Virus record (IMG/VR): IMGVR_UViG_3300025289_000029
Span: 1 to 61,576 of that record
DNA from: a virus
Length of the DNA: 61,576 nt
Strand: one strand, 5' to 3'
Shown here: piece by piece, positions 1 through 61,576 of the stretch
How the letters are laid out: every line of letters begins with the position of its first letter
How positions within the stretch are numbered: the first letter of the stretch is position 1
Position numbers and translations under genes: made by a program
Notes under the pieces: model-generated
Told to the model about the DNA's origin: nothing
What the model saw: only the letters and a program-made list of their open reading frames with translations
Database searches by the model: none

Positions 1-2
1 TG

Positions 3-119
3 CTCAATCGGGATGCCTACTCAATCTATCAGGCCGCGCTCGACGCCCAGGAGATCGTCGTGGAGGAGAAGACGAGCGCCCCGACCAGAGCCGCGAAGCG
101 AAGGGCGAAGAAGGCGTAA
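3..119 (+). CDS. C-terminal end of a truncated gene, possibly tail fibre
   Basis: Only the last 38 codons are in the window, ending in TAA that overlaps the next ATG (TAATG). The tail is rich in Lys, Arg and Ala, a common ending for phage virion proteins. The gene entering the far end of the window (60579 onward) is a fibre-like protein, but it reads in a different frame if the ends are joined directly, so these need not be the same gene. No function can be given from this fragment. Confidence 0.5.
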   Translation, partial: LNRDAYSIYQAALDAQEIVVEEKTSAPTRAAKRRAKKA

Positions 120-547
120 TGAAAAGGCTCGTCGCTTCTGCTGCTGCCACCTTGATAATGTTCGGCTTCGTGCTGTTCAGGTTCGCGGACGGCGGCGGCG
201 GCTCACCATGCCCCGACGACCCCCTGCGCGGCGTCTGGGGGCCGCAGCGACTAGAGGTGTTGGGTGAGTGCGTCAGCGTGTCCGGCATCGCCCACAGCAT
301 CAAGGAAGGCGGCGACATTGAGGCCGACCAATCGGCGGACGGGGACGTGACGTTCAACCTGACCGTGGACGACGAGCACCGGGAGAAGTTCGGGCCGGTG
401 CTGCACGTCGAGATAGTCCCCGTAGATCAAGCGCGAGTCCACGCGCCGGAAGAGGGCGAGCATGTGTGCATTGTAGGCACGTGGGCCTGGGACAAGACGC
501 ACGGGATCGCGGAGATACACCCCGCGTTCTCTGTAGAAGCGTGTTAG
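119..547 (+). CDS. Small secreted or membrane-anchored protein, OB-like
   Basis: 142 residues. An N-terminal hydrophobic stretch (about residues 4-22, after Lys-Arg) looks like a signal peptide or anchor. The C-terminal part carries the motif HGIAEIHP; HGxxEIHP-type motifs are known from small OB-fold-like proteins, and the strand-rich sequence around it fits. Four cysteines could form disulphides outside the membrane. It lies between the virion fibre region and small membrane proteins, so a role in the envelope or lysis is possible, but this is inference. ATG overlaps the upstream stop. Confidence 0.5.
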   Translation: MKRLVASAAATLIMFGFVLFRFADGGGGSPCPDDPLRGVWGPQRLEVLGECVSVSGIAHSIKEGGDIEADQSADGDVTFNLTVDDEHREKFGPVLHVEIVPVDQARVHAPEEGEHVCIVGTWAWDKTHGIAEIHPAFSVEAC

Positions 548-548
548 G

Positions 549-806
549 ATGTTAAATATGGTGGGAACGCTGGCGATGACGGCCCTCTGGGTGAGCATAA
601 TATCAGCCTGGCTCTCCTATCGGCGGCTGACTCCAATCCCCGTACAAGGGATCGTTGAGACGCTGTTGACAATGATGGGTCTCATCGTCGTTCTACGTTA
701 CCTGCGCCCTCCGTTCCTCGCTCTGCTTGTGCTCGAAGATGCGCAGGTTATCAACAGCGTCGCTGCTATGGGTCTACTGGTTGTATTCTGGCTCAGGTGG
801 CGATAG
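549..806 (+). CDS. Small membrane protein, holin candidate
   Basis: 85 residues with two to three predicted membrane segments (about residues 5-22, 38-50 and 55-82) and almost no soluble domain. It follows the preceding gene by one base and abuts the next gene, which also has an N-terminal membrane segment. Small multi-span proteins in this position of phage operons are often holins. There is a second candidate at 55766-56065. No family recognised with certainty. Confidence 0.45.
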   Translation: MLNMVGTLAMTALWVSIISAWLSYRRLTPIPVQGIVETLLTMMGLIVVLRYLRPPFLALLVLEDAQVINSVAAMGLLVVFWLRWR

Positions 807-1139
807 ATGGCACTACCGGAGGGAGCAGTTCTAGGTGGGGTCGCAGGCTTGGTCGTTGCGAGCGTCCCTACTCTCTTGCAATGGCTGTCACAGCGAGGCA
901 AGACGAGAGTAGATATCGCCCAAACGTATCAGGACGTGGCGCAGGAGGCGCTTGTTGAGGCACAGGCGGCGCGGGCAGAGGCAACGAGCCTGCGTCTTCA
1001 GCTTCGCACCCACGAGCGGCGCTGGGCGCTGGCCGTGCCGATTCTAGAGCAGGCTGCCGATAAAGACCCAGACCTACGCCAGAAGATAGGTGAACTCAAG
1101 CTGTTAAACGGTCTGGCAAAGATAGATGGGGCAACCTAG
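807..1139 (+). CDS. Small protein with one membrane segment and coiled coil
   Basis: 110 residues. Residues 8-25 form one glycine- and valine-rich hydrophobic segment. Residues 35-70 are Ala/Glu/Arg-rich and predicted to form a coiled coil. The layout resembles class-III holin or haemolysin-XhlA-like phage membrane proteins, but there is no diagnostic motif. ATG directly follows the upstream stop, so the two are probably translationally coupled and may act together. Confidence 0.45.
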   Translation: MALPEGAVLGGVAGLVVASVPTLLQWLSQRGKTRVDIAQTYQDVAQEALVEAQAARAEATSLRLQLRTHERRWALAVPILEQAADKDPDLRQKIGELKLLNGLAKIDGAT

Positions 1140-1432
1140 TGGCACGTCCATTTAGAGTTCGCGGCCTCGACCGACAATCACGGCTCAAAGGAGGCAACAC
1201 CCTTCGCGGTCGTCTGGGTGTTATCATCGAAGCCACCCTTAGACTGTTCTCACCTGTTAGTAACCTCCAGAGTCTGTTCTCACCCATTAGTAACCTCCAG
1301 CTTGACAGTGCTCCCAGTGCTAACATTGGTTTAACGAAAACATCTGCTATACTAAATACGGCAACCACGAGTACGACTGTGTACCAAACACCTGTCGTGC
1401 TCGACTTATCGCTGAAAAATGAGGAGGTCTGA
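1139..1432 (+). CDS. Hypothetical protein with internal 10-residue repeat
   Basis: 97 residues, GTG start overlapping the upstream TAG. Not recognised. The middle contains two copies of a ten-residue unit (LFSP[V/I]SNLQ core) encoded by the 30-bp tandem repeat at 1241-1300. The flanks are basic (N-terminal) and Ser/Thr-rich (C-terminal), suggesting an extended virion-associated or linker-like protein. The stop overlaps the next gene's ATG. Confidence 0.4.
   Translation: MARPFRVRGLDRQSRLKGGNTLRGRLGVIIEATLRLFSPVSNLQSLFSPISNLQLDSAPSANIGLTKTSAILNTATTSTTVYQTPVVLDLSLKNEEV
1241..1300 (+). repeat. 30-bp in-frame tandem repeat, two copies
   Basis: Units 1241-1270 and 1271-1300 differ at three positions and encode ten residues each, so the duplication keeps the frame of the surrounding gene. 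Confidence 0.8.
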
Positions 1433-1755
1433 TGTCGTTTGGGCCGTTCTTCGCTGGAGAAGTTTACACTCTTACACTTACCATCAAAGACAAAGATACT
1501 GGCGCTGCTGTTAATCTCACCGGACAGGCCGTAAAGGTTCTCCTACGTAAACGCGGTGCGACAACTAATCGGCACGCAGACCCCGATGACGATGCAGTCA
1601 TCAGTGACGGCGTGAACGGGATTATCACCTATCTGCTTCCCTCCGCTTGGCTGGCTGCTGAGGTTGCCGCTTGGACTCTCCAAGTACAAATGACCGTCGG
1701 TGGCACGGTGCGGAAAACGGAGAAGATCAGTTTTGCTGTGGAGAGTGCTCTCTGA
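1432..1755 (+). CDS. Ig-like / BppU-N-like baseplate or fibre accessory protein
   Basis: 107 residues. The pattern 'G-x-x-Y-T-L-T-x-x-x-K-D-K-D-T-G-x-x-V-N-L-T-G' followed by a second half ending in 'TVRKTEKISFAVE' matches the beta-sandwich found at the N terminus of phage baseplate upper proteins and related Ig-like modules that carry a target value and build on it. The RBS GAGGAGGT precedes ATG. It sits in the fibre-to-capsid stretch, so it is probably a small virion surface component. The family name is an inference from the pattern. Confidence 0.5.
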   Translation: MSFGPFFAGEVYTLTLTIKDKDTGAAVNLTGQAVKVLLRKRGATTNRHADPDDDAVISDGVNGIITYLLPSAWLAAEVAAWTLQVQMTVGGTVRKTEKISFAVESAL

Positions 1756-4235
1756 TGTCTGAGCTGCGCTTCCATTTCCTGTCAACCGGACAACAGCCTT
1801 CGATGCTTGTTGAGCACCCTAATAAGACCATTCTGTTTGACATTCCTACTGATTTGCCTGTCGAGCCCGATGTCCTTTTTCTCACTCAACGTAGTGAAGA
1901 GATCATCAAGAAGGCTCAAGAGTTCGCTGAGGTGTTTAACATCCCCGTCATGGGCGCAGGCAAACTGTCCACAGAAGGCTTCGAGATTGAGCCGTTTCAG
2001 GTGGCAAAGAAGGCCCATAATGAGTATGAGAAAGCCTACGGCTACATGATAAAGAGCTGTGGCATCAACGTCGGCTACGTCCCCTTTGCCACTGACTTTC
2101 CACGTGAGCTTTTAGGTGCTGATGTTGTCATCATGTCCGGTGACAACTCTAACCACACTGTTGCGATGGCTAAGAGCGCAGGTATCTCCCGAATCTACCT
2201 GATAGGACTGACTGACGAGATGCGTAAGTCTTCCTTCCCCACGGGTGTCACCAAGCTCTCTGATGGTCAGGTTCTCTCGTTGGTTGAGAAGACACATCAG
2301 GTACATAAGGAATCTGTTAATTACCGTGAGCCGCAGGGTGAAGAAGAAGGTGACTGTGGTTCCTGTCGGTTTTTTGTTCCCTCTTCGACTGTTTCTGAAG
2401 CAGCGTTCTCCAAGACTAATACCACACTGGCGGCGATTGCCGAAGCTCGGATACATCGAGCGTATACCGAAGCGATGGACGATCTTCGTGAGATGGGACA
2501 CCTAAGTAGAGATGAACGCATTGGATTATCAAAGGCGATAACAGACGCACTTGAAGCGTTTACTGCAAGGATCGCTGAGATGGGTTTGGACAGTCGAGTT
2601 GTGCCAGCAGAAGACGTTGCTGTGATGTCTAAGTCTGTCGATGTCAAACCCAACGAGATACGTGTCAGAGTCCGCCCCGTTGATGATTTCCAAGCTGACT
2701 CTTTCCGAACGATTAGTATCAGCGCGTCAAAAGGTATCCGTGCTGTAATTGGTCGTCCTAGAGGCCAAGAGACGACCCGTGTTCAATCCTACAGGTTCGA
2801 CAAGGGTAAGTGGGACTCCACTTCTGCTGCCGCTTGGGTACGAAGTAAGGGTGAGACGCCGAAATCGGCTATAGGTACTTGTAAATTGGTTATAGGTGAT
2901 ATTGATTCAGAGTATACCTGTGACCTGTTCGAGCCACGAACACTTGCGCCTTTCTCTAAATCTACACAGCAGGCGTTTGGTAGTCCAGGTGGTAAGCGAG
3001 CTATTGCTAAGAAGATTGCGGCGATGATTCCGCAACACTCTACCTTTGTCGAATGCTACGCAGGCGGTGCCGCTGTCTTCTTCGCCAAAGACCCCAGTGA
3101 GCGTGAGGTCTTGAACGATCTGGACGTTGATATCGCTCAGACGTATAAAGACCTACAGACTGTTGATGATGGTGAAGTCCGTAAGATACAACGGATGGAC
3201 TGGACTATCAGCAAAGACCGCTTCAACCAATTGAAGAAGAGTACAGCAGCAGGTAGGACAGGCCGTTTATACCGCTTCCTGTATATGCGAGGCTCTGCTT
3301 ACGGCAACTACACGCAGCCTTCAGCCAGTCACGAGGGCAAGGTGATGAAAGTTGCGTCTCGGCTACCTCAGATACGAGATCGGCTGAAGGGTGTTGTCAT
3401 CGCCAACCGAGACGCAGTTGACATCATTCAGAAGTTCGATGGCCCAGAGACGTTTTTCTACCTCGACCCACCGTACCCGACGGAGTGGAAATGGGATGAA
3501 GGTGGTCATGGCGGTCGCGCCTCAAGCGATGAGTGGGGAGGCAAAGACCTCCACAGACTTCTTGAGGTTCTGAAGACCATCAAAGGCAAGTTTATCCTAT
3601 CACTGGAAGGTGAAATAGCTAAGGTTATTCCAAAGGACTTCCAGGTTACAAAGATAGCCGTTCCCCGACAGATGGCATTAGGCCCAACTGGAAAATTGCG
3701 AGATGATCCTGAGATTTTGGTCTCCAACTTCGACCTTAATCATGTTGAAAAGAGCCAACCAGACTCTGCTGATATACACGTTGACAAGTTGCTCAGTGAA
3801 GAGAACGTTGTTGACGACGATGAGCGGCTTTTCGTCATGGCCAAAAGCGAAGACCAACATCTCGTCTGGTCAGTAAATATGATCCCGAACACCGTTGACG
3901 GTGAGGGCCACTGGCAGACGCCTGAGACGATTATGAAAGTCGCCCACAACTTCTTGCTCAAGGATGTTCCGATTTGGTCTGAGCATCAGAAGGCCATCCC
4001 AGGTGTCTTTCCTGTGCAGTCTTACGTTTTGCCCTACGACTGGGACTTTGTTGACCACCAGGGCAATCAGCGTTCTCTCCCTGAGGGCACATGGGTAACA
4101 GTTTTGTGGGTTCAAAATGATAAAGTGTGGAAGAAGATAAAAAGTGGTGAATATGTAGGAACCAGCGTTAGAGGTTTCGCTCGAAAGAAGGTTGGACGAC
4201 CTCCTCCTGGCGAGCGTAAGGAAGTTGGCCAATAG
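1755..4235 (+). CDS. Fusion: degenerate MBL fold + Dam DNA adenine methylase + XkdF capsid protease
   Basis: 826 residues. Start chosen at the ATG overlapping the upstream TGA; a longer open frame from 1671 would run into the previous gene. Residues 1-185 resemble a metallo-beta-lactamase fold but lack the HxHxDH metal ligands (VLFLTQRSEE stands in that place). A short Cys pair follows (GDCGSC). Residues about 290-365 have the DSFRTI / VQSYRFDK pattern I associate with the N-terminal part of phage capsid proteases. Residues 400-665 are a D12-class N6-adenine methylase: FGSPGGKR at 408, FVECYAGG at 431, DPPY at 571-574. Residues 699-810 match XkdF (Peptidase_S78_2), with His744 and Ser756 as likely catalytic residues. 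It precedes the scaffold and major capsid genes, as expected for the prohead protease. The methylase inside a capsid protease is highly unusual. Confidence 0.85.
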   Translation: MSELRFHFLSTGQQPSMLVEHPNKTILFDIPTDLPVEPDVLFLTQRSEEIIKKAQEFAEVFNIPVMGAGKLSTEGFEIEPFQVAKKAHNEYEKAYGYMIKSCGINVGYVPFATDFPRELLGADVVIMSGDNSNHTVAMAKSAGISRIYLIGLTDEMRKSSFPTGVTKLSDGQVLSLVEKTHQVHKESVNYREPQGEEEGDCGSCRFFVPSSTVSEAAFSKTNTTLAAIAEARIHRAYTEAMDDLREMGHLSRDERIGLSKAITDALEAFTARIAEMGLDSRVVPAEDVAVMSKSVDVKPNEIRVRVRPVDDFQADSFRTISISASKGIRAVIGRPRGQETTRVQSYRFDKGKWDSTSAAAWVRSKGETPKSAIGTCKLVIGDIDSEYTCDLFEPRTLAPFSKSTQQAFGSPGGKRAIAKKIAAMIPQHSTFVECYAGGAAVFFAKDPSEREVLNDLDVDIAQTYKDLQTVDDGEVRKIQRMDWTISKDRFNQLKKSTAAGRTGRLYRFLYMRGSAYGNYTQPSASHEGKVMKVASRLPQIRDRLKGVVIANRDAVDIIQKFDGPETFFYLDPPYPTEWKWDEGGHGGRASSDEWGGKDLHRLLEVLKTIKGKFILSLEGEIAKVIPKDFQVTKIAVPRQMALGPTGKLRDDPEILVSNFDLNHVEKSQPDSADIHVDKLLSEENVVDDDERLFVMAKSEDQHLVWSVNMIPNTVDGEGHWQTPETIMKVAHNFLLKDVPIWSEHQKAIPGVFPVQSYVLPYDWDFVDHQGNQRSLPEGTWVTVLWVQNDKVWKKIKSGEYVGTSVRGFARKKVGRPPPGERKEVGQ

Positions 4236-4288
4236 GTCTTGACAACATCAGAAAATTGTGTGTCACTTGAATCGCGGGTGCAGGTTTG

Positions 4289-5452
4289 ATGGATGTTGAG
4301 CTTCAGGACATTGACGAGATTGAGCTGTCTCTTACTGTCGCTCCTGCTATAAAAGAAAAGTTCATCATGGTCAAAAAGGAGTTTGAGGAGGCTGAGTGGA
4401 CGGCGGCGTTCATCAATGACCTACCAGATAGCTCGTTCGCCTATATCGAGCCAGGTGGAACAAAAGATGGAGAAGGAAAAACAACCCCAAGAAGTCTCAG
4501 ACACCTTCCCTATAAGGACGGAAGTGGTAAAGTAGATGCGCCACATGTTCGGAACGCGCTATCAAGGCTACCGCAGACGAACATCTCTGCGGCTGCCAAG
4601 GAAACAGCAAGGAGGAAACTAATGGCTGCTGCAAGTGCTGCTGGCGTCAAGGCAGCTTCCGAAGAGGAGCTAAAGGCTGAGTTCGAGAAGCTGGATGAGG
4701 ACGCACGCTACGCGATGTTCCTGAAGGCAAAGGATGCCGAGGCCAAGGCTCAACACATGATGGACGATGAGAATTTGGATGAGGAGGGTAAGCCGAAGAA
4801 AAAGGCTCCCCCAGAGTTCAACTTCGACAAGGCCGACGAGCCTACCAAAACTGCTCTTCGCGCAATCGGTGAGGCGTTGACCAACATCGCCGGAGTGCCT
4901 GAGCCGGTGGCTGAGTTCGCCAAATCCATCAAGACCAAACTGCCTTCCGGTCAGAAGTCCGGCGACGAGCTGGTCGCGTTTGCCAAGAGCGCCTTCCCAG
5001 GTCTGGTGGAGGCCATCCAACAGCCACTACAGGAGCGACTCTCTGTGGTCGAGAAGACTGCCGAGGAGCTTCAGGGCGAGAAGGAGCTGGCAGAGATGCG
5101 AGCCCTTGCCGCCGACCTTCCTGGTGATGTCGAAATCGTCGCCAAGCGGCTTGTCGGCTTCAAGAAGAGCATGACGCCGGAGGACTTCGAGGCTTATATT
5201 ACAGAGCAGAAGGGTCTGAAGGAGCAGGTGTCCAAGAGCGAGCTGTTCGGTCGCGTCTCATCCGGTCAGCCTGGGGCGGGCTCTGCTGAGGCCATCGTGA
5301 TGAGCAAGGCTCAGGCTATCGTCGCCAAGAGTGAGTTCGGTATCAAGGACATGGCTGCGGCCATTGAGCACGTCGGCAAGAGCGATCCTATTCTCTGGGG
5401 TCAGTACCAAGAGGAAGTTCGCAATCGGCCCTCCAGTTTGCGGGCCGCGTAA
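4289..5452 (+). CDS. Capsid scaffold-like protein
   Basis: 387 residues from ATG 4289; a TTG three bases upstream is possible. Residues 40-110 (DLPDSSFAYIEPGG, then a Lys/Arg/Ala helix region) resemble a module found near phage capsid proteases. Residues 115-330 are charged and helix-rich, typical of scaffolds. The C-terminal 60 residues (GSAEAIVMSKAQAIVAKSEF) resemble the capsid-binding tail of scaffolds that is cut by the protease. Order protease-scaffold-decoration-major capsid is the usual head module. Probably removed during maturation. Confidence 0.65.
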   Translation: MDVELQDIDEIELSLTVAPAIKEKFIMVKKEFEEAEWTAAFINDLPDSSFAYIEPGGTKDGEGKTTPRSLRHLPYKDGSGKVDAPHVRNALSRLPQTNISAAAKETARRKLMAAASAAGVKAASEEELKAEFEKLDEDARYAMFLKAKDAEAKAQHMMDDENLDEEGKPKKKAPPEFNFDKADEPTKTALRAIGEALTNIAGVPEPVAEFAKSIKTKLPSGQKSGDELVAFAKSAFPGLVEAIQQPLQERLSVVEKTAEELQGEKELAEMRALAADLPGDVEIVAKRLVGFKKSMTPEDFEAYITEQKGLKEQVSKSELFGRVSSGQPGAGSAEAIVMSKAQAIVAKSEFGIKDMAAAIEHVGKSDPILWGQYQEEVRNRPSSLRAA

Positions 5453-5476
5453 CTGAGTTGAACAAGGAGGAATAAA

Positions 5477-5866
5477 ATGGCTGGAGCAGTGTCTTTTTCG
5501 GGGGATGGGTTTAGCGCCAAGGCCGCTGGCGATCTGTCTGCACTTCAGTTTCGATTTATGAAGATGTCAGCCGCCAATACAGTTGACAAGGCTACCGCTG
5601 CCACCGATACGCTTATAGGCGTCCTTCAGAACAAGCCGAATGCGGCAGGTAAGGCCGCAAGTGTCAAGGTTATAGGCGGCTCGAAGCTTCAGGTGGATGC
5701 GACCACTGATATCGCCGCTGGTGACAAGCTAACTTCGGATGCCAACGGTAAGGGTATCAAGACGACCACGGATACTCACCATGTAGGTGCAATCGCTCTT
5801 GAGGCTGCAACCAACGACGGCGAGATCATCTCTGTTATGCTTGTCAACTACAAGTTCGCAGGATAG
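5477..5866 (+). CDS. Capsid decoration protein, DUF2190-like
   Basis: 129 residues, beta-rich and glycine-rich, with the layout of small capsid cement proteins: an initial strand (VSFSGDGFSAKAAGDLSA), a central 'GVLQNKPNAAGKAASVKV' segment and 'AAGDKLTSDANGKGIKTT'. This resembles the DUF2190/head decoration family. Strong RBS (AAGGAGGAAT) before ATG and position directly upstream of the major capsid gene support a structural role at high copy. Confidence 0.75.
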   Translation: MAGAVSFSGDGFSAKAAGDLSALQFRFMKMSAANTVDKATAATDTLIGVLQNKPNAAGKAASVKVIGGSKLQVDATTDIAAGDKLTSDANGKGIKTTTDTHHVGAIALEAATNDGEIISVMLVNYKFAG

Positions 5867-5893
5867 TGGAAACGGTTATAGGAGGTATCTGAT

Positions 5894-6847
5894 ATGCCTG
5901 GGTTTCAGCCGGACATCGTTGATGTCCATGTAGACAAACTCCTGACACAGATTTCAATCGGTTACACCAACCCCGATTACGTTGCGGCTCAGGTGGCTCC
6001 GATTGTCATCGTGGAGAAGGAGTCCGATATCATTCCTCAGTACGTTCAGGATTTCTGGTTCCGCGATGTAGCACGCCCTATCGCCCCTGGTGAGAAGGCA
6101 CCTCGGTCTGGCTTCACCACCCTCAACACTCTGAAGTACGCAGTGATCGAGCACGCTATCGCCAAGGAAATCCCTGACCGTCTGCGACAGAACACAGACG
6201 CGCCCTACGATTTGGACGCGGATGGAGCCAAGTGGGTCGCGGAGATGATTCAGCTTCGTCAGGAAGTTGACTTTGCGATCAACAAGTTCAAGGCTGGCGT
6301 GTGGGCCACTGACCGCGTTGGCACAACCGACTTTACCAAGTGGAGCGACTACGGTCTCTCCGACCCCATCGTTGATCTTCGCAAAGACCGCCGAACGGTT
6401 AGGACGAAGATCGGCAGGGCGGCTAACACCCTACTTCTTGGTGAGTTCGTCATGGATGTTCTGATCGACCACCCGTTGCTGGTGGAGCGTGTTAAGTACC
6501 AAGGCAACGACGTTTCCGAAGACCTGCTGAAGCGGCTGCTTCGGCTGGACAAGGTTATCGTCGCTGCGTCCATGCAGGCGACCAACCTTGAGGGCGCAAC
6601 GCTGGCGCTGGCCGATCTGTTCGATGACGACGCTCTTCTTCTCTACCTGCCGAAGTCCATTGGACGGTTCCAGCCTTCAGCTATCTACACTTTCGTTCAG
6701 CGTCCCTTCACAGGCGGCGACCGCATGGTCACACGCCGAATCAGGGATGATGAGCGCATGGTGGACATCATCGAGGGCCGGACGGCATACGACCAGAAGG
6801 TTATCGACAACCGCGCTGGTGTGTTCTTTTCAGACGCTGTAGATTAG
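5894..6847 (+). CDS. Major capsid protein
   Basis: 317 residues, strong RBS (AGGAGGTATCTG). Position after protease, scaffold and decoration genes, the length, and a sequence with a long N-terminal strand region, a helix-rich spine (residues 85-135) and a C-terminal domain with VTRRIRDDERMVDIIEGR fit HK97-fold capsids of the Mu/E-type. There is no long N-terminal delta domain; the separate scaffold gene probably serves that role. Confidence 0.85.
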   Translation: MPGFQPDIVDVHVDKLLTQISIGYTNPDYVAAQVAPIVIVEKESDIIPQYVQDFWFRDVARPIAPGEKAPRSGFTTLNTLKYAVIEHAIAKEIPDRLRQNTDAPYDLDADGAKWVAEMIQLRQEVDFAINKFKAGVWATDRVGTTDFTKWSDYGLSDPIVDLRKDRRTVRTKIGRAANTLLLGEFVMDVLIDHPLLVERVKYQGNDVSEDLLKRLLRLDKVIVAASMQATNLEGATLALADLFDDDALLLYLPKSIGRFQPSAIYTFVQRPFTGGDRMVTRRIRDDERMVDIIEGRTAYDQKVIDNRAGVFFSDAVD

Positions 6848-6869
6848 TGGACGATTGGAGTCGTAACAG

Positions 6870-7163
6870 ATGACTACAGCAACTGAGACGCGCAAAGCTG
6901 GCCCTGGTTTGTACTGCTGGCAGCAGATGAACCGCACCTACGGCGGCAAGCCTATCCACAAGGGACAGGTGATCGCCCTTCGGGGTCTCCCGCTCGACGA
7001 GAAACTGAAGAGTCTTGGGTATTTCGAGAAGGTCAAGAAGGACACTCCCCTTGACCAGTGTCTGAGGTGTGGGGCTGAGTTCATCGGCCCCGAATACCTT
7101 GCACGCCATGAAGAGGCGTGCCCAGAGGCTGAGATCGAGATACCTGGGTTGGAGGTTAACTAA
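6870..7163 (+). CDS. Small head-module protein with C2HC zinc finger
   Basis: 97 residues. Cys at CLRCGAEF and CP with an intervening HEEAC give a probable C2HC zinc-binding site near residues 68-90. The first half is unremarkable. It sits between major capsid and connector genes. Role unknown; perhaps a head completion or assembly factor. Stop overlaps the next ATG (TAATG). Confidence 0.55.
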   Translation: MTTATETRKAGPGLYCWQQMNRTYGGKPIHKGQVIALRGLPLDEKLKSLGYFEKVKKDTPLDQCLRCGAEFIGPEYLARHEEACPEAEIEIPGLEVN

Positions 7164-7666
7164 TGGCCACCAAGGGTGTAGCAGGACGGACACAGGGGCT
7201 CAAGGCGTTCAAAGACCTGTTGGTTGATGGCAAGTCACCAGTCGTTGTCCAAGAGGTCTTGTTTACCGAAACCACTGGTGCGGGTGTGTACACAGGCTCG
7301 GTTGACATACCTGCGGGCGCGACGATTCTCAACGTTCGCGTTCGTAACACCGTAGCGTGGACGGCAACTACTTCGGCAACGCTGATCGTTGGTGACAACG
7401 CAGACCCCAACGGCTTCTACGATGCCATCAACCTGAAAGCCACCGACCTTGTTGTTGGCGAAGAGCTTAACTTCGATAATCTAGGCGGTAAGCCAGGTCT
7501 GTATTTGGTTGCCGCCACCGGACATCGTGATGCGTACCGTGCCACCGCTACAAAGGTTACGGGCGAGGTTACTACTGTCGGTGCCGCTGGCAACGCGGGC
7601 CGCACACGCATGATCGTTGAATACTGTCTCCCGACGGCGAGCGTTAAGAACGCTACCAAGGTGTAG
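7163..7666 (+). CDS. Predicted virion protein, beta-rich
   Basis: 167 residues, Thr/Val/Gly-rich, with alternating strand pattern (SVDIPAGATILNVRVRN, SATLIVGDNADPNGF, PGLYLVAATGHRD). Such sequences are typical of jelly-roll head or tail decoration proteins. No family recognised. It is followed by a second protein of similar type and both sit between capsid and connector genes. Confidence 0.55.
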   Translation: MATKGVAGRTQGLKAFKDLLVDGKSPVVVQEVLFTETTGAGVYTGSVDIPAGATILNVRVRNTVAWTATTSATLIVGDNADPNGFYDAINLKATDLVVGEELNFDNLGGKPGLYLVAATGHRDAYRATATKVTGEVTTVGAAGNAGRTRMIVEYCLPTASVKNATKV

Positions 7667-7675
7667 GAGGACTAG

Positions 7676-8119
7676 TTGGTTGTAGCAGTTGCTCCTCCCA
7701 ACATCGTTCAACAGACCGACGAGGCGCTGAACGACTCTGACAAGACTTTTACTGTCCCAGTGGGACAAGTCTGGGCGCTGAGTTTTCTCATCGTCAACTT
7801 TGTGACTACTGCCACACCAGGCAACCGTCAAATGCGGGTTGAGTTGGGCGATGGGACTCGTGTTATCTGGTTCAAAGACTTCGGTGCTGTTCAGGCTGCC
7901 TCTCTGACTCGGAACTACTACGCCTCTGCCGAGATGCCCAACGATGCGGCCTTCGATGCCGCCGGTCGCATTAGAATTGAACTAGAAGAGCATGTTCTTC
8001 CTGCTGGGTACACAGTCAGGGTGTTCGATTCAGCGGCGATAGATGCCGCCGCTGACGACATGAAAGTCTATCTGATCGTGAACGCGCGACGTAAGCCAGC
8101 GCCTTCACCTGCTGTATAG
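7676..8119 (+). CDS. Predicted virion protein, beta-rich
   Basis: 147 residues. TTG start supported by an AGGAGG five bases upstream. The sequence is strand-rich with no transmembrane part and reads like a small virion surface protein (VWALSFLIVNFVTTATPGN, MRVELGDGTRVIWFKD). Position between head and connector genes is consistent. Not recognised beyond that. Confidence 0.55.
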   Translation: MVVAVAPPNIVQQTDEALNDSDKTFTVPVGQVWALSFLIVNFVTTATPGNRQMRVELGDGTRVIWFKDFGAVQAASLTRNYYASAEMPNDAAFDAAGRIRIELEEHVLPAGYTVRVFDSAAIDAAADDMKVYLIVNARRKPAPSPAV

Positions 8120-8130
8120 GATGTAATGGT

Positions 8131-8691
8131 GTGGCTCTTGAAGAGAACACAGGCGACGTTGAGCGGTGGGTCACAGGCTACATCCAGCATCTTACCTCAG
8201 CCGACTCAGGCGACTTCAAGTCTTTCACATCCCCCAGTGCAGAAGACGTAGAAGAAGCTATCGACACCGCTGAGGCCGAGATTGTATCTTGGCTTGCTGA
8301 AGCGGGTTACTCTACAGACACCACGACCTACTCTTCCTTAGCCAAACGCTACCTGTCTTGGTACAACGGTGTTGGTGCAGCTTACCGCCTTGAGATGTTC
8401 CATCCTGGTTTGCAATTCAGCAACGCTAACAACACCCGCTTTGACCGCCTCCACGATATCCTGATGGAGCTGAAGAACCGCATCGACGCGGGCGCGATTA
8501 CAGGTCTAGGTATTCCAATTGTTACTGATGCCAGTCTTCGCGCTCGTTTTACCGCTGTAACACACTCTGAAAAGGAACCGCTGGAGACTGACACTGATAA
8601 AGTCCAGCCCTTCTTCCGCAGACGCACCATGCGTCACCCACAGGTTGCGGATAGCATAGGGGCACCACGAGACCCATCAGCAAGAACATGA
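8131..8691 (+). CDS. Head-tail connector-like protein
   Basis: 186 residues, GTG start. Helix-rich with an early acidic helix (SAEDVEEAIDTAEAEIVSWL) and later LHDILMELKNRIDAGAI. Size, composition and position upstream of a tail-completion and an HK97 gp10-like gene fit adaptor proteins of the gp6/gp15 class that bind beneath the portal. Stop overlaps the next ATG. Confidence 0.55.
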   Translation: MALEENTGDVERWVTGYIQHLTSADSGDFKSFTSPSAEDVEEAIDTAEAEIVSWLAEAGYSTDTTTYSSLAKRYLSWYNGVGAAYRLEMFHPGLQFSNANNTRFDRLHDILMELKNRIDAGAITGLGIPIVTDASLRARFTAVTHSEKEPLETDTDKVQPFFRRRTMRHPQVADSIGAPRDPSART

Positions 8692-9143
8692 GCGTTAAGA
8701 GTGTCTTAGTCCAAGTCAAAACTCTGCTTGAGACAAAGACTGAGTTCAAGCAACGGGTGTCTGTCTGGGACTACAGCATCCTTGACCTCGCTATACCTCA
8801 TGCTCTCGTTCTGCGACCAGGGTCGGTTACGCAGGCGATGGAAGCCTACGGTAATCAGTGGTTGAGGCAGGTTAGTGTCATAATTGAGGCATATGCTTTC
8901 TATGAGCCCGCCACATCAACCAATAGCATCAACCGTCTGTTGGATGTCATCGATCTTATTGATACACTACTTATCGAGAATTATCATCTGGGTTTGACAG
9001 TTGACACGGTGCGGTCGGCTCAGATAAGTGGTATCGGTGTGGCAGACATCATCAGCCGCGACACCTCTGGCAACAAGTGGTTCCATGTTACAATAACGCT
9101 GGCTGTGACAGAGCCTGAAGTTGGAAGTGGGAGTGCCCAGTAA
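8688..9143 (+). CDS. Tail terminator / completion-like protein
   Basis: 151 residues. N-terminal helix (SVKSVLVQVKTLLETKTEF), then strands with a conserved-looking YAFYEP segment and a helix containing LLDVIDLIDTLL, ending in WFHVTITLAVTEPE. This alpha/beta layout is typical of tail terminators that cap the tube. Neighbours (connector upstream, HK97 gp10-like downstream) fit the usual order. Confidence 0.55.
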   Translation: MSVKSVLVQVKTLLETKTEFKQRVSVWDYSILDLAIPHALVLRPGSVTQAMEAYGNQWLRQVSVIIEAYAFYEPATSTNSINRLLDVIDLIDTLLIENYHLGLTVDTVRSAQISGIGVADIISRDTSGNKWFHVTITLAVTEPEVGSGSAQ

Positions 9144-9688
9144 TGCCTGACTCGCTGTTGGTTATAACACTTGAGAGCAGAGGTCTTGTGGAGGCAGTTA
9201 CCACGCTGGACAGAATGGATGCCAGTCTTAGGGATATGCACGATCTGAAGGGTCAGTTTGATACACTGCTTGCTGAGCGTCTGGCTCAGCTATCTGAGGC
9301 CACTCCTGTAGACACTGGCGTCATGCAAGGTTCCTGGGACGCCTCCAGTGAAGTAGCTGCTTACGAGTATATGGGTAGGATAACGAACTCGGCCCCGCAC
9401 GCAGCTTTCGTCGCTGAAGGCACGGGAATCTACGGCCCTCCAGCGAAGGGTAGCGGTGAGATGATCGTCGCTAAACAAGGTAAGCCATTTGTGTTTTGGA
9501 GTAAGAAGTTTCAAAAGAAGAGAGTTCTGACTCAACACAAAGGTCAGCCTGCTAACCCCAGGCTCAACGATCTCATACGTGACTCTGAGACGACGCTGCG
9601 AGCAGCGGAACGCAGGTTGCGCGGTGACATTCTGGCGAAGTTCCAAGCTCGGACTACCCCTGGGATTATCGTACAAGGGGGAGAGTAA
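9143..9688 (+). CDS. HK97 gp10-like head-tail joining protein
   Basis: 181 residues. The segment ATPVDTGVMQGSW followed by SAPHAAFVAEGTG matches the HK97 gp10 / putative neck protein pattern (PVDTGxLRxS ... YAxFVExGT). Stop of the upstream gene overlaps its ATG. It would join capsid and tail. Confidence 0.75.
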   Translation: MPDSLLVITLESRGLVEAVTTLDRMDASLRDMHDLKGQFDTLLAERLAQLSEATPVDTGVMQGSWDASSEVAAYEYMGRITNSAPHAAFVAEGTGIYGPPAKGSGEMIVAKQGKPFVFWSKKFQKKRVLTQHKGQPANPRLNDLIRDSETTLRAAERRLRGDILAKFQARTTPGIIVQGGE

Positions 9689-10456
9689 ATGCCAAGTCGA
9701 ATCGTAGGAAAAGATGCACGGCTCTATCTCGATGAGTTCCAACTGTTCCTTCGTCTGTTCGAGATGGAGGAGTCCTTCGAGGTTAACACAGAAGAGTCAA
9801 CTGTCTACAGTGACAACTTCAAAACCTTCGAGCCGATTGACGCCAACGGGAGCTTCTCGCTGACTGGGCGTATGGACGATGCTGGGCTGGCGTCGGAACA
9901 GGATGCTACGGTCTCTCTCGACAAAGCGATGTTTGATAACCTCTTCGTCGATCCTGTCGTTGCGACGATGCTTATAGAGGGGGCATCGCCTGTTGCTGGT
10001 AGGCAGGCTCACTACGCCAAGCTGCTACACGGGTCGATAGCGTTGCAACTGCCCAGAGGTGGTCTGGGCAGTCTCCGGCTGAATGGTAGCACGAAAGAGC
10101 GCATCTCTGATGGCTTCCTGCTGGCGCTTGCTGATGTGTCTCTGTCCGCAGGTGTGGACACGTTTCTTCCCGCAGGCGGAATCAATGTCGGCGGAGGCTT
10201 CACCAAGGGCGTTCACGCTGTCTATCATATCTGGAAGCGAACAGGCGCAGGAACGTTGACTATAGCCATCCAAGGTTCTGTGCTCACAGGTGGCCCCTAT
10301 ACGAACAGGTTGACCTTTCCTACGACAACGGGTGTCGGCGCGAAAGCTCAGGAGCAGGCTGAAACTACTGACACCGAAGTCTTCCAACGTGTTCGGTTGA
10401 ACAGCACTACCACAGAGACGGTGAGCATTCTGGTGGCGAGCAGAAGGTTCTCGTAG
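9689..10456 (+). CDS. Tail tube-like protein, long paralogue
   Basis: 255 residues. The early segment SFEVNTEESTVYSDNFKTFEPIDANGSFSLTG is clearly related to the next gene's NIDQNTDETTAYGDDFKTHEIIDAQWSVDMT-type region, so the two are paralogues or a split tube module. A C-terminal extension (GAGTLTIAIQGSVLTGG onward) looks like an added surface domain. Major tail proteins with such extensions are common in siphoviruses. Which of the two forms the tube proper cannot be told here. Confidence 0.65.
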   Translation: MPSRIVGKDARLYLDEFQLFLRLFEMEESFEVNTEESTVYSDNFKTFEPIDANGSFSLTGRMDDAGLASEQDATVSLDKAMFDNLFVDPVVATMLIEGASPVAGRQAHYAKLLHGSIALQLPRGGLGSLRLNGSTKERISDGFLLALADVSLSAGVDTFLPAGGINVGGGFTKGVHAVYHIWKRTGAGTLTIAIQGSVLTGGPYTNRLTFPTTTGVGAKAQEQAETTDTEVFQRVRLNSTTTETVSILVASRRFS

Positions 10457-10480
10457 TATACTTACAGCTAGGAGGCTGAT

Positions 10481-10954
10481 ATGGCCAAGATTATAGGAAA
10501 GAATGCGGACTTCGCAATCGGTGATGTCAACGTGACTCCAGGGTTCGCCTATCTGTATGCGTCCGCCGGTATGAAACGGGTGGAGACGCTGGGCAACGAC
10601 ATCACCCTGAACATCGATCAGAACACTGATGAGACCACCGCCTACGGTGACGACTTTAAGACGCACGAGATCATCGATGCTCAGTGGTCAGTGGACATGA
10701 CTCTCTACTACTCCACAGGTACAGACGAGGTAGATACATTATTCGTGGCAGCTATTATAGCCACTCCCTTTGTCAAGAAGGGGTTCGTCTTCTCTCCCGC
10801 AGGTAAGCCTGCTGGTGAGGCGTCGGCTACGCAACCCAGGTACTACGGTGACGTTATCATCACCAGTGTGGTGCCCAACCCGCCAAGAGGAGGAGTAGCA
10901 AGTGTCCGAGTCCGACTCCAAGGATCAGGCTCTCTCGGTCGCGCAGTTGCCTAG
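10481..10954 (+). CDS. Tail tube-like protein, short paralogue
   Basis: 157 residues, RBS GGAGGCTGAT before ATG. It shares the 'TTAYGDDFKTHEIIDAQWS' region with the preceding gene, an element typical of siphovirus tube subunits. It ends inside the coding region of the tail chaperone (overlap from 10902). Two tube-like genes in a row suggests duplication, with one possibly serving as tube and the other as terminator or decorated subunit. Confidence 0.65.
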   Translation: MAKIIGKNADFAIGDVNVTPGFAYLYASAGMKRVETLGNDITLNIDQNTDETTAYGDDFKTHEIIDAQWSVDMTLYYSTGTDEVDTLFVAAIIATPFVKKGFVFSPAGKPAGEASATQPRYYGDVIITSVVPNPPRGGVASVRVRLQGSGSLGRAVA

Positions 10955-11363
10955 TAAGCCACTGAAGGCTGAGCTGGACGGTGTTCTCTACGAACTCCGT
11001 AGAGAGACTATAGGTGAAGAGTATCTGTTAGTCAGGGAGATGTCTGTCGCTGTCAAGGATGGCGTCTCCCGTCTAGACCCCAATCGCTACGAGCACGCTA
11101 ACCTTTTTGTCCGTCTCCTGTGTAATGGAGAGAAGCTGGTTGAGGAGGAGCTTCTGAAGCTCCCTCGTACTCATTATCAGACCTTGGCGACGTTGGCTAT
11201 CCAGTTGGACAATGAGGAGAGTGGCATCGTCAGCGATTTTTTATCACCGCTCTTGACGGACTTTCCGGCTTATCGTTCAGCCTTGGCGAAGCTCTCAGGC
11301 TCCCCTCGAAGTGGCTCAGGACGTACATCGAAGTCAACAACCGACGGGAAGAACGACTCCTGA
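10902..11363 (+). CDS. Tail assembly chaperone, gpG-like
   Basis: 153 residues, GTG start with AGAGGAGGAG upstream. Location between tube and tape-measure genes, small acidic helical protein, and a -1 slippery site near the 3' end identify it as the gpG-type chaperone that coats the tape measure during tail assembly. The unshifted protein ends at 11363. Confidence 0.8.
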   Translation: MSESDSKDQALSVAQLPSKPLKAELDGVLYELRRETIGEEYLLVREMSVAVKDGVSRLDPNRYEHANLFVRLLCNGEKLVEEELLKLPRTHYQTLATLAIQLDNEESGIVSDFLSPLLTDFPAYRSALAKLSGSPRSGSGRTSKSTTDGKNDS

Positions 11364-11422
11364 CCGCTCAACAGCTACGAGAGGCAGCCGAGGCTGAGCC
11401 TGACAAAGAAGTAGCATGGTGA
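10902..11422 (+). CDS. Tail assembly chaperone frameshift product, gpGT-like
   Basis: The first 114 codons are those of the gpG-like gene. At T TTT TTA (11237-11243), exactly in the X XXY YYZ phase, a -1 shift gives 59 further residues (beginning ITALDG and ending DKEVAW) up to TGA at 11420-11422, just before the tape-measure ATG. The extension is free of stops and contains a charged helix (YIEVNNRREERLLTAQQLRE), as expected for the T domain. Total about 173 residues. Confidence 0.8.
11237..11243 (+). promoter_or_regulatory. -1 ribosomal frameshift slippery site T TTT TTA
   Basis: Canonical heptamer in the correct phase relative to the gpG-like frame; the -1 frame stays open for 59 codons to just before the tape-measure start. 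Confidence 0.85.
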
Positions 11423-11423
11423 T

Positions 11424-14063
11424 ATGGCTCTTGGAGGCGCATTCGCACAACAGATTCTAGAGCTTCAACTGCGTGTCACCGCGCAGAGCCAGGCTGCCTT
11501 CCAACAGCTCACAGCGGGCTTCAAGACGGTTGATGAGCAGGCCGTTAGAACCGCTGCCAATCTTAACCGTGCTTTCAGTCCTCGTCTCGTTCAAAATATG
11601 GGACAGGTGCGAGGGAAGCTGGTTGAACAAGGCACAGCTCTTTCAGCTTTCGGTGCTGGTCTGGGCCAGCTTGATCCCCGTTTACAGAGTCTTGGGGTGC
11701 ATTTAGAAGAGCTGGGTGTTCAACAGGCTAAAGCTGGTCAGTCAGGCAAAGTCCAAACCGCTGTATTGGCGCAGCACGCTACTACGCTTGCTAATGCGGC
11801 CTCGTGGACGGAGAAGCTCATTGCAGAGGAGCAAAAGCTGGTCGCAGTTAGGATGAACCAGATGCGACCGCTTATGACCGTCGTTCGGGCGAGCGGAACG
11901 CTCACTGCACAGCAGCAGGCTGAGTTGAACTCCAAGCTCGCGTTGAATCAGGCGTCACAGGTGAGAATGGCCACTCTTGCGGCTGAGGTGCAGGCGCTGA
12001 GAGGGGCTGCGGCTGGAACGACAGCGTTGGCAACTCAAACAAAGGCCGCTGCCCTCATCGCAGGAACCTTTGGTGGCGAAGCCAACTTCGTTGCTAAAGC
12101 CGGTCAGGGTATGATTCTTTCTTTCTCCGCAGCTCAGGCTGCTGCTGGCAACTTTGAGCAAGCTATCTTCGGTCTCGGTTTCTCATTACTTTTCGTAAAT
12201 CAGGCACTGTTAGGTTGGCCATTGGTGATAGGCGCTGTGACCACTGCTTTAACGTTAGGTGTTCCCGCGCTGATAAAGTGGGTTTCAGCAGCCAAAGATG
12301 TCGAAACGCCAACAGAGAGAGGTGCTCGTCTTACCGAGGAATTCGCCGCCGCCCTTAAAGATGTAAAGGGGCCGTTGGCTGATGTAGCTGAAGAGATGCT
12401 TCGATTGGAGGAGGGAGGGCCTCCATCTACTATAGCAGTCCTCGCGCAACAAGTGCTAAATGCCAGCCCTCCTCTAGAGAAGTATATTCAGATTCAAAAG
12501 GCTGCTGAGAGTGCCCTTAAAGGCTGGGACGCTAGAGTATTGGAGGCTGCTGAAGACACACGATCATTACACGGTAACATACTAACGCTGCACAGTGCCT
12601 ATCTACAAGATCAGAACACGCTTGAGGATTTGGTGGCGGTGCAGGATGAGTTTAACAAAGCTATAGATGAGACTATCGCGGCGTCGCGGGCAGAGCTGAC
12701 TCTTGTCGTTCTAAAGATGGAGGCTGCCCGCCAAGAGATAGCAGATGATCAGGCTCGTGAGGCTGCTCTAGAGGCGCTTGACGCTGCTTATCAGGCGAGC
12801 GCCGACGCTGCTAACGCTGCCTACGACGCCGCCGTTGAGGGAGCCCGTAATGCTGCTGAGGCTGAGGTTGATGCGCTTCGAGAGAATCTAGAGGAGCAGG
12901 TACAGGCAAGACGTGACGCCTTACAGGAACAGACTGACGCTATCCGTGACGCCCTTGCCGACCGTATCGACGCTATCAACGACGAGCGCGACGCAGAGCT
13001 AGAGGTTAGCCGCGAGCGGATTGATGAACTCAAAACTCTTGAGCAGGAACTAACCACTGCGATACGCGATCTCGCATCCCAACGCGGCAAGGCGATACAG
13101 GACATACTAACCACGGAGGCTGAAATTGCCGAACTGGAGATGCTCATTAAGAAGTTCGGGCCTGACGAGTATTTGGAGTCTGAGCTGGCTCTGCGTAAGG
13201 CGCGTCAGGCGGCTCTTGAGCAAAGTGTTGCGGGTGCTAACGCTGAGATTGCTGCGAAGGAAGAGGCGCGGGATGCCATTGACGCTCAGATAGACGCTGA
13301 AGGGGAACGTCAGGATGCGATACGTGACACGGCGGAAGTAGCTGTTGATGCCGCTCGTAAGGCCGCTGATGTCCAAATCCGAGAGGCGGAACGCTCCACC
13401 CGTGCTCAGATCAACCTCATGCAGCAAAACGTTGACGCGCAGATAAATGGTATTAACAACGCCAGAGACGCCTTTATAAAAAGTGAAGACGCTAGACGCG
13501 ACGCAGCCATCAAAACTGCTGACCGCATCCGCGATGCAGGTCGAGCCCTGCAAGAGCAGGCAGGGCCTGAGCGCGAGCTTCTCAACCTGGAGGCTCAGCG
13601 GTTGGCCATTTTGGAGCGGATATCCTTCGAGCAGGAGCGAAATATTGGTAAGATGGCTTCCCTCGCACGGGCGGTTGCTATAATCAATGAACTTCTAGGA
13701 AGAGGTTTCTCAGCGGCTCAGACGGCATTGGCAGTCTGGATGTTTCTAATAACACAAGGTATCTCAAGAGAAGCGGCCCAGGCATTCATCGCCGGTCAGG
13801 GGTTGCCTACCAGTGGGTTGCCAAAGTTCCAAGGTGGGGGTATTGTCCCAGGTGCAATAGGCAGCCCACAGCTTGTCGTCGCCCACGGCGGCGAAGAGAT
13901 ACGTAAGCCTGCCGGTAACGGTATGCGCGGTGGGAATACATACAATTTGACCGTCTACGTCCGCAGTGAGTCTGACATAATGAAGATAAGCAAGCTGCTC
14001 AACCAAGACCTCGGCTCAAGGCTTGCTACGTCGCTACGGACGCGGAGAGGGACTGGGCGTTGA
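11424..14063 (+). CDS. Tape measure protein
   Basis: 879 residues. Hydrophobic segments near residues 225-290 (FEQAIFGLGFSLLFVNQALL region) and a very long coiled coil between about 420 and 760, rich in Ala, Arg, Glu and Asp with heptad spacing. A Gly/Pro-rich tail (GGGIVPGAIGSPQ) follows, then a C-terminal domain. These are the hallmarks of siphovirus tape measures, which set tail length and help deliver DNA. Position after the frameshifted chaperone is the invariant order. Confidence 0.85.
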   Translation: MALGGAFAQQILELQLRVTAQSQAAFQQLTAGFKTVDEQAVRTAANLNRAFSPRLVQNMGQVRGKLVEQGTALSAFGAGLGQLDPRLQSLGVHLEELGVQQAKAGQSGKVQTAVLAQHATTLANAASWTEKLIAEEQKLVAVRMNQMRPLMTVVRASGTLTAQQQAELNSKLALNQASQVRMATLAAEVQALRGAAAGTTALATQTKAAALIAGTFGGEANFVAKAGQGMILSFSAAQAAAGNFEQAIFGLGFSLLFVNQALLGWPLVIGAVTTALTLGVPALIKWVSAAKDVETPTERGARLTEEFAAALKDVKGPLADVAEEMLRLEEGGPPSTIAVLAQQVLNASPPLEKYIQIQKAAESALKGWDARVLEAAEDTRSLHGNILTLHSAYLQDQNTLEDLVAVQDEFNKAIDETIAASRAELTLVVLKMEAARQEIADDQAREAALEALDAAYQASADAANAAYDAAVEGARNAAEAEVDALRENLEEQVQARRDALQEQTDAIRDALADRIDAINDERDAELEVSRERIDELKTLEQELTTAIRDLASQRGKAIQDILTTEAEIAELEMLIKKFGPDEYLESELALRKARQAALEQSVAGANAEIAAKEEARDAIDAQIDAEGERQDAIRDTAEVAVDAARKAADVQIREAERSTRAQINLMQQNVDAQINGINNARDAFIKSEDARRDAAIKTADRIRDAGRALQEQAGPERELLNLEAQRLAILERISFEQERNIGKMASLARAVAIINELLGRGFSAAQTALAVWMFLITQGISREAAQAFIAGQGLPTSGLPKFQGGGIVPGAIGSPQLVVAHGGEEIRKPAGNGMRGGNTYNLTVYVRSESDIMKISKLLNQDLGSRLATSLRTRRGTGR

Positions 14064-14064
14064 T

Positions 14065-16803
14065 ATGGCTGCTGTATTGAAGCTCTCTGATGGTACGAAC
14101 ACTGTTGACTTCGTTAGCGGCGGTTCAGAGTACAAACTGCGGCAGAACGGTCTCAATATGCCCCATCCCGAAACTAACCGCGTCCTCGGCGGTGATCCCA
14201 TGTTGGCCGAGGGTGCGCGACTGATTGACCGGCAGCTTTCCAATCGTGAAATCAGTATCACATTTAACATTGACGCAGCGACCCATAACGGCCTTGTATC
14301 TAATATGCGAACGCTGCGAAGACTTCTGGATACGGCGAAGAAGTCCAACAAAGACGGACTCGGCCCCAAAGTTGTCTTATCTTACAAATTCGATGACGCC
14401 TCCGAACAAGTCGCTTTCGATGTCATAGATGGTGAGTTTCAGCCAGGACAGCTTGCCGACCCAACCGTTCGACGTGCTTCGTTGTTACGAGACAGCGAGT
14501 TGACGTTGATCTGTGAGCCGTATGCCAGACTTGATCAGACCACGGGGATTGAAATCCGCAACCTGCTTCTCAACCCTAGCTTCGATTGGAACCCTGAGCA
14601 GGGCGGACGCGACGGTCACTACGAGTTGGATTTGGGAGCTGCGGGCGTTCGTCTCGAAAGAGCATCAGGTGTGGGTCTGTCCGACGATATACTCTCGGTG
14701 GTGTTTTGGTTTAAGCGAGACGCTCTTAGTGGCACACGGACAATTATCATCTGCGGTACAACGACTAAGGCGTGGCGCGTCTTCTTTGACACTGGGAATA
14801 AGCTAAACTTTGAGTGGTATGACGCAGGTGGCACACAACGCCTCTTGACTGCTGCTGACGTAATTACCGATACGACCACCTGGCATTGCGCGGCGATGAC
14901 AGTGTTCCCCGACCCTCTTGGTGCTATTAACACCTTCTCCGTGCTGATGGTTGATGGTGTTGTTCAGGCGACCAACATACTGGCGAATGTAGGTATAAGA
15001 GCCCCTGTTGGAGCTTTTGTTGTCGGCTCAGTAGATCAGGCGGACGGAGAGCGTTTCGACGGTCGCATATCGGGGCTTGCTATACTCGTGAACAAGCCAG
15101 TTCATCCGCATCAGCTTCGATATCTCTATATGTATGGACTCCGTGGGTTGTGGCTCACACCAAGCGGCACCGCTGGTCATATCCTCCCCAAGAACTATAT
15201 GGGTCTGTCGGCTGCTGATGTCGGAGGTATTTGGTCATTTAGCGCGACGGACTCACCTGCGGACACAGGTAGCACCATCCAAGATCGAAGCGGTAATGGG
15301 CGGCATATAACAATAACCGGCTCGCCAGCAAATACGGCACACATAAGAACACCTTCGGGTTGGGTTCGAGGCTCAGGTCTGACCGCCTCCAGCGGTCTCC
15401 AGGCGGCGTCGGATAATGTCAAGTTTGGCGCTTTCTCTTTCGTTCTCAGCGAGAGCGGTGCCGCCAATAAGACTCTACGACAGACTGTTGTTGTACCAGA
15501 AGGCGTTACAACTGCCACTGTTTACCTGTGGATAAAGGGCGGTGGTGGTGCAAACCAGGTAGTCATCGACATCGACGGTGTAACGGAGACAATTACTGCC
15601 ACTAATGGCGTTTGGAAGCAGTTTATCAAAACAGTGACCGTCGGCGCATCGAGTATATTGACGATTCAGTGGCTCTCCGGTGGGGCTACAACGGTTTATA
15701 TAGATGGTGTCGTGTTCACACCTGGACAACCTTTTGGCTCTTTCGCATCCTTCACAGAAGTTACAGGCGACCCTAAGCCTACCATTGGCTCGTCTTTCCT
15801 GCGGGCGTACCCTGATAGCACTAGGGTCTTCTGGTTGCCGATTTACGATATACCTGGAGACGCTCCGGCTACCTGCCGTGTCTACTTGAAGAACACCGCT
15901 GGGGCCGCCCTTGGCCCTGTTCGATTGGGAGCGGCTTACGGCCAAGACCCAGGTAAGGCAGTGTTCTACTGGGCGGCCTCGCAGTTCATACCAAACATGG
16001 GGGCGTCTGGAGATTGGGTCACAGGAGCGGACGGAGGTGTCGCAGGTGGTGGTGCTGCGAACGTCCTAGCGGACATCGCTGCGATAAATCTGGGAACCCT
16101 GTTCCCGTTTCCTGACTCGCAATTCGGCAGCTTCAAGGGCTACATAGGTGTTGCCTCAGCCCTGAACCGAACATCGTTCTTACGGCTGGCGTCGTCAATC
16201 TACACTGTCGCCTTAACCGGAGACCCTATCAAAGACACAAACCCTGCCTCGGCGCTCATTCACATGGTAGATGGCGGGCTGTTATCATGGCCGCCTGCGT
16301 TTGGTGCCTCCCAGTTTAGAGCAGCGACCAAGGTAACTGGCTCCCCCCGTACCGTCGATGATCTGATGTACCCTCGGCTGTTGATCTCAGCTATCGATCC
16401 CGTGCAGGTTGACCGCACATACAAGTATCTGTATCTTCTGCCGATTGAGAACTTTTTCACACTCCAACCTGACAAGATTCACAGTGCAGATTCCTCACTC
16501 CAGGCGAACGAGATTTTGGTAGTTGACACGATAGACGAGGAAGCGCCATCGATAGCGTATTTGATGTTGGACGTCAACAGCATCCCTGCCGCCGTAAGTA
16601 TTCTAGACCGTCTGGTGTCATTGAGGTCGGCTAACGTTTCCATGTTTGGAGATGGTTTTTACCTTGAGCCAGGTAAACCAGGGGCAATTGTGGCCTTGTA
16701 CTCACGGTCTACAGACGACGCTGATAAACCGTTTGGCTCCTTTACTGTTGGTACGACGACCGAGATGTGGATTGAATATATGCCCCGCTTCCTTTATGTC
16801 TAA
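14065..16803 (+). CDS. Distal tail protein with lectin-like (LamG) and carbohydrate-binding-like domains
   Basis: 912 residues from ATG 14065, which directly follows the tape-measure stop; a longer frame from 14023 overlaps it. Residues 1-155 look like a distal-tail/baseplate module (LSNREISITFN, LTLICEPYARLDQTTG). Residues 190-350 carry a concanavalin/LamG pattern (VVFWFKRDALSGTRTIIICG ... MVDGVVQATN ... DGRISGLAI). Residues 440-560 read as a galactose-binding-like beta sandwich (FVLSESGAANKTLRQTVVVP). The whole suggests a tail-tip protein that meets surface sugars and helps choose the host. Confidence 0.65.
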   Translation: MAAVLKLSDGTNTVDFVSGGSEYKLRQNGLNMPHPETNRVLGGDPMLAEGARLIDRQLSNREISITFNIDAATHNGLVSNMRTLRRLLDTAKKSNKDGLGPKVVLSYKFDDASEQVAFDVIDGEFQPGQLADPTVRRASLLRDSELTLICEPYARLDQTTGIEIRNLLLNPSFDWNPEQGGRDGHYELDLGAAGVRLERASGVGLSDDILSVVFWFKRDALSGTRTIIICGTTTKAWRVFFDTGNKLNFEWYDAGGTQRLLTAADVITDTTTWHCAAMTVFPDPLGAINTFSVLMVDGVVQATNILANVGIRAPVGAFVVGSVDQADGERFDGRISGLAILVNKPVHPHQLRYLYMYGLRGLWLTPSGTAGHILPKNYMGLSAADVGGIWSFSATDSPADTGSTIQDRSGNGRHITITGSPANTAHIRTPSGWVRGSGLTASSGLQAASDNVKFGAFSFVLSESGAANKTLRQTVVVPEGVTTATVYLWIKGGGGANQVVIDIDGVTETITATNGVWKQFIKTVTVGASSILTIQWLSGGATTVYIDGVVFTPGQPFGSFASFTEVTGDPKPTIGSSFLRAYPDSTRVFWLPIYDIPGDAPATCRVYLKNTAGAALGPVRLGAAYGQDPGKAVFYWAASQFIPNMGASGDWVTGADGGVAGGGAANVLADIAAINLGTLFPFPDSQFGSFKGYIGVASALNRTSFLRLASSIYTVALTGDPIKDTNPASALIHMVDGGLLSWPPAFGASQFRAATKVTGSPRTVDDLMYPRLLISAIDPVQVDRTYKYLYLLPIENFFTLQPDKIHSADSSLQANEILVVDTIDEEAPSIAYLMLDVNSIPAAVSILDRLVSLRSANVSMFGDGFYLEPGKPGAIVALYSRSTDDADKPFGSFTVGTTTEMWIEYMPRFLYV

Positions 16804-18554
16804 TGCAGAGTTTGGTAGTAGTTCTCACGGATAAAGCCGACCGGACGAGCCAGATCACTCCGGTTATCACTGATCTCACACGACGAGTTGTAAACATTAA
16901 GTTCTCCACAAGTCTGCCAGGAGGGTTCAACAGTTGTACACTCTCAATTCTGATGACCAGAAGTCAGGCGTATGAGTGGTATGAACGTTTTCTGTTCTAC
17001 GGAGTGACGATCTTTGAGGCTGACGAAGCGATTTGGGATGGCCGGATAAGTGCCATTGCCATCACCAACTCTGGGATTGACCTAACCTGCGAAGGCTACT
17101 GGTCAAGTATGGCAGACCAGACTCTTTATGCGTGGTTTAACGATAACGATATGGGGAAATGGCTGATACCATCTGCGGGCGCTGGTGGCATCGCAAATGA
17201 GATTAGTTTGGCGGGTGCGGGGGCCGCCGATAAGTATATTGTAGAAAAAGGTCTGGGGATGTTCCGTTTTGGTAGTAAGAAAAATCAGACTTACGTAATT
17301 GGTGATAAAGGGGTAATCTATTATCGTCTTCCGCGAGTTGGGGTACTAACGGATAGGCGGCTTTTTCAGCCGATGACAATACACTCTATTCAGTATTCAG
17401 CAGATGTTGCAGGCCCTGGCTTCGCTGGGTTCCTGAAAGTCTACACAGCCGACCATCCATTAGGCACGTGGACACATAGGTTGGACATTAATATTTATCC
17501 ATCTGCTGCCGTTGTTAATTTAGAGGCTAACGGTGCTGATGTGGAGGCCGTAGCAGTGGCTTTAGACTGTACCACCGAATTCACGGAAGATGATGATGAT
17601 GGTGTCAACAGGTTTCTGATGAAAGAGGTTACGATTTATGCTGAGCGTGACCCAACGACAACGAACAAGACTACAGCCAAAAAGATTGTTACCAATCTAC
17701 TCTATGGCGACTCGGATATAGATGTAACCTCCCACGCAACCCAAATTAGTGATGATCAAACCTTTATTGAGGACTCCGAGCTAGAGATATCCCCCGCTGT
17801 CTATGAGCACCAGTCTCTGCAAGATATTATTGCAGCGTTGTCTTCGTATGGGTTTGATCAGAGTGGTGTTACTAAAACTGTTGTTGCGGGTGTCTATGGT
17901 CGTCGTCGTTTACATATGAGAGCCAGAGATGAAACCAATGTTCGTTGGATAGTCTCACTCAAGAATATGGGAGAGGGAGGTCTGCGCTTTGAACGCACTA
18001 TTCAAGATTTCTGGGTGCGTACCTGGGTGCGATATCAAGAGGCGTTCTCAAGTCTGACAAAACTGACCGACGTGGCGCAGAATATTCTGGAGCAGACGAT
18101 CTTTTATGATGAACGAGACATTGTTATAGAGGCAGGCGAGATGACGGCTACCTTTGCGGACAAGGTGCGAGACTCCGCTCTAGCTGATGCAACACGCCCA
18201 CGTCAGAGTACGGAGATTACTATTAGCGGGTATATCACCAACATCGTCGGCGCTAGGGAACCTCTCTGGCGCGTCCGATCTGGGGATATGATACTGATTC
18301 AGGATTTGAGTCCGATGCCACAGATAATCGTGGGAGCGACGGCAGACAAACTACGAACGTTTGTCATCAAAGAGACTGACTACAATTCAACAGCGCGAGA
18401 ACTGTCAATCACACTTGATCTTCCTACTACCCGATTAGACCTGCTTCTGGCTAGGCTACAGAACACTCCAACTATTTCCTCGCCTGGAAGTCTGTCGGCA
18501 GGTGGTGGTACGATGGGCGGATGGGGAGGCGGATGGGGTAGTTGGAAAGGGTAG
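16803..18554 (+). CDS. Tail-tip protein
   Basis: 583 residues, strand-rich, starting at an ATG overlapping the previous stop. The first 130 residues (NIKFSTSLPGGFNSCTLSI, WDGRISAIAI) resemble the gp27/Tal-like hub domain of siphovirus tail tips. The C terminus is Gly/Trp-rich (GGTMGGWGGGWGSW). No peptidase motif seen. It ends three bases before the convergent polymerase gene. Confidence 0.6.
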   Translation: MQSLVVVLTDKADRTSQITPVITDLTRRVVNIKFSTSLPGGFNSCTLSILMTRSQAYEWYERFLFYGVTIFEADEAIWDGRISAIAITNSGIDLTCEGYWSSMADQTLYAWFNDNDMGKWLIPSAGAGGIANEISLAGAGAADKYIVEKGLGMFRFGSKKNQTYVIGDKGVIYYRLPRVGVLTDRRLFQPMTIHSIQYSADVAGPGFAGFLKVYTADHPLGTWTHRLDINIYPSAAVVNLEANGADVEAVAVALDCTTEFTEDDDDGVNRFLMKEVTIYAERDPTTTNKTTAKKIVTNLLYGDSDIDVTSHATQISDDQTFIEDSELEISPAVYEHQSLQDIIAALSSYGFDQSGVTKTVVAGVYGRRRLHMRARDETNVRWIVSLKNMGEGGLRFERTIQDFWVRTWVRYQEAFSSLTKLTDVAQNILEQTIFYDERDIVIEAGEMTATFADKVRDSALADATRPRQSTEITISGYITNIVGAREPLWRVRSGDMILIQDLSPMPQIIVGATADKLRTFVIKETDYNSTARELSITLDLPTTRLDLLLARLQNTPTISSPGSLSAGGGTMGGWGGGWGSWKG

Positions 18555-18557
18555 TGC

Positions 18558-20645
18558 TCAGATAACCCAACAGGGTGCTATCTTCGCAGTCACCTTCAAC
18601 GGTATAGAGAACTTAACCGCTTCCATCATCGGCACGATCTCATCTCTCAAATCGTGCACGGTTGTTGATAAGCACTCAACCAATATCTCATCGTGAATCT
18701 GGTTGATAAGTAGAGCTTTGTAGCGTCGGATGACCGGCATCACGGCGATCATCGCCAAGAAGACCAGCTCAACCGCTGAGCCTTGTATGATGTGACTGAA
18801 CCCCTCGCGCTCAACTGCGTCAATGGGTACAAAGTCTCCGAACGTACGCTCCCGACCGTAGAGAGTTGTGGCCTTCCGCTCTAAACGTATCCGCTCCCTC
18901 TCAGAGTGTATGAAGTCAAATTCGTCGGGGAAGGCTACCTCAAGCTGCTGAAGTATATACCTTGCTTCGTCGAAGGAGCAGCCGAACATCTCCATGACCT
19001 TGCGTTCCATAGCGCCATAGACGATAGCGAAGTTACCCCGCTTGCCGTCCATGTACTCAGGACTGTCTTTTATCACCTGAGACACAGGTATCCCGTGTAT
19101 GATAGAGGCTGTGTGCGCGTGTATATTGGCACCCGATTCGAAAATCCGACGCATACTACTGCCCCCACTCATTCCAGCAAGCCCACGTAGCTCCAGTTGG
19201 TCGAAGTCGATTTTCAATAAGGAATTGGTGTCGTCTGCTATTACCACTGAACGATAGGTCGGAGTCTTCGGGATGTTCTGACCGTTAGGGTTTTTGCACG
19301 ACAGCCTACCAGAGCTGGCTACGGCTGGGTTGAACTCAGGGTGGACTCGTCCGGTCAGGGGGTGAGCTTTCTCAAGTAGAGGTTTGGTGTAGGTAGACCA
19401 GAGCTTATGCTGCTCCCTGTAGGCCAATATTGCTTTGGCTATAGGGTGCGACATCTCCTGCAATGCTATCTCAGCGGTACTGGCCTGCTTCTTGGCAAAC
19501 CGCTTTCTGGGGATGCCCAGCTCGTCGTACAGAACTTTGCCGACTTGCACGGGAGAGTTGAGGTCAAGCCGATGTCCGGCCTGACGGTATATCTCTCGTC
19601 GGATGTTGACGATAGACCGCACCTGTGTACGTCTGAGCGCCCTGAGTGCCGTCCTGTCAGTCAACAGGCCGTTCTGTTCCATCTCGGCAAGGATAGGTGA
19701 CAGACGGCGTTGTATGGTGTAGATTTTCAACTTGTCTCCGGTCAGGCGAGGTCTCAGTTGCAGAGTGAGTCTGCGAACCCAATCTGCATCCTCACAGGAG
19801 TAGAAAACGAGCCTCTTGTGGTCAATGCTGGCGATGGATTCTCCTTTGGGGACGATATCATCAAACTCGACCATCTGGTAGGCAAATTCTTTCTTCACCA
19901 TCTGACCGAGGCTGCGCTGCCCAAGAGGTACTTCTAACAGGCTGGCCATGAGCAAAGTGTCATCACCTATTTCATCTGGATAGGTGTCTAGGCATCTCAT
20001 GTCGTATTTGAGGTTAGCTCCGGTGACTCGCTTCCAGTTCACATGAAGGAGAATACGCGGTATCAGTTCAGCGGGGATGTAATACGCTTGACCATGCGCC
20101 AACGAGAGAGTCATGCAGACATTTCCAGAGTACGGGTCTAGAGCATTTGTCTCCACGTCCAAGGCATAAAGGTCGCACACTTTCATCTCATCGATAACCT
20201 GTTGCAGATGCCCTAGATCAACTTCTGTGTAGTTGATGTCCTCGATAGGTTCTGGTTGGGTATGTTCAGCAACGTAAGCAGAAATTCGTAGCTTCCGTGC
20301 CGTACTCTTTTTCTTGTGTCGAGGAATCGTGTCAACGGTCAAAGTGTGTTGGTAAGCTCGCCACGTTGGTAGGTCTAAACCAGTCAACTTTTTACAAACG
20401 AGATCGTCAACAAACAGTGGCTCTGAAAGCATGTCAGCACGGACAAAGTAGGTAGGGATGTCGTAAACGAAACTCTCCGGTCGGTCTGTGACAAGGATTT
20501 CGCGGATGAAACTTGACGGTTGAGAACCGTTGCCTGGGCCAACGAGAGTGGAAGTATGTGTCGGACGGAAGTAGCGGTGTAGGCCCTCTTTGATGATAAA
20601 ATGGAACTCTTTTTCTGTTGTCAAATCGAGGATAAGATGTATCAA
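18558..20645 (-). CDS. DNA polymerase, family A with 3'-5' exonuclease
   Basis: 695 residues, TTG start with AGGCAGGA upstream. Exonuclease motifs: D163xE165 (ALDVET), NLKYD near 211, and Y/S-x-x-ED near 282-287. Polymerase motifs: A, KIDFDQLELR with Asp480; B, K535RGNF...Y543G; C, H651DE. No 5'-3' exonuclease domain. The first 130 residues are not recognised. This is the likely replicative polymerase of the phage. It converges on the tail operon with a three-base gap, so one of the two transcripts must end within the other gene or be shared. Confidence 0.95.
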   Translation of the reverse strand: MIHLILDLTTEKEFHFIIKEGLHRYFRPTHTSTLVGPGNGSQPSSFIREILVTDRPESFVYDIPTYFVRADMLSEPLFVDDLVCKKLTGLDLPTWRAYQHTLTVDTIPRHKKKSTARKLRISAYVAEHTQPEPIEDINYTEVDLGHLQQVIDEMKVCDLYALDVETNALDPYSGNVCMTLSLAHGQAYYIPAELIPRILLHVNWKRVTGANLKYDMRCLDTYPDEIGDDTLLMASLLEVPLGQRSLGQMVKKEFAYQMVEFDDIVPKGESIASIDHKRLVFYSCEDADWVRRLTLQLRPRLTGDKLKIYTIQRRLSPILAEMEQNGLLTDRTALRALRRTQVRSIVNIRREIYRQAGHRLDLNSPVQVGKVLYDELGIPRKRFAKKQASTAEIALQEMSHPIAKAILAYREQHKLWSTYTKPLLEKAHPLTGRVHPEFNPAVASSGRLSCKNPNGQNIPKTPTYRSVVIADDTNSLLKIDFDQLELRGLAGMSGGSSMRRIFESGANIHAHTASIIHGIPVSQVIKDSPEYMDGKRGNFAIVYGAMERKVMEMFGCSFDEARYILQQLEVAFPDEFDFIHSERERIRLERKATTLYGRERTFGDFVPIDAVEREGFSHIIQGSAVELVFLAMIAVMPVIRRYKALLINQIHDEILVECLSTTVHDLRDEIVPMMEAVKFSIPLKVTAKIAPCWVI

Positions 20646-20668
20646 TGTCCTGCCTTACGCCAGTGCCT

Positions 20669-20688
20669 AATCAGCGCACGCTGATTTT
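20669..20688 (+). terminator. Hairpin with T-run, + strand
   Basis: AATCAGCG-CA-CGCTGATT followed by TTT, in the 176-base gap upstream of the polymerase gene. As a terminator it would stop + strand transcripts running antisense through the polymerase gene. The rest of the gap shows nothing clear. Confidence 0.45.
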
Positions 20689-20821
20689 TGAACACACGGA
20701 GACAAGCTCCGACCCAACAGCGAACTCCACTTTTCATCCGACAAACCAGAGAACGATGCCAGCTTGATAACAGGTCAGCGGCTTCTGCCGAAGGTGCATT
20801 GCGGCTAAATGGCCTTGTATT

Positions 20822-21301
20822 TTAAGGCAGCCGTGGAGTTTTAGATATAGGGAGAGGTTCACCATTGTAATTAAGCACCAAGAAGCGGTCGTCCAAATAC
20901 CATGCAAGTATATGCCTTACATCTGCCCAAGCCAAACCTCCATTGCCGCAGCCTGGACGTGGTAACACGACAACCTCAAACCCTTCTTTATCTACGACAT
21001 CGACAAGGAGTTGGAGACTCTTCTCAATCAAAGCGAGATCGGCTTTTTGATACCATTCGTGCTTGACCGGAAGCGTAATAATTGGAATGGTGTTGTCTAA
21101 GTGGCGGAAGACGGTGGGCACATTGCCAACGCTTTTAAGCATGTCCCCCAGTGCGTAGGGCAAAATGGGATACTTAACGCTCGCCTGCTTCGCTACACCG
21201 CGCCCCATAACAGCAGCGCCGTTCTTTTTGATAGTGCCGTTGGTTGTAATGACGCGGGCGTCGGCTTCAACTTCCCAAAGGTCTCCAACTACTTCACGCA
21301 T
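20822..21301 (-). CDS. Macro domain protein (ADP-ribose binding/processing)
   Basis: 159 residues forming a single macro domain: start 'EVVGDLWEVEADARVITTNG', the ligand loop with Asn20 and GAAVMGRGVAKQ, and later PRPGCGNGGLAW for the second loop. Macro domains bind or hydrolyse ADP-ribose, its phosphate forms, or remove ADP-ribose from proteins or nucleic acids. It belongs to a four-gene operon with polymerase and uracil-DNA glycosylase and overlaps the upstream gene by eight bases. A role in reversing ADP-ribosyl marks or NAD-linked defence signals is inference. Confidence 0.85.
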   Translation of the reverse strand: MREVVGDLWEVEADARVITTNGTIKKNGAAVMGRGVAKQASVKYPILPYALGDMLKSVGNVPTVFRHLDNTIPIITLPVKHEWYQKADLALIEKSLQLLVDVVDKEGFEVVVLPRPGCGNGGLAWADVRHILAWYLDDRFLVLNYNGEPLPISKTPRLP

Positions 21302-21626
21302 TTTTAATCTTCCTTGTTAAGCAGGATTCTAATGTATCTGTTATCCTCTTTAAGCATTCGGCTCTGTGGGCGTTGACGGACATCCTGGCGCTTGCCGTAT
21401 AAAATCCACCAGCAACTACGTTATGGGAGCCTAATGGCCGTTTGAAGAACCGAATCAGTTTCACGGTAACGTGTGCGCGTTTAGCCAGCATGAGGTCTGT
21501 CAACCCTAGCGCGTCCTGAGCCTCTGAGATAGCATCAGCGATCTCATTCCGACCTACTATGTCTGGCTGTCCACCCCAATAAGAGTCCTTGCCGGTTTGA
21601 AGACGGCGGCTCTTAGCTTTTGGCAA
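21294..21626 (-). CDS. Small basic protein, possibly HTH
   Basis: 110 residues, basic. Residues 35-60 (DALGLTDLMLAKRAHVTVKLIRFF) resemble an XRE-type helix-turn-helix core, with the rest unassigned. It overlaps both neighbours in the macro/UDG operon. Not recognised as a known family; a DNA-binding role is inference. Confidence 0.5.
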   Translation of the reverse strand: MPKAKSRRLQTGKDSYWGGQPDIVGRNEIADAISEAQDALGLTDLMLAKRAHVTVKLIRFFKRPLGSHNVVAGGFYTASARMSVNAHRAECLKRITDTLESCLTRKIKNA

Positions 21627-22155
21627 GTTCTAATCCCTCCCTGATACCTGCCAAAATCTGTTGTCGTATCGCCGGACGGCGGGCGCGGAGGAAGAACGCT
21701 GGGTGGTAGACACTGACAACGATGGTCTTATCCGGCAGGACTCTGAACGAGCCTATTTTGGCCTTGTTGGGGAAGAACCGGCTGGCGGCGAACAGCCCTA
21801 GACAGACTATCAGTTTGGGTTTGACTATCTCTAACTCCAAATCCAACCACCTCTTGCAGATGGCGATCTCATCGGGCAAGGGGTCGCGGTTCCCTTCAGG
21901 CCAGTGTTTCACGATGTTGGTGATGTAAGCGTCCTTACGCTTGATCCCAAGGTCTCGCAGGATGCTGTCAAGGACGTTACCAGCCCTACCTACAAACGGT
22001 CGCCCCAGTCGGTCTTCATTATATCCAGGAGCCTCTCCTAGAAACAGTATCTTCGCACCCAGAGACCCCTCACCAGGGACAACCTGCGTCGCCTTCTCAT
22101 GCAAACGGCAGTCCTTACAGATCGTAAGCTCAGGCGGGCAGGTTGACACAGACAT
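21613..22155 (-). CDS. Uracil-DNA glycosylase, family 4 (Fe-S)
   Basis: 180 residues. Motif 1 GEAPGYNEDRLGRPFVGRAG, motif for the second site VYHPAFFLR near the end, and four cysteines in the spacing expected for a 4Fe-4S cluster (C-x2-C near residue 12 and C-x15/16-C near 105-122). The enzyme cuts uracil from DNA. It is the first gene of the operon from the promoter at 22176-22204. The phage also carries a reductase and polymerase, so it probably keeps its own DNA free of uracil, or attacks uracil-containing competitors. Confidence 0.9.
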   Translation of the reverse strand: MSVSTCPPELTICKDCRLHEKATQVVPGEGSLGAKILFLGEAPGYNEDRLGRPFVGRAGNVLDSILRDLGIKRKDAYITNIVKHWPEGNRDPLPDEIAICKRWLDLELEIVKPKLIVCLGLFAASRFFPNKAKIGSFRVLPDKTIVVSVYHPAFFLRARRPAIRQQILAGIREGLELAKS

Positions 22156-22204
22156 TCGACTTATCCTATACTCAGAGTATAGGCGAAACTTTCGCTCAAG
22201 TCAA
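22143..22204. promoter_or_regulatory. Divergent promoters with two palindromes
   Basis: Plus promoter: TTGACA (22143-22148), 18 bases, TATACT (22167-22172). Minus promoter: TTGACT (22204-22199), 17 bases, TATACT (22181-22176). Both -10 boxes lie in one perfect 19-bp palindrome, CCTATACTCAGAGTATAGG (22165-22183), so the polymerases exclude each other. The minus spacer holds GCGAAACTTTCGC (22183-22195), a palindrome that recurs at 32.9 kb and is the probable operator of a phage repressor. Confidence 0.8.
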
Positions 22205-22211
22205 TAGGGGT

Positions 22212-22448
22212 ATGATACTGATAACAACGAAGCAGAAGAGGCGACGGCTGACTGACCTAGAACGAAGGGTCGTCGAGCTTGCTCTGTTGAGCGGCCTCTC
22301 GAACAGAGAGATTGCGGAGACAATGGATATATCTTACTCCGCTGTTGCCTGTTCACTACACCGTGCTCAGAGAGTAGTCAACGCTCGCTCATCCAGACAA
22401 GGTTACGCGCTTCTCACCAAACTGCTCAATGGCAAGTTTAGAAGTTGA
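22212..22448 (+). CDS. Small HTH protein, sigma region 4 / LuxR-like
   Basis: 78 residues from ATG 22212 with AGGGGT upstream; the frame is open to 22143 but that part overlaps the promoter. Residues 14-55 (LTDLERRVVELALLSGLSNREIAETMDISYSAVACSLHRA) are a clean sigma-70 region 4 / LuxR-type helix-turn-helix with no other sigma domain. It could be a small transcription activator or sigma-like factor acting on phage promoters. Confidence 0.75.
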   Translation: MILITTKQKRRRLTDLERRVVELALLSGLSNREIAETMDISYSAVACSLHRAQRVVNARSSRQGYALLTKLLNGKFRS

Positions 22449-22463
22449 CAGTAAAAACGGTTG

Positions 22464-22624
22464 ATGAGTGGTGTAATCTACAGTCTCGTGGGTGAGAACG
22501 GTGAGCTTCGTTATGTGGGACAAACTGCCAGATGCGTATGGCGCGTTTGGGTAAAACACACTCAGTCGAGACGCGCATGAAAATAGCGGCAAGCCGTCGT
22601 CGTTGGTGGGCGCTTAAACAGTAA
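22464..22624 (+). pseudogene. GIY-YIG endonuclease remnant
   Basis: ATG 22464 opens a 38-residue frame whose start (SGVIYSLVGENGELRYVGQT) is a typical GIY-YIG motif, stopping at 22580. A second frame, shifted by -1, runs to TAA at 22622-22624 and overlaps the next ATG (TAATG) as real genes do here. The two pieces therefore look like one short gene broken by a frameshift, or a heavily cut GIY-YIG nuclease. Too short to be active in either form. Confidence 0.5.
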
Positions 22625-23313
22625 TGTTGGAATTGGATGTACTGACTGCGGACACTCGTGACCCCAAACGAATAGCGGATGACATTGGTAAGCTAGGGGT
22701 CAAGGTCGTCCGAGAGAAGATGAACTCTGGGGACTACGGTTCGCTATCTAAACGAGGCAAGACTTGGTTGATGGAGCGGAAAGAGGCCAATGACTTCCTG
22801 AGCTGTCTTGCTGATGGCTCGCTGTATGATCAGATGCTTCGGCTGACTCAGGATGCAGATGTGGCCTTCTTGCTTCCAGAGGGGCGCTTGATACCAAGTG
22901 AAAGCGGGAAGATGGTTCGCACGCACAGAGGCAAGCGTCAGTGGAACTATATGGCCACCTACCACGCCTTCATCGAGTTAGCCTGCTTAGGTGCCATCAT
23001 CCTTCCCTTCGTCCCACCGCAGTTTACAGCCGCCGCCATTGTACAGGTTATGCGGACGATGAACGGTAATCTCAAGTACATTGTAGAGAAGAACCGAAGA
23101 CCGTTAACACTGACAAATAAGGTCAGCCCAGCGCGTCGGTTTATGGAACCGATGATAGGTAAGGTTGTGCTCGATAATCTATCCTCTGCTTACCCGAATC
23201 TGTGGATGATATTCCGTCGCTGTATGGAAGACCCTGATGAGGTTCAAACTATACCTCATGTTGGGCCTACGACGGTTAAGAGGATTCAGGACTTAATGGT
23301 CAGGAAGATATAG
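22624..23313 (+). CDS. ERCC4/XPF-Mus81-type nuclease with helix-hairpin-helix
   Basis: 229 residues. The ERCC4 nuclease core is visible: DTRDPKR at residue 10, GDYGSL near 38, and WLMERKEANDFLSCL near 48-62 (the ERK-x3-D motif, metal binding). The last 25 residues (VQTIPHVGPTTVKRIQDL) form a helix-hairpin-helix for DNA binding. Such proteins cut branched DNA; here probably replication forks or recombination joints. It stands among other replication and repair genes. Confidence 0.85.
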   Translation: MLELDVLTADTRDPKRIADDIGKLGVKVVREKMNSGDYGSLSKRGKTWLMERKEANDFLSCLADGSLYDQMLRLTQDADVAFLLPEGRLIPSESGKMVRTHRGKRQWNYMATYHAFIELACLGAIILPFVPPQFTAAAIVQVMRTMNGNLKYIVEKNRRPLTLTNKVSPARRFMEPMIGKVVLDNLSSAYPNLWMIFRRCMEDPDEVQTIPHVGPTTVKRIQDLMVRKI

Positions 23314-23672
23314 TGGCGTACATCGCCTGCGAAGACGAGTACGGACATACATGGATAGTGCAAGAAGGAGACCCCGCTTGGGCAGCCGCGAACTACGCCA
23401 AGACGAAGATGCTTCTGCCGCAGCCGACTCTGCCCTTGAAGCTGATTCTGACGGGCTGGCCGGATTTGGAGATACACACAGTCCGTCAGGAGATGCAGGA
23501 TTACATGGAGGTCAGGAAGACAGTACCGTCAGAGACTTTGGGGAGAGTGTGGGTGAACTTGAGCAGAAGATTCCGCGCCTGGAAGACGCAGCTAAGCGCG
23601 TGTGGGGGGCGGGAAATCTCGGAGCAAAGAACAATGTTCTCTACGGAACCCGACGGCCTCTCGTCAAACTAG
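23313..23672 (+). CDS. Hypothetical protein
   Basis: 119 residues, GTG start overlapping the nuclease gene's stop. The first 85 residues look like real protein (DEYGHTWIVQEGDPAWAAANY), the last part less so. It shares its 3' half with another frame (23549-23986) that also looks coding. Not recognised. Confidence 0.45.
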   Translation: MAYIACEDEYGHTWIVQEGDPAWAAANYAKTKMLLPQPTLPLKLILTGWPDLEIHTVRQEMQDYMEVRKTVPSETLGRVWVNLSRRFRAWKTQLSACGGREISEQRTMFSTEPDGLSSN

Positions 23673-23986
23673 CCAGCTTACTTGCTGACGGACACTACTT
23701 TCTTGTTCACAAACGACTGAGAACCCCCCGATTGGATTACATCAGGAGGTCTCTGATCGCCTCGTTAAGAGTGAGTTATGGACTGGCGCGGGAGCTAGAG
23801 CGTCAGATCGACATCACTCGGAAGGACTCGCATCGCTTCGACCGCGCCGACGACGTGGTTCGGCCACGGGCTCGGTCGTATCGGGCGGTGCGTCCGCCTC
23901 CGTCGTCTCTGCCGTTTCCGGAGCAGGTTCGTCAGGCTCAGGCTCGGCAGGCGGCTCGGCATCCCCCTCAGCCTCCGACTCCGTAG
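23549..23986 (+). CDS. Hypothetical helical protein, overlapping frame
   Basis: 145 residues if started at GTG 23549 (GGGGAG upstream); the frame is open from 23351. The part GELEQKIPRLEDAAKRVWGAG to ARELERQIDI is helical and plausible. The last 55 residues are antisense to the acidic gene on the minus strand (23814-24191) and may be read only because that strand has few stops. Start and 3' end are both uncertain. Confidence 0.35.
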   Translation: MGELEQKIPRLEDAAKRVWGAGNLGAKNNVLYGTRRPLVKLASLLADGHYFLVHKRLRTPRLDYIRRSLIASLRVSYGLARELERQIDITRKDSHRFDRADDVVRPRARSYRAVRPPPSSLPFPEQVRQAQARQAARHPPQPPTP

Positions 23987-24191
23987 GCCCCTCTTCGGAC
24001 TCGTCTTCCGACTCGCTCTGAGCCTCTTCGTCCTGAGCCCCCGGAGCGGCTTCAGAGATACGCTCATGGACGCCCCAACACCTGCCATCTTCATCGGTGT
24101 GTGCTGGACAGATGTGATTGTTGCAGTCAGGGTCGGCGCAGACTGTCGATACGCCGACGTTGCAAAAGGTGCAGTCTACTGGCATCGTCAA
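23814..24191 (-). CDS. Zinc-ribbon protein with acidic tail
   Basis: 125 residues. Residues 6-42 have Cys/His pairs (CTFC, CADPDC, HICPAHTDEDGRCWGVH) fitting one or two zinc sites. Residues 45-110 are a long Glu/Pro/Ala-rich low-complexity stretch, then a basic end (EPRRRRGR). Function unknown. Confidence 0.6.
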   Translation of the reverse strand: MTMPVDCTFCNVGVSTVCADPDCNNHICPAHTDEDGRCWGVHERISEAAPGAQDEEAQSESEDESEEGPTESEAEGDAEPPAEPEPDEPAPETAETTEADAPPDTTEPVAEPRRRRGRSDASPSE

Positions 24192-24199
24192 CTCCTTAC

Positions 24200-24442
24200 T
24201 TAACTTAGAATTCCTACTGACTCCATACTTTCGATCTCAGTGGGTGTGTAGAAGTCTACGACTACGTTGCCGCAGCCGCCGCACTCGGATTCGATGCGAA
24301 CGTGGCCCTTCCAGAATTTAACATCGACTTCGTTCGGCTCATCCTGTTCAACAATCTTGCGGGGAGATGAAGCGACGCAGAATGAGCACCAGCGAGTGAG
24401 TAGTTTGTACACTCTCGGCTCTGTCTCAGTCTTGGTAGGCAT
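24200..24442 (-). CDS. Small zinc-ribbon protein
   Basis: 80 residues from the ATG eight bases after AGGAGG; an ATG six bases earlier is too close to that site. Cys pairs (WCSFC, ECGGCGNVVVDFY) suggest a zinc ribbon. One of at least ten small Cys-rich proteins in this genome. Function unknown. Confidence 0.6.
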   Translation of the reverse strand: MPTKTETEPRVYKLLTRWCSFCVASSPRKIVEQDEPNEVDVKFWKGHVRIESECGGCGNVVVDFYTPTEIESMESVGILS

Positions 24443-24476
24443 CACCATATCCTCCTGAAAGGACTGTAACAGGTAT

Positions 24477-25415
24477 CTATAGTGATGTCAATAGATTCTG
24501 CAACGCCGTCTTCGCATTTGCAATTTTCGTCTGGAGATGTTGGATAAGGGTGTCTCTCTCCACAATCTTTGTCTGTAGCAACTGAACCTGCTGTTGGGCT
24601 TCGGCAAGTTCAGCTTTGACACTGGCACAGGGATCAACAGGTATTGGAGCTGGCGGTGCAGGCGCAACGGTGGCAGACACAGCGAAGCCGTTAGGTATCT
24701 TGTTGTCGAAAGACCAAGCTGTCAGATAGTGAGTGCCTTTCCAGAGACCCTTGACCTGTAAAACCGTTCCCTTCACTAACGGTTTTACAACTATACCTTC
24801 TGGTAGTTTGACGAGGTTGGTATCTGTGTACAGGGTGACGTTGAGACTCACCTGTTGCACATCAGGCCATATCCCTGTAGGTGCTGGAGCAGGAGCAGGC
24901 GCGGGAACTCTGGTGCCAGCTTCTATCTCTGCCCACGGGATTCGACCACTGGGACAAGATGTCGCCATGAACTGATTATGCTCGAATCCGGTCTGGTTCC
25001 GAATCACCGCGACCCAACCTCTGAAGCGGGCAATCTCAGACTGAACCTGTATCGTCGCCGCCTTCTGCGCTGGCGTTAACGCTTCACCAGCCAACCCTTC
25101 GTGTTCGATACCGATGTAGCGATAGTTGGCCTTCGTTCCAGCGTGCCAGCATATACCCTCAAGGGGAAAGTGTTGCTGCTTCCGACCATCCTTGAAGATG
25201 GTGATATGCCATGAGTTACCCCTGGCTGTCATCACTGCGATAGGCAAGTTAGTGGTAGAGAAGTTACCCTCAGCCGAGTGGTTGACAATAGCCAACATCT
25301 CGTTGCTATAGGGTTGGTCGCCATGAGGCACACCCCAGCTCGCGGGGTAGCCAAGTCTGGTAAGAGGGTTTGGGAAGGGAACTTTGACACAACTACTGAG
25401 CCATGTCTCAGCCAT
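24477..25415 (-). CDS. Endolysin, N-acetylmuramoyl-L-alanine amidase type 2
   Basis: 312 residues. Start set at ATG 25415 with GAGGGGGG upstream; the frame extends to 25556 but that part overlaps a zinc-ribbon gene. Residues 40-165 are an Amidase_2 domain: His46 in NHSAEG, IGIEHEG near 105, and FMATSCPSGRIPW near 150-162 for the other zinc ligand and catalytic region. A (PA)n linker, an SH3-like wall-binding part (about 185-245) and a short C-terminal coiled coil follow. It cleaves the peptide from the glycan of the host wall at lysis. Confidence 0.9.
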   Translation of the reverse strand: MAETWLSSCVKVPFPNPLTRLGYPASWGVPHGDQPYSNEMLAIVNHSAEGNFSTTNLPIAVMTARGNSWHITIFKDGRKQQHFPLEGICWHAGTKANYRYIGIEHEGLAGEALTPAQKAATIQVQSEIARFRGWVAVIRNQTGFEHNQFMATSCPSGRIPWAEIEAGTRVPAPAPAPAPTGIWPDVQQVSLNVTLYTDTNLVKLPEGIVVKPLVKGTVLQVKGLWKGTHYLTAWSFDNKIPNGFAVSATVAPAPPAPIPVDPCASVKAELAEAQQQVQLLQTKIVERDTLIQHLQTKIANAKTALQNLLTSL

Positions 25416-25581
25416 GACTGCCCCCCTCACAAGGGCTACAGATACGGCTATCAGGCCCGCCTGCGGTACAGGTTGGACAGTACGACTCACCACATTTGGC
25501 GCAGCCGACAAATTGACTGGGACGGATACGTTTGTTGCAGCCTTTGCACCGCACACCGAAGACTGAATCTATGAGACCCAA
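25408..25581 (-). CDS. Small double zinc-ribbon protein
   Basis: 57 residues. TTG start with AGGAGGGA five bases upstream; the stop overlaps the endolysin start (ATGGCTGA). Four CxxC pairs: RCKGC, GCAKC, YCPTC, ICSPC, a textbook treble-clef or double zinc ribbon. First gene downstream of the strong promoter at 25687-25715. Function unknown; its coupling to the endolysin suggests co-expression at lysis time. Confidence 0.7.
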   Translation of the reverse strand: MGLIDSVFGVRCKGCNKRIRPSQFVGCAKCGESYCPTCTAGGPDSRICSPCEGGSHG

Positions 25582-25611
25582 TTACTCCCTCCTTTTCTCC
25601 TTAACAAGAGG

Positions 25612-25680
25612 GTGCGGAGCCGACTGCGCTTAAAAACAGGACAGGCTACGAAACCCCGTTGCTAATTGTCTGCTCCGCAC
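25612..25680 (-). ncRNA. Structured 5' leader of the endolysin operon
   Basis: A closed domain is formed by GTGCGGAGC (25680-25672) pairing with GCTCCGCAC (25620-25612), nine perfect pairs around 51 bases. Inside, one arm can form around GCAACGGGGTTTCGTAGC. The leader starts soon after the -10 box and ends before the RBS, so it could control expression of the lysis genes (stability, riboswitch-like or protein-bound). No known riboswitch consensus matched. Confidence 0.5.
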
Positions 25681-25686
25681 GCTGTT

Positions 25687-25715
25687 ATTATACCACCTGT
25701 CAAACCAGTTGTCGA
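25687..25715 (-). promoter_or_regulatory. Sigma-70-type promoter for lysis genes
   Basis: On the minus strand TCGACA (25715-25710), a 17-base spacer and a perfect TATAAT (25692-25687). Confidence 0.75.
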
Positions 25716-25717
25716 AG

Positions 25718-26188
25718 TCAATAGCAGTTCCAGTGGTGGAATGACCTCTTTAACACGTTGCTGCCGTCCAGCCAAATCGCATAGGCCATTGCGATGTTTC
25801 TCTCTGGCAGCATCCACTCACTCTCGAAGACGAACCCCCGCTTGTTCAGCCACCATTCCCACGTGACTCTGTTGATCTGGGTGATTCCGTAGTCTCCGGT
25901 GTATGAGATGGCGTATGGGTCAACCGAAGGATTCTCGCAGCCTAGAAAGACTCGGACGGCGGTGTCGCTGTCCCAGTCGTAGGAGCGGATGAGTGTTTCA
26001 ACCGTCGTCGGTGTAGCCAGTGGCGTAGGTGTCTCATCTAGACTTTCTTCCCGCAAGAACAGTGGGTCGCGTTCCACGGTACGCCATATCCACATCTCGG
26101 ACAGAACTGGCAGATGTGAATCTCTTTCGGTTTGTTCTTCACGCTGCCTCGCGTCCGCTCCTACCCCTAACCCAACCGCCACACACAA
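25718..26188 (-). CDS. Lysozyme/transglycosylase-like protein, start uncertain
   Basis: 156 residues from a TTG. Residues 80-150 read as a lysozyme-like fold: Glu in FLGCENPS as probable catalytic acid, then YTGDYGITQIN (the G-[L/I]-x-Q-[I/N] element) and MAYAIW. Reading the same frame upstream gives a fine signal peptide (IVPLLLSLCVAVGLG), but the only in-phase codon next to the previous gene's stop is ATA. The middle part is out of frame with a convincing zinc ribbon (26038-26142), so the start may be internal or the N terminus broken. It would act on peptidoglycan. Confidence 0.55.
   Translation of the reverse strand: MCVAVGLGVGADARQREEQTERDSHLPVLSEMWIWRTVERDPLFLREESLDETPTPLATPTTVETLIRSYDWDSDTAVRVFLGCENPSVDPYAISYTGDYGITQINRVTWEWWLNKRGFVFESEWMLPERNIAMAYAIWLDGSNVLKRSFHHWNCY
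26038..26142 (-). CDS. Mini zinc-ribbon protein
   Basis: 34 residues, GTG start. CQFCPRCGYGVPWNATHCSC is a clear four-ligand ribbon pattern with spacing like other phage mini-ribbons. It lies wholly within the lysozyme-like open frame in another phase; one of the two frames may not be used here. Confidence 0.45.
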   Translation of the reverse strand: MKNKPKEIHICQFCPRCGYGVPWNATHCSCGKKV

Positions 26189-26214
26189 CGACAGTAGGAG
26201 CGGTACTATCCATC

Positions 26215-26592
26215 TTATGCTGGTATCCTACCGCTAAGCTGTTCGATAGGACGAGGCAGGAAGAACGTCACCGTTTCGTCTTGTACACGCACGGCCAGTG
26301 TGGTAACAAGCTCACCACCGAGCCTCCAGCGCAGAGACGTGCCGTTCTCTGCCGCCTCCACGACCGCAGCGCGGATCGCCTCGCGGTCGTCCCTGGACAT
26401 ATCAGCCCAGACGTGTGCTGCCATCTCCGGCCCGATACTGGCCCAGAGCTGGCACTCGCAGAGCGTCATGTCGTCGAAGTGGCCCGACTTCTTGACCTCC
26501 GCGTAGTGTGGGTGTTCCTTTAGCCAACTCAGGTCTTCACAGACCTTGTTGAGCCGATAAAGGATTCGCGTCGTACTACTTCCAGCAGGCAT
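26215..26592 (-). CDS. Hypothetical protein
   Basis: 125 residues, ATG preceded by AAAGGAGG. Helix-rich with a Trp/His/Cys region (HPHYAEVKKSGHFDDMTLCECQLW) and a C-terminal strand part. Not recognised. It lies between a Cys-containing gene and the lysozyme-like gene. Confidence 0.55.
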   Translation of the reverse strand: MPAGSSTTRILYRLNKVCEDLSWLKEHPHYAEVKKSGHFDDMTLCECQLWASIGPEMAAHVWADMSRDDREAIRAAVVEAAENGTSLRWRLGGELVTTLAVRVQDETVTFFLPRPIEQLSGRIPA

Positions 26593-26593
26593 T

Positions 26594-27073
26594 TCAGCCT
26601 CCTTTCTTGCTGTCAATAATAACATCTTTTTGCAACGTTCTCAAGTACTCCTCGAACGTCCTATGTCGCTCAAGGTGTTCTCCAAGCTGAAACCCTAACT
26701 CGTGTGCAAGAGTGATAAGGTGCTTGGTCACAAAGCCACGGAGAGTCCTCTCGAACTTTCTGGCACAGCTAGGGCAGACAGACTCCAAGCTGAACAGGCC
26801 ACGCTCCTTATCCCAGCGGACTTTAAGATTGGCAACACCTTCAACGGTGATACTGTGGGTAGAAGGACGTTCGACAGCGCGAATTTCTTCTTCCTCTTCC
26901 ATCTCCACATCTTTCACGAGAAGTCGATCAGGAATTATAACCTCCAACGTTATACAAGATGATAAAGCCGATACATCATAAGTGGCCTCGCAATGTTGTA
27001 TGAGCCCTTCGTCAATCGCCGTTTTGACTATCGTCGCTATGTGATTGTAGGCGGTGTAGTTGTGTTCTAGCAT
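26594..27073 (-). CDS. Hypothetical protein
   Basis: 159 residues. An acidic stretch (VEMEEEEEIRAVE) separates an N-terminal alpha/beta part from a C-terminal part with one CPSC pair and a helix. Start overlaps the stop of the NrdJ C-terminal gene, so it is part of the same operon. Not recognised. Confidence 0.55.
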   Translation of the reverse strand: MLEHNYTAYNHIATIVKTAIDEGLIQHCEATYDVSALSSCITLEVIIPDRLLVKDVEMEEEEEIRAVERPSTHSITVEGVANLKVRWDKERGLFSLESVCPSCARKFERTLRGFVTKHLITLAHELGFQLGEHLERHRTFEEYLRTLQKDVIIDSKKGG

Positions 27074-27549
27074 TTGCTATACCCGCAAGCGTGACACTTG
27101 AGACAGCCTTCTTCAAAGACTAAAGGAGCACCGCAGCCCTCTTCGGGGCAGATGTCCCCGCTGACGCTTGCTACGGGGGCGCTGAGACAGGTTCTGACGA
27201 GAAACCTGAACACGTAATCAACTATCGACTGTGCGTAAGGGATGTCATCGTTCATCGTCCTACCGAGGGGCTCGAAGCGTTGACCTATCATCTTTCTGGC
27301 AATGTCTTCGAGCGGAACACCATATTGCAATAGCATACTGGTCTGAATTCCGATTGCATCCAGCAAGCCGGAGATAGTCGAGCCTTGCTTGTTGGCGACG
27401 ATGAAGACCTCGCCAGGTTGGTCATCATCATAGAAGCCAATTGTGACATAGCCCTCAAACTCTGGTAGGTCAATTTTATGGGTAAGCGACCGACGTGTTC
27501 TTGGTAATTTCTTACGACCATTTCGCACATGGTCTTCTACGTTACCCAT
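27067..27549 (-). CDS. nrdJ: Ribonucleotide reductase class II, C-terminal part (TSCPD + zinc ribbon)
   Basis: 160 residues. The segment RRSLTHKIDLPEFEGYVTIGFYDDDQPGEVFI ... GSTISGLLDAIG ... LLQYGVPLEDIARK ... RFEP matches the TSCPD domain at the C terminus of B12-dependent reductases. The end, CPEEGCGAP ... GCLKCHACGYSKC, is the terminal Cys-rich part that re-reduces the active site. In most relatives this is fused to the catalytic part; here a separate gene, split from it by a 65-residue gene, with start-stop overlaps on both sides. The two products probably assemble. Confidence 0.85.
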   Translation of the reverse strand: MGNVEDHVRNGRKKLPRTRRSLTHKIDLPEFEGYVTIGFYDDDQPGEVFIVANKQGSTISGLLDAIGIQTSMLLQYGVPLEDIARKMIGQRFEPLGRTMNDDIPYAQSIVDYVFRFLVRTCLSAPVASVSGDICPEEGCGAPLVFEEGCLKCHACGYSKC

Positions 27550-27739
27550 TGTGTGTCTCTTTTAGGTAACTCAGAACCTCATGCAACGTTTTGAAATCTT
27601 TGCAGTTGGGGCTACATCCGAAGTCATCACACATACCTGTGGTCAAGTGAATGTCAGGGTGGTCGTCATCCCAGTGAACAAACAGAACGTAGTCTTCCAT
27701 TCGCATAAGCCTGTCGAGTTCAGCTAGATCGTTATCCAT
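27542..27739 (-). CDS. Small hypothetical protein between the two reductase halves
   Basis: 65 residues, acidic, with DDFGCSPNC near the middle. The start overlaps the end of the NrdJ catalytic gene (ATGGATAA) and its stop overlaps the start of the C-terminal gene (ATGGGTAA). Not recognised. Perfect overlaps argue that it is a real inserted gene and not the remains of a linker. Confidence 0.55.
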   Translation of the reverse strand: MDNDLAELDRLMRMEDYVLFVHWDDDHPDIHLTTGMCDDFGCSPNCKDFKTLHEVLSYLKETHNG

Positions 27740-29297
27740 TCAACACCTGTACGCTTCTGCTCTTATCACGATAAACGGTGACACCTTTGCAGCCTAACTT
27801 CCACGCCTGCGCATAGGCTTCACGTATTGTCTGCCAAGTAGCACTCTGAGGGAGATTAATCGTCTTGCTGACAGCAAGATCGGTGCAATCTTGGAACGCC
27901 GCTTGATGCGCTAGATGCCATCCCCAGTCGATGTCTAAAGCAGTCTTCGGTGTGAAGTCAGACCCTGCTGCACGGAGTTTGGCAATGATAGGCTCCTCAA
28001 CATTGATAGGTGTTCGCTCATAACCCTCAGAGCCCATGTAGCGTGTGTAGCTCAACATGAAGTGTGGCTCAATACCTGAACTCGCACCTGCGATGATTGC
28101 GATGCTGCCTGTCGGTGCGATACAGGTGACGGTAGCGTTACGGCGTATGCCTCCTGTTATATCAGGTGACTCGAACGCAGGGAACGCACCTCTTTCCTCA
28201 GCAATTTTCTCACTCGTCTCGTGTGCTTTCTCTTGAATGGCAGACATGATTTCTCGACCAAGATCAACTGCCTCTTGGCAGTCATAGGGAATACTCAGAA
28301 GAGCCAGCGCATCGGCCCAGCCCATGACGCCTAAGCCTATCTTTCTCGTCCGACGGACGGCTTCGGTTATCAATTGGTCTGGGAAGCGGTTGACTTCGAC
28401 AACATCTTCGAGCATTCGTGTCATCGTGGAGACTATTCGGCAGAGCCTGTCCCAATCAAAACCATATGGAACATATGGAGGTGTTACGAAGTTACCTAGG
28501 TTCACGCTTCCCAGATTACATGCTTCTCCATGCAGAAGTGGAACTTCGCCGCACGGATTTGTCGCTTCGAGCTTCCCTAGCTTTGGGGTTGGATTATCAC
28601 GCTCTGCGCGGTCGATAAAATAGCAACCAGGATCGCCACTCTTCCAGGCTGATTGGGCCATCTCATCCAACAAAGGATTGCTATCAGCCGCGCGCATAAA
28701 CTCGTCGGTCAGCGCAACAGAGATGTTAAACGTGTTCAGCTTCTCTGGGTGGTCGTCTTTACAGTGGATGAACTTGTAGATATCAGGATGGTCACAGTGT
28801 AGAACCGCCATCTGAGCGCCATGACGCTTGCCGCCTTGAGTGATAACATCCGCTACGGACTGATACAACGCCATGAAGCCAACAGGCCCACTTGATTTTC
28901 CGCCGGTCGAATGAACTAGAGAGCCCTCTGGCCGCAGATGTGATAGTCCATAACCGACACCACCTCCCCACTGTTGAACCTTGGCAGCTAGGCGAGCTAC
29001 CTCCATGATGCTGTCCAACGTGTCCTGAACATGAAAAGTGAAACAGGCACTTAACATCCCAACGTCGGTGCCCGCGTTGAACAGCGTTGGACTATTAGGT
29101 AGACCATCAAGGTCAACCAGCATATCGAAGAACTTGTCGGCCCACTCCTGCTGTTTTTCAGGAGGTTCCGCTTTAGCCACATGCTCCGCGACCCGTCGGA
29201 ACATTTCTCCGGCGGTTTCCTGTCTGCCGTTTCTCTCTAACAGATAGCGTTTCTTGAGGACGACCTTAGCCGGTTCCGTCAGGTTCGGCTCCCGCAT
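27732..29297 (-). CDS. nrdJ: B12-dependent ribonucleotide reductase, catalytic part (NrdJ)
   Basis: 521 residues, shorter than usual (about 700 or more) because the TSCPD end is separate. N terminus begins at the 'LTEPAKVVLKKRYL' region. Visible: LPNSPTLFNAG, first active Cys in MLSACFTF, GGGVGYGLSHLRPEGS, NPCGEVPLLHGEACNLGSVNL with the radical Cys, and end LGCKGVTVYRDKSRS. It reduces ribonucleotides using adenosylcobalamin, without oxygen, feeding phage DNA synthesis. Overlaps the Sak4-like gene upstream by 32 bases. Confidence 0.9.
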   Translation of the reverse strand: MREPNLTEPAKVVLKKRYLLERNGRQETAGEMFRRVAEHVAKAEPPEKQQEWADKFFDMLVDLDGLPNSPTLFNAGTDVGMLSACFTFHVQDTLDSIMEVARLAAKVQQWGGGVGYGLSHLRPEGSLVHSTGGKSSGPVGFMALYQSVADVITQGGKRHGAQMAVLHCDHPDIYKFIHCKDDHPEKLNTFNISVALTDEFMRAADSNPLLDEMAQSAWKSGDPGCYFIDRAERDNPTPKLGKLEATNPCGEVPLLHGEACNLGSVNLGNFVTPPYVPYGFDWDRLCRIVSTMTRMLEDVVEVNRFPDQLITEAVRRTRKIGLGVMGWADALALLSIPYDCQEAVDLGREIMSAIQEKAHETSEKIAEERGAFPAFESPDITGGIRRNATVTCIAPTGSIAIIAGASSGIEPHFMLSYTRYMGSEGYERTPINVEEPIIAKLRAAGSDFTPKTALDIDWGWHLAHQAAFQDCTDLAVSKTINLPQSATWQTIREAYAQAWKLGCKGVTVYRDKSRSVQVLNG

Positions 29298-30102
29298 CTT
29301 CCTTCTCCCCTTTCAGCGCGTTCTCCAGTGTGGCAAGAAACGGTCGGTTCGTCCAGCGGACTTCCGAAGGCCGCACGCCCGTCCCTGTGCGGTTTTTGGC
29401 TATCGAGAACAAGTAGATACCGCCGTTCATACCCAGACAAACGGCGAGATCGAAACGTTTGACATCGGACTTCTCCCCTTCAGGGGCTATGCCTATGTCA
29501 CCGAAGATTCCCTTGATGAATGGGTTTACGTTGAATTTCTCACCTTGGCTGTCAAGGGCCACGATTTTCTTTGCAGAACAAGTTGCAACAACGTCCCAAG
29601 GACAAGCGGTTGTAAGAGGAACCAGTACGTTGTTCTTCCAGAGCTTGCGGATGCTAGGCCAGTCTCTAGCGTTGTCATAGCTCACAGGGGCCTGCAAGCG
29701 GGTCTGTGCGACGGCGCTGGCACGCAGAGACTGCAAGTGCTCGCCAGAGGACTTACCGAACACGGCTTCGGTAAAGGTGTCCTGCGCCAACTCCCAGCCG
29801 CGTTCGAGACCTTCGATGATGAGCACACCGCCCTTTGCCAGAACCTGTTGAGCTTTGGTGACAGCCGTCATCAACCCCTCATAATCGGCAATCTTGTACC
29901 AGTTCTGAGGGAGACCCTTGTCGTTGGTCAGCTTGGCTTTCACATCAGGAAACTTATCGATCTCGTAGTCCATAGAATCGTCGAGGTCGATAACGAAAAC
30001 TGGTAGGTCAGGCTCTTTCAGAAGTCTCTCACTGGCGAACGACAACGCTGCGTGGGTTTTCCCACAGCCTGAGTCGGCTGCAATCATAATACGTGTACGC
30101 AT
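29266..30102 (-). CDS. Sak4-like RecA-type ATPase
   Basis: 278 residues. Walker A ADSGCGKTH at residues 9-17, Walker B-like GGVLIIEGL near 92, then a RecA-like core (VPLTTACPWDVVATCSAKK). The layout matches Sak4-type single-strand annealing/recombination ATPases of phages (AAA_24). Good RBS (GAGGAG). It sits with a Cas4-like nuclease and a putative single-strand binding protein, which together would form a recombination set. The gap upstream (30103-30260) shows no convincing gene. Confidence 0.75.
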   Translation of the reverse strand: MRTRIMIAADSGCGKTHAALSFASERLLKEPDLPVFVIDLDDSMDYEIDKFPDVKAKLTNDKGLPQNWYKIADYEGLMTAVTKAQQVLAKGGVLIIEGLERGWELAQDTFTEAVFGKSSGEHLQSLRASAVAQTRLQAPVSYDNARDWPSIRKLWKNNVLVPLTTACPWDVVATCSAKKIVALDSQGEKFNVNPFIKGIFGDIGIAPEGEKSDVKRFDLAVCLGMNGGIYLFSIAKNRTGTGVRPSEVRWTNRPFLATLENALKGEKEDAGAEPDGTG

Positions 30103-30260
30103 GATTTATCTCCTCTTCGATAAACACACAGTAGGAGCGACAGAGGGGGGTTTGGTGCCGTCTCCAGAGCTTTCCCGTCGGGAGGCTGTCTACTTCACCT
30201 GCTACCAAGGCTACTAGCAGACTATTCAGTTGTAAGGACTCTATCGCTCCTGCTCTGTAT

Positions 30261-30551
30261 TTATCGGTTTTGGCTTTGGGCACACGTCCCTTTGCACTCT
30301 CCGATATGGGTGAAAGTGGTGAGGTCTCTCTGACAACCAAGTTCTCCCGCACTCGGTTCTATGCTCATCGGCTTTCGGACGAGCGGCCCCTGAAACTCAA
30401 ACGTTACGTCTCCCACTCTCAGCCGGAACGCTTTGTGATAATGGCCTTCTACGGACGAGTGAGTAGTTTCCATGCTTTTGTAGTTGGACAACTGTTCCTC
30501 AAGTTCTTTGTAACCGTCGTAGTCAAGCTGAACGTAGAGGTTGGTTCTCAT
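30261..30551 (-). CDS. Hypothetical protein
   Basis: 96 residues. The first 60 residues (YVQLDYDGYKELEEQLSNYK; VGDVTFEFQGPLV) look like a small alpha/beta protein. The C terminus may be altered, as another frame opens at 30352. Directly downstream of a gene changed by an 80-bp duplication. Not recognised. Confidence 0.5.
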   Translation of the reverse strand: MRTNLYVQLDYDGYKELEEQLSNYKSMETTHSSVEGHYHKAFRLRVGDVTFEFQGPLVRKPMSIEPSAGELGCQRDLTTFTHIGECKGTCAQSQNR

Positions 30552-30557
30552 TTAGAT

Positions 30558-30717
30558 AGGCTCCAGATCGCGGTCGGTGGGGAAGCCGCTTAGCTGAGCA
30601 GTGTCAGTAATCTGACAACGATGCGTTGGCCGAGCGCAGGCTCCAGATCGCGGTCGGTGGGGAAGCCGCTTAGCTGAGCAGTGTCAGTAATCTGACAACG
30701 ATGCGTTGGCCGAGCGC
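30558..30717. repeat. Exact 80-bp tandem duplication
   Basis: 30558-30637 and 30638-30717 are identical over 80 bases. The copy number change is not a multiple of three and alters the 3' end of the gene on the minus strand. Confidence 0.9.
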
Positions 30718-30826
30718 CATACTCTTTCTCGAACTCGTTGTCGTCTATATCCTCAGAGTCAAGGATGACGACAAACTCCCTCTCTTCCCCTTCGATAGTC
30801 TGTTCGTATCTGAGCAGCCATGCCAT
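30590..30826 (-). CDS. Hypothetical protein with C terminus altered by duplication
   Basis: 78 residues from ATG 30826 with AAGGAG upstream. The unduplicated sequence would end ...PTDRDLEPI then TAA touching the next gene's ATG at 30551; because of the 80-bp duplication it now reads ...DLEPALGQRIVVRLLTLLS. Acidic in the middle (DSEDIDDNEFEKEYG). Not recognised. Confidence 0.55.
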   Translation of the reverse strand: MAWLLRYEQTIEGEEREFVVILDSEDIDDNEFEKEYGARPTHRCQITDTAQLSGFPTDRDLEPALGQRIVVRLLTLLS

Positions 30827-30842
30827 TAGTAATCTCCTTCCC

Positions 30843-31697
30843 TTACTCATCAACTGTCACGTAGTCTGTCTCCGCTCTACCTGACTGGACGCTTTCCCAG
30901 TGTCCACAGTGCTCCCGTACCGGACACCAGGCACAGTGAGTGCCAGGGTTGGCAGGAAACGCTTTTGACTGCTTCATCGCAATCAGTCGCGGAATGAATA
31001 CCTCATCCATCCACTCGTAGTTGATAAGGTTCCGCCGCGACTCGACAATTGTCAGCTTGTAGGGCTCTGGGTTAACCTTGCCGTTCTTACCCACACGCTG
31101 ATGTCTGACAACGCTGTGCAAGGCGACAGTCTCGTCCTGCGGTTGCCAGATTCCCAGCTTGCGAAGACCCCAAGCGTAGACACTAAGTTGAATCGATACA
31201 TCAGCGTCTAACTGCGACTTCGTTCGCCGTCCTGTTTTCAGATCGATAAGGTGATTGTTCGCAGTCAGCAGGTCGATGTGGAATACAATGGGCTCACCCA
31301 GAACTTCTATCTTCCCGCCGAACTCAACCTGCGCCGGTTCAATGGTTGAAGCCACAGGGAGATACAGTTTCAGCATCCCAATGCCGTCTTCGTAGCTACT
31401 CTCTTCAGTAGTATTTGGGTATAGCTTATCAGCCCAAACAACGTTAGCTTTGGTCAGACCGTCAGAGAGAGGCTGTCCGCTGTCCCACGCTTCCGTGAAC
31501 GCACCGATAACATCATCCTCAAAGGGTGTGCCGCCTTGGAGACGTTCGCGGAAGTAGAACTCCATCGCTCTGTGGAAACAGGAGCCTAGATACATCGCGC
31601 CTGGATACTCAGTACGAGCGGACGGGGTAACAGACTCCGCAAGCTCATACTGGTGAGCGCAGACGGACAACCTCTCTAGACCGACGGTGGTACGCAT
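30843..31697 (-). CDS. PD-(D/E)XK nuclease, RecB/Cas4-like with Fe-S cluster
   Basis: 284 residues. Nuclease core VFHIDLLTANNHLIDLKTG near residues 138-155 supplies D, D and K; QLSVYAWGL is the following helix. Cys near residue 13 and CAWCPVREHC near the C terminus give four cysteines for a Cas4/AddB-type iron-sulphur cluster. It probably resects DNA ends for recombination with the Sak4-like ATPase two genes away. Confidence 0.85.
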   Translation of the reverse strand: MRTTVGLERLSVCAHQYELAESVTPSARTEYPGAMYLGSCFHRAMEFYFRERLQGGTPFEDDVIGAFTEAWDSGQPLSDGLTKANVVWADKLYPNTTEESSYEDGIGMLKLYLPVASTIEPAQVEFGGKIEVLGEPIVFHIDLLTANNHLIDLKTGRRTKSQLDADVSIQLSVYAWGLRKLGIWQPQDETVALHSVVRHQRVGKNGKVNPEPYKLTIVESRRNLINYEWMDEVFIPRLIAMKQSKAFPANPGTHCAWCPVREHCGHWESVQSGRAETDYVTVDE

Positions 31698-31916
31698 TTA
31701 GTCGAGACGCTGGCGCTTGAGCCAGAAGTTCGCGTGAGCGACTGAGCAGAACTGGTGGTTGATAGTGGGCTCTGAGACCCCGTTGACCTCGAAGGAGAGT
31801 GAGATCATAACGGGCTCATCGCCAACGCTCTTGCGACAGGGAATCGGCTGCTTCGCCTTCTCTCCCACGTAGATGTCCTCGATCTTGTCGCAGATGTAAA
31901 CCTGCTGTTCTGGCAT
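31698..31916 (-). CDS. Small Cys-containing protein
   Basis: 72 residues. Early YICDKIED and PIPCRKS, later FCSVAHANFW; the pattern C-x(n)-C ... C-x3-H resembles a degenerate zinc knuckle. It lies between the nuclease and the putative single-strand binding protein. Not recognised. Confidence 0.55.
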   Translation of the reverse strand: MPEQQVYICDKIEDIYVGEKAKQPIPCRKSVGDEPVMISLSFEVNGVSEPTINHQFCSVAHANFWLKRQRLD

Positions 31917-32013
31917 TTGGATGTTTCCCCTTTCTGTGTTGCGGAATGACTTTAACGGAGAGAGGTCGGCCGGTCAGCCTACCTACGAGTACGGTGTACC
32001 AAACATATTACCA

Positions 32014-32045
32014 AGTCTTCTGTCAACCTAGTCTTCTGTCAACCT
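32014..32045. repeat. 16-bp tandem repeat with TTGACA on the minus strand
   Basis: Two exact copies of AGTCTTCTGTCAACCT. Read on the minus strand each holds TTGACA, so it may be a doubled -35 region or an operator pair upstream of the 31916 gene; no good -10 follows at the right distance. Confidence 0.6.
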
Positions 32046-32102
32046 AACTCGCCCACTTCCCCACCCTCGACTAAACCGGCTCGACCTCAGTGTCTGGTTG
32101 GA

Positions 32103-32843
32103 TTAGGGCTCAGGGGTCGCCTCGACAGCGGCAGCGGCCTCGGCAACAGCCTCGCCAGCGACGAACTTCCCGTCTGCGTCGGTGTGGAAATGACCGTTGC
32201 TCTTGAGCCACTCTGTCAGCTTGCCAGTCTGAGCGTTCTCGAAGATCACGTCGGCCTGGGGGTGCCTACTGACGGTTGCGATGCTCGCCAACTGAGTGAA
32301 CAGCGCCTTCTCCGGCAGGCCCTCGATGCCACCCTCGCCCTGCAAAGAAGGCAAGATGGCCTCAAAGAGTTCAGTCGGGTCGGTCTGCTGAGTGATACCA
32401 GTTGCCTGCTTCGCCTTGGCACCGCCGAAGTGCTGAGCGATCTCATCTGGCTTGAGAGCCCTGATGGGGAACCGCTTGTCGGTGTCGGCACCTGTCCGGC
32501 GGTTCTTGCGTGGGAAGACTTCGACTTCGACGTAAAGATTGCGAACGGGCTCGTAGTCGTTCATGCCGAAGTCGCTGATGCCCATCTTGGCGAAGTAGTT
32601 GATGAGCTTGCCGAGGTCACTACGAGTGGTGATCTGTTGGTTCTCATCCTCTGGGATGCGATACCATTCCAGCTCGTACTTGCCATCGGGCCGCTCGAAG
32701 CGGAACGACAGTTGGGTCGTTGGGCGCTCTTCACCAGTCTCGTCGTCAGTGAAGGTCTTGTGCTGTTCCTCGACTTCCGTAATCTGGGCGAAGAACTTGC
32801 GGCCTCCCGTCGTTACGCGGGATGCAGCGAAACGAGTTGTCAT
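32103..32843 (-). CDS. Putative single-stranded DNA-binding / recombination accessory protein
   Basis: 246 residues. The first 125 residues form a strand-rich domain (KFFAQITEVEEQHKTF, TQLSFRFERPDGKYELEWYRI, NLYVEVEVFPRKN) that fits an OB-type fold. The rest is helical and ends in Ala/Glu repeats, like the acidic tail of SSB proteins. It is first gene after the minus promoter at 32908-32936, next to recombination genes. Assignment by context and pattern. Confidence 0.5.
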   Translation of the reverse strand: MTTRFAASRVTTGGRKFFAQITEVEEQHKTFTDDETGEERPTTQLSFRFERPDGKYELEWYRIPEDENQQITTRSDLGKLINYFAKMGISDFGMNDYEPVRNLYVEVEVFPRKNRRTGADTDKRFPIRALKPDEIAQHFGGAKAKQATGITQQTDPTELFEAILPSLQGEGGIEGLPEKALFTQLASIATVSRHPQADVIFENAQTGKLTEWLKSNGHFHTDADGKFVAGEAVAEAAAAVEATPEP

Positions 32844-32888
32844 ACAACCCTCCTCTGAAAAGCGGCTCCTGTTTCACACACTGAGCAC

Positions 32889-32977
32889 GCGAAACTTTTG
32901 CTTCTATATGTTAGTCCCGCCCGACCCCTTTGTCAAGCCTTTGAGGGGTTGACAGACGAGAAACTTTCGCTTAGTAT
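32889..32977. promoter_or_regulatory. Divergent promoters with paired operator-like palindromes
   Basis: Minus: TTGACA (32936-32931), 17 bases, TAACAT (32913-32908). Plus: TTGACA (32949-32954), 17 bases, TAGTAT (32972-32977). GCGAAACTTTTGC (32889-32901) lies just past the minus -10, and GAGAAACTTTCGC (32958-32970) fills the plus spacer. Each differs by one base from the palindrome in the promoter at 22.19 kb, so a single regulator probably controls all three. Confidence 0.75.
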
Positions 32978-33031
32978 TATAGAAGGCGACGGTCTCCGCA
33001 GCCGCCGTCTTTCCTTTAAAGAGGGAGTCCT

Positions 33032-34408
33032 ATGCTCGACGCCTACGACGAGTACAAGCAACAGGGCCTCAGACCAGTTAAGTGCTTTCCCAATTCCGTA
33101 CAGCCTCTCTGGTCTGAGTTACAGAGCGATGATGTAACAGATGAGGATATGTCCGGTTGGGAGGACTACAACGTCGGTGTCCGCGCCCACAAGAATATGT
33201 CTGCTTTAGTCTTTCCCAATTACTCTACTTATACCAAGTTCGCGCAGGCAAACTTCGTCGGAACGCCAATGGACACCGCCCCTGTCATCATGCACCCAGA
33301 TGCGTCTGTTGCCGTGTGGTTCAAAAACACAGCTTGGAAGCAGAAGAACGAGTCAATCGGAGACGCCCTGTTGGTGAACATAGGCGTCTTGCCTGCGCCG
33401 CCGACGGAGATCGGTGGCATCACCACTGAGTTTTTGCAGCAGAGTCCGGCGACGGTACTACCGTCACATAAGTTCAAATCAGGTGTCCCAATTAAAGAAT
33501 ATGTCTACGGGGATGCCGTCATCCCCCTCAAAGGCTATCTGTCGTTCGGCTTCATGGAACCGCGTCCGCTACTCGCCGGAGGGGTTCTCGACGACAAAAG
33601 CAAGCTGGCGATCACAGGGGAGCCTAAAATCGGTAAGTCTCGATTCGCTCTCAACCTTGCCTACTGTCTAGCAACGGGACAGCCTTTCTTAGATGTAGAA
33701 GTGACACAACCTGTAAGAGTCCTGTTCGCACAGTTTGAGGTCAGCAACGCCCGCTTTCATCAGCGCGTTATCGGCCTCGCACGAGCTTATAATCTCCCCA
33801 CTGATACCAACATTCCGCTTTACTTCGTAACGATGCCTTGGCTACATCTCGACGACACAGATGGGTTGAGACGTTTCGACCGTTTGGTACAGACCTGTCA
33901 GCCGGATGTTGTCTTCTTAGACCCGATGTACAAGATACATGGGTCAGAGGAGAACTCCGCGAGCGATATGCAACAGGGGCTTTATGACCACCTAGACGAC
34001 CTGATTAAAGAGCACGACATCAGCCTCATTATCACCCACCACGTTAACAAACGTTCAGATGCTAAAGGTTGGCTGCGTGTACGAGGTACAGGACAACTTC
34101 CTGCGTGGGTAGACGGTCTTATTACTCTCGACCGGCCTGGGCGTAGCAGCGATATAGAAGCTACCGCGTTGCTCAGGTCAGGCGAGGGGTTCGTAAAGAC
34201 GGTGGCGTTCAACGACCAACACCTGCTGATTTGCAAAGGCGATCAGGCTGCCATCGAAATCTTCTGTGCGGAGATGGCGCTTTCGCAACCCAGCATGACC
34301 CGTAGACAGTTGGCAGCGCGAGTCGCCAAAGAGTTCTCGATGACTACTTCTGAAGTCTACGACGTGTTCAAACATCTAGAGGACATCGGCTTCGTGCTTC
34401 CTCAGTGA
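33032..34408 (+). CDS. Primase-like / RepA-type helicase
   Basis: 458 residues, RBS AAAGAGGGAG. Residues 1-150 look like a prim-pol-type N-terminal domain in reduced form (YDEYKQQGLRPVKCFP; DYNVGVRAH). Residues 185-400 are a RecA-like helicase: Walker A ITGEPKIGKSRF, Walker B PDVVFLDPMYKI, then IITHHVNKRSD and a Q-Arg region (RVRGTGQLPAWVDG). The C-terminal 60 residues are a winged-helix-like part. Most similar in layout to plasmid/phage RepA helicases. It would unwind DNA for the family A polymerase. Confidence 0.8.
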   Translation: MLDAYDEYKQQGLRPVKCFPNSVQPLWSELQSDDVTDEDMSGWEDYNVGVRAHKNMSALVFPNYSTYTKFAQANFVGTPMDTAPVIMHPDASVAVWFKNTAWKQKNESIGDALLVNIGVLPAPPTEIGGITTEFLQQSPATVLPSHKFKSGVPIKEYVYGDAVIPLKGYLSFGFMEPRPLLAGGVLDDKSKLAITGEPKIGKSRFALNLAYCLATGQPFLDVEVTQPVRVLFAQFEVSNARFHQRVIGLARAYNLPTDTNIPLYFVTMPWLHLDDTDGLRRFDRLVQTCQPDVVFLDPMYKIHGSEENSASDMQQGLYDHLDDLIKEHDISLIITHHVNKRSDAKGWLRVRGTGQLPAWVDGLITLDRPGRSSDIEATALLRSGEGFVKTVAFNDQHLLICKGDQAAIEIFCAEMALSQPSMTRRQLAARVAKEFSMTTSEVYDVFKHLEDIGFVLPQ

Positions 34409-34857
34409 TGGAGCTTTGCGAACACACCTGTTTGAACGACCCGCACACTCAAGCGGCTTATGGTGGGTCAAAGTTAAGCTGTTGCAATCAATGTCCATCC
34501 TGCAAAAGACCTATCAGATATGGAGAGCTTAATGCCCACCTCCGAACCTGCCATGCGAGTTCTAATTTGCGGCTCAAGATTATGATAAGTTCTCTGACTT
34601 GGAAGTTGGCCGATGTGCTACAATCGGCAAGTTTTGAGATTGTAATCGCAGAGGCGTTATTCTGGCCCTACAGGGTTGATGTTCTTCTCGCGGAAGAGTG
34701 GCTTGGATTTGAGGCAGATGGGGCCTATCATTTTACACCGGAGCGGAAGAGGTATGACAAAGAGAGAGACCGAAAGCTGGTTGAGCGGTTCGATCTTCCA
34801 ATAGCTCGATTAACTGGATATGAGGTGGAGAGATTGTACGAAAGTCTTAGCCAATGA
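34408..34857 (+). CDS. Zinc finger + Vsr/DUF559-like nuclease
   Basis: 149 residues, ATG overlapping the helicase stop (TGATG). Residues 24-50 hold CPSCKRPIRYGELNAHLRTCH, a zinc finger. Residues 75-140 (RVDVLLAEEWLGFEADGAYHF ... RKRYDKERDRKL) show the D...ExD.xxH pattern of Vsr/DUF559 endonucleases. Could be a homing-type or mismatch nuclease. A related gene lies at 38440-38772. Confidence 0.7.
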   Translation: MELCEHTCLNDPHTQAAYGGSKLSCCNQCPSCKRPIRYGELNAHLRTCHASSNLRLKIMISSLTWKLADVLQSASFEIVIAEALFWPYRVDVLLAEEWLGFEADGAYHFTPERKRYDKERDRKLVERFDLPIARLTGYEVERLYESLSQ

Positions 34858-35201
34858 GAATACTGATATGTGGTTCACGTATGTGGACAGATGTTGAGCC
34901 TATCAGAGCGTACTTGAAAACACTTCCTGCCAACGCTACCATCATTACCGGAGCTTCCGCCGGAGCTGACAGAATCGCTGCTCAGGTCGCTCGTGAGCTA
35001 GGTTTGAATGTTGAAGAATATCCTGCTGATTGGAAGAGGTTTGGCAGAGCCGCAGGGCCAATCAGGAACACGCAAATGCTAGACGAAGGTGAGCCAATTA
35101 AGGTCAGAGCTTTTACTCGAACACCCATTACACCTGGGACGGCGAACATGATAGCGCAGGCCCGCAGAAAAGGGTTAGAAGTGGAGGTAACATATGCGTG
35201 A
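34854..35201 (+). CDS. SLOG-family nucleotide-binding protein (DUF2493-like)
   Basis: 115 residues. MRILICGSRMWTD at the start and TIITGASAGADRIAAQVAREL in the middle are the two glycine loops of the YspA/SLOG family, which bind nucleotide derivatives. WKRFGRAAGPIRN follows, typical of this group. SLOG domains are linked to sensing or cleaving NAD- and nucleotide-derived signals; the role here is unknown. ATG overlaps the preceding stop. Confidence 0.85.
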   Translation: MRILICGSRMWTDVEPIRAYLKTLPANATIITGASAGADRIAAQVARELGLNVEEYPADWKRFGRAAGPIRNTQMLDEGEPIKVRAFTRTPITPGTANMIAQARRKGLEVEVTYA

Positions 35202-35460
35202 CTCTGGTGTCTACGTACGTGTCGCAGGTCGTGGTACGGTAGACCTCATCTACGAGACCACTGACGACGAGTTCCTCAATTGGGTAGGTGAGAAGGTTGC
35301 CAACTGCGGAGGGATAGTCATAGCGGAGACAGGTGTCAGATGTGACCCCGAAATACGTTTTTCTATACTCCTTCGTCTGCATGAGCATGGTATCGAAGTA
35401 GTCCGTGCGAAAGGGAGTGAATACGCTCGAATAATCAAAGCCCAAGAGCGGGTTAACTGA
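35194..35460 (+). CDS. Hypothetical protein
   Basis: 88 residues, alpha/beta (VYVRVAGRGTVDLIYE; GGIVIAETG; ILLRLHEHGIEVVRAKG). Coupled to the SLOG gene by start-stop overlap. Not recognised. Downstream, a 34-codon frame at 35485-35589 looks weakly coding but lacks a clear start. Confidence 0.5.
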   Translation: MRDSGVYVRVAGRGTVDLIYETTDDEFLNWVGEKVANCGGIVIAETGVRCDPEIRFSILLRLHEHGIEVVRAKGSEYARIIKAQERVN

Positions 35461-35563
35461 TGGCTGACTCAGATAGCTGCCCTGTTGAATCTGGACTGCT
35501 GGGACGCGCTCAGGCTGGGTGAAGAACGCTACATGGAAGCGATGTCGATTAAGGAGACAAGAC

Positions 35564-35809
35564 GTGACGGATACACCCGAAACGAATGACTGTGTTCATC
35601 ACTGGATAATAGAGACACCCGCTGGTGGCCCAACAAGCGACGCTCGATGTAGAAAATGCGGCACAGAAAGAGCCTTCTCTAACTTCGATGAGAAGTTCTC
35701 TGGTAGCTATAAAACTGATCCAGAGTTGAAGAAGGTAAAGCACGCAAGGGCGGCGAAGTCCACAGGGAACGCTCTTGGAGAATACTGGCGCGGAGACCTA
35801 GATAAGTAG
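35564..35809 (+). CDS. Small zinc-binding protein
   Basis: 81 residues from GTG 35564 with AAGGAG upstream; an earlier GTG at 35519 is possible. CVHHW and CRKCG supply likely zinc ligands, as in many phage proteins of the type 'C-x-H-W ... C-x2-C-G'. Ends convergent with the next gene (12-base overlap). Function unknown. Confidence 0.6.
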   Translation: MTDTPETNDCVHHWIIETPAGGPTSDARCRKCGTERAFSNFDEKFSGSYKTDPELKKVKHARAAKSTGNALGEYWRGDLDK

Positions 35810-36325
35810 CGACCAATCTTTAGGCACCCTACCACGGTCTGTGTGACGCAGAACAAGACGTATAGCGCCACCTCCTAAAAGAACATCTCGCAAAGCGTCG
35901 TTCGGTAGAGCTATCTCAAATGCCAGCTCCAGACGTGGGTACAGTCGAAGGAGCAGTAAGTTACCGTCTCGGCTCACGAGCGTCTTAGGTATCAACGCGA
36001 TCTGGCGATGCGCTACCGGAGACCACTTGCGGTTACAGAAGCCTTTGAACCACGCCTGCGCGAAGGCAATGGAGTGTATCTTTCTTTTGTCAGCGAGACT
36101 TTGTTTGACATCGGCCAAGATTGGATTCCTATATCTTCGCCAGTAGTCCTCAACGCTTTGGCAGGCGGGCTCGTGGTCACAGCGAAACTGGTGAATACGA
36201 AACCAGAGACGGCCTTGTCTCTTGGAAGTTCTGTCTATTCTCAGGGCAACGTTGGCCGCTATTGAGTACGTCCGTCGCCATTCTTCCACATACTGAAGGA
36301 GGAGCGTCTCCTTTTCGGAGGTCAT
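35798..36325 (-). CDS. Hypothetical protein
   Basis: 175 residues, Arg/Leu-rich, with several Trp and Tyr (VEDYWRRYRNPILADVKQ). Not recognised. Reads like a nucleic-acid-binding protein by composition only. Overlaps the zinc-binding gene convergently by twelve bases. Confidence 0.5.
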   Translation of the reverse strand: MTSEKETLLLQYVEEWRRTYSIAANVALRIDRTSKRQGRLWFRIHQFRCDHEPACQSVEDYWRRYRNPILADVKQSLADKRKIHSIAFAQAWFKGFCNRKWSPVAHRQIALIPKTLVSRDGNLLLLRLYPRLELAFEIALPNDALRDVLLGGGAIRLVLRHTDRGRVPKDWSLLI

Positions 36326-36370
36326 AGGGTTAAGAGTTATCGCTTGCAGGTGGCCTCACCTCCAGACGCG

Positions 36371-36511
36371 TCAGCATGCCTTCATCTCCAGCCGCTTCCG
36401 CATATCGGCTTCGGTGAGGGCGAGGCTCTTATGAGCAACAATACAACTGTGCGCCTCGCAGAAGCCACCGCCCGAAAGAGCCAATATGCTTCGCCACAGG
36501 TACGCGTTCAT
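36371..36511 (-). CDS. Small open frame, doubtful
   Basis: 46 residues with plausible composition (VAHKSLALTEADMRKRLEMK), overlapping the 3' end of the coiled-coil gene in another frame. No RBS is seen; it may be the shifted end of that gene. Confidence 0.3.
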   Translation of the reverse strand: MNAYLWRSILALSGGGFCEAHSCIVAHKSLALTEADMRKRLEMKAC

Positions 36512-36698
36512 GAGCGCGACGAGCCACGTCTTCGAGCGCCGCGTCCTTCTCCTTCACCAGCGCCCGCGAGGCGTCCCGCTCTCGCTCCATCGCGTCGCGC
36601 TCCATCCTCATCGTTGCGGCCCATTGGTCTGCTGATTCCCGTTGAGCCTCGGCCTCCAACCGCATCTCTCGTTCTATTACCAGTTCGTCGTCGGTCAT
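36429..36698 (-). CDS. Small coiled-coil protein
   Basis: 89 residues, ATG overlapping the preceding stop and with GGAGGAG upstream. Residues 5-65 are an almost pure Glu/Arg/Ala coiled coil (IEREMRLEAEAQRESADQW). The last 20 residues may be out of frame, see the small open frame at 36371-36511. Function unknown. Confidence 0.5.
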   Translation of the reverse strand: MTDDELVIEREMRLEAEAQRESADQWAATMRMERDAMERERDASRALVKEKDAALEDVARRAHERVPVAKHIGSFGRWLLRGAQLYCCS

Positions 36699-37171
36699 CA
36701 CTTCTCCTCCAGATGCTCCAGCATGTCGGATTCCTTGAGGGCAAGAGCAGCATCAAGACGCTCCCCAACTTCTTCCCAGACGCCGTGGAAAAGCGAGTCC
36801 TCCTTAATGTCGTCGGTCTTCTGGCGCTGCTCACGCACCCAATCTCTAACTTGAGCTATCTCCTCCACCAGCGCCCGCAAAACAGCGATTGTAAGGAGTA
36901 GTGCAGGGACGGCTTCGCGGGCGGCGGCAATGAAGGCAGCATTGGCTTGGTGCTGACGTGGTGAGAGGTCATTGCCCTGATGTCGCGGGTTGACTGCTAT
37001 CAACTTGCCCATTGGGGCGGCCATGCCTCCTGATATTATCCAACGTTCAGGCTTGTCACTGTGGTTCAGTTTTCGCCACGGCCCCTCGGTCGCGGCATCC
37101 ACCAGCGCCTTGAGAGCCTGTTCTGCCTTGTTCAAGTGCGTCGTCCAGTCTTCTGCTTGTTCTTTGATCAA
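36698..37171 (-). CDS. Ead/Ea22-like protein
   Basis: 157 residues, TTG start with AAGGAG upstream. The pattern EGPWRK ... NAAFIAAAREAVPALLLTI is that of the Ead/Ea22 group found in many phages, function unknown. The same pattern occurs at 40129-40434. Helical C-terminal half. First gene of a short minus operon whose leader carries one copy of the hairpin/ATAAGTGTC element. Confidence 0.65.
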   Translation of the reverse strand: MIKEQAEDWTTHLNKAEQALKALVDAATEGPWRKLNHSDKPERWIISGGMAAPMGKLIAVNPRHQGNDLSPRQHQANAAFIAAAREAVPALLLTIAVLRALVEEIAQVRDWVREQRQKTDDIKEDSLFHGVWEEVGERLDAALALKESDMLEHLEEK

Positions 37172-37198
37172 TTGCTAAGTCTCCTTAATATCAAGATC

Positions 37199-37250
37199 GA
37201 CACTTATATCTTACAGATAAAGCACAGCGAAGCTAAAACTTCGCCTGTGC
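37199..37250 (-). other. Hairpin + ATAAGTGTC element, copy C
   Basis: Read on the minus strand: a stem of about eleven pairs (GCACA..GCGAAG / CTTCGC..TGTGC, 37250-37222) followed by a spacer and ATAAGTGTC (37207-37199). It lies 28 bases upstream of the gene at 37171. Three relatives are at 37652, 37746 and 56454. Confidence 0.7.
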
Positions 37251-37362
37251 CCCTGTCCTATTAGGGGGCCTCGCGGGAGTAGTGTAGTCAACGTGCCTTA
37301 CCTGTCTATCATCTTAGCAGATGTTATATACATCTGTCAATACTATCTGAACGCTAAAAGGG

Positions 37363-37458
37363 AAAAAGCTGAGGGGCAGACCTCCCGCAAAATCTGCCCC
37401 TCTTGAGAGCGCCCACGACTTTGACGCGCACACAACACCCCAGCCAGCGTGGTCGCCT
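37363..37458 (-). ncRNA. Predicted small RNA, minus strand
   Basis: About 96 bases from the expected start after TATAAT (37470-37465) to a strong terminator: stem GAGGGGCAGA/TCTGCCCCTC (37402-37393 with 37380-37371) and five T on the minus strand (37367-37363). No open frame of note. It is either a small RNA or an attenuated leader of the 37171 gene. Confidence 0.6.
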
Positions 37459-37464
37459 ACTGTG

Positions 37465-37492
37465 ATTATACCATATTTGGCAACGCTGTCGA
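37465..37492 (-). promoter_or_regulatory. Promoter for minus small RNA / operon
   Basis: TCGACA (37492-37487), 16 bases, perfect TATAAT (37470-37465). Confidence 0.7.
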
Positions 37493-37501
37493 TCAGCAAA
37501 C

Positions 37502-37530
37502 TTGTTGGCAGCAGCAAAGTGTGGTATAAC
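37502..37530 (+). promoter_or_regulatory. Promoter for plus small RNA
   Basis: TTGTTG (37502-37507), 17 bases, TATAAC (37525-37530). The -35 box is weak. It is divergent from the promoter at 37465-37492. Confidence 0.5.
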
Positions 37531-37536
37531 TTGGGT

Positions 37537-37602
37537 GCATCGACCCTCCCTGTTGATGCGGGCTGAAGAGACAGACTCCCTCCGTGGGAGTCTTCTCTTT
37601 TT
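37537..37602 (+). ncRNA. Predicted small RNA, plus strand
   Basis: About 66 bases: a first hairpin GCATC...GATGC, then a terminator with stem GACTCCC/GGGAGTC (37574-37580 with 37586-37592) and a run of five T at 37598-37602. No open frame. Mirrors the small RNA on the other strand. Confidence 0.6.
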
Positions 37603-37651
37603 GTCCAATCGTCCAATCATCCCAACGTGGGCCAGCTTAGCAGGTTATCTC

Positions 37652-37712
37652 AAAAGAACCTTTCAGGTTCTTTTCTGATAAGTGTCCATGTTGATGATAA
37701 GTCTCTTTAGCA
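37652..37712 (+). other. Hairpin + ATAAGTGTC element, copy A
   Basis: Stem AAAAGAACC/GGTTCTTTT (37652-37660 with 37666-37674), then GATAAGTGTC ending at 37686, then TTGATGATAAG and CTTTAGCAT. The stem sequence differs from the other copies but pairing is kept. Confidence 0.7.
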
Positions 37713-37745
37713 TTTGATTTCAACAAAGGGGCACGGGATAGATAG

Positions 37746-37812
37746 AAACATAGCCTTCGCTATGTTTTATCCTTTAGGATATAAGTGTCAATATTGATGC
37801 TAACTCTTCTTA
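37746..37812 (+). other. Hairpin + ATAAGTGTC element, copy B
   Basis: Stem AAACATAGC/GCTATGTTT (37746-37754 with 37759-37767), loop CTTC, then ATAAGTGTC at 37781-37789 and TTGATGCTAA after it. Same order and spacing class as the other three copies. Confidence 0.7.
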
Positions 37813-37911
37813 ACAGTTGTTTACAGTTCAGACCAGGCGATCTTTTTCGATCAGTTGGAACTGGCTGTCTGGGTGAGCTGGGTAGATTATCAAACTTCGC
37901 TGTCTGAGCTA

Positions 37912-37941
37912 TTGACAATTGCCCCCTTCCTTCTATATAAT
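37912..37941 (+). promoter_or_regulatory. Promoter of the accessory operon
   Basis: TTGACA (37912-37917), 18 bases, TATAAT (37936-37941), both perfect. The first gene starts at 37972. Confidence 0.8.
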
Positions 37942-37971
37942 AAAGAGGCACACGAGAGGAGTCACAACAGG

Positions 37972-38253
37972 ATGATAGAGCTAAGCGAATCCGCAGTCGA
38001 AAGCCTCGCAGCAGCCGCGTTAGGTGTAGAGTCCACCTTCGACGTAACACCGTTGCCGGAGGGCGAGCGGTACACAACGCTGAAAGGCCAGGGCTATGCC
38101 ACACTGCTTGAGATTCTTAGGGCTATAGACGTGCCCACGAGTGATCTAAGAGAAGCAGCAGAACAGGGGATATATGAGTTCCTGCGGGGACAGTCAGCTT
38201 ACCTGCGGCGTCGTATTCAAGAGTGGTTGAAAGAGCCAGAGCAGATTAAGTGA
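37972..38253 (+). CDS. Hypothetical protein, first of accessory operon
   Basis: 93 residues from ATG 37972, AGGAG ten bases upstream. Helical; pattern TLKGQGYATLLEILRAIDVPTSDLREAAEQG. Not recognised. First gene after the strong promoter at 37912-37941, hence probably early and abundant. Confidence 0.6.
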   Translation: MIELSESAVESLAAAALGVESTFDVTPLPEGERYTTLKGQGYATLLEILRAIDVPTSDLREAAEQGIYEFLRGQSAYLRRRIQEWLKEPEQIK

Positions 38254-38453
38254 GATGTCCAAACTGTGAGTCGGTCATGGAACGTGAGGATCATGTTGAC
38301 ACCTCTGGTTTCCCAGAGCTTATCATCCACGCTATCTACGTCTGTGAGGACTGTGGCGCGGAGTACATCTGGAGACGGGCAACCGGCAGACTAGAATCGC
38401 TGTTTGACCCTCGTGATAACGTGCCCAAAGAGTACACAGATGCCACGTCCTAG
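38250..38453 (+). CDS. Small zinc-ribbon protein
   Basis: 67 residues, GTG start overlapping the previous stop. CPNC near the start and CEDCGAEYIWR about 25 residues later form a standard zinc ribbon, as in many phage and archaeal small proteins. Function unknown. Confidence 0.65.
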   Translation: MRCPNCESVMEREDHVDTSGFPELIIHAIYVCEDCGAEYIWRRATGRLESLFDPRDNVPKEYTDATS

Positions 38454-38772
38454 AGTCAGCTCCGGCCAGCGTTTGCTGAGGAACATCTTGGTCGATAACG
38501 GCTTCGGGCCTATCCAGATGGAGTACGGCGTCGCTGGTTACTCGGTAGACCTCTATCTGCCTGAGCATCACATTGGGATCGAGTACGACGGCCCACTTCA
38601 CCACCTGACGCATCAGGAAGACGCCGTTCGCTGTGCGAACATAACGAAGGCAGGTCTGCCGTTGCTGCACGTGACAAGTGCAGAAGTCAAAGTTGCAAAG
38701 TCGAACCCGAAGGCACTTGTGAAAAAGGTTGCGGCTTTTGTTCGACTGAGAGGTACGCAATGCAAGGGTTAA
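38440..38772 (+). CDS. Vsr/DUF559-like nuclease
   Basis: 110 residues from ATG 38440. VDLYLPEHHIGIEYDGPLHHL gives the D...ExDGxxH core of the Vsr/DUF559 endonuclease fold; LLHVTSAEVKVAKSN follows. Overlaps both neighbours by about 13 bases. Related to the gene at 34408-34857. Possibly a free-standing mobile or repair nuclease. Confidence 0.7.
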   Translation: MPRPRVSSGQRLLRNILVDNGFGPIQMEYGVAGYSVDLYLPEHHIGIEYDGPLHHLTHQEDAVRCANITKAGLPLLHVTSAEVKVAKSNPKALVKKVAAFVRLRGTQCKG

Positions 38773-38948
38773 CCCTAGCTAGCAGTCTCCACGATAAGGT
38801 TCTAGAACGTCTGGAGAAGTTTGACGTTCCACGTAGTTACACGAAGCCGTGGGTGCTGTACCTTGTCTGCTTGCTGGCTGTTGACACACTAGACACAGAT
38901 GAGGAGTTAAAGCAGAAGATGTTGGAGTATCTAGGTGACAAAGATTAG
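38760..38948 (+). CDS. Small hypothetical protein
   Basis: 62 residues, helical (SSLHDKVLERLEKFDVPRSYT). Start and stop overlap neighbours. Not recognised. Confidence 0.5.
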   Translation: MQGLTLASSLHDKVLERLEKFDVPRSYTKPWVLYLVCLLAVDTLDTDEELKQKMLEYLGDKD

Positions 38949-39180
38949 AGTGCAGACAACTTCGGGCTGTTACACCGTCCCCGACCCTGATGATGAGTGC
39001 GCTTGGTGTGGCGACGCCAGACGGCAGCACACTGAGACAGGTTGCAGGTTGTGTGGAAGATACCCGTGGGAGCGCGGCATCTACGCCTGCACAGGATTTG
39101 TCGAACGGGACAAGGCAGCAGCCCGTAGGAGAAAGTTTATGAAGGCCGCAGGTCTCCTCGATGCCAACAGTTCTAGCTGA
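38935..39180 (+). CDS. Small Cys-rich zinc protein
   Basis: 81 residues, GTG start. CAWCGDARRQHTETGCRLCG plus YACTGF give C-x2-C ... H ... C-x2-C, a zinc site of the kind common in this operon. Stop overlaps the methylase start by 20 bases. Confidence 0.6.
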   Translation: MTKIRVQTTSGCYTVPDPDDECAWCGDARRQHTETGCRLCGRYPWERGIYACTGFVERDKAAARRRKFMKAAGLLDANSSS

Positions 39181-39847
39181 CGCACGTCAAACAAGCTTGG
39201 CCGAGGAGTCTGTTAACCTCATCATCAGCGATCCGCCTTGGGACGCTCTGGACAAGTGGCGTAGCGTTGGTACGACCACTCGACTCGGTGGGCACCACCG
39301 CCCTGAGCTAAGAACGGGCTGGTTCGAGACACTGAGCACACAAGAGATTATTGAGATTCTGCGCCATGCTCACAGCTACCTGAAACCCAACAGCCATCTC
39401 TACTGGTTCGTACATCCCGAAGCGGCTGGCGAAGTTCTTATCGCAGCCAAAAAACTTTTCGACTACGCGAAGCTGTTGGTGTGGGATAAGGTTAACATGG
39501 GAATGGGTTATCACTACCGCGCTCGGCACGAGTTCGTCCTCTTTGCTGAGAAGGGTAAAAGGCGATTGAACAGCCTCAGCATACCCGACGTTCTGGAGTT
39601 CAAAGCGGTCACGAAGCGCCAACAGCTATACCCGACCCAAAAGCCACTTGAGCTAGTCGAAGTGTTCATCAAACAAAGCAGCGTCGCAGGTGAACTCGTG
39701 TTCGATATGTTCACTGGCAGTGGCACGACTGCTGTTGCTGCGGTCAGGAACAACCGTAGCTTTGTCGGATGGGACTTAAACGAAGAGGCAGTATGTATCG
39801 CCAACGAGCGAGAAAGGAGTGCCCGAAATGGAATGTCCGTTGTGTGA
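39161..39847 (+). CDS. DNA methyltransferase, N4/N6 (DPPW type)
   Basis: 228 residues. DPPW at residues 24-27 (motif IV), MFTGSGTTAVAA near 190 (motif I) in the circularly permuted beta-class order, and TQKPLELVE before it. Such enzymes methylate cytosine-N4 or adenine-N6. No restriction partner is next to it, so it is probably a protective phage methylase. It is the second adenine/cytosine-N methylase in the window (the other is fused to the capsid protease). Confidence 0.85.
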   Translation: MPTVLADARQTSLAEESVNLIISDPPWDALDKWRSVGTTTRLGGHHRPELRTGWFETLSTQEIIEILRHAHSYLKPNSHLYWFVHPEAAGEVLIAAKKLFDYAKLLVWDKVNMGMGYHYRARHEFVLFAEKGKRRLNSLSIPDVLEFKAVTKRQQLYPTQKPLELVEVFIKQSSVAGELVFDMFTGSGTTAVAAVRNNRSFVGWDLNEEAVCIANERERSARNGMSVV

Positions 39848-39947
39848 GGAGACGCTGAGTCCACGCAGGAACGCAAAGCGCGTGACCTGCAAAGAGTGTG
39901 GCTCCGTCTATGTTATAGAGGAGCTGGCGGATAGGCTGGCAATATGA
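39828..39947 (+). CDS. Mini zinc-ribbon protein
   Basis: 39 residues, ATG with AAAGGAG upstream. CPLC near the start and CKECGSVYV near residue 22 form a zinc ribbon. Starts inside the methylase 3' end and overlaps the next gene by ATGA. Confidence 0.65.
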   Translation: MECPLCEETLSPRRNAKRVTCKECGSVYVIEELADRLAI

Positions 39948-40132
39948 AGTACTACTACATTGTTGGCACCGCTCGTATTCGGGGAACGATAGTGGCTGAG
40001 AACGCTGAGCAAGCAGAAGCAGTTGTCAAAAGCCATCTGAACCGTGTCTACGGTGGTGCTGGGTCTCGTTTGGAGGTCAAGGTTATAGACATATATGCCC
40101 ACTCAAAAGGGAAGGTAGGAGAGACGGAATGA
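39944..40132 (+). CDS. Small hypothetical protein
   Basis: 62 residues, one strand-helix-strand unit (YYYIVGTARIRGTIVAENAEQAEAVV) resembling small ferredoxin-like phage proteins of unknown role. Confidence 0.5.
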   Translation: MKYYYIVGTARIRGTIVAENAEQAEAVVKSHLNRVYGGAGSRLEVKVIDIYAHSKGKVGETE

Positions 40133-40434
40133 GCAAGCACGCAGCGGGGCCGTGGTCTTACGCGGCCAGGCTATCAGCCTCCGAGAACCATAAGGGCTTT
40201 GCGCTCTGGCCCGCCACCGGAGGCTCCATCGCTGAGATATACCCTCTTGACCAAGACGGGCGGCAAGGCGAGGCCAACGCCCGCCTGATAGCCGCCGCGC
40301 CTGACCTGCTGGCGGCGCTCAGGGACGCTGTTGATGTTATGGAGCGTAGTCAGCCCCACGAGGGCGGCTACACGTGGCAGCGACTAGAGCGCGCCCGCGC
40401 CGCTATCGCCAGCGTGGAAGGAAGCGACAAATGA
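40129..40434 (+). CDS. Ead/Ea22-like protein
   Basis: 101 residues. AAGPWSY ... NARLIAAAPDLLAALRDAVDVME is the typical Ead/Ea22 pattern. Coupled by overlaps to both neighbours. Second copy of the family (see 36698-37171). Function unknown. Confidence 0.7.
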   Translation: MSKHAAGPWSYAARLSASENHKGFALWPATGGSIAEIYPLDQDGRQGEANARLIAAAPDLLAALRDAVDVMERSQPHEGGYTWQRLERARAAIASVEGSDK

Positions 40435-41171
40435 GACTTCTAGTAGTTGACTTCGATTACTTCGTGCCTGTTATAGAGCGTCCACAGGACGGTGACACTT
40501 GGCCTCTCTATGACTGGGGCCACTCTGAAGCATACGGCAACGGTCTTCAAAGTGCTCTCTGGGACATACGCGCTATGGGGTTTCTCAGGCACGGTTATAA
40601 CCTGCCAACGACCAGCGGTGAAGAGGTCAACTTCTGGTCGCGGTTCGACATCAAGCCCAACGCTCCGTTCTACGTGGCTGATAGTAATGTTCACGCTTAC
40701 GCTCCGAGGGTGCGTAGAGGCGTTACGGACGTGTGGCTGTACGACGCACACCACGACTGTGGCTACAAACAGAAACTCTCTGACATTTTCATGTCAGGCA
40801 AGCTGAGTTGCGAAGACTGGATGATCGGCTACTGGCTGGCCGGTGCAAAGCTGCATGTCCGCTATCCTAAGTGGCGGCGGTATGCTATGACGTTGGAGCC
40901 CAAGCCCAACCTTCAGTATAAGCTCGACCGCAAGGTCGATAACGGCGACGACCTGCCACTACGCTTCGACAAGGTTTTCGTCTGCCGCTCAGGTGCCTGG
41001 GTTCCACCTTGGCTGGATATGGACTTTGTGAAGTTCATCCTGCGGTCAGGACTGCCGATGCCGAAGAAGCTCGATGAGGTGAAGATGCGTAAGTGGAGCT
41101 TGGATAGCGTTTTAGAGTTAATGGAGACTGAGGCGAAGATGCTCCAGAAGGCGAATGAGCTACAAAAATGA
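40431..41171 (+). CDS. UPF0489 / arginase-fold-like protein
   Basis: 246 residues from the ATG overlapping the previous stop. VVDFDYF at the start, WGHSEAYG near 30, VADSNVHAYA near 87 and WLYDAHHDCGY near 105 place Asp/His residues like the UPF0489 and arginase/deacetylase fold, where DxHHD binds metals. A metal-dependent hydrolase is likely; substrate unknown. The C-terminal third is basic. Confidence 0.55.
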   Translation: MRLLVVDFDYFVPVIERPQDGDTWPLYDWGHSEAYGNGLQSALWDIRAMGFLRHGYNLPTTSGEEVNFWSRFDIKPNAPFYVADSNVHAYAPRVRRGVTDVWLYDAHHDCGYKQKLSDIFMSGKLSCEDWMIGYWLAGAKLHVRYPKWRRYAMTLEPKPNLQYKLDRKVDNGDDLPLRFDKVFVCRSGAWVPPWLDMDFVKFILRSGLPMPKKLDEVKMRKWSLDSVLELMETEAKMLQKANELQK

Positions 41172-41413
41172 AAACCAAAGAACTTCTAAGGGTACTGGAG
41201 AGGCTTGAGTGGAGCACCCATGCAGACTGTGAAGGGACGGGATTCATGGGAAGTGGGCCTCCGATGCACCCGTATGCTCACCCTGCCTGCCCGCTTTGCG
41301 GAGGACTGAACCCACAGCAGAAGTACCCTAACTGTTTCAACAAGTCCGCCTTGGGGCACCGCCCTGGGTGTTCTCTTTATGATGCCATTGTCACCCTAAA
41401 AGGAAATGCGTAA
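41168..41413 (+). CDS. Small Cys/His-rich protein
   Basis: 81 residues with HADCEGTG, CPLCGGLNP, NCFN and GCSLYD, enough for one or two zinc sites. Unknown function. Confidence 0.55.
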   Translation: MKTKELLRVLERLEWSTHADCEGTGFMGSGPPMHPYAHPACPLCGGLNPQQKYPNCFNKSALGHRPGCSLYDAIVTLKGNA

Positions 41414-42035
41414 GTATAGAATAGGTGATGTCGTCTTCTGGTGGAGTGGTCAGCGCCGTGTTGTCCAGCGCATCCGCGAGACGAAGCACGGTGGGCATTG
41501 TTACTATGGGCTAAGAATACTCAAGTCTGTAGCGCGCAGTCTGCCGGTCAGGTACACCAACGTCGGCTTCGACGGTCGAGCAGACAAGACACGTATCTAC
41601 TGGGTGCGTTCGGACAGGTTGGCGGCGTTCGACGGCGCAGCAAATAGAACAGGTGAAGCGGGGAGGCCAAAGTTGATAGCAAACAAGGGTCGGCGGCGTA
41701 GCAGTCGAATGGACACCTGTCCGTTCTGCGGTGGGCCTAAATATAAAGTCAGCAAGACTTGTAACGGATGTAGATGGAGACTCCTACCAACGAGGGTTTG
41801 TTCTTCTTGCGGTAAGCGTAAGAGCAGACGAGCAGATATCTGTGCAACCTGTTACGCTGCCCAATCGCGTGTCAGCCCGCAGACTTTGGCGATACTCGAA
41901 GCCCTAGAGCGTGACGCCAAATACGGACGATACGCTCGCGTTGCCAGACAGTTCGGTTTGACCAGAGCTAGGGTTAGTGCTATCGCTGGAGCGCACCGCG
42001 AAGGGTGGAAGGATGCAGAGGAAAAAAGTGGCTGA
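41406..42035 (+). CDS. Zinc-ribbon and HTH regulator-like protein
   Basis: 209 residues. Residues 1-75 form a strand-rich SH3-like part (GDVVFWWSGQRRVVQRIRE). Residues 100-150 have three Cys pairs (CPFCGGP, CNGC, CSSCGKRKSRRADICATC) as two zinc ribbons. Residues 160-200 are a helix-turn-helix (YARVARQFGLTRARVSAIAG). Possibly a DNA-binding regulator. Confidence 0.6.
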   Translation: MRKYRIGDVVFWWSGQRRVVQRIRETKHGGHCYYGLRILKSVARSLPVRYTNVGFDGRADKTRIYWVRSDRLAAFDGAANRTGEAGRPKLIANKGRRRSSRMDTCPFCGGPKYKVSKTCNGCRWRLLPTRVCSSCGKRKSRRADICATCYAAQSRVSPQTLAILEALERDAKYGRYARVARQFGLTRARVSAIAGAHREGWKDAEEKSG

Positions 42036-42243
42036 AGGGACACATTCATATATCTGCTCAGAGTGCGGTACTTGGTGCAACGACACACCCCTGACGTATG
42101 AGTACCCTGATAGACATCCACACCCTAAAAAGGTGTGCTTGGATATTCTGCGCGCGAGGATGGCCAGAGAGCTTGAACTACTTGGGCGTGGAGTGAGAGA
42201 AACATATGCGTCTATTCAGAAAGTGGAGAGGAGAACGATATGA
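42013..42243 (+). CDS. Small zinc-ribbon protein
   Basis: 76 residues from ATG 42013, overlapping the previous gene. ICSECGTWC and a later C form a probable zinc site. Function unknown. Confidence 0.5.
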   Translation: MQRKKVAEGTHSYICSECGTWCNDTPLTYEYPDRHPHPKKVCLDILRARMARELELLGRGVRETYASIQKVERRTI

Positions 42244-42587
42244 GTTTCGTTGCCGACTTAGAGCGCATGCCGTCAATACTTAACCGGCGTCCGCTCACTG
42301 ATGGCGAGAGGGCTGCGATTCTGAGAAAGCAAGCGGAAGCACTTATCCGCCATCTCTACAACCCACATCCCGAATATGGTTGGCGGGTGAGTAGCCGCGC
42401 TGATCAGTTTAAGGGCGAAACTATCAACTGGGGGGACTTACACGTCGTTCTTGTTGAACCAATGGAGGACGGGTCGTTCATTGTTACCATTGAAGAGGCC
42501 AGCCATGATTGCCCTCTATTCACTGCCTGGATGGAGAAATGGTTACTAGACTGGGGTTGGAAGTGTGAGGTTAGGACGGAGTGGTGA
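42240..42587 (+). CDS. Hypothetical protein
   Basis: 115 residues, ATG overlapping the previous stop. Alpha/beta with FITVEEAS-type strands and Trp-rich end (WMEKWLLDWGWKCEV). Not recognised. Confidence 0.5.
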   Translation: MSFVADLERMPSILNRRPLTDGERAAILRKQAEALIRHLYNPHPEYGWRVSSRADQFKGETINWGDLHVVLVEPMEDGSFIVTIEEASHDCPLFTAWMEKWLLDWGWKCEVRTEW

Positions 42588-43264
42588 TTGCACTGTTTCT
42601 ACTCTCCCATCGTCAAATCCGACTGCTCTATCGAAACCCTACCGTTGCTGTCTGGTATATAGTCTTACCCATCCTTCTCATTGTCATTGTGATGCCGGTA
42701 ATGAAGGTCGTCGTAGTGGACAGTCCGGCCCAAGTCATACCAGGGTTCACGCTGATGTTTTCCGCTTTTCTGTCTACAACGCTCGCTGGCCGAATCGTGC
42801 GCGACAGGCAAAGTGGTGTCTGGCGGTGGTTTATGACAACGCCTACGTCTCCGTTTATTATCATCACCGCGCCCGCTCTAGCCGTGCTCAGTTTGGGTGT
42901 TCTACAAACTGGGACTGCGTTGGCGTTCGGGAGTATGTTCTACGGTCTGCACGGAGTTCGTATTGGTCTGTTTGCTTTCCTTGCGATACCGATAGGCGCA
43001 GGGCTGTTACTTGCCAGCCTGACCGATGACCTAGCGTTGCAGGCAAACGTCCTTAACCCGTTGGCCCTTGTGTCGTCTGTGCTCGGCGGTGCTGTGATAC
43101 CTTTATCCACACAACCGAGCTGGCTACAGTTTGCAGCGCGGTTCAGTCCTCACTACTACGGAATGGATTCAAGTTTTCTGAGTATGGTGGTCTTGCTCGG
43201 AGGCGGCGCATCACTCTCACTATTTGCCGCATTTAGACTCAGGAAACTGACTTGGCCCGTTTAA
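42581..43264 (+). CDS. ABC-2 type membrane permease
   Basis: 227 residues, GTG start overlapping the upstream stop. About six membrane segments in the ABC-2 export permease layout: long N-terminal amphipathic helix (SHRQIRLLYRNPTVAVWYIVLP), central VRDRQSGVWRWFMTTPTSP loop (the 'coupling' element), and FSPHYYGMD before the last segment. No ATP-binding partner lies in the window. An orphan export permease is most unusual in a phage; it may use a host ATPase. Confidence 0.75.
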   Translation: MVIALFLLSHRQIRLLYRNPTVAVWYIVLPILLIVIVMPVMKVVVVDSPAQVIPGFTLMFSAFLSTTLAGRIVRDRQSGVWRWFMTTPTSPFIIITAPALAVLSLGVLQTGTALAFGSMFYGLHGVRIGLFAFLAIPIGAGLLLASLTDDLALQANVLNPLALVSSVLGGAVIPLSTQPSWLQFAARFSPHYYGMDSSFLSMVVLLGGGASLSLFAAFRLRKLTWPV

Positions 43265-43580
43265 AATTAGCCTCCTGCAAACTGCCAATCTTTCGGTTAA
43301 TGGGTGCGTCAACGTTGGAAAAGGGTCGGTTTGGTAGTTATATCAACCAACCGCCAACTGCTCACTGTTGTCGAAATCAAAGCTGGCAGAGCCTCGCGCT
43401 GGCTCAGGCGCTGTGCCAGACGAGAACAACGGTGGCAGCACCAACGTTGGCACAGCGCCGACCGGCGTGGCCGCCGTCGCCAATGTTGTCGGCCCCACCC
43501 GCCAGCGTGAACCGTCAGCCACCTTTGACACAGCCATGTTCGTATCGCTGGGAGGGTAGGGTTAATTGCTAACTGGACAG
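43265..43580. other. Non-coding stretch with GTTGGC-type repeats
   Basis: About 320 bases between the permease gene and the next promoter. Holds several GTTGGC/GCCAAC words (for instance ACCAACGTTGGC near 43440) and CCCGTTTAAAATTAG (43256-43270), which returns at 50167-50180. A 63-codon TTG-initiated frame (43368-43559) is open but has no RBS and looks like chance. Related to the array at 49.87-50.56 kb. Confidence 0.5.
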
Positions 43581-43589
43581 CCTGGACTA

Positions 43590-43628
43590 TTGACATTCGA
43601 CCCCGGCTGTGCTAAACTATCCATAGTT
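43590..43628 (+). promoter_or_regulatory. Promoter with palindrome at the start site
   Basis: TTGACA (43590-43595), 17 bases, TAAACT (43613-43618). AACTAT-CC-ATAGTT (43615-43628) overlaps the -10 box and start site as a possible operator. Drives the MoxR/VWA operon through a leader of almost 400 bases. Confidence 0.75.
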
Positions 43629-43677
43629 CAAGAGAGAGGAGGAGGCCCAAGCTAGAGGGCCAACAACAGGATAGGGA

Positions 43678-43773
43678 GTGGCAACGGGAACCGACGAGAA
43701 GGCCCAAGAAGAGCCGAACCCGCGCCTGCGAAGCGACGACCACAACTCATGTGACGGCTGCCAGCGGCGGTAG
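43678..43773 (+). CDS. Leader peptide, doubtful
   Basis: 31 residues, GTG start after AGGATAGGG; contains NSCDGC and ends at a double stop TAGTAG. The same frame then stays open to 44001. It could be a small gene, the first half of a broken gene, or a case of readthrough. Confidence 0.35.
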   Translation: MATGTDEKAQEEPNPRLRSDDHNSCDGCQRR

Positions 43774-43878
43774 TAGGAAAACCCACTGACAGCAAAGGCC
43801 GACTCAGAACCCACCCTGACCTGCGCTCGATCCCACATAGACCTGACAACGGCCCGCAGGCAGGCCGAGGCGAATGGG

Positions 43879-44001
43879 ATGCTCGCCCGTCGGGAAGCGG
43901 TTATAGCTACACCAAAAGCTGAAGGACAGAAACAGAACGCCAGCGTCCGTCTGCGCTGGGAAACACACAAGCGAATCTTAATAGAAAGGAGTCCAACATG
44001 A
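43879..44001 (+). CDS. Small basic protein in leader
   Basis: 40 residues from ATG 43879, very basic (RLRWETHKRILIERS). Its TGA overlaps the next ATG (ATGA), as with most real genes here. In the same frame as the peptide upstream. Function unknown. Confidence 0.4.
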   Translation: MLARREAVIATPKAEGQKQNASVRLRWETHKRILIERSPT

Positions 44002-44369
44002 CAGATAATGGAACCGTCCACGTCACGGGCGAAGTCGTCAGTGTCAAGCCGAAGTGGGATCGCTTTGACAAGAACGCTGTTGGCGTCGTCGTCAAGGCTG
44101 ACAACAAGCCGTTCTGGTTCAGGTGGTCTCCGCAACGGGGAGCGTTGAACCAGGGTGATACCGTCGAGCTAACTGGCAACGTCACCGGACAGGGTGAGCC
44201 CAAGAAGAAAGGCGACCCACCGATGACGTTCCTGAGTGGAGTCCAGATAGTCGGGACAGAGTGCGGCCACGCAGTCGTCACGAACCAAGGTGGTGTCTAC
44301 TACTGTGACTCGTGTGGGACACCGATGACGGTCGCGCCTACCGCCAGCCTCGAAGCACCCCGACCGTAA
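43998..44369 (+). CDS. OB-like protein with zinc ribbon
   Basis: 123 residues, RBS GAAAGGAG. Residues 5-88 are an OB-like barrel (VHVTGEVVSVKPKW; NKPFWFRWSPQRGALNQGDTVEL). Residues 90-112 hold ECGH and CDSCGTPM as a zinc ribbon. Could bind single-stranded nucleic acid. First clear gene of the MoxR/VWA operon. Confidence 0.55.
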   Translation: MTDNGTVHVTGEVVSVKPKWDRFDKNAVGVVVKADNKPFWFRWSPQRGALNQGDTVELTGNVTGQGEPKKKGDPPMTFLSGVQIVGTECGHAVVTNQGGVYYCDSCGTPMTVAPTASLEAPRP

Positions 44370-44403
44370 CCAACGTCTGTAACCAACAGAAAGGGAAACT
44401 CCA

Positions 44404-44556
44404 ATGCCGAACAAGCTCAGTGCCGAGTCCACTATGTTCGCTGACCTCCGCGACTTCTTCTCCACACCGGAGAGGCCGCTGACCATCCAAGAGGTCAACG
44501 AGCTAACCGCCACTGAACTCAAGGAGCTTCTCACCGCCATTCGCGCGGCGAAGTAG
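44404..44556 (+). CDS. Small helical protein
   Basis: 50 residues, ATG after AAAGGGAA. Two helices (MFADLRDFFSTPERP; EVNELTATELKELLTAIRAA). Same intergenic pattern (AACAGAAAGGGAA) as before the next gene, so translation is matched. Not recognised. Confidence 0.6.
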   Translation: MPNKLSAESTMFADLRDFFSTPERPLTIQEVNELTATELKELLTAIRAAK

Positions 44557-44598
44557 CCTTCGAGCCAACACAGTCTAACAACAGAAAGGGAACCAACA

Positions 44599-45630
44599 AT
44601 GAACGAGTACCCATGCGAGAACGACTGCGGGGTCAACCCGTTTCCGAACCAGTCCCTACTCGACCTCCATATGCGGGACTTCTGCCCGAAGCGTTACGCT
44701 GACCAGCCCGCTACTGGGGAGGTAGTCGTGCCGCTGCAACAGTCTCACCTGGATGTCGAGACCAGCGCACAGTTCCTCTACCCGAAGCCAGTCGCAGGTC
44801 TACGGATAGAGGCTCCTGTCAAGGCCAAGATAGAGCGCATCCTCAAGGCCGCCGAGCAGACTGGTGAGCCGCAGAACCTGCTACTCATCGGGCCGTCGGG
44901 CTGCGCCAAGACGACGCTCGCATTCCACATCGCAGGGATGCTAGGCCGACCGCTGGCGAAAATCAACATGCAGATGATAACCGAGGCCAGTCAGGTCTAC
45001 GGTTTCCGCGAGGCCAACGCTGTCGAGGGAACGACCTACAAGCTCGGTCAGTTTCCCATCGCTGTCAGCACCGAAGGCTGTATCGTCCTTCTGGATGACG
45101 TAGCGCACGTTCACGACAGAACGATTACCAACGGTCTACTGCCTGCGCTGGACTTCACCCGTGTCGTCTGGATCGACTACCTCGGTGAGTTCATAAAGGT
45201 CGCTCCCAAGGTCATCATCATCGGCACGGGCAACCAGGGCTATCAGTACGGTGGCGCGACGAAGCTCGACCGCGCAGTGGTCAGCCGTTTCGAGAACCGT
45301 ATCTACATGAGCCACCCACCGGAAGATGTCGTGGTTGATATCCTGACCGAGCGGACAGGCATCAACGCCAGCGACGCTCAGAGGTTGGCTCGGTTCGCCA
45401 AGCTGCTGCGCGACGCCCGTGCTCCAGTCGAGGTCGATATGCGTGGTCTGCTCGCCGCCGCGAAGGATATGGCTTACGGCGCAAGCTACTTCGATGCCGT
45501 GACCTACACGCTTCTGGGCGATCTCGATGAGCAGAAGATGGAGGACATCAAGTTCAAGATTTCCGACAGTATGACCGAAGCGGAGAACGCGGCAGCCAGC
45601 AAGGACATTCGGTGGGAGGTGTGGCGTTGA
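44599..45630 (+). CDS. MoxR/CobS-like AAA+ ATPase
   Basis: 343 residues. N-terminal zinc finger-like part (CENDCGVNPFPNQSLLDLHMRDFC). Walker A GPSGCAKTT at residues 98-106, Walker B CIVLLDDVAH near 162, sensor 1 IIIGTGN near 211, and an Arg finger region LDRAVVSRFENR. This is the AAA_5/MoxR-CobS type, which works with a VWA protein to remodel or load a partner. The VWA protein follows after one mini gene. Proteins of this pair occur in some phages; their role there is not established. Confidence 0.85.
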   Translation: MNEYPCENDCGVNPFPNQSLLDLHMRDFCPKRYADQPATGEVVVPLQQSHLDVETSAQFLYPKPVAGLRIEAPVKAKIERILKAAEQTGEPQNLLLIGPSGCAKTTLAFHIAGMLGRPLAKINMQMITEASQVYGFREANAVEGTTYKLGQFPIAVSTEGCIVLLDDVAHVHDRTITNGLLPALDFTRVVWIDYLGEFIKVAPKVIIIGTGNQGYQYGGATKLDRAVVSRFENRIYMSHPPEDVVVDILTERTGINASDAQRLARFAKLLRDARAPVEVDMRGLLAAAKDMAYGASYFDAVTYTLLGDLDEQKMEDIKFKISDSMTEAENAAASKDIRWEVWR

Positions 45631-45713
45631 GCACCGACGAGCGCATCGTGGCGGTAGCGGTCTTGCTGGTGGTAATCGCGTTCACCGTCATCAGTCTGGT
45701 AGAAAGGTGGTGA
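45627..45713 (+). CDS. 28-residue single-pass membrane protein
   Basis: TTG start with GGGAGG seven bases upstream, overlapping the ATPase stop (TTGA). After six polar residues comes one hydrophobic run (IVAVAVLLVVIAFTVISLV) and ERW at the end. Sits between the AAA+ and VWA genes, so it may anchor the complex to the membrane. Small size makes the call uncertain. Confidence 0.5.
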   Translation: MSTDERIVAVAVLLVVIAFTVISLVERW

Positions 45714-45718
45714 TATAG

Positions 45719-47731
45719 ATGACAACAGAAGACGCCAAGAAGTACATGGCAGGTGAGGCAATCAGCCGTGTCTGGCGAGTACGCTCTAGCAGTGACGAAG
45801 TAGTGGAACTCAAGTACCTGCTGGAGAATATGCAGGACGCCGCTGAGCTTCTGGGCCGGTCGCAGGACTTCCGTATCATCTGGTCAGGGATGGAGAACCT
45901 TCCTGGCTACACAGACTACGGCAAGAAGGTCGTGGGGATGAGCTACGGCTTCGTCAAGAACGAGCCGTTCCCACTGGAGCCTAAGCTCGTGGATGTCCTG
46001 ATAGGTGTCCTACAGCACGAGATGGGACACGTCCGGCAGGGAAACATCTGGGCCTACGAGCCTATCCGTGGCCGTCGGGCTCGCGGACGCCGGATGGGAA
46101 ATAAGGTCTACGAGACGGTCGTCAGCCGTCATCAGGTCTACCCACCTGTTCAGTTAAACCAGTACGAGCGTCGGGCTCACGGCATTCTGGCTGACGTGAA
46201 TATCGACACTGCCATGATTCGAGAGCACACGTTGCGTGGCGCTTACATCATGCGTGGCCGTCAGTATTTCGCGTCTGACCCGCGACACGCTCAGGTGTTG
46301 AACGACCTCATCAACCAGCCGGAGCCGCTTGATTGGTTTGCCGTTACGGTTCTCTGGTCGGCGTTGCAGGTCTACTACGACAACACGGTCGTTGGCAAAC
46401 TCACAAGCCGACCGGACTTCCTGGCCCTAGCCGACATTCTGGGGAAGCTCAACGAGCTAAGCATCGCCGCTGGTCAGTTGACTATCGACGACCTGATGGA
46501 CAACGAGACGCTGAAGAAGCTGATACTGGATGCAGGTCGCATCCTTGAGGACTATGACAGTCAGCAGCGGCAGGGTCAGCAACCACAGCAAGGCCAGTCT
46601 CAACAGCCGTCGCTTATCAGCAGTGGTGGCACTCAGGCTCAGAGCCAGAAAGGAGAGGACGATGACCAAAAGCAGGAAAGCGAAACAGCAGACCAGGAGA
46701 GTGCGTCGGGCAGTGGTGAGGGCGAGGACGAGGCGGACGCAGATGGAGACGACGGTGGAGAAGAAGAAGGTGGCGAAGACCAAGCAGTCGGAGAAGATGG
46801 CTCGCAGACAGGCACGACGGGAGAAGATGGCGACGCCACCGGAAGTGATGACTCCCACGGTCACGGCCACGGATGCCTGATGCAGCTTGACGCTGGAGAT
46901 GTGCCGATGCCGGAGGACTTGGCAGAGGCCGTGTTCCAGGCTGTCGAACAGGAAGTCGAGGACGTGTCAGAGCTGGTCGGCTGTGGTTTCAAGAGCCGCC
47001 GTCCAGGTGTTGACCACGAGCGGGTGAAGTCCATCACCGAGGGTAAGGTTGGCGAGCTACAAGAGTCCATCGACATCCTGACTGAGATAGCGACACAGCG
47101 GACGTTGGGGACTAACCACGGCAATCTCTCCGAAGAGTTACTGTGGAAGCTGGGCACCGGAGAGGACAACGTGTTTGAGCGCCAGAACGTCGTTAGCGAA
47201 GTGAGTCTGCGTCTAGGTCTCGTGGTCGATATCTCAGGCTCCATCTACGACGCTCAGTGGGTGATTATGCAGGACACCATCGACGCCTTCATCGAGGCGT
47301 TTGGGCATCGGCATGACATAGACCTACTGGTGTCGGCGTATCACTCCAACGAAGCGTGTCGCATCTGGGAACCTGGGTTCGACTTCCCTTGCTTGCAGGA
47401 CGTTCGGCCCAGCGGGAGCACTCCGACGCTGCCAGCTCTAAAGCTGATGCTGGAGCGCATGAACGAAGTCTGTCAGGAGAGACAGCGAACCATCATCCTG
47501 TCTGTCACCGACGGCGAACCTAATACTGGTGGCAGCGAGCCCTACGTTCGTCAGTGGGTAACGGAAGTGCAGCATGAGCATGATGGGTTGCTACAGGTCA
47601 TCGGTGTTGGCGTAGGCGTGGCAGAGTCCACGCTCAGCAATCAGTACGACCGTTGGTTGTGCGTCAAGTCCTTCAGTGAGCTACCCGCCAAGCTGAAGGA
47701 ACTGATGCTACAGATTCTATTGGAGGGTTGA
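45719..47731 (+). CDS. HExxH metallopeptidase-like + von Willebrand A protein (CobT-like)
   Basis: 670 residues. Residues 1-260 contain LQHEMGHVRQG with His100/His104 (HExxH) and later ADVNIDTAMIRE as the third-ligand region, like DUF2201_N metallopeptidase domains. Residues 285-385 are a Glu/Asp/Gln-rich linker. Residues 395-460 are helical. Residues 495-670 are a VWA domain with intact MIDAS: Asp504-x-Ser506-x-Ser508, a Thr in SGSTPTLPAL, and Asp in SVTDGEPN. Layout acid-linker then VWA is that of CobT, the partner of CobS. Probably acts with the AAA+ ATPase upstream. Confidence 0.8.
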   Translation: MTTEDAKKYMAGEAISRVWRVRSSSDEVVELKYLLENMQDAAELLGRSQDFRIIWSGMENLPGYTDYGKKVVGMSYGFVKNEPFPLEPKLVDVLIGVLQHEMGHVRQGNIWAYEPIRGRRARGRRMGNKVYETVVSRHQVYPPVQLNQYERRAHGILADVNIDTAMIREHTLRGAYIMRGRQYFASDPRHAQVLNDLINQPEPLDWFAVTVLWSALQVYYDNTVVGKLTSRPDFLALADILGKLNELSIAAGQLTIDDLMDNETLKKLILDAGRILEDYDSQQRQGQQPQQGQSQQPSLISSGGTQAQSQKGEDDDQKQESETADQESASGSGEGEDEADADGDDGGEEEGGEDQAVGEDGSQTGTTGEDGDATGSDDSHGHGHGCLMQLDAGDVPMPEDLAEAVFQAVEQEVEDVSELVGCGFKSRRPGVDHERVKSITEGKVGELQESIDILTEIATQRTLGTNHGNLSEELLWKLGTGEDNVFERQNVVSEVSLRLGLVVDISGSIYDAQWVIMQDTIDAFIEAFGHRHDIDLLVSAYHSNEACRIWEPGFDFPCLQDVRPSGSTPTLPALKLMLERMNEVCQERQRTIILSVTDGEPNTGGSEPYVRQWVTEVQHEHDGLLQVIGVGVGVAESTLSNQYDRWLCVKSFSELPAKLKELMLQILLEG

Positions 47732-47734
47732 AAC

Positions 47735-47959
47735 ATGAAAAAGACAATCGTGGTCAGTCCGTTCGACAACATCACAGTAATGGGGCCAGACGGCGCTAGA
47801 ACCTTCTTGATAGTGGTCAAGTTGAAGAAGGGGGGTTTGCGATGGGGGGCGGTCGTTGACAGGGAAAAACTGGTTGAGCTTCGGGATGCTCTGACGGAGG
47901 TGTTGGATAGCAGCGACGAGTCGCGCTACCACAACCTCGTCGCACTACTGGAAGGATAG
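47735..47959 (+). CDS. Small hypothetical protein
   Basis: 74 residues, strand-rich start and helical end (LVELRDALTEVLDSSDESRY). Third gene after the AAA+/VWA pair. Not recognised. Confidence 0.5.
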   Translation: MKKTIVVSPFDNITVMGPDGARTFLIVVKLKKGGLRWGAVVDREKLVELRDALTEVLDSSDESRYHNLVALLEG

Positions 47960-47967
47960 GTGAAAAC

Positions 47968-48213
47968 ATGAAAGCACCAAGCGAAATGACCGACCAGGAG
48001 TTCATCGAGGCCGACGTGGGCTGGCTACATTACCCAATGTGTCCTGTCAAGAAGCGCGACGGCAAAACCGTCGGCGTCATTATGACGGGTCTCAAGACCA
48101 GAGTTTACTTAGTCAACATCTGGGATCACCTGACGCTGGCGAAGGACGATATCCCATTCAAGGACTACGCCTCCATCGAGGCGTTGGTCGCAGACGGGTG
48201 GGTGGTGGACTGA
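47968..48213 (+). CDS. Small hypothetical protein
   Basis: 81 residues; acidic helix, then strands with Trp (GWLHYPMCPVKK). Not recognised. RBS weak. Confidence 0.5.
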   Translation: MKAPSEMTDQEFIEADVGWLHYPMCPVKKRDGKTVGVIMTGLKTRVYLVNIWDHLTLAKDDIPFKDYASIEALVADGWVVD

Positions 48214-48214
48214 G

Positions 48215-48457
48215 ATGGCCAAGAGCGGTGAGTGGCAGTTAGATAAACCACAGCCTGAGCCTATGCGACCAGTTGACGCGCTTCATGCGTATCTGCTGGA
48301 CTTCTTCGGCATCCCGCGTCTGGAGCTGTCAGAGGTGGCAGGGCCGCCGCCTGATGTTGACCTGACTCTGGCCGAGCACGATGAGGCTGAGGAGACCCGA
48401 CCGTTCTGGAACGCGGGCTCTAACGTCGCACAGCCTGGGGACGAGCCTCTGACGTAA
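48215..48457 (+). CDS. Small acidic hypothetical protein
   Basis: 80 residues, acidic C-terminal half (LTLAEHDEAEETRPFWNAG). Starts one base after the preceding stop. Not recognised. Confidence 0.5.
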   Translation: MAKSGEWQLDKPQPEPMRPVDALHAYLLDFFGIPRLELSEVAGPPPDVDLTLAEHDEAEETRPFWNAGSNVAQPGDEPLT

Positions 48458-48512
48458 ACCTCAGTGGCCGAAACCGATTTTCAATCTGAACTGGTAGTAG
48501 GAGGTATTGACA

Positions 48513-48740
48513 ATGATAACATCCCAAGAATGTCTGTTCGCAGAATGTAACGTTCAGCCAGCCTACGGGCCGTTCTGTAAGATAACCTGGGAAGTGCCTT
48601 ACTGTGACGGCTGTAAGCGCCACGCCGCCGAGCTTTGGGCGGTTCAAGGCTGGCTGTTCTGCATAAAGTGCTTCCCTCTCTGGATCGTTGGGGGAGATAT
48701 CCCCCCGTTTCTACCCAGATATCCGCAGAGGGCTACGTAG
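48513..48740 (+). CDS. Small Cys-rich protein
   Basis: 75 residues, ATG eight bases after AGGAGG. CLFAEC, FCKI, CDGCKRHAAEL and FCIKCFP give two probable zinc sites. Function unknown. Confidence 0.6.
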   Translation: MITSQECLFAECNVQPAYGPFCKITWEVPYCDGCKRHAAELWAVQGWLFCIKCFPLWIVGGDIPPFLPRYPQRAT

Positions 48741-48893
48741 ATGTGGACACTACTGATAGCGGCGCTCATCACTGGCATCTGGTCAGCCGAGCAGAGCCTC
48801 ATCGCCGCGTTCTTCCCAGAACGCAGGCCGCACGGTCAGGACTTCTGGGGAGCAATCACAGTGGGTCTCCTGTTCGCAGCGGCGGTAGTGTGA
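48741..48893 (+). CDS. Small membrane protein
   Basis: 50 residues with two hydrophobic segments (TLLIAALITGIW; WGAITVGLLFAAAVV) separated by a basic loop. Starts directly after the preceding stop and overlaps the next ATG (TGATG). Not recognised. Confidence 0.55.
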   Translation: MWTLLIAALITGIWSAEQSLIAAFFPERRPHGQDFWGAITVGLLFAAAVV

Positions 48894-49270
48894 TGTCTAA
48901 GTCCTACGTGTCTCTGGAACAGAAGGTCTGTCTGGTCTGCGCCAAAGCCTTTGACTCCGGCGCTGTCCTTCTGGACACCAGGCTCAAGGACAGCATGGAA
49001 CGGTTTACCGTCACCGGCTGGGACTTGTGTCCCGACGACAAGGCGCGGTATGACGATGGATACATCGCGCTCGTGGAAGCGCGACCACCTACCGAGGGTG
49101 ACACTCTCAAGCCAGACGAGGCGTACCGGCTGAGGCGCATCGTACACATTCGGGAGGCGGTGTTCACCACCATCTTTAACATCCCGCCAAGGCTTGAAGA
49201 TGGGACGATGCTTGCGGTGACGTTCGCTGAGCCAGCAGTTATGGATATGCTGGAGGAGATGTCGAAGTGA
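48893..49270 (+). CDS. Hypothetical protein with Cys pairs
   Basis: 125 residues from the ATG overlapping the stop upstream. VCLVCAKAFDSG resembles a zinc knuckle, followed by LCPDDKARYDDGYIAL. Seen in this form in other phages as a protein of unknown role by my recollection of the pattern CxxCxxxxDSGxxLL. Not assigned. Confidence 0.55.
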   Translation: MSKSYVSLEQKVCLVCAKAFDSGAVLLDTRLKDSMERFTVTGWDLCPDDKARYDDGYIALVEARPPTEGDTLKPDEAYRLRRIVHIREAVFTTIFNIPPRLEDGTMLAVTFAEPAVMDMLEEMSK

Positions 49271-49455
49271 GCGCGTTTGGAGGAGGCTTCGTGATGAGAC
49301 GTAAGCCACCTCTACGCATCCGCCTACGCTTCTGGCTCTCACGCCTGCGACACCAACGCGGACACACGTCGTACTGCGACAAGTGTGCCAAGAGGACGAT
49401 GGTGAGCTACAACAAACGCATCGGTAACTGGCCGTTGAAAAGAGTAGTCAAATGA
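49267..49455 (+). CDS. Small basic zinc-binding protein
   Basis: 62 residues, GTG start (or ATG at 49294). Very basic (RRKPPLRIRLRFWLSRLRHQ), with H-x-x-Y-C-D-K-C. Function unknown. Confidence 0.5.
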   Translation: MSAFGGGFVMRRKPPLRIRLRFWLSRLRHQRGHTSYCDKCAKRTMVSYNKRIGNWPLKRVVK

Positions 49456-49670
49456 AAAGTTTCTGGAGGGTCTTCTTCGTGGCCACAGACGTTGGCGCGC
49501 TCGGCTTGTTCCTGTTCTGGGAAAACTGGTTCGCAATGGTCTGGGTCGTGATAGCGGCGTTCTGGATGGTGTCGGCGTGGACGTGGAAGGATATTGCAGA
49601 TAAGTGGCGTCGGCGGTCTAAGGTGCTGCTGGAGAAGATGCACGCCGAGCACGACCAAGCCCGACCCTGA
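49452..49670 (+). CDS. Small membrane protein, last of operon
   Basis: 72 residues with two membrane segments (VATDVGALGLFLFWENWF; MVWVVIAAFWMVSAW) and a basic helical tail. Starts by ATGA overlap. Followed by a hairpin and terminator. Confidence 0.6.
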   Translation: MKSFWRVFFVATDVGALGLFLFWENWFAMVWVVIAAFWMVSAWTWKDIADKWRRRSKVLLEKMHAEHDQARP

Positions 49671-49693
49671 CCTATTAGATTGACTAACCCCAA

Positions 49694-49767
49694 GGGAGGC
49701 GTTGGCGGTTGAGCTAAGCCGGAGGTAATTGGTGACGCCATCTGGCTTTTAACTGTCAACGTCTCCC
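49694..49767 (+). ncRNA. Long hairpin after the operon
   Basis: Outer stem GGGAGGCGTTG/CAACGTCTCCC is eleven pairs (one G-U), then about nine more pairs with G-U steps, a bulge, and a further stem around GCCGGA/TCTGGC. A 74-base near-continuous hairpin that directly follows the last gene. May protect the mRNA 3' end or be a processed RNA. Confidence 0.5.
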
Positions 49768-49804
49768 TATTTCTCCACTTAATACCTATTAAAACGTTTA
49801 CAAT

Positions 49805-49845
49805 GTTGGCAGTTAACCTTTTTGGTTGGCTGCCGACTTTTTTTT
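49805..49845 (+). terminator. Rho-independent terminator
   Basis: Stem GTTGGCAG/CTGCCGAC with an inner AACC/GGTT stem, followed by eight T (49838-49845). Ends the plus operon. Confidence 0.85.
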
Positions 49846-49869
49846 GGGGAGATAGGGTTGGTAGTCAAT

Positions 49870-50560
49870 TGAGACTAAGTATCAATAAGACAAAGTAGCC
49901 ATCAAAGTGACGTTGGAAGTGTCAAAATTGGCACTGAGTGGATAAAGTAAGTGGAGACTTGCTTCATAATTGGTCAAGTAGGTCGTTGGGGGGGTCAATG
50001 TTGGGGCTGAGAGGGATTTAGACAGTGTAGAGTTTGTCAATGTAGAGTTTGTCAATGGTGGCATACCGGAGTTCGGATTCTAGAACAGGGATAATCAAAT
50101 GTTGCAGCAAAGTTGGAAGTGGCAGCCGCTGAGCCTATTCACGTTTGGCGCTGCCAATGTTGGCAGCCCGTTTAAATTAGACGTGCGCGGAGACGCTCAG
50201 CGTTGGGAGTGTCAATGCTGACAGCCAACGTTGGCGTTGAGTGTGGGAGAGGGTTCCCTACAGGCTATCAGTTTTGACATTTTCAACAGTGGTTGGCCTT
50301 TTAAACTTATCACTCCAGAGCCTCACAGTGTTGGCGGTGTCAATAGTGACCGCCAATGTTGGGAGTTGATTTGGATAGCAGGTCGCTGAGGTGTGCTCAC
50401 CGTTGGTGCTACCAATGTTGGCCGAGGCCCATAACCATATCACACCAGAGTCTCTCAGCGGTGGACGTGCCAAAGGTGGCAGAAGCACACGCAAGCCCAT
50501 AATTTAATCACAACAGAGCCTCGGCACGTTTGGCGCTGCCAATGTTGGCGGGTCGCGGCC
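49870..50560. repeat. Array of degenerate GTTGGC-rich repeats, non-coding
   Basis: At least six related units. CACGTTTGGCGCTGCCAATG-type units occur exactly at 50140-50164 and 50525-50549. Other units vary inside the arms. ATCACxxCAGAGYCTC precedes the arms near 50309, 50439 and 50507. Each unit can fold (GGCGCTGCC, GTTGGC..GCCAAC). Possible replication origin, packaging region or regulatory array. No open frames of note. Confidence 0.65.
50026..50055. repeat. 15-bp tandem repeat
   Basis: Two exact copies of TGTAGAGTTTGTCAA inside the repeat region. Confidence 0.85.
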
Positions 50561-50569
50561 TGCGCCCGG

Positions 50570-51078
50570 TAGAACCCCTACTCTAACCCTAACGTCAACG
50601 TTCCGTGTTATGTCAACCTAAGCCTGCCCTTGGCTGCGAACGCACGTTCTGAAGAGACAAAATTGACCGTCTTCAGATACAAAAGATTCACAACTTTGAC
50701 GGTTGACACCATTGACAGTTGCTCTACTTATATGAGACAATTGTCGCAGATAACGACAGCCCCCTCCCCCGACAGCAGGCGCGCAGACCGACACGGCAGG
50801 CGCTAGGCCGAGGGGCGAGAGGGGCCGAATAGGGGAGAAGCCGGGAAGACGGGACACACACTCGCGCCCACCGGAGCCCCTGCGACAGACCGACAACCTG
50901 TTAGAGAGAGAACGGCGGTAAACGCCGTTGAACCGTGTAATGAGAGGTTGACGCTAACCCTCGCCGGTAGGGAGTAGAGCCTATCTAGCCTACGGCAAAA
51001 TGAGCGGCGAGATTGAATAGGGGGAGAACGTGATAGGCAAGCGCTTCTCCCCTCTCTCGTTACACGGTTCAGCGGTAT
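50570..51078. other. GC-rich non-coding stretch
   Basis: About 500 bases without a credible gene. Holds TTGACA words near 50701 and 50713 without a good -10, and C/G-rich tracts near 50760-50830 (GCAGACCGAC, AGGGGCGAG) that return after the module at 52.57-52.65 kb. Confidence 0.5.
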
Positions 51079-51101
51079 CGAACATTTGTTCTAGTGAACA
51101 A
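51079..51101. promoter_or_regulatory. LexA-type SOS box and overlapping palindrome
   Basis: CGAACATTTGTTCT (51079-51092) fits the GAAC-N4-GTTC LexA box of Gram-positive and actinobacterial hosts. TTGTTC-TAGT-GAACAA (51086-51101) overlaps it. It lies 24 bases upstream of the ATG at 51116. Confidence 0.65.
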
Positions 51102-51115
51102 GGAGTTGACATAAC

Positions 51116-52051
51116 ATGAGCAAGAAGCGAAACCGCCGACCGATGCCGACGCCGCCGACAGCGCCGGAAGCGGTAACACCCGACGCCGCCGCCGTTGTAG
51201 CCGACGCGCAATCGCTCGTCTCTGACGAGCCGGAAGCGCAGACGCCCGACGCGGCGAAGGCAGTTGCCGAAACCGTCCCGACGCGAGCCTACGTCAAGAG
51301 CCTGCGAGCCTTGTCAGTCAAGGCAGTCAAGGCAGGCGACACGGCAACCGCCGACACCCTGACAGCGGCAGCTAACCTAGCCGAGCAGCAGGTAGAACAG
51401 CAGGAGCAGGAACGCAAGGCGAAGACAGCGCACAGCAGCGCCCTTCTCGCGTTCCTTCAGAAGCTGTTGCCTATCTGCTACGCAGGCGACATCAGCGACC
51501 GCGAGCGCATAGCGAAAGCGCTCGGAGTCACCGCCGACGACATCCCGAACGCGCCGCCTAACTCCCCCTTCACGGCGCGATTCAGCCTTGAACCGCCGTT
51601 TGTCGAGAACGCGACACGCGGGCGGAAGCAAGGCGACACCGCCCCCCGTGCGACAATCAATGCGAGCGACCTAAAGGCTGCAAGCGTTGAAGCATTCTTG
51701 ATGCCCGACGGTAGCGAGATGCCGCCGACGACCGTACACGGCAAGCCTGTCAAGGCACACCCTGTTGCCTACCTTGACGCGCTAGGCGTCTGCCGGTATG
51801 ACCGCGACTGCACGAACGCAGAGCACACAGCCGCAGCGGAGCGCGGCGATAAGGAAATCGCCGGACGGACGTTCACAGATGCGCAGCGGCAGAAATTCGC
51901 CGCAGGTGACGGGCTCAGGCACGGCGACAGCGCAAGCCGAGAGTTTGCGTCACACGGCGCTACCGACACCGTTCACAACGCCCGCATGACCGACGGAAGC
52001 ATTCAGCCCGTCAAGGACATCGTAGCGCAGATACTCGCAACCGCGAGTTAG
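51116..52051 (+). CDS. Hypothetical protein of SOS-box module
   Basis: 311 residues, AAGGAG before ATG. Ala/Pro/Asp-rich N terminus with a repeated 'TPDAA' unit, a helical middle with coiled coil (LAEQQVEQQEQERKA), and a C-terminal part with 'VCRYDRDCTNAEH'. Codon use (many CGA, GCG, GCC-GAC) differs from the neighbouring operon, so it looks acquired. Not recognised. Confidence 0.55.
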   Translation: MSKKRNRRPMPTPPTAPEAVTPDAAAVVADAQSLVSDEPEAQTPDAAKAVAETVPTRAYVKSLRALSVKAVKAGDTATADTLTAAANLAEQQVEQQEQERKAKTAHSSALLAFLQKLLPICYAGDISDRERIAKALGVTADDIPNAPPNSPFTARFSLEPPFVENATRGRKQGDTAPRATINASDLKAASVEAFLMPDGSEMPPTTVHGKPVKAHPVAYLDALGVCRYDRDCTNAEHTAAAERGDKEIAGRTFTDAQRQKFAAGDGLRHGDSASREFASHGATDTVHNARMTDGSIQPVKDIVAQILATAS

Positions 52052-52119
52052 TCACAGCGCCGCCGTTCTCTCTCTCTCACTTCTACCTGAACGAACGTAA
52101 CAGACAAGGAGAAGAACCG

Positions 52120-52329
52120 ATGAGCAGATACGCAAGGATGCGCATCCCCCGCTCCGAATACCTCCGAGTAGCGAACTACGGAGCGACGCCGGAGCGACTC
52201 GTCAACGCGAAGTGCAGCGCATGCGGCAGGAAGATAACGAGCGTCAGCCGCGACCGTGCTTTCCGCTTCCTACGCGAGCATGAAACGCTACACTTCCTAG
52301 AGCACGACCGAGAGGGGCGAAACCGATGA
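52120..52329 (+). CDS. Small C2H2-type zinc protein
   Basis: 69 residues, RBS AAGGAG. CSACGRKITSVSRDRAFRFL followed by HETLHFLEH gives C-x2-C-...-H-x3-H-like spacing. Basic, probably nucleic-acid-binding. Overlaps the next gene by ATGA. Confidence 0.6.
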   Translation: MSRYARMRIPRSEYLRVANYGATPERLVNAKCSACGRKITSVSRDRAFRFLREHETLHFLEHDREGRNR

Positions 52330-52568
52330 TAGACATAGAGACAACCGACGCAGCAATCGCAGCCGCCCTTGACGAGATAGGCCGCAGCCGCCGCGAACTT
52401 GCGTTGCAAATCGACGGCGAGATGCAACGTATTTTCATTCGCGCCGTCACCCGTGCGGTAGTCACCGCCTTGACGCCGCCGGAGATGCGGCCCTATCTGC
52501 CGAGCAAACGCCTAACAAGCGAACCCCGCTACGACGACAACGGCAGGCGAGTCAAGGCGCGACGGTAG
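52326..52568 (+). CDS. Small hypothetical protein
   Basis: 80 residues, helical, (ALDEIGRSRRELALQIDGEM). Third gene of the module, same codon style. Not recognised. Confidence 0.5.
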   Translation: MIDIETTDAAIAAALDEIGRSRRELALQIDGEMQRIFIRAVTRAVVTALTPPEMRPYLPSKRLTSEPRYDDNGRRVKARR

Positions 52569-52739
52569 TCAGTGACAGCCGCAGGTAGAGGGGCGAGGCG
52601 ACGACGACTTTAAAGAACACGCCGACGCCCGCCCCCTACCGCAGACCGACCCCGACCGCGTGGAAATTGCGCGGATCGGCAGAGCCACGAAGGGTCAGGA
52701 CATCTCTCATACGTACCAACTTTTAGGTTTAGAGAAGAA

Positions 52740-52769
52740 CATATGTGCGACTACATTAGCACACATATG
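52740..52769. terminator. Inverted repeat between convergent operons
   Basis: CATATGTG (52740-52747) and CACATATG (52762-52769) with a 14-base loop in the 214-base gap between convergent genes. No T-run follows closely; it may still end transcripts from both sides. The GC-rich tracts near 52585-52645 form another imperfect stem. Confidence 0.4.
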
Positions 52770-52782
52770 CTTGCTTCAGCAG

Positions 52783-53499
52783 CTAAGCTGAGCACTCAGG
52801 ATGCCAACTGCGCTCACCTGTTGCCATATCTATCAACCACCAAGCGCCCTGCTTATCTTGGGCGAAGTCAACGCTCCAGAAGTTGTAATGGACACAGACC
52901 GCACCGGCTTCTTCTGCCCGCGTTGCCAGCTCAGGCGGCGGCTCATACTGTTCTAGCTCTGTCAACGCTTCCTTCCATTTGGGCGGCTCAGCGCCGTGGA
53001 AGCGCATCGCGTCCTCTGTCCAATAGAAGTGTCGGCAGACAACTTTGCCATCACGGACAAAGTATCTCCATTCGCGGGCGATAGGATGCCCACCGAAGGC
53101 TTCAAACCCACTCTGTAGATCAAGGAACTGACGTAGCATAAAGGCCGCAGGCTGTGCGCGTTCTAACCAGAACTTGACTTCGTTGTCTTCAACCGTTGCC
53201 CACAGTACCTGTCTGATCCCCTCTGGGTCGCGGATTAGATAGCTATCGGGGCCTTGATGCTTTGCGCTCGCCAAGTCACTTCGCACGAACAGCGGATAGC
53301 CGAGTTCGTCAGCCACAGACGCAACCTTTTCAACCGTTGCCGCGAGCACTTTGTCAAACTCAGGTAGACGCTTTCTCGACTCCATTACACTGACCCAGAC
53401 AGCGTGGTCATATTGGACGAACCTAGTCTCCGGCACGCGCAAGTGAGCTATGCGTGGGAACCAGTAAAGAGCACTGTTCAACGCGGGTGCAGTTTCCAT
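52783..53499 (-). CDS. ATP-grasp protein (DUF4343-like)
   Basis: 238 residues. FVRSDLASAKHQGPDSYLI, EWRYFVRDGKVVCRHFYW and WSVDFAQDKQGAWWLIDMATGERS follow the order of ATP-grasp domains: Lys in the first loop, the EWR strand and the Asp/Glu metal site near the end. Such proteins make peptide-like or nucleotide-like bonds using ATP. It is last in the operon that starts with the repressor. Substrate unknown. Confidence 0.75.
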   Translation of the reverse strand: METAPALNSALYWFPRIAHLRVPETRFVQYDHAVWVSVMESRKRLPEFDKVLAATVEKVASVADELGYPLFVRSDLASAKHQGPDSYLIRDPEGIRQVLWATVEDNEVKFWLERAQPAAFMLRQFLDLQSGFEAFGGHPIAREWRYFVRDGKVVCRHFYWTEDAMRFHGAEPPKWKEALTELEQYEPPPELATRAEEAGAVCVHYNFWSVDFAQDKQGAWWLIDMATGERSWHPECSA

Positions 53500-53502
53500 C
53501 TT

Positions 53503-53754
53503 CTACCACTTATCAATGATATCAAGGAGCCTATGGGTTATCTTGAGGTCTTCGGCTCTCAACCTCACATCCAGTCGTGGAACTATCCATCCAGCTTCAT
53601 CCAACGCGGCAATTAGCTGACGCACCGCTTCTCCATTGATTATGAGCGAGGGCTCTGCTGCGACACCCTCTTCGTAGTACCCTGCTGGAGAGTAGTTCCA
53701 AGACCCACGAGGTACGTCCAGCCACCAGTGACCAGGGCGATAAATTTTAGTCAT
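53503..53754 (-). CDS. Small hypothetical protein
   Basis: 83 residues, YRPGHWWLDVPRGSWNY then an alpha/beta part. Overlaps the DUF4326 gene by eight bases. Not recognised. Confidence 0.5.
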   Translation of the reverse strand: MTKIYRPGHWWLDVPRGSWNYSPAGYYEEGVAAEPSLIINGEAVRQLIAALDEAGWIVPRLDVRLRAEDLKITHRLLDIIDKW

Positions 53755-54001
53755 CTAGCATCTCCACTAGAACGTCTCCATGACACGGTAGGGGGGCACA
53801 CCAGCACCCTAAACGCCTACCACGAAGCTCATCGAGCGCGGCCATCAACTCTGGTGTTGCTTGTATCCACGTTCTGTATAGGTCAATCACCTTCCTGCGG
53901 CTGCCGTCCCTGCCGATCTTAAACGGATTCCCCCATTTCGACGGTCTGCCGATGTAGACATCGAACTCACTGTCACGTCTGTTGACAACAGTGGTATTCA
54001 T
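53747..54001 (-). CDS. DUF4326 protein
   Basis: 84 residues. VYIGRPSKWGNPF at the start and LGCWCAPLPCHGDVLVEML at the end are the signature of DUF4326, common in phages, function unknown; Cys and His suggest a metal site. Part of the operon with a phosphoribosyltransferase and an ATP-grasp protein. Confidence 0.85.
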   Translation of the reverse strand: MNTTVVNRRDSEFDVYIGRPSKWGNPFKIGRDGSRRKVIDLYRTWIQATPELMAALDELRGRRLGCWCAPLPCHGDVLVEMLDD

Positions 54002-54031
54002 TTCGTGTTTATAGAGGTGGCGTCGAGTTCA

Positions 54032-54148
54032 TCATTTATCTTTTGTAAGTAAGCTGTCCATCCAAGGCATCAGCGCGAAAGGTGGGTAATCACTGCGATT
54101 GTGATAACCGTCGTGCGTTCTCTTTAGAACCTCTTTGAAGTCTGCCAT
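54032..54148 (-). CDS. Small protein
   Basis: 38 residues, ATG with GGAGG upstream (YHNRSDYPPFALMPWMDSLL). Overlaps the next gene upstream by 59 bases in another frame. Not recognised. Confidence 0.5.
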   Translation of the reverse strand: MADFKEVLKRTHDGYHNRSDYPPFALMPWMDSLLTKDK

Positions 54149-54320
54149 TCTCTGCCTCCATCAATCTCTCACGTCTTTCGTGTCTCAACTCACTGACGAT
54201 TTCGTCCCCAAATGTGATGATACCGTCCAATGGTGGAACACGCTCTGCCCCCACCTTGCTGCCACACTTGCAGAACCAACCCAGAAGTCTACCTGCACAG
54301 TTAACACAGTAAAGAGGCAT
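54090..54320 (-). CDS. Small zinc-ribbon protein
   Basis: 76 residues. CVNCAGRLLGWFCKCGSK is a compact zinc ribbon; the rest is basic and helical. It starts directly after the phosphoribosyltransferase stop. Confidence 0.6.
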   Translation of the reverse strand: MPLYCVNCAGRLLGWFCKCGSKVGAERVPPLDGIITFGDEIVSELRHERRERLMEAENGRLQRGSKENARRLSQSQ

Positions 54321-54722
54321 CTACAGTTTGATTGACGCCCAGGTTATCACACGAGGCACATGGACGTAACGATTTCTGACAACTACCACCAGAGCGAATT
54401 TGTAGGGTACAACACGCAAACTGGCTCCTGTTGTTACCACGTCATCGATGACAACTATCGGCTCCTGACCAGCGGGTAATCTGTCAGGTGTTCCCCAAGC
54501 GTTGCCGGTGCGCTCAGCGAGAGCCTCTGCCCATACTATCCCTCCGGTCGGTATAGCGACCAATCGTACTTTTCTGTCTCCTAGCTTTTCCTGCCAATAG
54601 TCAAGCACGCTCTCCCGTATATGTTCATCGTTGAACATTGCTGCGCCGTCTACAAACCAATGACTCTTACTGCCGCTGTGCAGCGTGATAAGATTAGGGC
54701 TCCAACGTAGCCAACCACTCAA
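54321..54722 (-). CDS. Phosphoribosyltransferase
   Basis: 133 residues from the TTG overlapping the upstream stop (TTGA); the frame stays open to 54797 but that would overlap the membrane gene. Core VAIPTGGIVWAEALAERTG and the PRPP-binding motif VVIDDVVTTGAS are plain. It resembles orotate-type enzymes in size. It joins a base to PRPP or splits a nucleotide. Together with ATP-grasp and DUF4326 it may form a nucleotide-derived pathway. Confidence 0.8.
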   Translation of the reverse strand: MSGWLRWSPNLITLHSGSKSHWFVDGAAMFNDEHIRESVLDYWQEKLGDRKVRLVAIPTGGIVWAEALAERTGNAWGTPDRLPAGQEPIVVIDDVVTTGASLRVVPYKFALVVVVRNRYVHVPRVITWASIKL

Positions 54723-54916
54723 GGTGTGTAGCCACACAGACGTTGAACGTTGAGGGAGGCGTATATCTTGGGGTCGCCGTTGCGGGCGAACTCCCATCTG
54801 ACCTCAGCTACTCTACAGGCGTCTGATTTATTATCAGACCCGCCCGTAGCGTTGAAGACAGCTACGACTATCGCCAGTGCTATCACTACGGCGCAGACCG
54901 TGAGAACGATTTTCAT
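54719..54916 (-). CDS. Small secreted or membrane-anchored protein
   Basis: 65 residues with one N-terminal hydrophobic segment (IVLTVCAVVIALAIVVAVF) and a soluble tail with two cysteines. ATG overlaps the repressor stop (ATGA). A superinfection-exclusion type role fits its place beside a repressor but is only inference. Confidence 0.6.
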   Translation of the reverse strand: MKIVLTVCAVVIALAIVVAVFNATGGSDNKSDACRVAEVRWEFARNGDPKIYASLNVQRLCGYTP

Positions 54917-55224
54917 TTCAAACCTCTCAGTAGCTCCAACAACGACCGCTGTTTGTCAAAAGACATCTTGCTGATGTCTGTGGCCAGTTCGGGCAGAACG
55001 TCGATCTTTACGTATTTTGCACCCATGAGTGTATACACATCGGTTGCCAACGCTTCCGCAAGCCTGACCGCGACCCCAATCGATACGTTCTTCACCTGTC
55101 CGCACTCGACCTGTGATAGATACCCCTGGCTCATTCCAGCGGCCAGGGCCAATTCTTTTTGGGATAGCCCAAGCTCTCCTCTGATCGTTTTGACTCTCTG
55201 GCCGAGTTCTAACCCTGTAAGCAC
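54913..55224 (-). CDS. XRE-family repressor
   Basis: 103 residues, GTG start with AGGAGAG. Residues 5-65 form an HTH_3 domain (IRGELGLSQKELALAAGMSQGYLSQVECG). The rest is a short helical tail, no protease domain, so it is of the small repressor type. Promoter at 55264-55292 carries a palindrome for probable self-control. It is the first gene of the minus operon. Confidence 0.85.
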   Translation of the reverse strand: MLTGLELGQRVKTIRGELGLSQKELALAAGMSQGYLSQVECGQVKNVSIGVAVRLAEALATDVYTLMGAKYVKIDVLPELATDISKMSFDKQRSLLELLRGLK

Positions 55225-55238
55225 TACTTCTCTCCTAA

Positions 55239-55292
55239 TTGAACATCTTCACCGTCGTTATATATGATAGAGTATCATCACGTCGATGTCAA
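55239..55292. promoter_or_regulatory. Divergent promoters with operator between repressor and HNH genes
   Basis: Minus: TTGACA (55292-55287), 17 bases, TATCAT (55269-55264). Plus: TTGAAC (55239-55244), 18 bases, TATGAT (55263-55268). TGATA-GAG-TATCA (55265-55277) is a perfect palindrome overlapping the -10 boxes, a likely operator of the XRE repressor. Confidence 0.75.
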
Positions 55293-55663
55293 TGCGTGAC
55301 CCTTCTCTACGAGGACTGCGAAGCGACCCTTCGATGCGGTTTCCCCGCCCCGATAAGCGCGACCCTGTTGATAGGGCCGAAGCTGCTAAGTCCTACTATC
55401 GCCGTAACGCCGATAAGGTCAACACACGTGTTGGCAGGTGGCGCGAAGAGAACCCCCGTAAGCGCGTCGCTCACATGGCTGTCAAGCGGGCGCTGTACAG
55501 TGGCGAACTGATAAAACTTGCCAACTGCCAACGGTGTCCTCGGAAGAAGATTGACGCTCACCATGACGACTATGACAGGCAGTTGGATATCATCTGGCTG
55601 TGTCGGAGCTGCCACCGTCTTCGCCATCGTCAGTTGAAATTGGAAGGACGTGACCCTGATTGA
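55286..55663 (+). CDS. HNH-type endonuclease-like protein
   Basis: 125 residues. CQRCPRKKIDAHHDDYDRQLDIIWLCRSCH fits the HNH fold of phage nucleases, with CxxC pairs for zinc, HH at the active site and the final His. Basic N-terminal half. HNH proteins near terminase genes often help packaging; this one lies about 1.4 kb upstream of terminase. The start has no clear RBS and is about ten bases from the promoter start site. Confidence 0.75.
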   Translation: MSMRDPSLRGLRSDPSMRFPRPDKRDPVDRAEAAKSYYRRNADKVNTRVGRWREENPRKRVAHMAVKRALYSGELIKLANCQRCPRKKIDAHHDDYDRQLDIIWLCRSCHRLRHRQLKLEGRDPD

Positions 55664-55680
55664 TGCTATAATAGTCATCG

Positions 55681-55938
55681 ATGCTTGATGCGGTCTTAAC
55701 TGCCATCGCCATCGCGGTGATGTTCCTGGGAACCTACCTGGCGGCGTTCCCAAGAAAGGAGACTGATGAACGAGATAGGTCTTGGAGTAGCGATGGGAGC
55801 ATTCCTTCCACCCGTGGTCAGCTTCCTGAAGCGGAGCCGTTGGCCGACATGGGCAACGATGGCGCTGACCGTTGCGGTCTGCCTCGTCGCAGGCACCGCA
55901 AACGGCGCTATCAACGGGACGGTGACGCTCAACGGTGA
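55681..55938 (+). CDS. Overlapping small membrane frame
   Basis: 85 residues. First 25 (VLTAIAIAVMFLGTYLAAF) form one membrane segment; the rest is antiparallel to no gene but overlaps the holin candidate in another frame. A nested overlap like this is seen in some lysis genes (spanin or antiholin), but the polar tail may be chance. Confidence 0.35.
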   Translation: MLDAVLTAIAIAVMFLGTYLAAFPRKETDERDRSWSSDGSIPSTRGQLPEAEPLADMGNDGADRCGLPRRRHRKRRYQRDGDAQR

Positions 55939-56065
55939 TATCATCCAAGACACTGAGGGGCTGTTGGCGGCGTCAGCGGCGTCATTCACCAGTGCCACTG
56001 TTGTCTACAAGACGTTCTTTCAGAACACCGCTGTCAACGACACGTTGACAGGTGTGGACAGGTAA
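55766..56065 (+). CDS. Holin candidate
   Basis: 99 residues, strong RBS AAAGGAG. Two membrane segments (EIGLGVAMGAFLPPVVSFL; WATMALTVAVCLVAG) near the N terminus, then a polar part. Size and layout fit holins of the phage r1t/LL-H type. It lies far from the endolysin, which is not rare. Confidence 0.5.
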   Translation: MNEIGLGVAMGAFLPPVVSFLKRSRWPTWATMALTVAVCLVAGTANGAINGTVTLNGDIIQDTEGLLAASAASFTSATVVYKTFFQNTAVNDTLTGVDR

Positions 56066-56096
56066 CGAGGCTAGGTACAGAAAGGAGGTGATCTAG

Positions 56097-56360
56097 TTGG
56101 TAGAACCAGTTGGCGTAGGTGACGCGGTGCGCTTCGTCGACGCCATCGGCAACCCACACGTTGCTGTCGTTACAGCCGTGTGGGGAACCTTTGAGCACGG
56201 CGACCCGTCTCACGGCACCGCCGTTCCCAGTCTGAACGTGGTCTACGTCTCCGATGACGAGACCAAGTACGACACCTATGGGCGGCAAATCCTCCGCGAG
56301 ACCAGCGTCGTTCACCGCTCCGCACAGGCGGCACACGGTATGTTCTGGGACAACCTGTAG
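56097..56360 (+). CDS. Small hypothetical protein
   Basis: 87 residues, TTG start with AAAGGAGGTGAT. Beta-rich (GDAVRFVDAIGNPHVAVVTAVW; NVVYVSDDETKYDTYGRQI), SH3-like by pattern. Not recognised. Confidence 0.55.
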   Translation: MVEPVGVGDAVRFVDAIGNPHVAVVTAVWGTFEHGDPSHGTAVPSLNVVYVSDDETKYDTYGRQILRETSVVHRSAQAAHGMFWDNL

Positions 56361-56453
56361 CCGCCCTCTCCGAGACGCTGGCACCGATGAGGCACCGGTT
56401 GATTGGAGACGCTGGTTCAACTGGAGGTAAATGGTCTTTAATAGGTACAGTTC

Positions 56454-56520
56454 GAGCGAAGCTTTAGCTTCGTCGTGCTTTACACCTTAAGGGTATAAGT
56501 GTCTATATAGGTGATAACGA
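56454..56520 (+). other. Hairpin + ATAAGTGTC element, copy D
   Basis: Stem GCGAAGC-TTTA-GCTTCGT (56456-56473), then a spacer with CCTTAAGG, ATAAGTGTC at 56495-56503 and GGTGATAACG. It lies upstream of the terminase genes, 45 bases from the ATG at 56565. Confidence 0.7.
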
Positions 56521-56564
56521 TCCTAAGCATTTAAAGTAATCCAAAGCAGGTAAAGCAGGTAACG

Positions 56565-57230
56565 ATGTCAAAGACCTCTCAGAGCTATAAACAGATAGAC
56601 TCTAAAGTACAAAATATGGACTCTAACTGTCCTAAATGCTGGGCTATAAATAAGACCCGTAAAGTCCATGAAGGCTATCCCTACTGTTGGAGCCATTTAG
56701 GACGTGCTCAACGTTCAATAATCCGAAAGCAGAAACAGCTTGTAGTAGCTGACAGATTCGGGTTTTACACTCGGTCACTCTCTGACAGTATTAAACTCCT
56801 GCGACTGAAGGCAGAGCAGTCCAAGGATATAGGTGCGCTCTCTAATCCAGATGTTACTGAAGAACTTATTCTGGCTCGCTTACTGGTAGCAGACTTCTTT
56901 GAGAAGAACAAAGACGCGGCCCAATTACCTCTTAAAGATCTCACTGATGTCCTTAACACTATCTCCAAGATCGCTCGAACAGCTCAGACTATAACTGAAT
57001 CAGACAAACACGCTTTATCCCAGGAGATGTTGCGTGCTATAATCAATGCGATAAGCCATGCCTTCCATAAAGCGAACCTCCACTCCACACCAGAAGAGCG
57101 GGCCACTGTCTTTGCATCCGAAATCGCAAGAGTATTTGCGGGAGACCCTATCGAAGAGTATCCTGCGTCCATACCAGCAAGAACAGACAATAGACCTTCT
57201 TACGTGGACGGCGAAGTACAGACGGTTTAA
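56565..57230 (+). CDS. Terminase small subunit-like protein
   Basis: 221 residues. N-terminal CPKCW ... C about 15 residues later suggests a zinc site, followed by helical regions (LSDSIKLLRLKAEQSKDIG). Position directly upstream of, and overlapping, the large terminase is the main evidence. It would recognise the phage DNA for packaging. Confidence 0.55.
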   Translation: MSKTSQSYKQIDSKVQNMDSNCPKCWAINKTRKVHEGYPYCWSHLGRAQRSIIRKQKQLVVADRFGFYTRSLSDSIKLLRLKAEQSKDIGALSNPDVTEELILARLLVADFFEKNKDAAQLPLKDLTDVLNTISKIARTAQTITESDKHALSQEMLRAIINAISHAFHKANLHSTPEERATVFASEIARVFAGDPIEEYPASIPARTDNRPSYVDGEVQTV

Positions 57231-58761
57231 CGATCAGCCTCCTCAAATTCTCCCCGCACTCAGAGAAGTCTACCGAGACAACCATCCTGATATTGTCATC
57301 CTCAAAGCTGCACAGGTCTTCATCTCCGAATGGCTTATCAATTGTTGCCTCTGGGTGACTGAAACAGGCTACGCTGGCAGAGGTAACGGACTCTATGTGA
57401 TGCCTAATCAGGTTCACATGGATGACTTCAGCCAGGGTCGCATAGGTGAGGCCATCCAACAGTCTCCTTATCTTTCAAAGCGCGTTACCAGTAACCGTAC
57501 CCGACTGCGTAAGATCGCAGGTAGAGCACTCTATCTTCGAGGCTCAGAGACAGTTATCCAGACCCGTTCTATCGATGCCGACATCGTTGTCAACGATGAA
57601 GTCGACCTCTTCCAAGAAGGAGCCGTAGAAAAGTCCAAAGAACGCTTAGGCTCCTCCGTCTCCCCGCTTTATCGCGCTGCCAGCCAGCCTACTTACCCCG
57701 AAGTTGGCATCGATGTGATGTACGAAGAAAGTGACAAACGTAAATGGTTCATCCCCTGTGGTCGTTGTGGTTACGATCAAACACTTACCTGGGATGACAA
57801 CATCGAGTTCACCACTGACCTTCAAAATGTTCGTATCGTTTGCATGAAGTGTAAGAAGCCTTTGGACATCTCCGCTGAAGGTCATTGGGTTGCTGGATAT
57901 CCAGGTAGAGATGTGCACGGTTATCACGTTAATAAACTGCTCTCTCCGCGTGCAAATCTGAAACAGATGCTTGCCCGCTTCTCAGCCGTTGAAGATGTTC
58001 AAAAACTCCAGTCTTTCTACAATGCCGACTTAGGTATTCCCTACCGTCCTCGTGGTGCTAAACCAAGCATTACCGACTTCGTTCGTGAGAACTATATCTG
58101 GAAAGAACCAGCAGGTAGGGACTCTTACATGGGCGTTGATGTTGGAACTCGTTTACATATCAGCATCATCGGACGTGAAGACTCTCTGACACCCTATCGT
58201 CTGATTGAACAGGTCTACGTTTCAGAGTTCGATGAACTTGACGCTATCTTTCGCAGATACGACCCCAAGTTGACAGTTATCGACGCTCGTGGAGACCCTC
58301 GAAAGACTCTTGAATGGGCTCAGAGATACCCCTACAAGGTCTATCGCTGGCAACACCACCCAAGCAAGACAGAGCCAGCCTGGAACGATGACACTCAAGA
58401 GGTCATGTTCGACCGCACTGCCATGCTCGATCTAATGTATGCATGGCTCAGAGCCCAACCTCCCAGATGTATCCTCCATTCACACATCTCTCCAGACTTC
58501 ACCGCTCAGCTAACGGCGCTTGTCAGAGAGCTTGTAAGAAAAGGTGGTGACGAAGGTCGCTTAGTCCCTCGATACACGTCTGCACGTCCAGACCACTACG
58601 CTTTTGCACTGGCGTTTGCTATAATGGCGGCAGCAGAGTTTGGGTCTAGAAGTACAGCTCAGGTGCAGACTGTACACAAAGACGAGCTGGTTCGGACATC
58701 TGTTGGACGGATACTCCCACGTTGGACGGGCTCTGAGATAGCGAGGAGATCATGGCGCTAA
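57058..58761 (+). CDS. Terminase large subunit, GpA-like
   Basis: 567 residues. ATPase: VILKAAQVFISEW in the Walker A place, DADIVVNDEVDLF Walker B. A zinc finger CGRCG ... CMKCKKP near residues 235-270, then a nuclease core with MGVDVGTR and VIDARGDPRKT, and PDHYAFALAF near the end. This is the lambda GpA type. The start is uncertain: ATG 57058 lies 170 bases inside the small-subunit gene in another frame with no good RBS; TTG near 57144 is an alternative. Confidence 0.85.
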   Translation: MPSIKRTSTPHQKSGPLSLHPKSQEYLRETLSKSILRPYQQEQTIDLLTWTAKYRRFNDQPPQILPALREVYRDNHPDIVILKAAQVFISEWLINCCLWVTETGYAGRGNGLYVMPNQVHMDDFSQGRIGEAIQQSPYLSKRVTSNRTRLRKIAGRALYLRGSETVIQTRSIDADIVVNDEVDLFQEGAVEKSKERLGSSVSPLYRAASQPTYPEVGIDVMYEESDKRKWFIPCGRCGYDQTLTWDDNIEFTTDLQNVRIVCMKCKKPLDISAEGHWVAGYPGRDVHGYHVNKLLSPRANLKQMLARFSAVEDVQKLQSFYNADLGIPYRPRGAKPSITDFVRENYIWKEPAGRDSYMGVDVGTRLHISIIGREDSLTPYRLIEQVYVSEFDELDAIFRRYDPKLTVIDARGDPRKTLEWAQRYPYKVYRWQHHPSKTEPAWNDDTQEVMFDRTAMLDLMYAWLRAQPPRCILHSHISPDFTAQLTALVRELVRKGGDEGRLVPRYTSARPDHYAFALAFAIMAAAEFGSRSTAQVQTVHKDELVRTSVGRILPRWTGSEIARRSWR

Positions 58762-58970
58762 TGTGTGTCTGTAAGGACGTTGGGCTGTTCAAACTCTTCT
58801 GGACTATACAGGTTGCTGAAGGTATCACTGCTGTCTATCTATTCTTGATGCCGTGTGCGCGTTGTAACCTCTCCGCGTATTCTACCTGGCTCGTAAGAAC
58901 TCACCCGAAGCTGTCTCAGCTCATCTCGAACTTGGTTAAACAGGAGACGGTCGTTGCCGCGACAGCCTAA
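58752..58970 (+). CDS. Small Cys-containing protein
   Basis: 72 residues, AGGAGA before ATG. Cys at MCVCKD and PCARCN could bind zinc; hydrophobic middle (FKLFWTIQVAEGITAVYLFLM). Overlaps terminase and portal genes. In lambda-like phages a small protein lies between terminase and portal; relation unclear. Confidence 0.5.
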   Translation: MALMCVCKDVGLFKLFWTIQVAEGITAVYLFLMPCARCNLSAYSTWLVRTHPKLSQLISNLVKQETVVAATA

Positions 58971-60342
58971 GTCCACACCAAAACCTCATGTGCGGATCAG
59001 CTCAACCGGACTCAAGCGTCTCGGTGGGAGAATCTTTGAAGAGTTCCTTGCTGAGCTTAGGTTCCCACAGGGTCTTCGGGCCTATGATGAGATGCGCAAG
59101 AACTCCGGCGTCGTTGGAGGCTTCTTACGCGCTATCGAAGCCAGCTTCAGGTCAGTCCGCTGGTTTACTGTTCCCGCAGATGACTCGCCCCGCGCTACAG
59201 CTCATGCTGCATTTGCAGAGTCCTGTCGTCGTGATATGCGCCTGTCTTGGGCATCTTACGTCTCCGACTCGATCACTTTCCTGCCGTTTGGATTCTCAGC
59301 AATGGAGATGGTTTTCAAGAGACGTGAAGGTCGGCAAGGTAAACCGCCTTCAATGTTCAGCGATGGGATGATCGGTTTCGATGAAATCCCGCTGATAGGC
59401 CACGACTCGATTATCGACTGGGCGTGGGATGAGCAAGACGTTAACCGTCTATCAGGCATCTGGCAGATAGCGCCTCCCACCTACCAGCGGGTGATGATCC
59501 CACGTGAGAAGTTCATGCTCTTTCGCACCAAGGCTGAAAAGGATAACCCCGAAGGCGAAAGTATTCTGCGCCAAGCCTACTACGACTACTATTCTATGCT
59601 GAGGCTCGAAGCCGTAGAGTCGATCTCTCTTGAACGTACTGGCGCTGGTATACCTGTTGTGACACTGCCAAAAGGTGCTACGACCAAAGCTGATGTAACC
59701 TCCGGTAGCGACGAAGAAGCTGCTGAAGAACTCGTTCGCTCTGTCCGTGTTGACGAACAAGGTGGTGTTATCGAACCTGAAGGTTGGAAGTTCAGGTTAG
59801 AGCGGCCTAATGGACGTGTAGACCCACAGCTTTTTGACTTAGCTATCAAACGCCACCGCTCCAGTATGCTGATGTCTGTTCTTGCTGTCTTCCTTGAGCT
59901 TGGTACAGCCAGGGTAGGCTCCTTCGCTCTTGCCAGCCAAGGTCAAAACTTCTTTGAAGCAGCCTTCGAGGGCTACGTAATGTCCTTTGAGGAGACCTAC
60001 AACGAAGAGGCCCTTCCACTGTTGTTCGCTCTCAACGGCGTAACCGATCTCCTGCCTAAGCTGACTCACGTCACTGTCGCAGGCGCAGATATCTCAGCTA
60101 TCGTTGAGGCCGTCCAGCGGTTGACACAGGAAGGCTATCTTGACTCCACCGACCCGATGATTCAGAACTACCTGAAAGACCTTATTAGACTTCCGCGTGG
60201 TGACACTGCCAAGGAACTTGAGGATATCACCAGGCCCAACCAGCCCTCATCTAACGGTGCGAGCCCTGGTGGAATTAAGCGTGACGAAGACGAAGACGAA
60301 GAAGACGATAACGGCATCGCTGAAGACGAGCTTGTCCGATGA
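58954..60342 (+). CDS. Portal protein, DUF935/Mu gp29-like
   Basis: 462 residues, TTG start with AGGAGA. FEEFLAELRFPQGLRAYDEMRKN, 'VGGFLRAIEASFRSVRWFTVP', YVSDSITFLPFGFSAMEMVF, and the later SGIWQIAPPTYQR fit the DUF935 portal family. Acidic end (DEDEDEEDDNG). Forms the ring through which DNA enters the head. Confidence 0.8.
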   Translation: MPRQPKSTPKPHVRISSTGLKRLGGRIFEEFLAELRFPQGLRAYDEMRKNSGVVGGFLRAIEASFRSVRWFTVPADDSPRATAHAAFAESCRRDMRLSWASYVSDSITFLPFGFSAMEMVFKRREGRQGKPPSMFSDGMIGFDEIPLIGHDSIIDWAWDEQDVNRLSGIWQIAPPTYQRVMIPREKFMLFRTKAEKDNPEGESILRQAYYDYYSMLRLEAVESISLERTGAGIPVVTLPKGATTKADVTSGSDEEAAEELVRSVRVDEQGGVIEPEGWKFRLERPNGRVDPQLFDLAIKRHRSSMLMSVLAVFLELGTARVGSFALASQGQNFFEAAFEGYVMSFEETYNEEALPLLFALNGVTDLLPKLTHVTVAGADISAIVEAVQRLTQEGYLDSTDPMIQNYLKDLIRLPRGDTAKELEDITRPNQPSSNGASPGGIKRDEDEDEEDDNGIAEDELVR

Positions 60343-60578
60343 GGTTGATTCTCAAGCCCAATGTTGTTCTTGCTGAACCCGTAGAGCTTCCCAGTTTGGT
60401 CTTCCTGCCTGACACAGTTCAAAGAACCGTTGTCTACGTTATACGGCAATCAGCGTATGCGGACGTGTCTATAGGTGATAAAGTCCTCTGCACACCGCAG
60501 GCTGGCCTGAAGATCAGGTCAAATGGGAGTCGCTTCGTTCTGTTAGACGCTGGTGACATCCTTGCGAGGTTGGAGTAA
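60339..60578 (+). CDS. GroES-like mini co-chaperonin
   Basis: 79 residues. The second half, SIGDKVLCTPQAGLKIRSNG then FVLLDAGDILARLE, lines up with GroES (V-x-V-G-D-x-V ... Y/AG-x-x-I ... D/E-E-x-x-L-x-x-x-x-D-I-L-A-x-x-E). First half LKPNVVLAEPV-E-LPSLVFLPDT matches the barrel start with a very short mobile loop. It would bind host GroEL to fold capsid or fibre proteins, as T4 gp31 does. ATG overlaps the portal stop. Confidence 0.75.
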   Translation: MRLILKPNVVLAEPVELPSLVFLPDTVQRTVVYVIRQSAYADVSIGDKVLCTPQAGLKIRSNGSRFVLLDAGDILARLE

Positions 60579-61576
60579 GTGCCGTTCACGATACCTAACG
60601 AGCAAGACGCCCCTTTTATAGACCAGTCTGAGATCGACAAGGTTGATGTAGACATCCTCGTTGCGGCTCTCAAAGGCGACGGCGTTTTAACAGGTTGCGC
60701 CGTCGCCGCTCAAGGTGTCCCTGATATGACCGTTGCGGTAGCCTCCGGTACAGTCCAAATCGCAGGTGCGACTGTAACTGTTGCCGCAGGCAATGTCACC
60801 ATTACTGCTGCTGACCCAACCAACCGACGTTTTGACCTGATTGTAGTCGATAGCAGCGGTGTAAAGTCTGCTGTTGCAGGGCCTGTTGCTGCGACTGCGC
60901 TTCTACCTGCTATCTTCCCTTCTGTTCCAGCGGACAGTGTTGTGTTGGCCGCTATCTTTATACCAGCGGCGGACGCAGCGATTCAGAGCAACCAGATTAT
61001 AGGTAAGCAAGTGATCATCAGTGGTGCTCCCAGTGGTGCTCCCACGACGGCGGACTACCTTGTGGGTAGTGTGCAGGGTGGGCTTAGCGCGGAGATTGTT
61101 GTCGGCACGACCCCTGGCGGCGAGCTGGGCGGGACGTGGGGTGCGCCGACGGTGGATGCGGTTCACTCCGGCTCGGCGCACGTCTTGGCCCATAGCGGCT
61201 TGACCGGCCTCGACGCGCCCGCCGACGACCACACGCAGCACCCTCTCCTCGTGGGCCGCGATCCCCCGCAAGACCTCTCCGGTGGCACACTGACGGGGCA
61301 GCAGTTCATCCTCCACGCCAACGCCTTTGACGCTACCGGCGTCCTGACGCTCGACCCCACTACGAGCACTCTCTCTAGCAGCCTGACCCTGGCCGTGGCT
61401 ACAGGGCTGCTGACGGCTGGCGTGCTTGGTGTCAAGACCAACATCATCATCGAGAGGACAGCGGCGGCGGGTGTCACCATCGACACCGCGCTCATCAAGG
61501 ACGGCTCGTTCCAGATTCCCGCAGGCATAAACGTAGGTCTCAAGGATAGTAATGGAAACCTGGTTCTTGACATCAG
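60579..61576 (+). CDS. Tail fibre-like protein, N-terminal part (cut by window end)
   Basis: 332 residues seen, GTG start right after the GroES-like stop. N-terminal part with IDKVDVDILVAALKGDGVLTG and repeated 'TVAVASGTVQIAG...VTVAAGNVTITAADPTNRRFDLIVVD' is a common phage fibre/baseplate-linked module. Then 'HSGSAHVLAHSGLTG...DHTQHPLL' and a Gly/Thr-rich stretch, typical of fibre shafts. The 3' end lies outside the window. Confidence 0.65.
   Translation, partial: MPFTIPNEQDAPFIDQSEIDKVDVDILVAALKGDGVLTGCAVAAQGVPDMTVAVASGTVQIAGATVTVAAGNVTITAADPTNRRFDLIVVDSSGVKSAVAGPVAATALLPAIFPSVPADSVVLAAIFIPAADAAIQSNQIIGKQVIISGAPSGAPTTADYLVGSVQGGLSAEIVVGTTPGGELGGTWGAPTVDAVHSGSAHVLAHSGLTGLDAPADDHTQHPLLVGRDPPQDLSGGTLTGQQFILHANAFDATGVLTLDPTTSTLSSSLTLAVATGLLTAGVLGVKTNIIIERTAAAGVTIDTALIKDGSFQIPAGINVGLKDSNGNLVLDI

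Follow-up and report, generated by a model that had tools for sequence, protein, structure and literature searches.

A candidate structured RNA element in four copies upstream of early and late gene blocks of an uncultivated phage

An element of about 90 bases, composed of a hairpin followed by a conserved sequence at strict spacing, is present in four copies (c1 to c4) in the genome of one uncultivated phage. The window, i.e., the whole stretch analysed, is the 61,576-nucleotide IMG/VR record IMGVR_UViG_3300025289_000029. The copies are placed upstream of the starts of the early and late gene blocks. The best-supported general reading is that the element probably acts as a structured RNA of the sense strand, while an action on transcription elongation or termination, suggested by the layout of the copies, is put forward more tentatively.

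Four copies with an invariant core

Copy c1 (37262-37160) is on the minus strand, and c2 (37640-37725), c3 (37735-37828) and c4 (56440-56542) are on the plus strand. c2 and c3 form a tandem with 103 nt from core to core, and c4 is located in the 204-nt gap from the gene at 56097-56360 to the gene at 56565. Each core begins with ATAAGTGTC, found at 37207-37199 (minus) in c1 and from 37678, 37781 and 56495 in c2, c3 and c4, respectively. Core and tail together (c1, 37170..37207, minus; c2, 37678..37715, plus; c3, 37781..37818, plus; c4, 56495..56532, plus) matched the common pattern ATAAGTGTC-N-AT-N-T-N-G-N-T-NN-TAA-N8-ARCA-N-TT with invariant spacing. Over these 38 nt, 23 fixed positions are identical in all four copies with zero spacing changes, and the runner-up within the window carried mismatches at 7 of the 23. 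In c1, this stretch reads ATAAGTGTC...TAA...TTAGCAATTG and contains the SD sequence AAGGAG.

A sequence profile trained on c1, c3 and c4 recovered the held-out c2 core (37678-37722) with 30.9 bits and E=1.2e-8; c1, itself part of the model-building set, scored 83.9 bits (E 3.6e-25). These results bore out the four positions listed in an earlier note on this DNA, and no fifth copy was detected in the window with the same profile. In addition, the order hairpin, core, tail follows the direction of the downstream gene in every copy.

The earlier note had named as a refuting outcome that relatives hold no additional copies with compensatory base changes, and none appeared: in the collections searched, the element was confined to near-identical contigs of the same phage. 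Four differently relaxed patterns run against IMG/VR returned only contigs 100% identical to the window and single matches in coding regions, the latter scoring 12-19 bits against 31-84 bits for the true copies. The pattern scan of GTDB genomes gave four single unrelated matches, which is the chance level. Relatives were sought through the terminase and the portal, yielding 18 and 80 loci and about ten true relatives, whose terminase or portal proteins are 41-65% identical; the element was absent from these relatives in a mismatch search and in a profile search over 0.4 Mb that included two near-complete relative genomes. The terminase search of GTDB returned no relative and thus no host, DNA similarity in phage and plasmid collections was nil, and no Rfam family matched at the element at gathering or relaxed thresholds.

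Hairpins on the sense strand

The 48 nt before ATAAGTGTC folded better than dinucleotide shuffles in all four copies, with z values of -4.7 (c1), -2.7 (c2), -3.6 (c3) and -2.4 (c4), and in each copy the fold energy of the sense strand was lower than that of the antisense strand. In c1, hairpin I (37222..37250, minus) is formed by GCACA[G]GCGAAGT-TTTA-GCTTCGCTGTGC with one bulged base in the 5' arm, the 48-nt fold reaching -20.6 kcal/mol, and is followed by mini-hairpin II, AUCU-GUA-AGAU (37208..37218, minus), which was recognised by eye on alignments. Hairpin I of c3 (37741..37771, plus; shuffle p 0.003) is GATA[G]AAACATAGC-CTTC-GCTATGTTTTATC; its 3' end is overlapped by mini-hairpin II, AUCC-UUUA-GGAU (37769..37780, plus; also by eye on alignments), and the two structures are partly mutually exclusive. 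Copy c4 contains hairpin I, CGA[G]CGAAGC-TTTA-GCTTCGTCG (56453..56475, plus; shuffle p 0.021), and mini-hairpin II, ACCU-UAA-GGGU (56484..56494, plus), the latter taken from suboptimal folds and the alignment. The c2 hairpin (37652..37674, plus; shuffle p 0.016), AAAAGAACCT-TTC-AGGTTCTTTT enclosed by TTATC/GATAA, has a 10-bp stem unrelated to those of c1, c3 and c4 and is followed by no mini-hairpin.

That stem bases change while pairing is kept, as the earlier note had put it, holds for the compensatory changes between c1 and c4, but the support is thin, coming from four paralogues and a handful of pairs with c3 shifted and c2 different. The primary sequence through the hairpin, TAGC..TTCG..TGYTTTA, is common to c1, c3 and c4, so the c3 stem reflects pairing in a shifted register and not covariation column by column. 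Genuine changes on both sides of a pair are limited to a few, namely those between c1 and c4 beside the bulged base and those in the mini-hairpin.

Placement in the control regions and comparison with known systems

Copy c1 lies upstream of gene 37171-36698, and its tail includes AAGGAG, the SD for the TTG start codon at 37171. A predicted sigma70-like leftward promoter (37311..37340, minus; TTGACA-18-TAAGAT), with the palindrome CAGATGTATATAACATCTG within its spacer, was found by the promoter scan, and c1 begins about 50 nt downstream of the start site expected from it. Given this promoter upstream and the SD inside the tail, c1 must be in the mRNA of gene 37171 if the promoter is used. Judged from these sequence features, c1 is the only copy whose position in an mRNA leader appears clear.

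Although all copies precede the gene that opens a transcription unit, as the earlier note proposed, c2 and c3 are placed differently with respect to their promoter. A predicted 12/12 sigma70 promoter (37912..37941, plus; TTGACA-18-TATAAT) is located between c3 and the ATG at 37972, so that c2 and c3 precede it and lie outside the leader that gene 37972 receives from this promoter. Upstream of c2, inside the same right control region, an intrinsic terminator is predicted (37573..37603, plus). Since this terminator comes before c2 and c3 and the perfect promoter comes after, their transcription is in question. As for c4, no sigma70 promoter was seen near it in the promoter scan. Gene 56565, which follows c4 and had been called the terminase, is immediately followed by the large terminase gene 57058 (Pfam GpA_ATPase), with which it overlaps; gene 56565 presumably encodes the small terminase subunit and is kept at the same place before the large terminase in relatives.

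The reading as a structured RNA is favoured by the hairpins in all four copies, the orientation with the gene in all four, the location of c1 in a leader with an SD, and a layout resembling that of put and nut sites. The layout comprises one leftward leader site, a tandem rightward pair, and one site at the late operon with no sigma70 promoter seen near it. The unlike stem sequence of c2, the compensatory differences between c1 and c4, and the position of the terminator inside the right control region were also counted for the mechanism proposed next. The mechanism we propose from the directly observed sequence, invariant spacing, orientation and better-than-chance hairpins would work like HK022 put or lambdoid nut sites. 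The element would be read in cis as RNA on the sense strand when RNA polymerase transcribes it, and hairpin I with a conserved single-stranded core (AUAAGUGUC...UUGAU..UAA...UUARCA) would be bound by RNA polymerase, host Nus-type factors or a phage protein. The altered elongation complex would then run through terminators or pauses in both early operons, leftward and rightward, and in the late one. Against this mechanism, intrinsic terminators inside the right and late operons were no commoner than in shuffles, although a strong terminator (49805-49837) closes the right block. The placement of c2 and c3, the failure to find an N-like or NusG-like protein, boxA likeness confined to c2, and the absence of the element from the relatives searched also count against it.

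HK022 put is made up of two stem-loops that span about 70 nt and follow the early promoters PL and PR; it acts in cis to bring about antitermination via the zinc-binding domain of the RNA polymerase beta' subunit, with no phage protein required. putL directly follows PL, and putR is about 270 nt from PR (PMC9378689). Compared by layout, the phage element would likewise be a structured RNA of about 70-90 nt with one copy near a leftward promoter, others rightward and no dedicated phage protein evident; in c1, c3 and c4 a bulged larger hairpin is directly followed by a smaller one. In contrast to put, the second hairpin here has only 4 bp and is missing in c2, no Rfam match was obtained, a long conserved core and tail lie outside the hairpins, a fourth copy stands at the late operon, and c2 and c3 are flanked by a terminator upstream and a promoter downstream. 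Copy c1 has a large and a mini-hairpin in the leader of the predicted leftward promoter, whereas c3 and c4 have both hairpins without the promoter placement and c2 lacks the second hairpin.

Lambdoid nut systems employ an arginine-rich, N-type phage protein encoded near PL. The mEp021 group uses three sites, nutL, nutR1 and nutR2 (PMC11893012). The element shares with the nut sites, including this group, a hairpin and a conserved linear element in early leaders, and its tandem rightward pair is like nutR1/nutR2. However, the hairpin here precedes the linear element, whereas nut has boxA and then the boxB hairpin, and the loops here are YUUM while boxB loops are A-rich. The tail matched boxA at 7 (c1), 9 (c2), 8 (c3) and 7 (c4) of 12 positions with shuffle p values of 0.47, 0.036, 0.28 and 0.36, i.e., significantly in c2 only. 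No N-type protein was found near c1, the adjoining proteins having no PHROG matches or ones of unknown function and none to the N family, a search that a short N-like peptide could escape. The interpretation in the earlier note is supported in part; in the comparisons made, the element does not fall among the nut sites and is not evidently a put site.

The rrn antitermination leader (boxB-boxA-boxC) also places the hairpin first and the linear element second, and the c2 tail CUCUUUAGCA is boxA-like. In contrast, the tails of c1, c3 and c4 do not match boxA, so no conserved boxA follows the hairpin, and the element is not in an rRNA operon. Regarding antitermination dependent on NusG, RfaH or LoaP, the NusG-family model PF02357 matched nothing in the window and matched 10 control genomes; this search covered the phage's own genome, and a host NusG paralogue may yet be involved.

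More speculatively, the element could constitute a separate class of phage RNA element of about 90 nt, built as hairpin, mini-hairpin, AUAAGUGUC core and UUARCA tail, unrelated to put or nut in sequence and architecture and with no known protein partner, that would reprogram the RNA polymerase of the host in one phage's late operon and in its early operons on the left and right; we regard this as unlikely at present. To our knowledge, very few phages are known to make RNA polymerase processive by means of RNA signals that are minimal or protein-free. If true, this would be a second, independent design, with one four-copy element serving the late operon as well as the early genes in either direction in a lineage without a cultivated member. 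With four natural variants at hand, the element is a ready object for structure-function tests, and its confinement to one narrow lineage would let such elements escape family databases.

Alternative readings

The 38-bp core could instead be a double-stranded DNA site, either a promoter of a class that depends on an activator or phage factor, or an operator, with the palindromes part of the site or merely local. The phage does encode candidate binders, a small stand-alone sigma-region-4/LuxR-type HTH protein (22143-22448; Pfam Sigma70_r4_2, E 7e-9) and an Xre/DicA-like regulator of the Xre family (54913-55224). Like promoter elements, the core has a direction and rigid spacing, c2 and c3 precede a promoter instead of sitting in its leader, and c4 stands before late genes where a sigma70 promoter was not seen. 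Nevertheless, we consider a DNA site unlikely: the palindrome sequence varies among the copies, whereas a dimer binding DNA would need it to be constant, an mRNA that starts beyond the c1 core would lose the SD inside the element, and sigma70-like promoters elsewhere already serve the left and right genes.

An RNA leader element controlling translation, processing or stability of the mRNA rather than elongation, through a phage RNA-binding protein or a host RNase, would agree with the SD inside c1 and with hairpins supported in every copy, yet its prospects appear rather poor. The distances from core to start codon of 28 nt (c1), 62 nt (c4) and 183 nt (c3), with c2 farther away, make a shared direct effect on the start codon unlikely, and the stems, at 9-13 bp, are on the short side for RNase III.

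A role as a site for replication, packaging or recombination, or an origin as degenerate remnants of a small mobile hairpin repeat, is improbable. cos and pac sites often adjoin terminase genes upstream, as c4 directly precedes the terminase genes, and a hairpin with a conserved flank is reminiscent of REP/IS200-type ends. Against these points, the copies occur nowhere but in the two control regions and in the gap before the terminase genes, no two are identical although the core is kept at fixed spacing, and no further decayed copies were found in the genome nor any in the other phages or genomes searched. The mobile repeat was dropped, as were the boxA-based site, the N4 promoter and the antisense sigma70 promoter.

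The last two correspond to the hairpin promoter read in the opposite direction (TNGACA, then TAAAGC) of the earlier note or an N4-type single-strand promoter, and both are highly improbable. All four copies do carry TNGACA opposite the core, but this is simply the conserved core read from the other strand; the proposed -10 (TAAAGC/TAAAAC) does not end in the invariant T, stands at a varying distance and is missing from c2. The promoter scan gave no antisense promoter from these boxes, and -35 and -10 hexamers 15-19 nt apart are not present in every copy. N4 virion RNA polymerase promoters are likewise short hairpins at gene starts, in contrast to the long conserved core outside the hairpin here, and no phage-type RNA polymerase family matched among the large proteins of the window, where the PF00940 search, made with no positive control, carries no weight alone. 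A minus-strand 10/12 promoter match at c2 (37723-37694), absent from the other copies, uses other bases.

Architecture and conservation of the four copies

The four copies reported in the earlier note, together with their coordinates, were confirmed: c1 (37262-37160, minus strand), c2 (37640-37725, plus), c3 (37735-37828, plus) and c4 (56440-56542, plus). On the sense strand, each copy runs from hairpin I, through a 4-bp mini-hairpin in three of the four (c1, c3 and c4), into a 38-nt core and tail with the consensus ATAAGTGTC-N-AT-N-T-N-G-N-T-NN-TAA-N8-ARCA-N-TT, in which 23 positions are identical in all copies and the spacing is invariant. The closest non-member in the window is mismatched at 7 of these 23 positions. 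A sequence profile built from c1, c3 and c4 recovered the held-out core of c2 (E=1.2e-8) and detected no fifth copy in the window.

The claim of a hairpin in every copy was borne out, the 48 nt 5' of the core folding better than dinucleotide shuffles with z-scores of -4.7 (c1; 0/1000 shuffles), -2.7 (c2; p 0.016), -3.6 (c3; p 0.003) and -2.4 (c4; p 0.021). The whole element had a lower folding energy on the sense than on the antisense strand in 4/4 copies; shuffle z-scores gave no separation of the two strands. The covariation that had been claimed stood only in part. The c1 and c4 stems share the inner CGAAG..CTTCG and carry compensatory changes directly below a bulged G (e.g., A-U to G-C), and a two-sided change is also seen by eye in the alignment and folds of the mini-hairpins (AUCU-GUA-AGAU in c1, AUCC-UUUA-GGAU in c3, ACCU-UAA-GGGU in c4), but the signal is weaker than described, coming from four paralogues of which c3 is shifted in register and c2 has a 10-bp stem of unrelated sequence. 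Since c1, c3 and c4 align in primary sequence across the hairpin, that of c3 is the same sequence neighbourhood in another pairing register. The retention of a hairpin in all four copies despite sequence turnover argues for the hairpin itself.

Genomic position and possible mode of action

The 61,576-base IMG/VR record carries genes for a large terminase, Mu-type portal, DNA polymerase A, B12-dependent ribonucleotide reductase and amidase, and therefore represents a tailed phage. Its late structural genes extend from 56565 to the record end and, in the case of a circularly permuted genome, would continue through 1-18554; the control region (37172-37971, ~800 nt) has early genes on both sides. 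All four copies are co-directional with the downstream gene. The start of c1 lies ~50 nt downstream of the expected transcription start of a predicted leftward promoter (TTGACA-18-TAAGAT, 37340-37311, minus) whose spacer contains a palindrome. The Shine-Dalgarno sequence AAGGAG of gene 37171 falls within the c1 tail. The tandem copies c2 and c3, 103 nt apart, are preceded by a predicted terminator (37573-37593, plus) and followed by a perfect predicted promoter (37912-37941, plus) whose leader excludes both; a weak rightward promoter seen by eye only (TTGTTG-17-TATAAC, about 37502-37530, plus) lies upstream of that terminator. c4 occupies the 204-nt gap between gene 56097-56360 and the gene preceding the large terminase, with no predicted sigma70 promoter in its vicinity.

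We favour an RNA element working on elongating RNA polymerase, because the orientation is right, c1 lies in a leader, structure is present in each copy and the copies are distributed over left, right and late operons. Under this reading c2-c4 would be transcribed, and the element would work at the RNA level and affect elongation. Against it stand the possible non-transcription of c2 and c3, the lack of enrichment of internal terminators, and the absence from the window of a recognised N-, NusG- or other partner protein. The antitermination RNA sites putL and putR of HK022 comprise two stem-loops each; putL directly follows PL, and putR is situated ~270 nt from PR (PMC9378689). The phage mEp021 uses three nut sites (boxA-boxB), two of them rightward (PMC11893012). 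By analogy of layout the element may perhaps work like put or nut, as had been proposed, but on the features tested it is a member of neither. The hairpin-first order is also that of rrn antiterminators, in which a hairpin precedes boxA (PMC6614801), whereas here a resemblance to boxA beyond chance is confined to the c2 tail.

In the main rival to the elongation reading, the element would be a DNA site bound by a regulator of the phage, with a sigma-region-4-like protein (22143-22448) and an Xre/DicA-like protein (54913-55224) as candidates. An antisense promoter at the copies, another idea of the earlier note, was rejected on a promoter scan.

Distribution of the element

Apart from isolated single matches elsewhere, four IMG/VR scans, each with a differently relaxed pattern, yielded nothing but contigs 100% identical to the window; the single matches examined, from two of the scans, lay mostly inside long reading frames and scored far under the true copies with the profile. 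Among 84,980 GTDB genomes there were four single matches, all unrelated. The element is absent upstream of the terminase genes of ten relatives with 41-65% terminase/portal identity (L020, L022-L028, L103 and L104), and the profile found no match in ~0.4 Mb of relatives' DNA, including 63- and 67-kb genomes. The copies with compensatory changes sought in relatives were thus found in none of these collections. Such absence points to a narrow lineage, to which the element is confined, rather than to an unreal element; we regard it as real, unexplained and lineage-restricted.

Candidate small RNAs and other features

A candidate small RNA of ~90 nt was noted on the minus strand (37492-37366); its sigma70-like promoter (TCGACA-16-TATAAT) is followed by one hairpin at the 5' end and by a strong terminator hairpin (z -3.3). 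This architecture recurs in the divergent control region upstream of the terminase genes of six relatives (L022 ~1634-1722, L024 ~2035-2128, L025 ~3186-3276, L026 ~7152-7226, L028 ~7352-7430, L103 ~5838-5945), with a few compensatory changes (UA/CG) and with GGUGGCUCAGCCCC common to L024, L026 and L028. All seven candidates align poorly, so homology of the window's copy to the others is tentative. A short plus-strand unit (37502-37604), consisting of the weak promoter and then the terminator with a preceding hairpin (z -3.3), mirrors the minus-strand unit; its GCUGAAGAGAC could form an 11-bp pairing, maybe by chance, with GUCUCUUUAGC of the c2 tail.

In the relatives compared by terminase and portal, promoters of one class have spacers resembling TGCAGATRTRTG, reminiscent of the palindrome that the leftward promoter of the window carries. 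In three relatives (G003, G006 and G008; loci L113-L122) a common dispersed class, TTGACA-nnnnTGCAGATRTRTGnTATAAT, keeps the spacer motif constant, which suggests one regulator working within the spacer; the window's leftward promoter has CAGATGTATATAACATCTG, its palindrome, at that place. The closest relative (L020, 65% portal identity) contains a 1.9-kb array (1600-3500) of degenerate GAGAGCACCG/GAGCAGCCG-type repeats enclosing a tRNA-like stretch (~2802-2875).

A perfect 80-bp tandem duplication (30558-30717) is shared by the window and contig L008, while contig L006 has a single unit; copy number therefore varies among assemblies. A strong terminator (49805-49837) is followed by ~1.3 kb (49838-51115) with no convincing gene and no Rfam match. 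Several motifs recur in this stretch, as does a 34-nt sequence (50131/50516), and it may be an origin or a large RNA of an undescribed kind.
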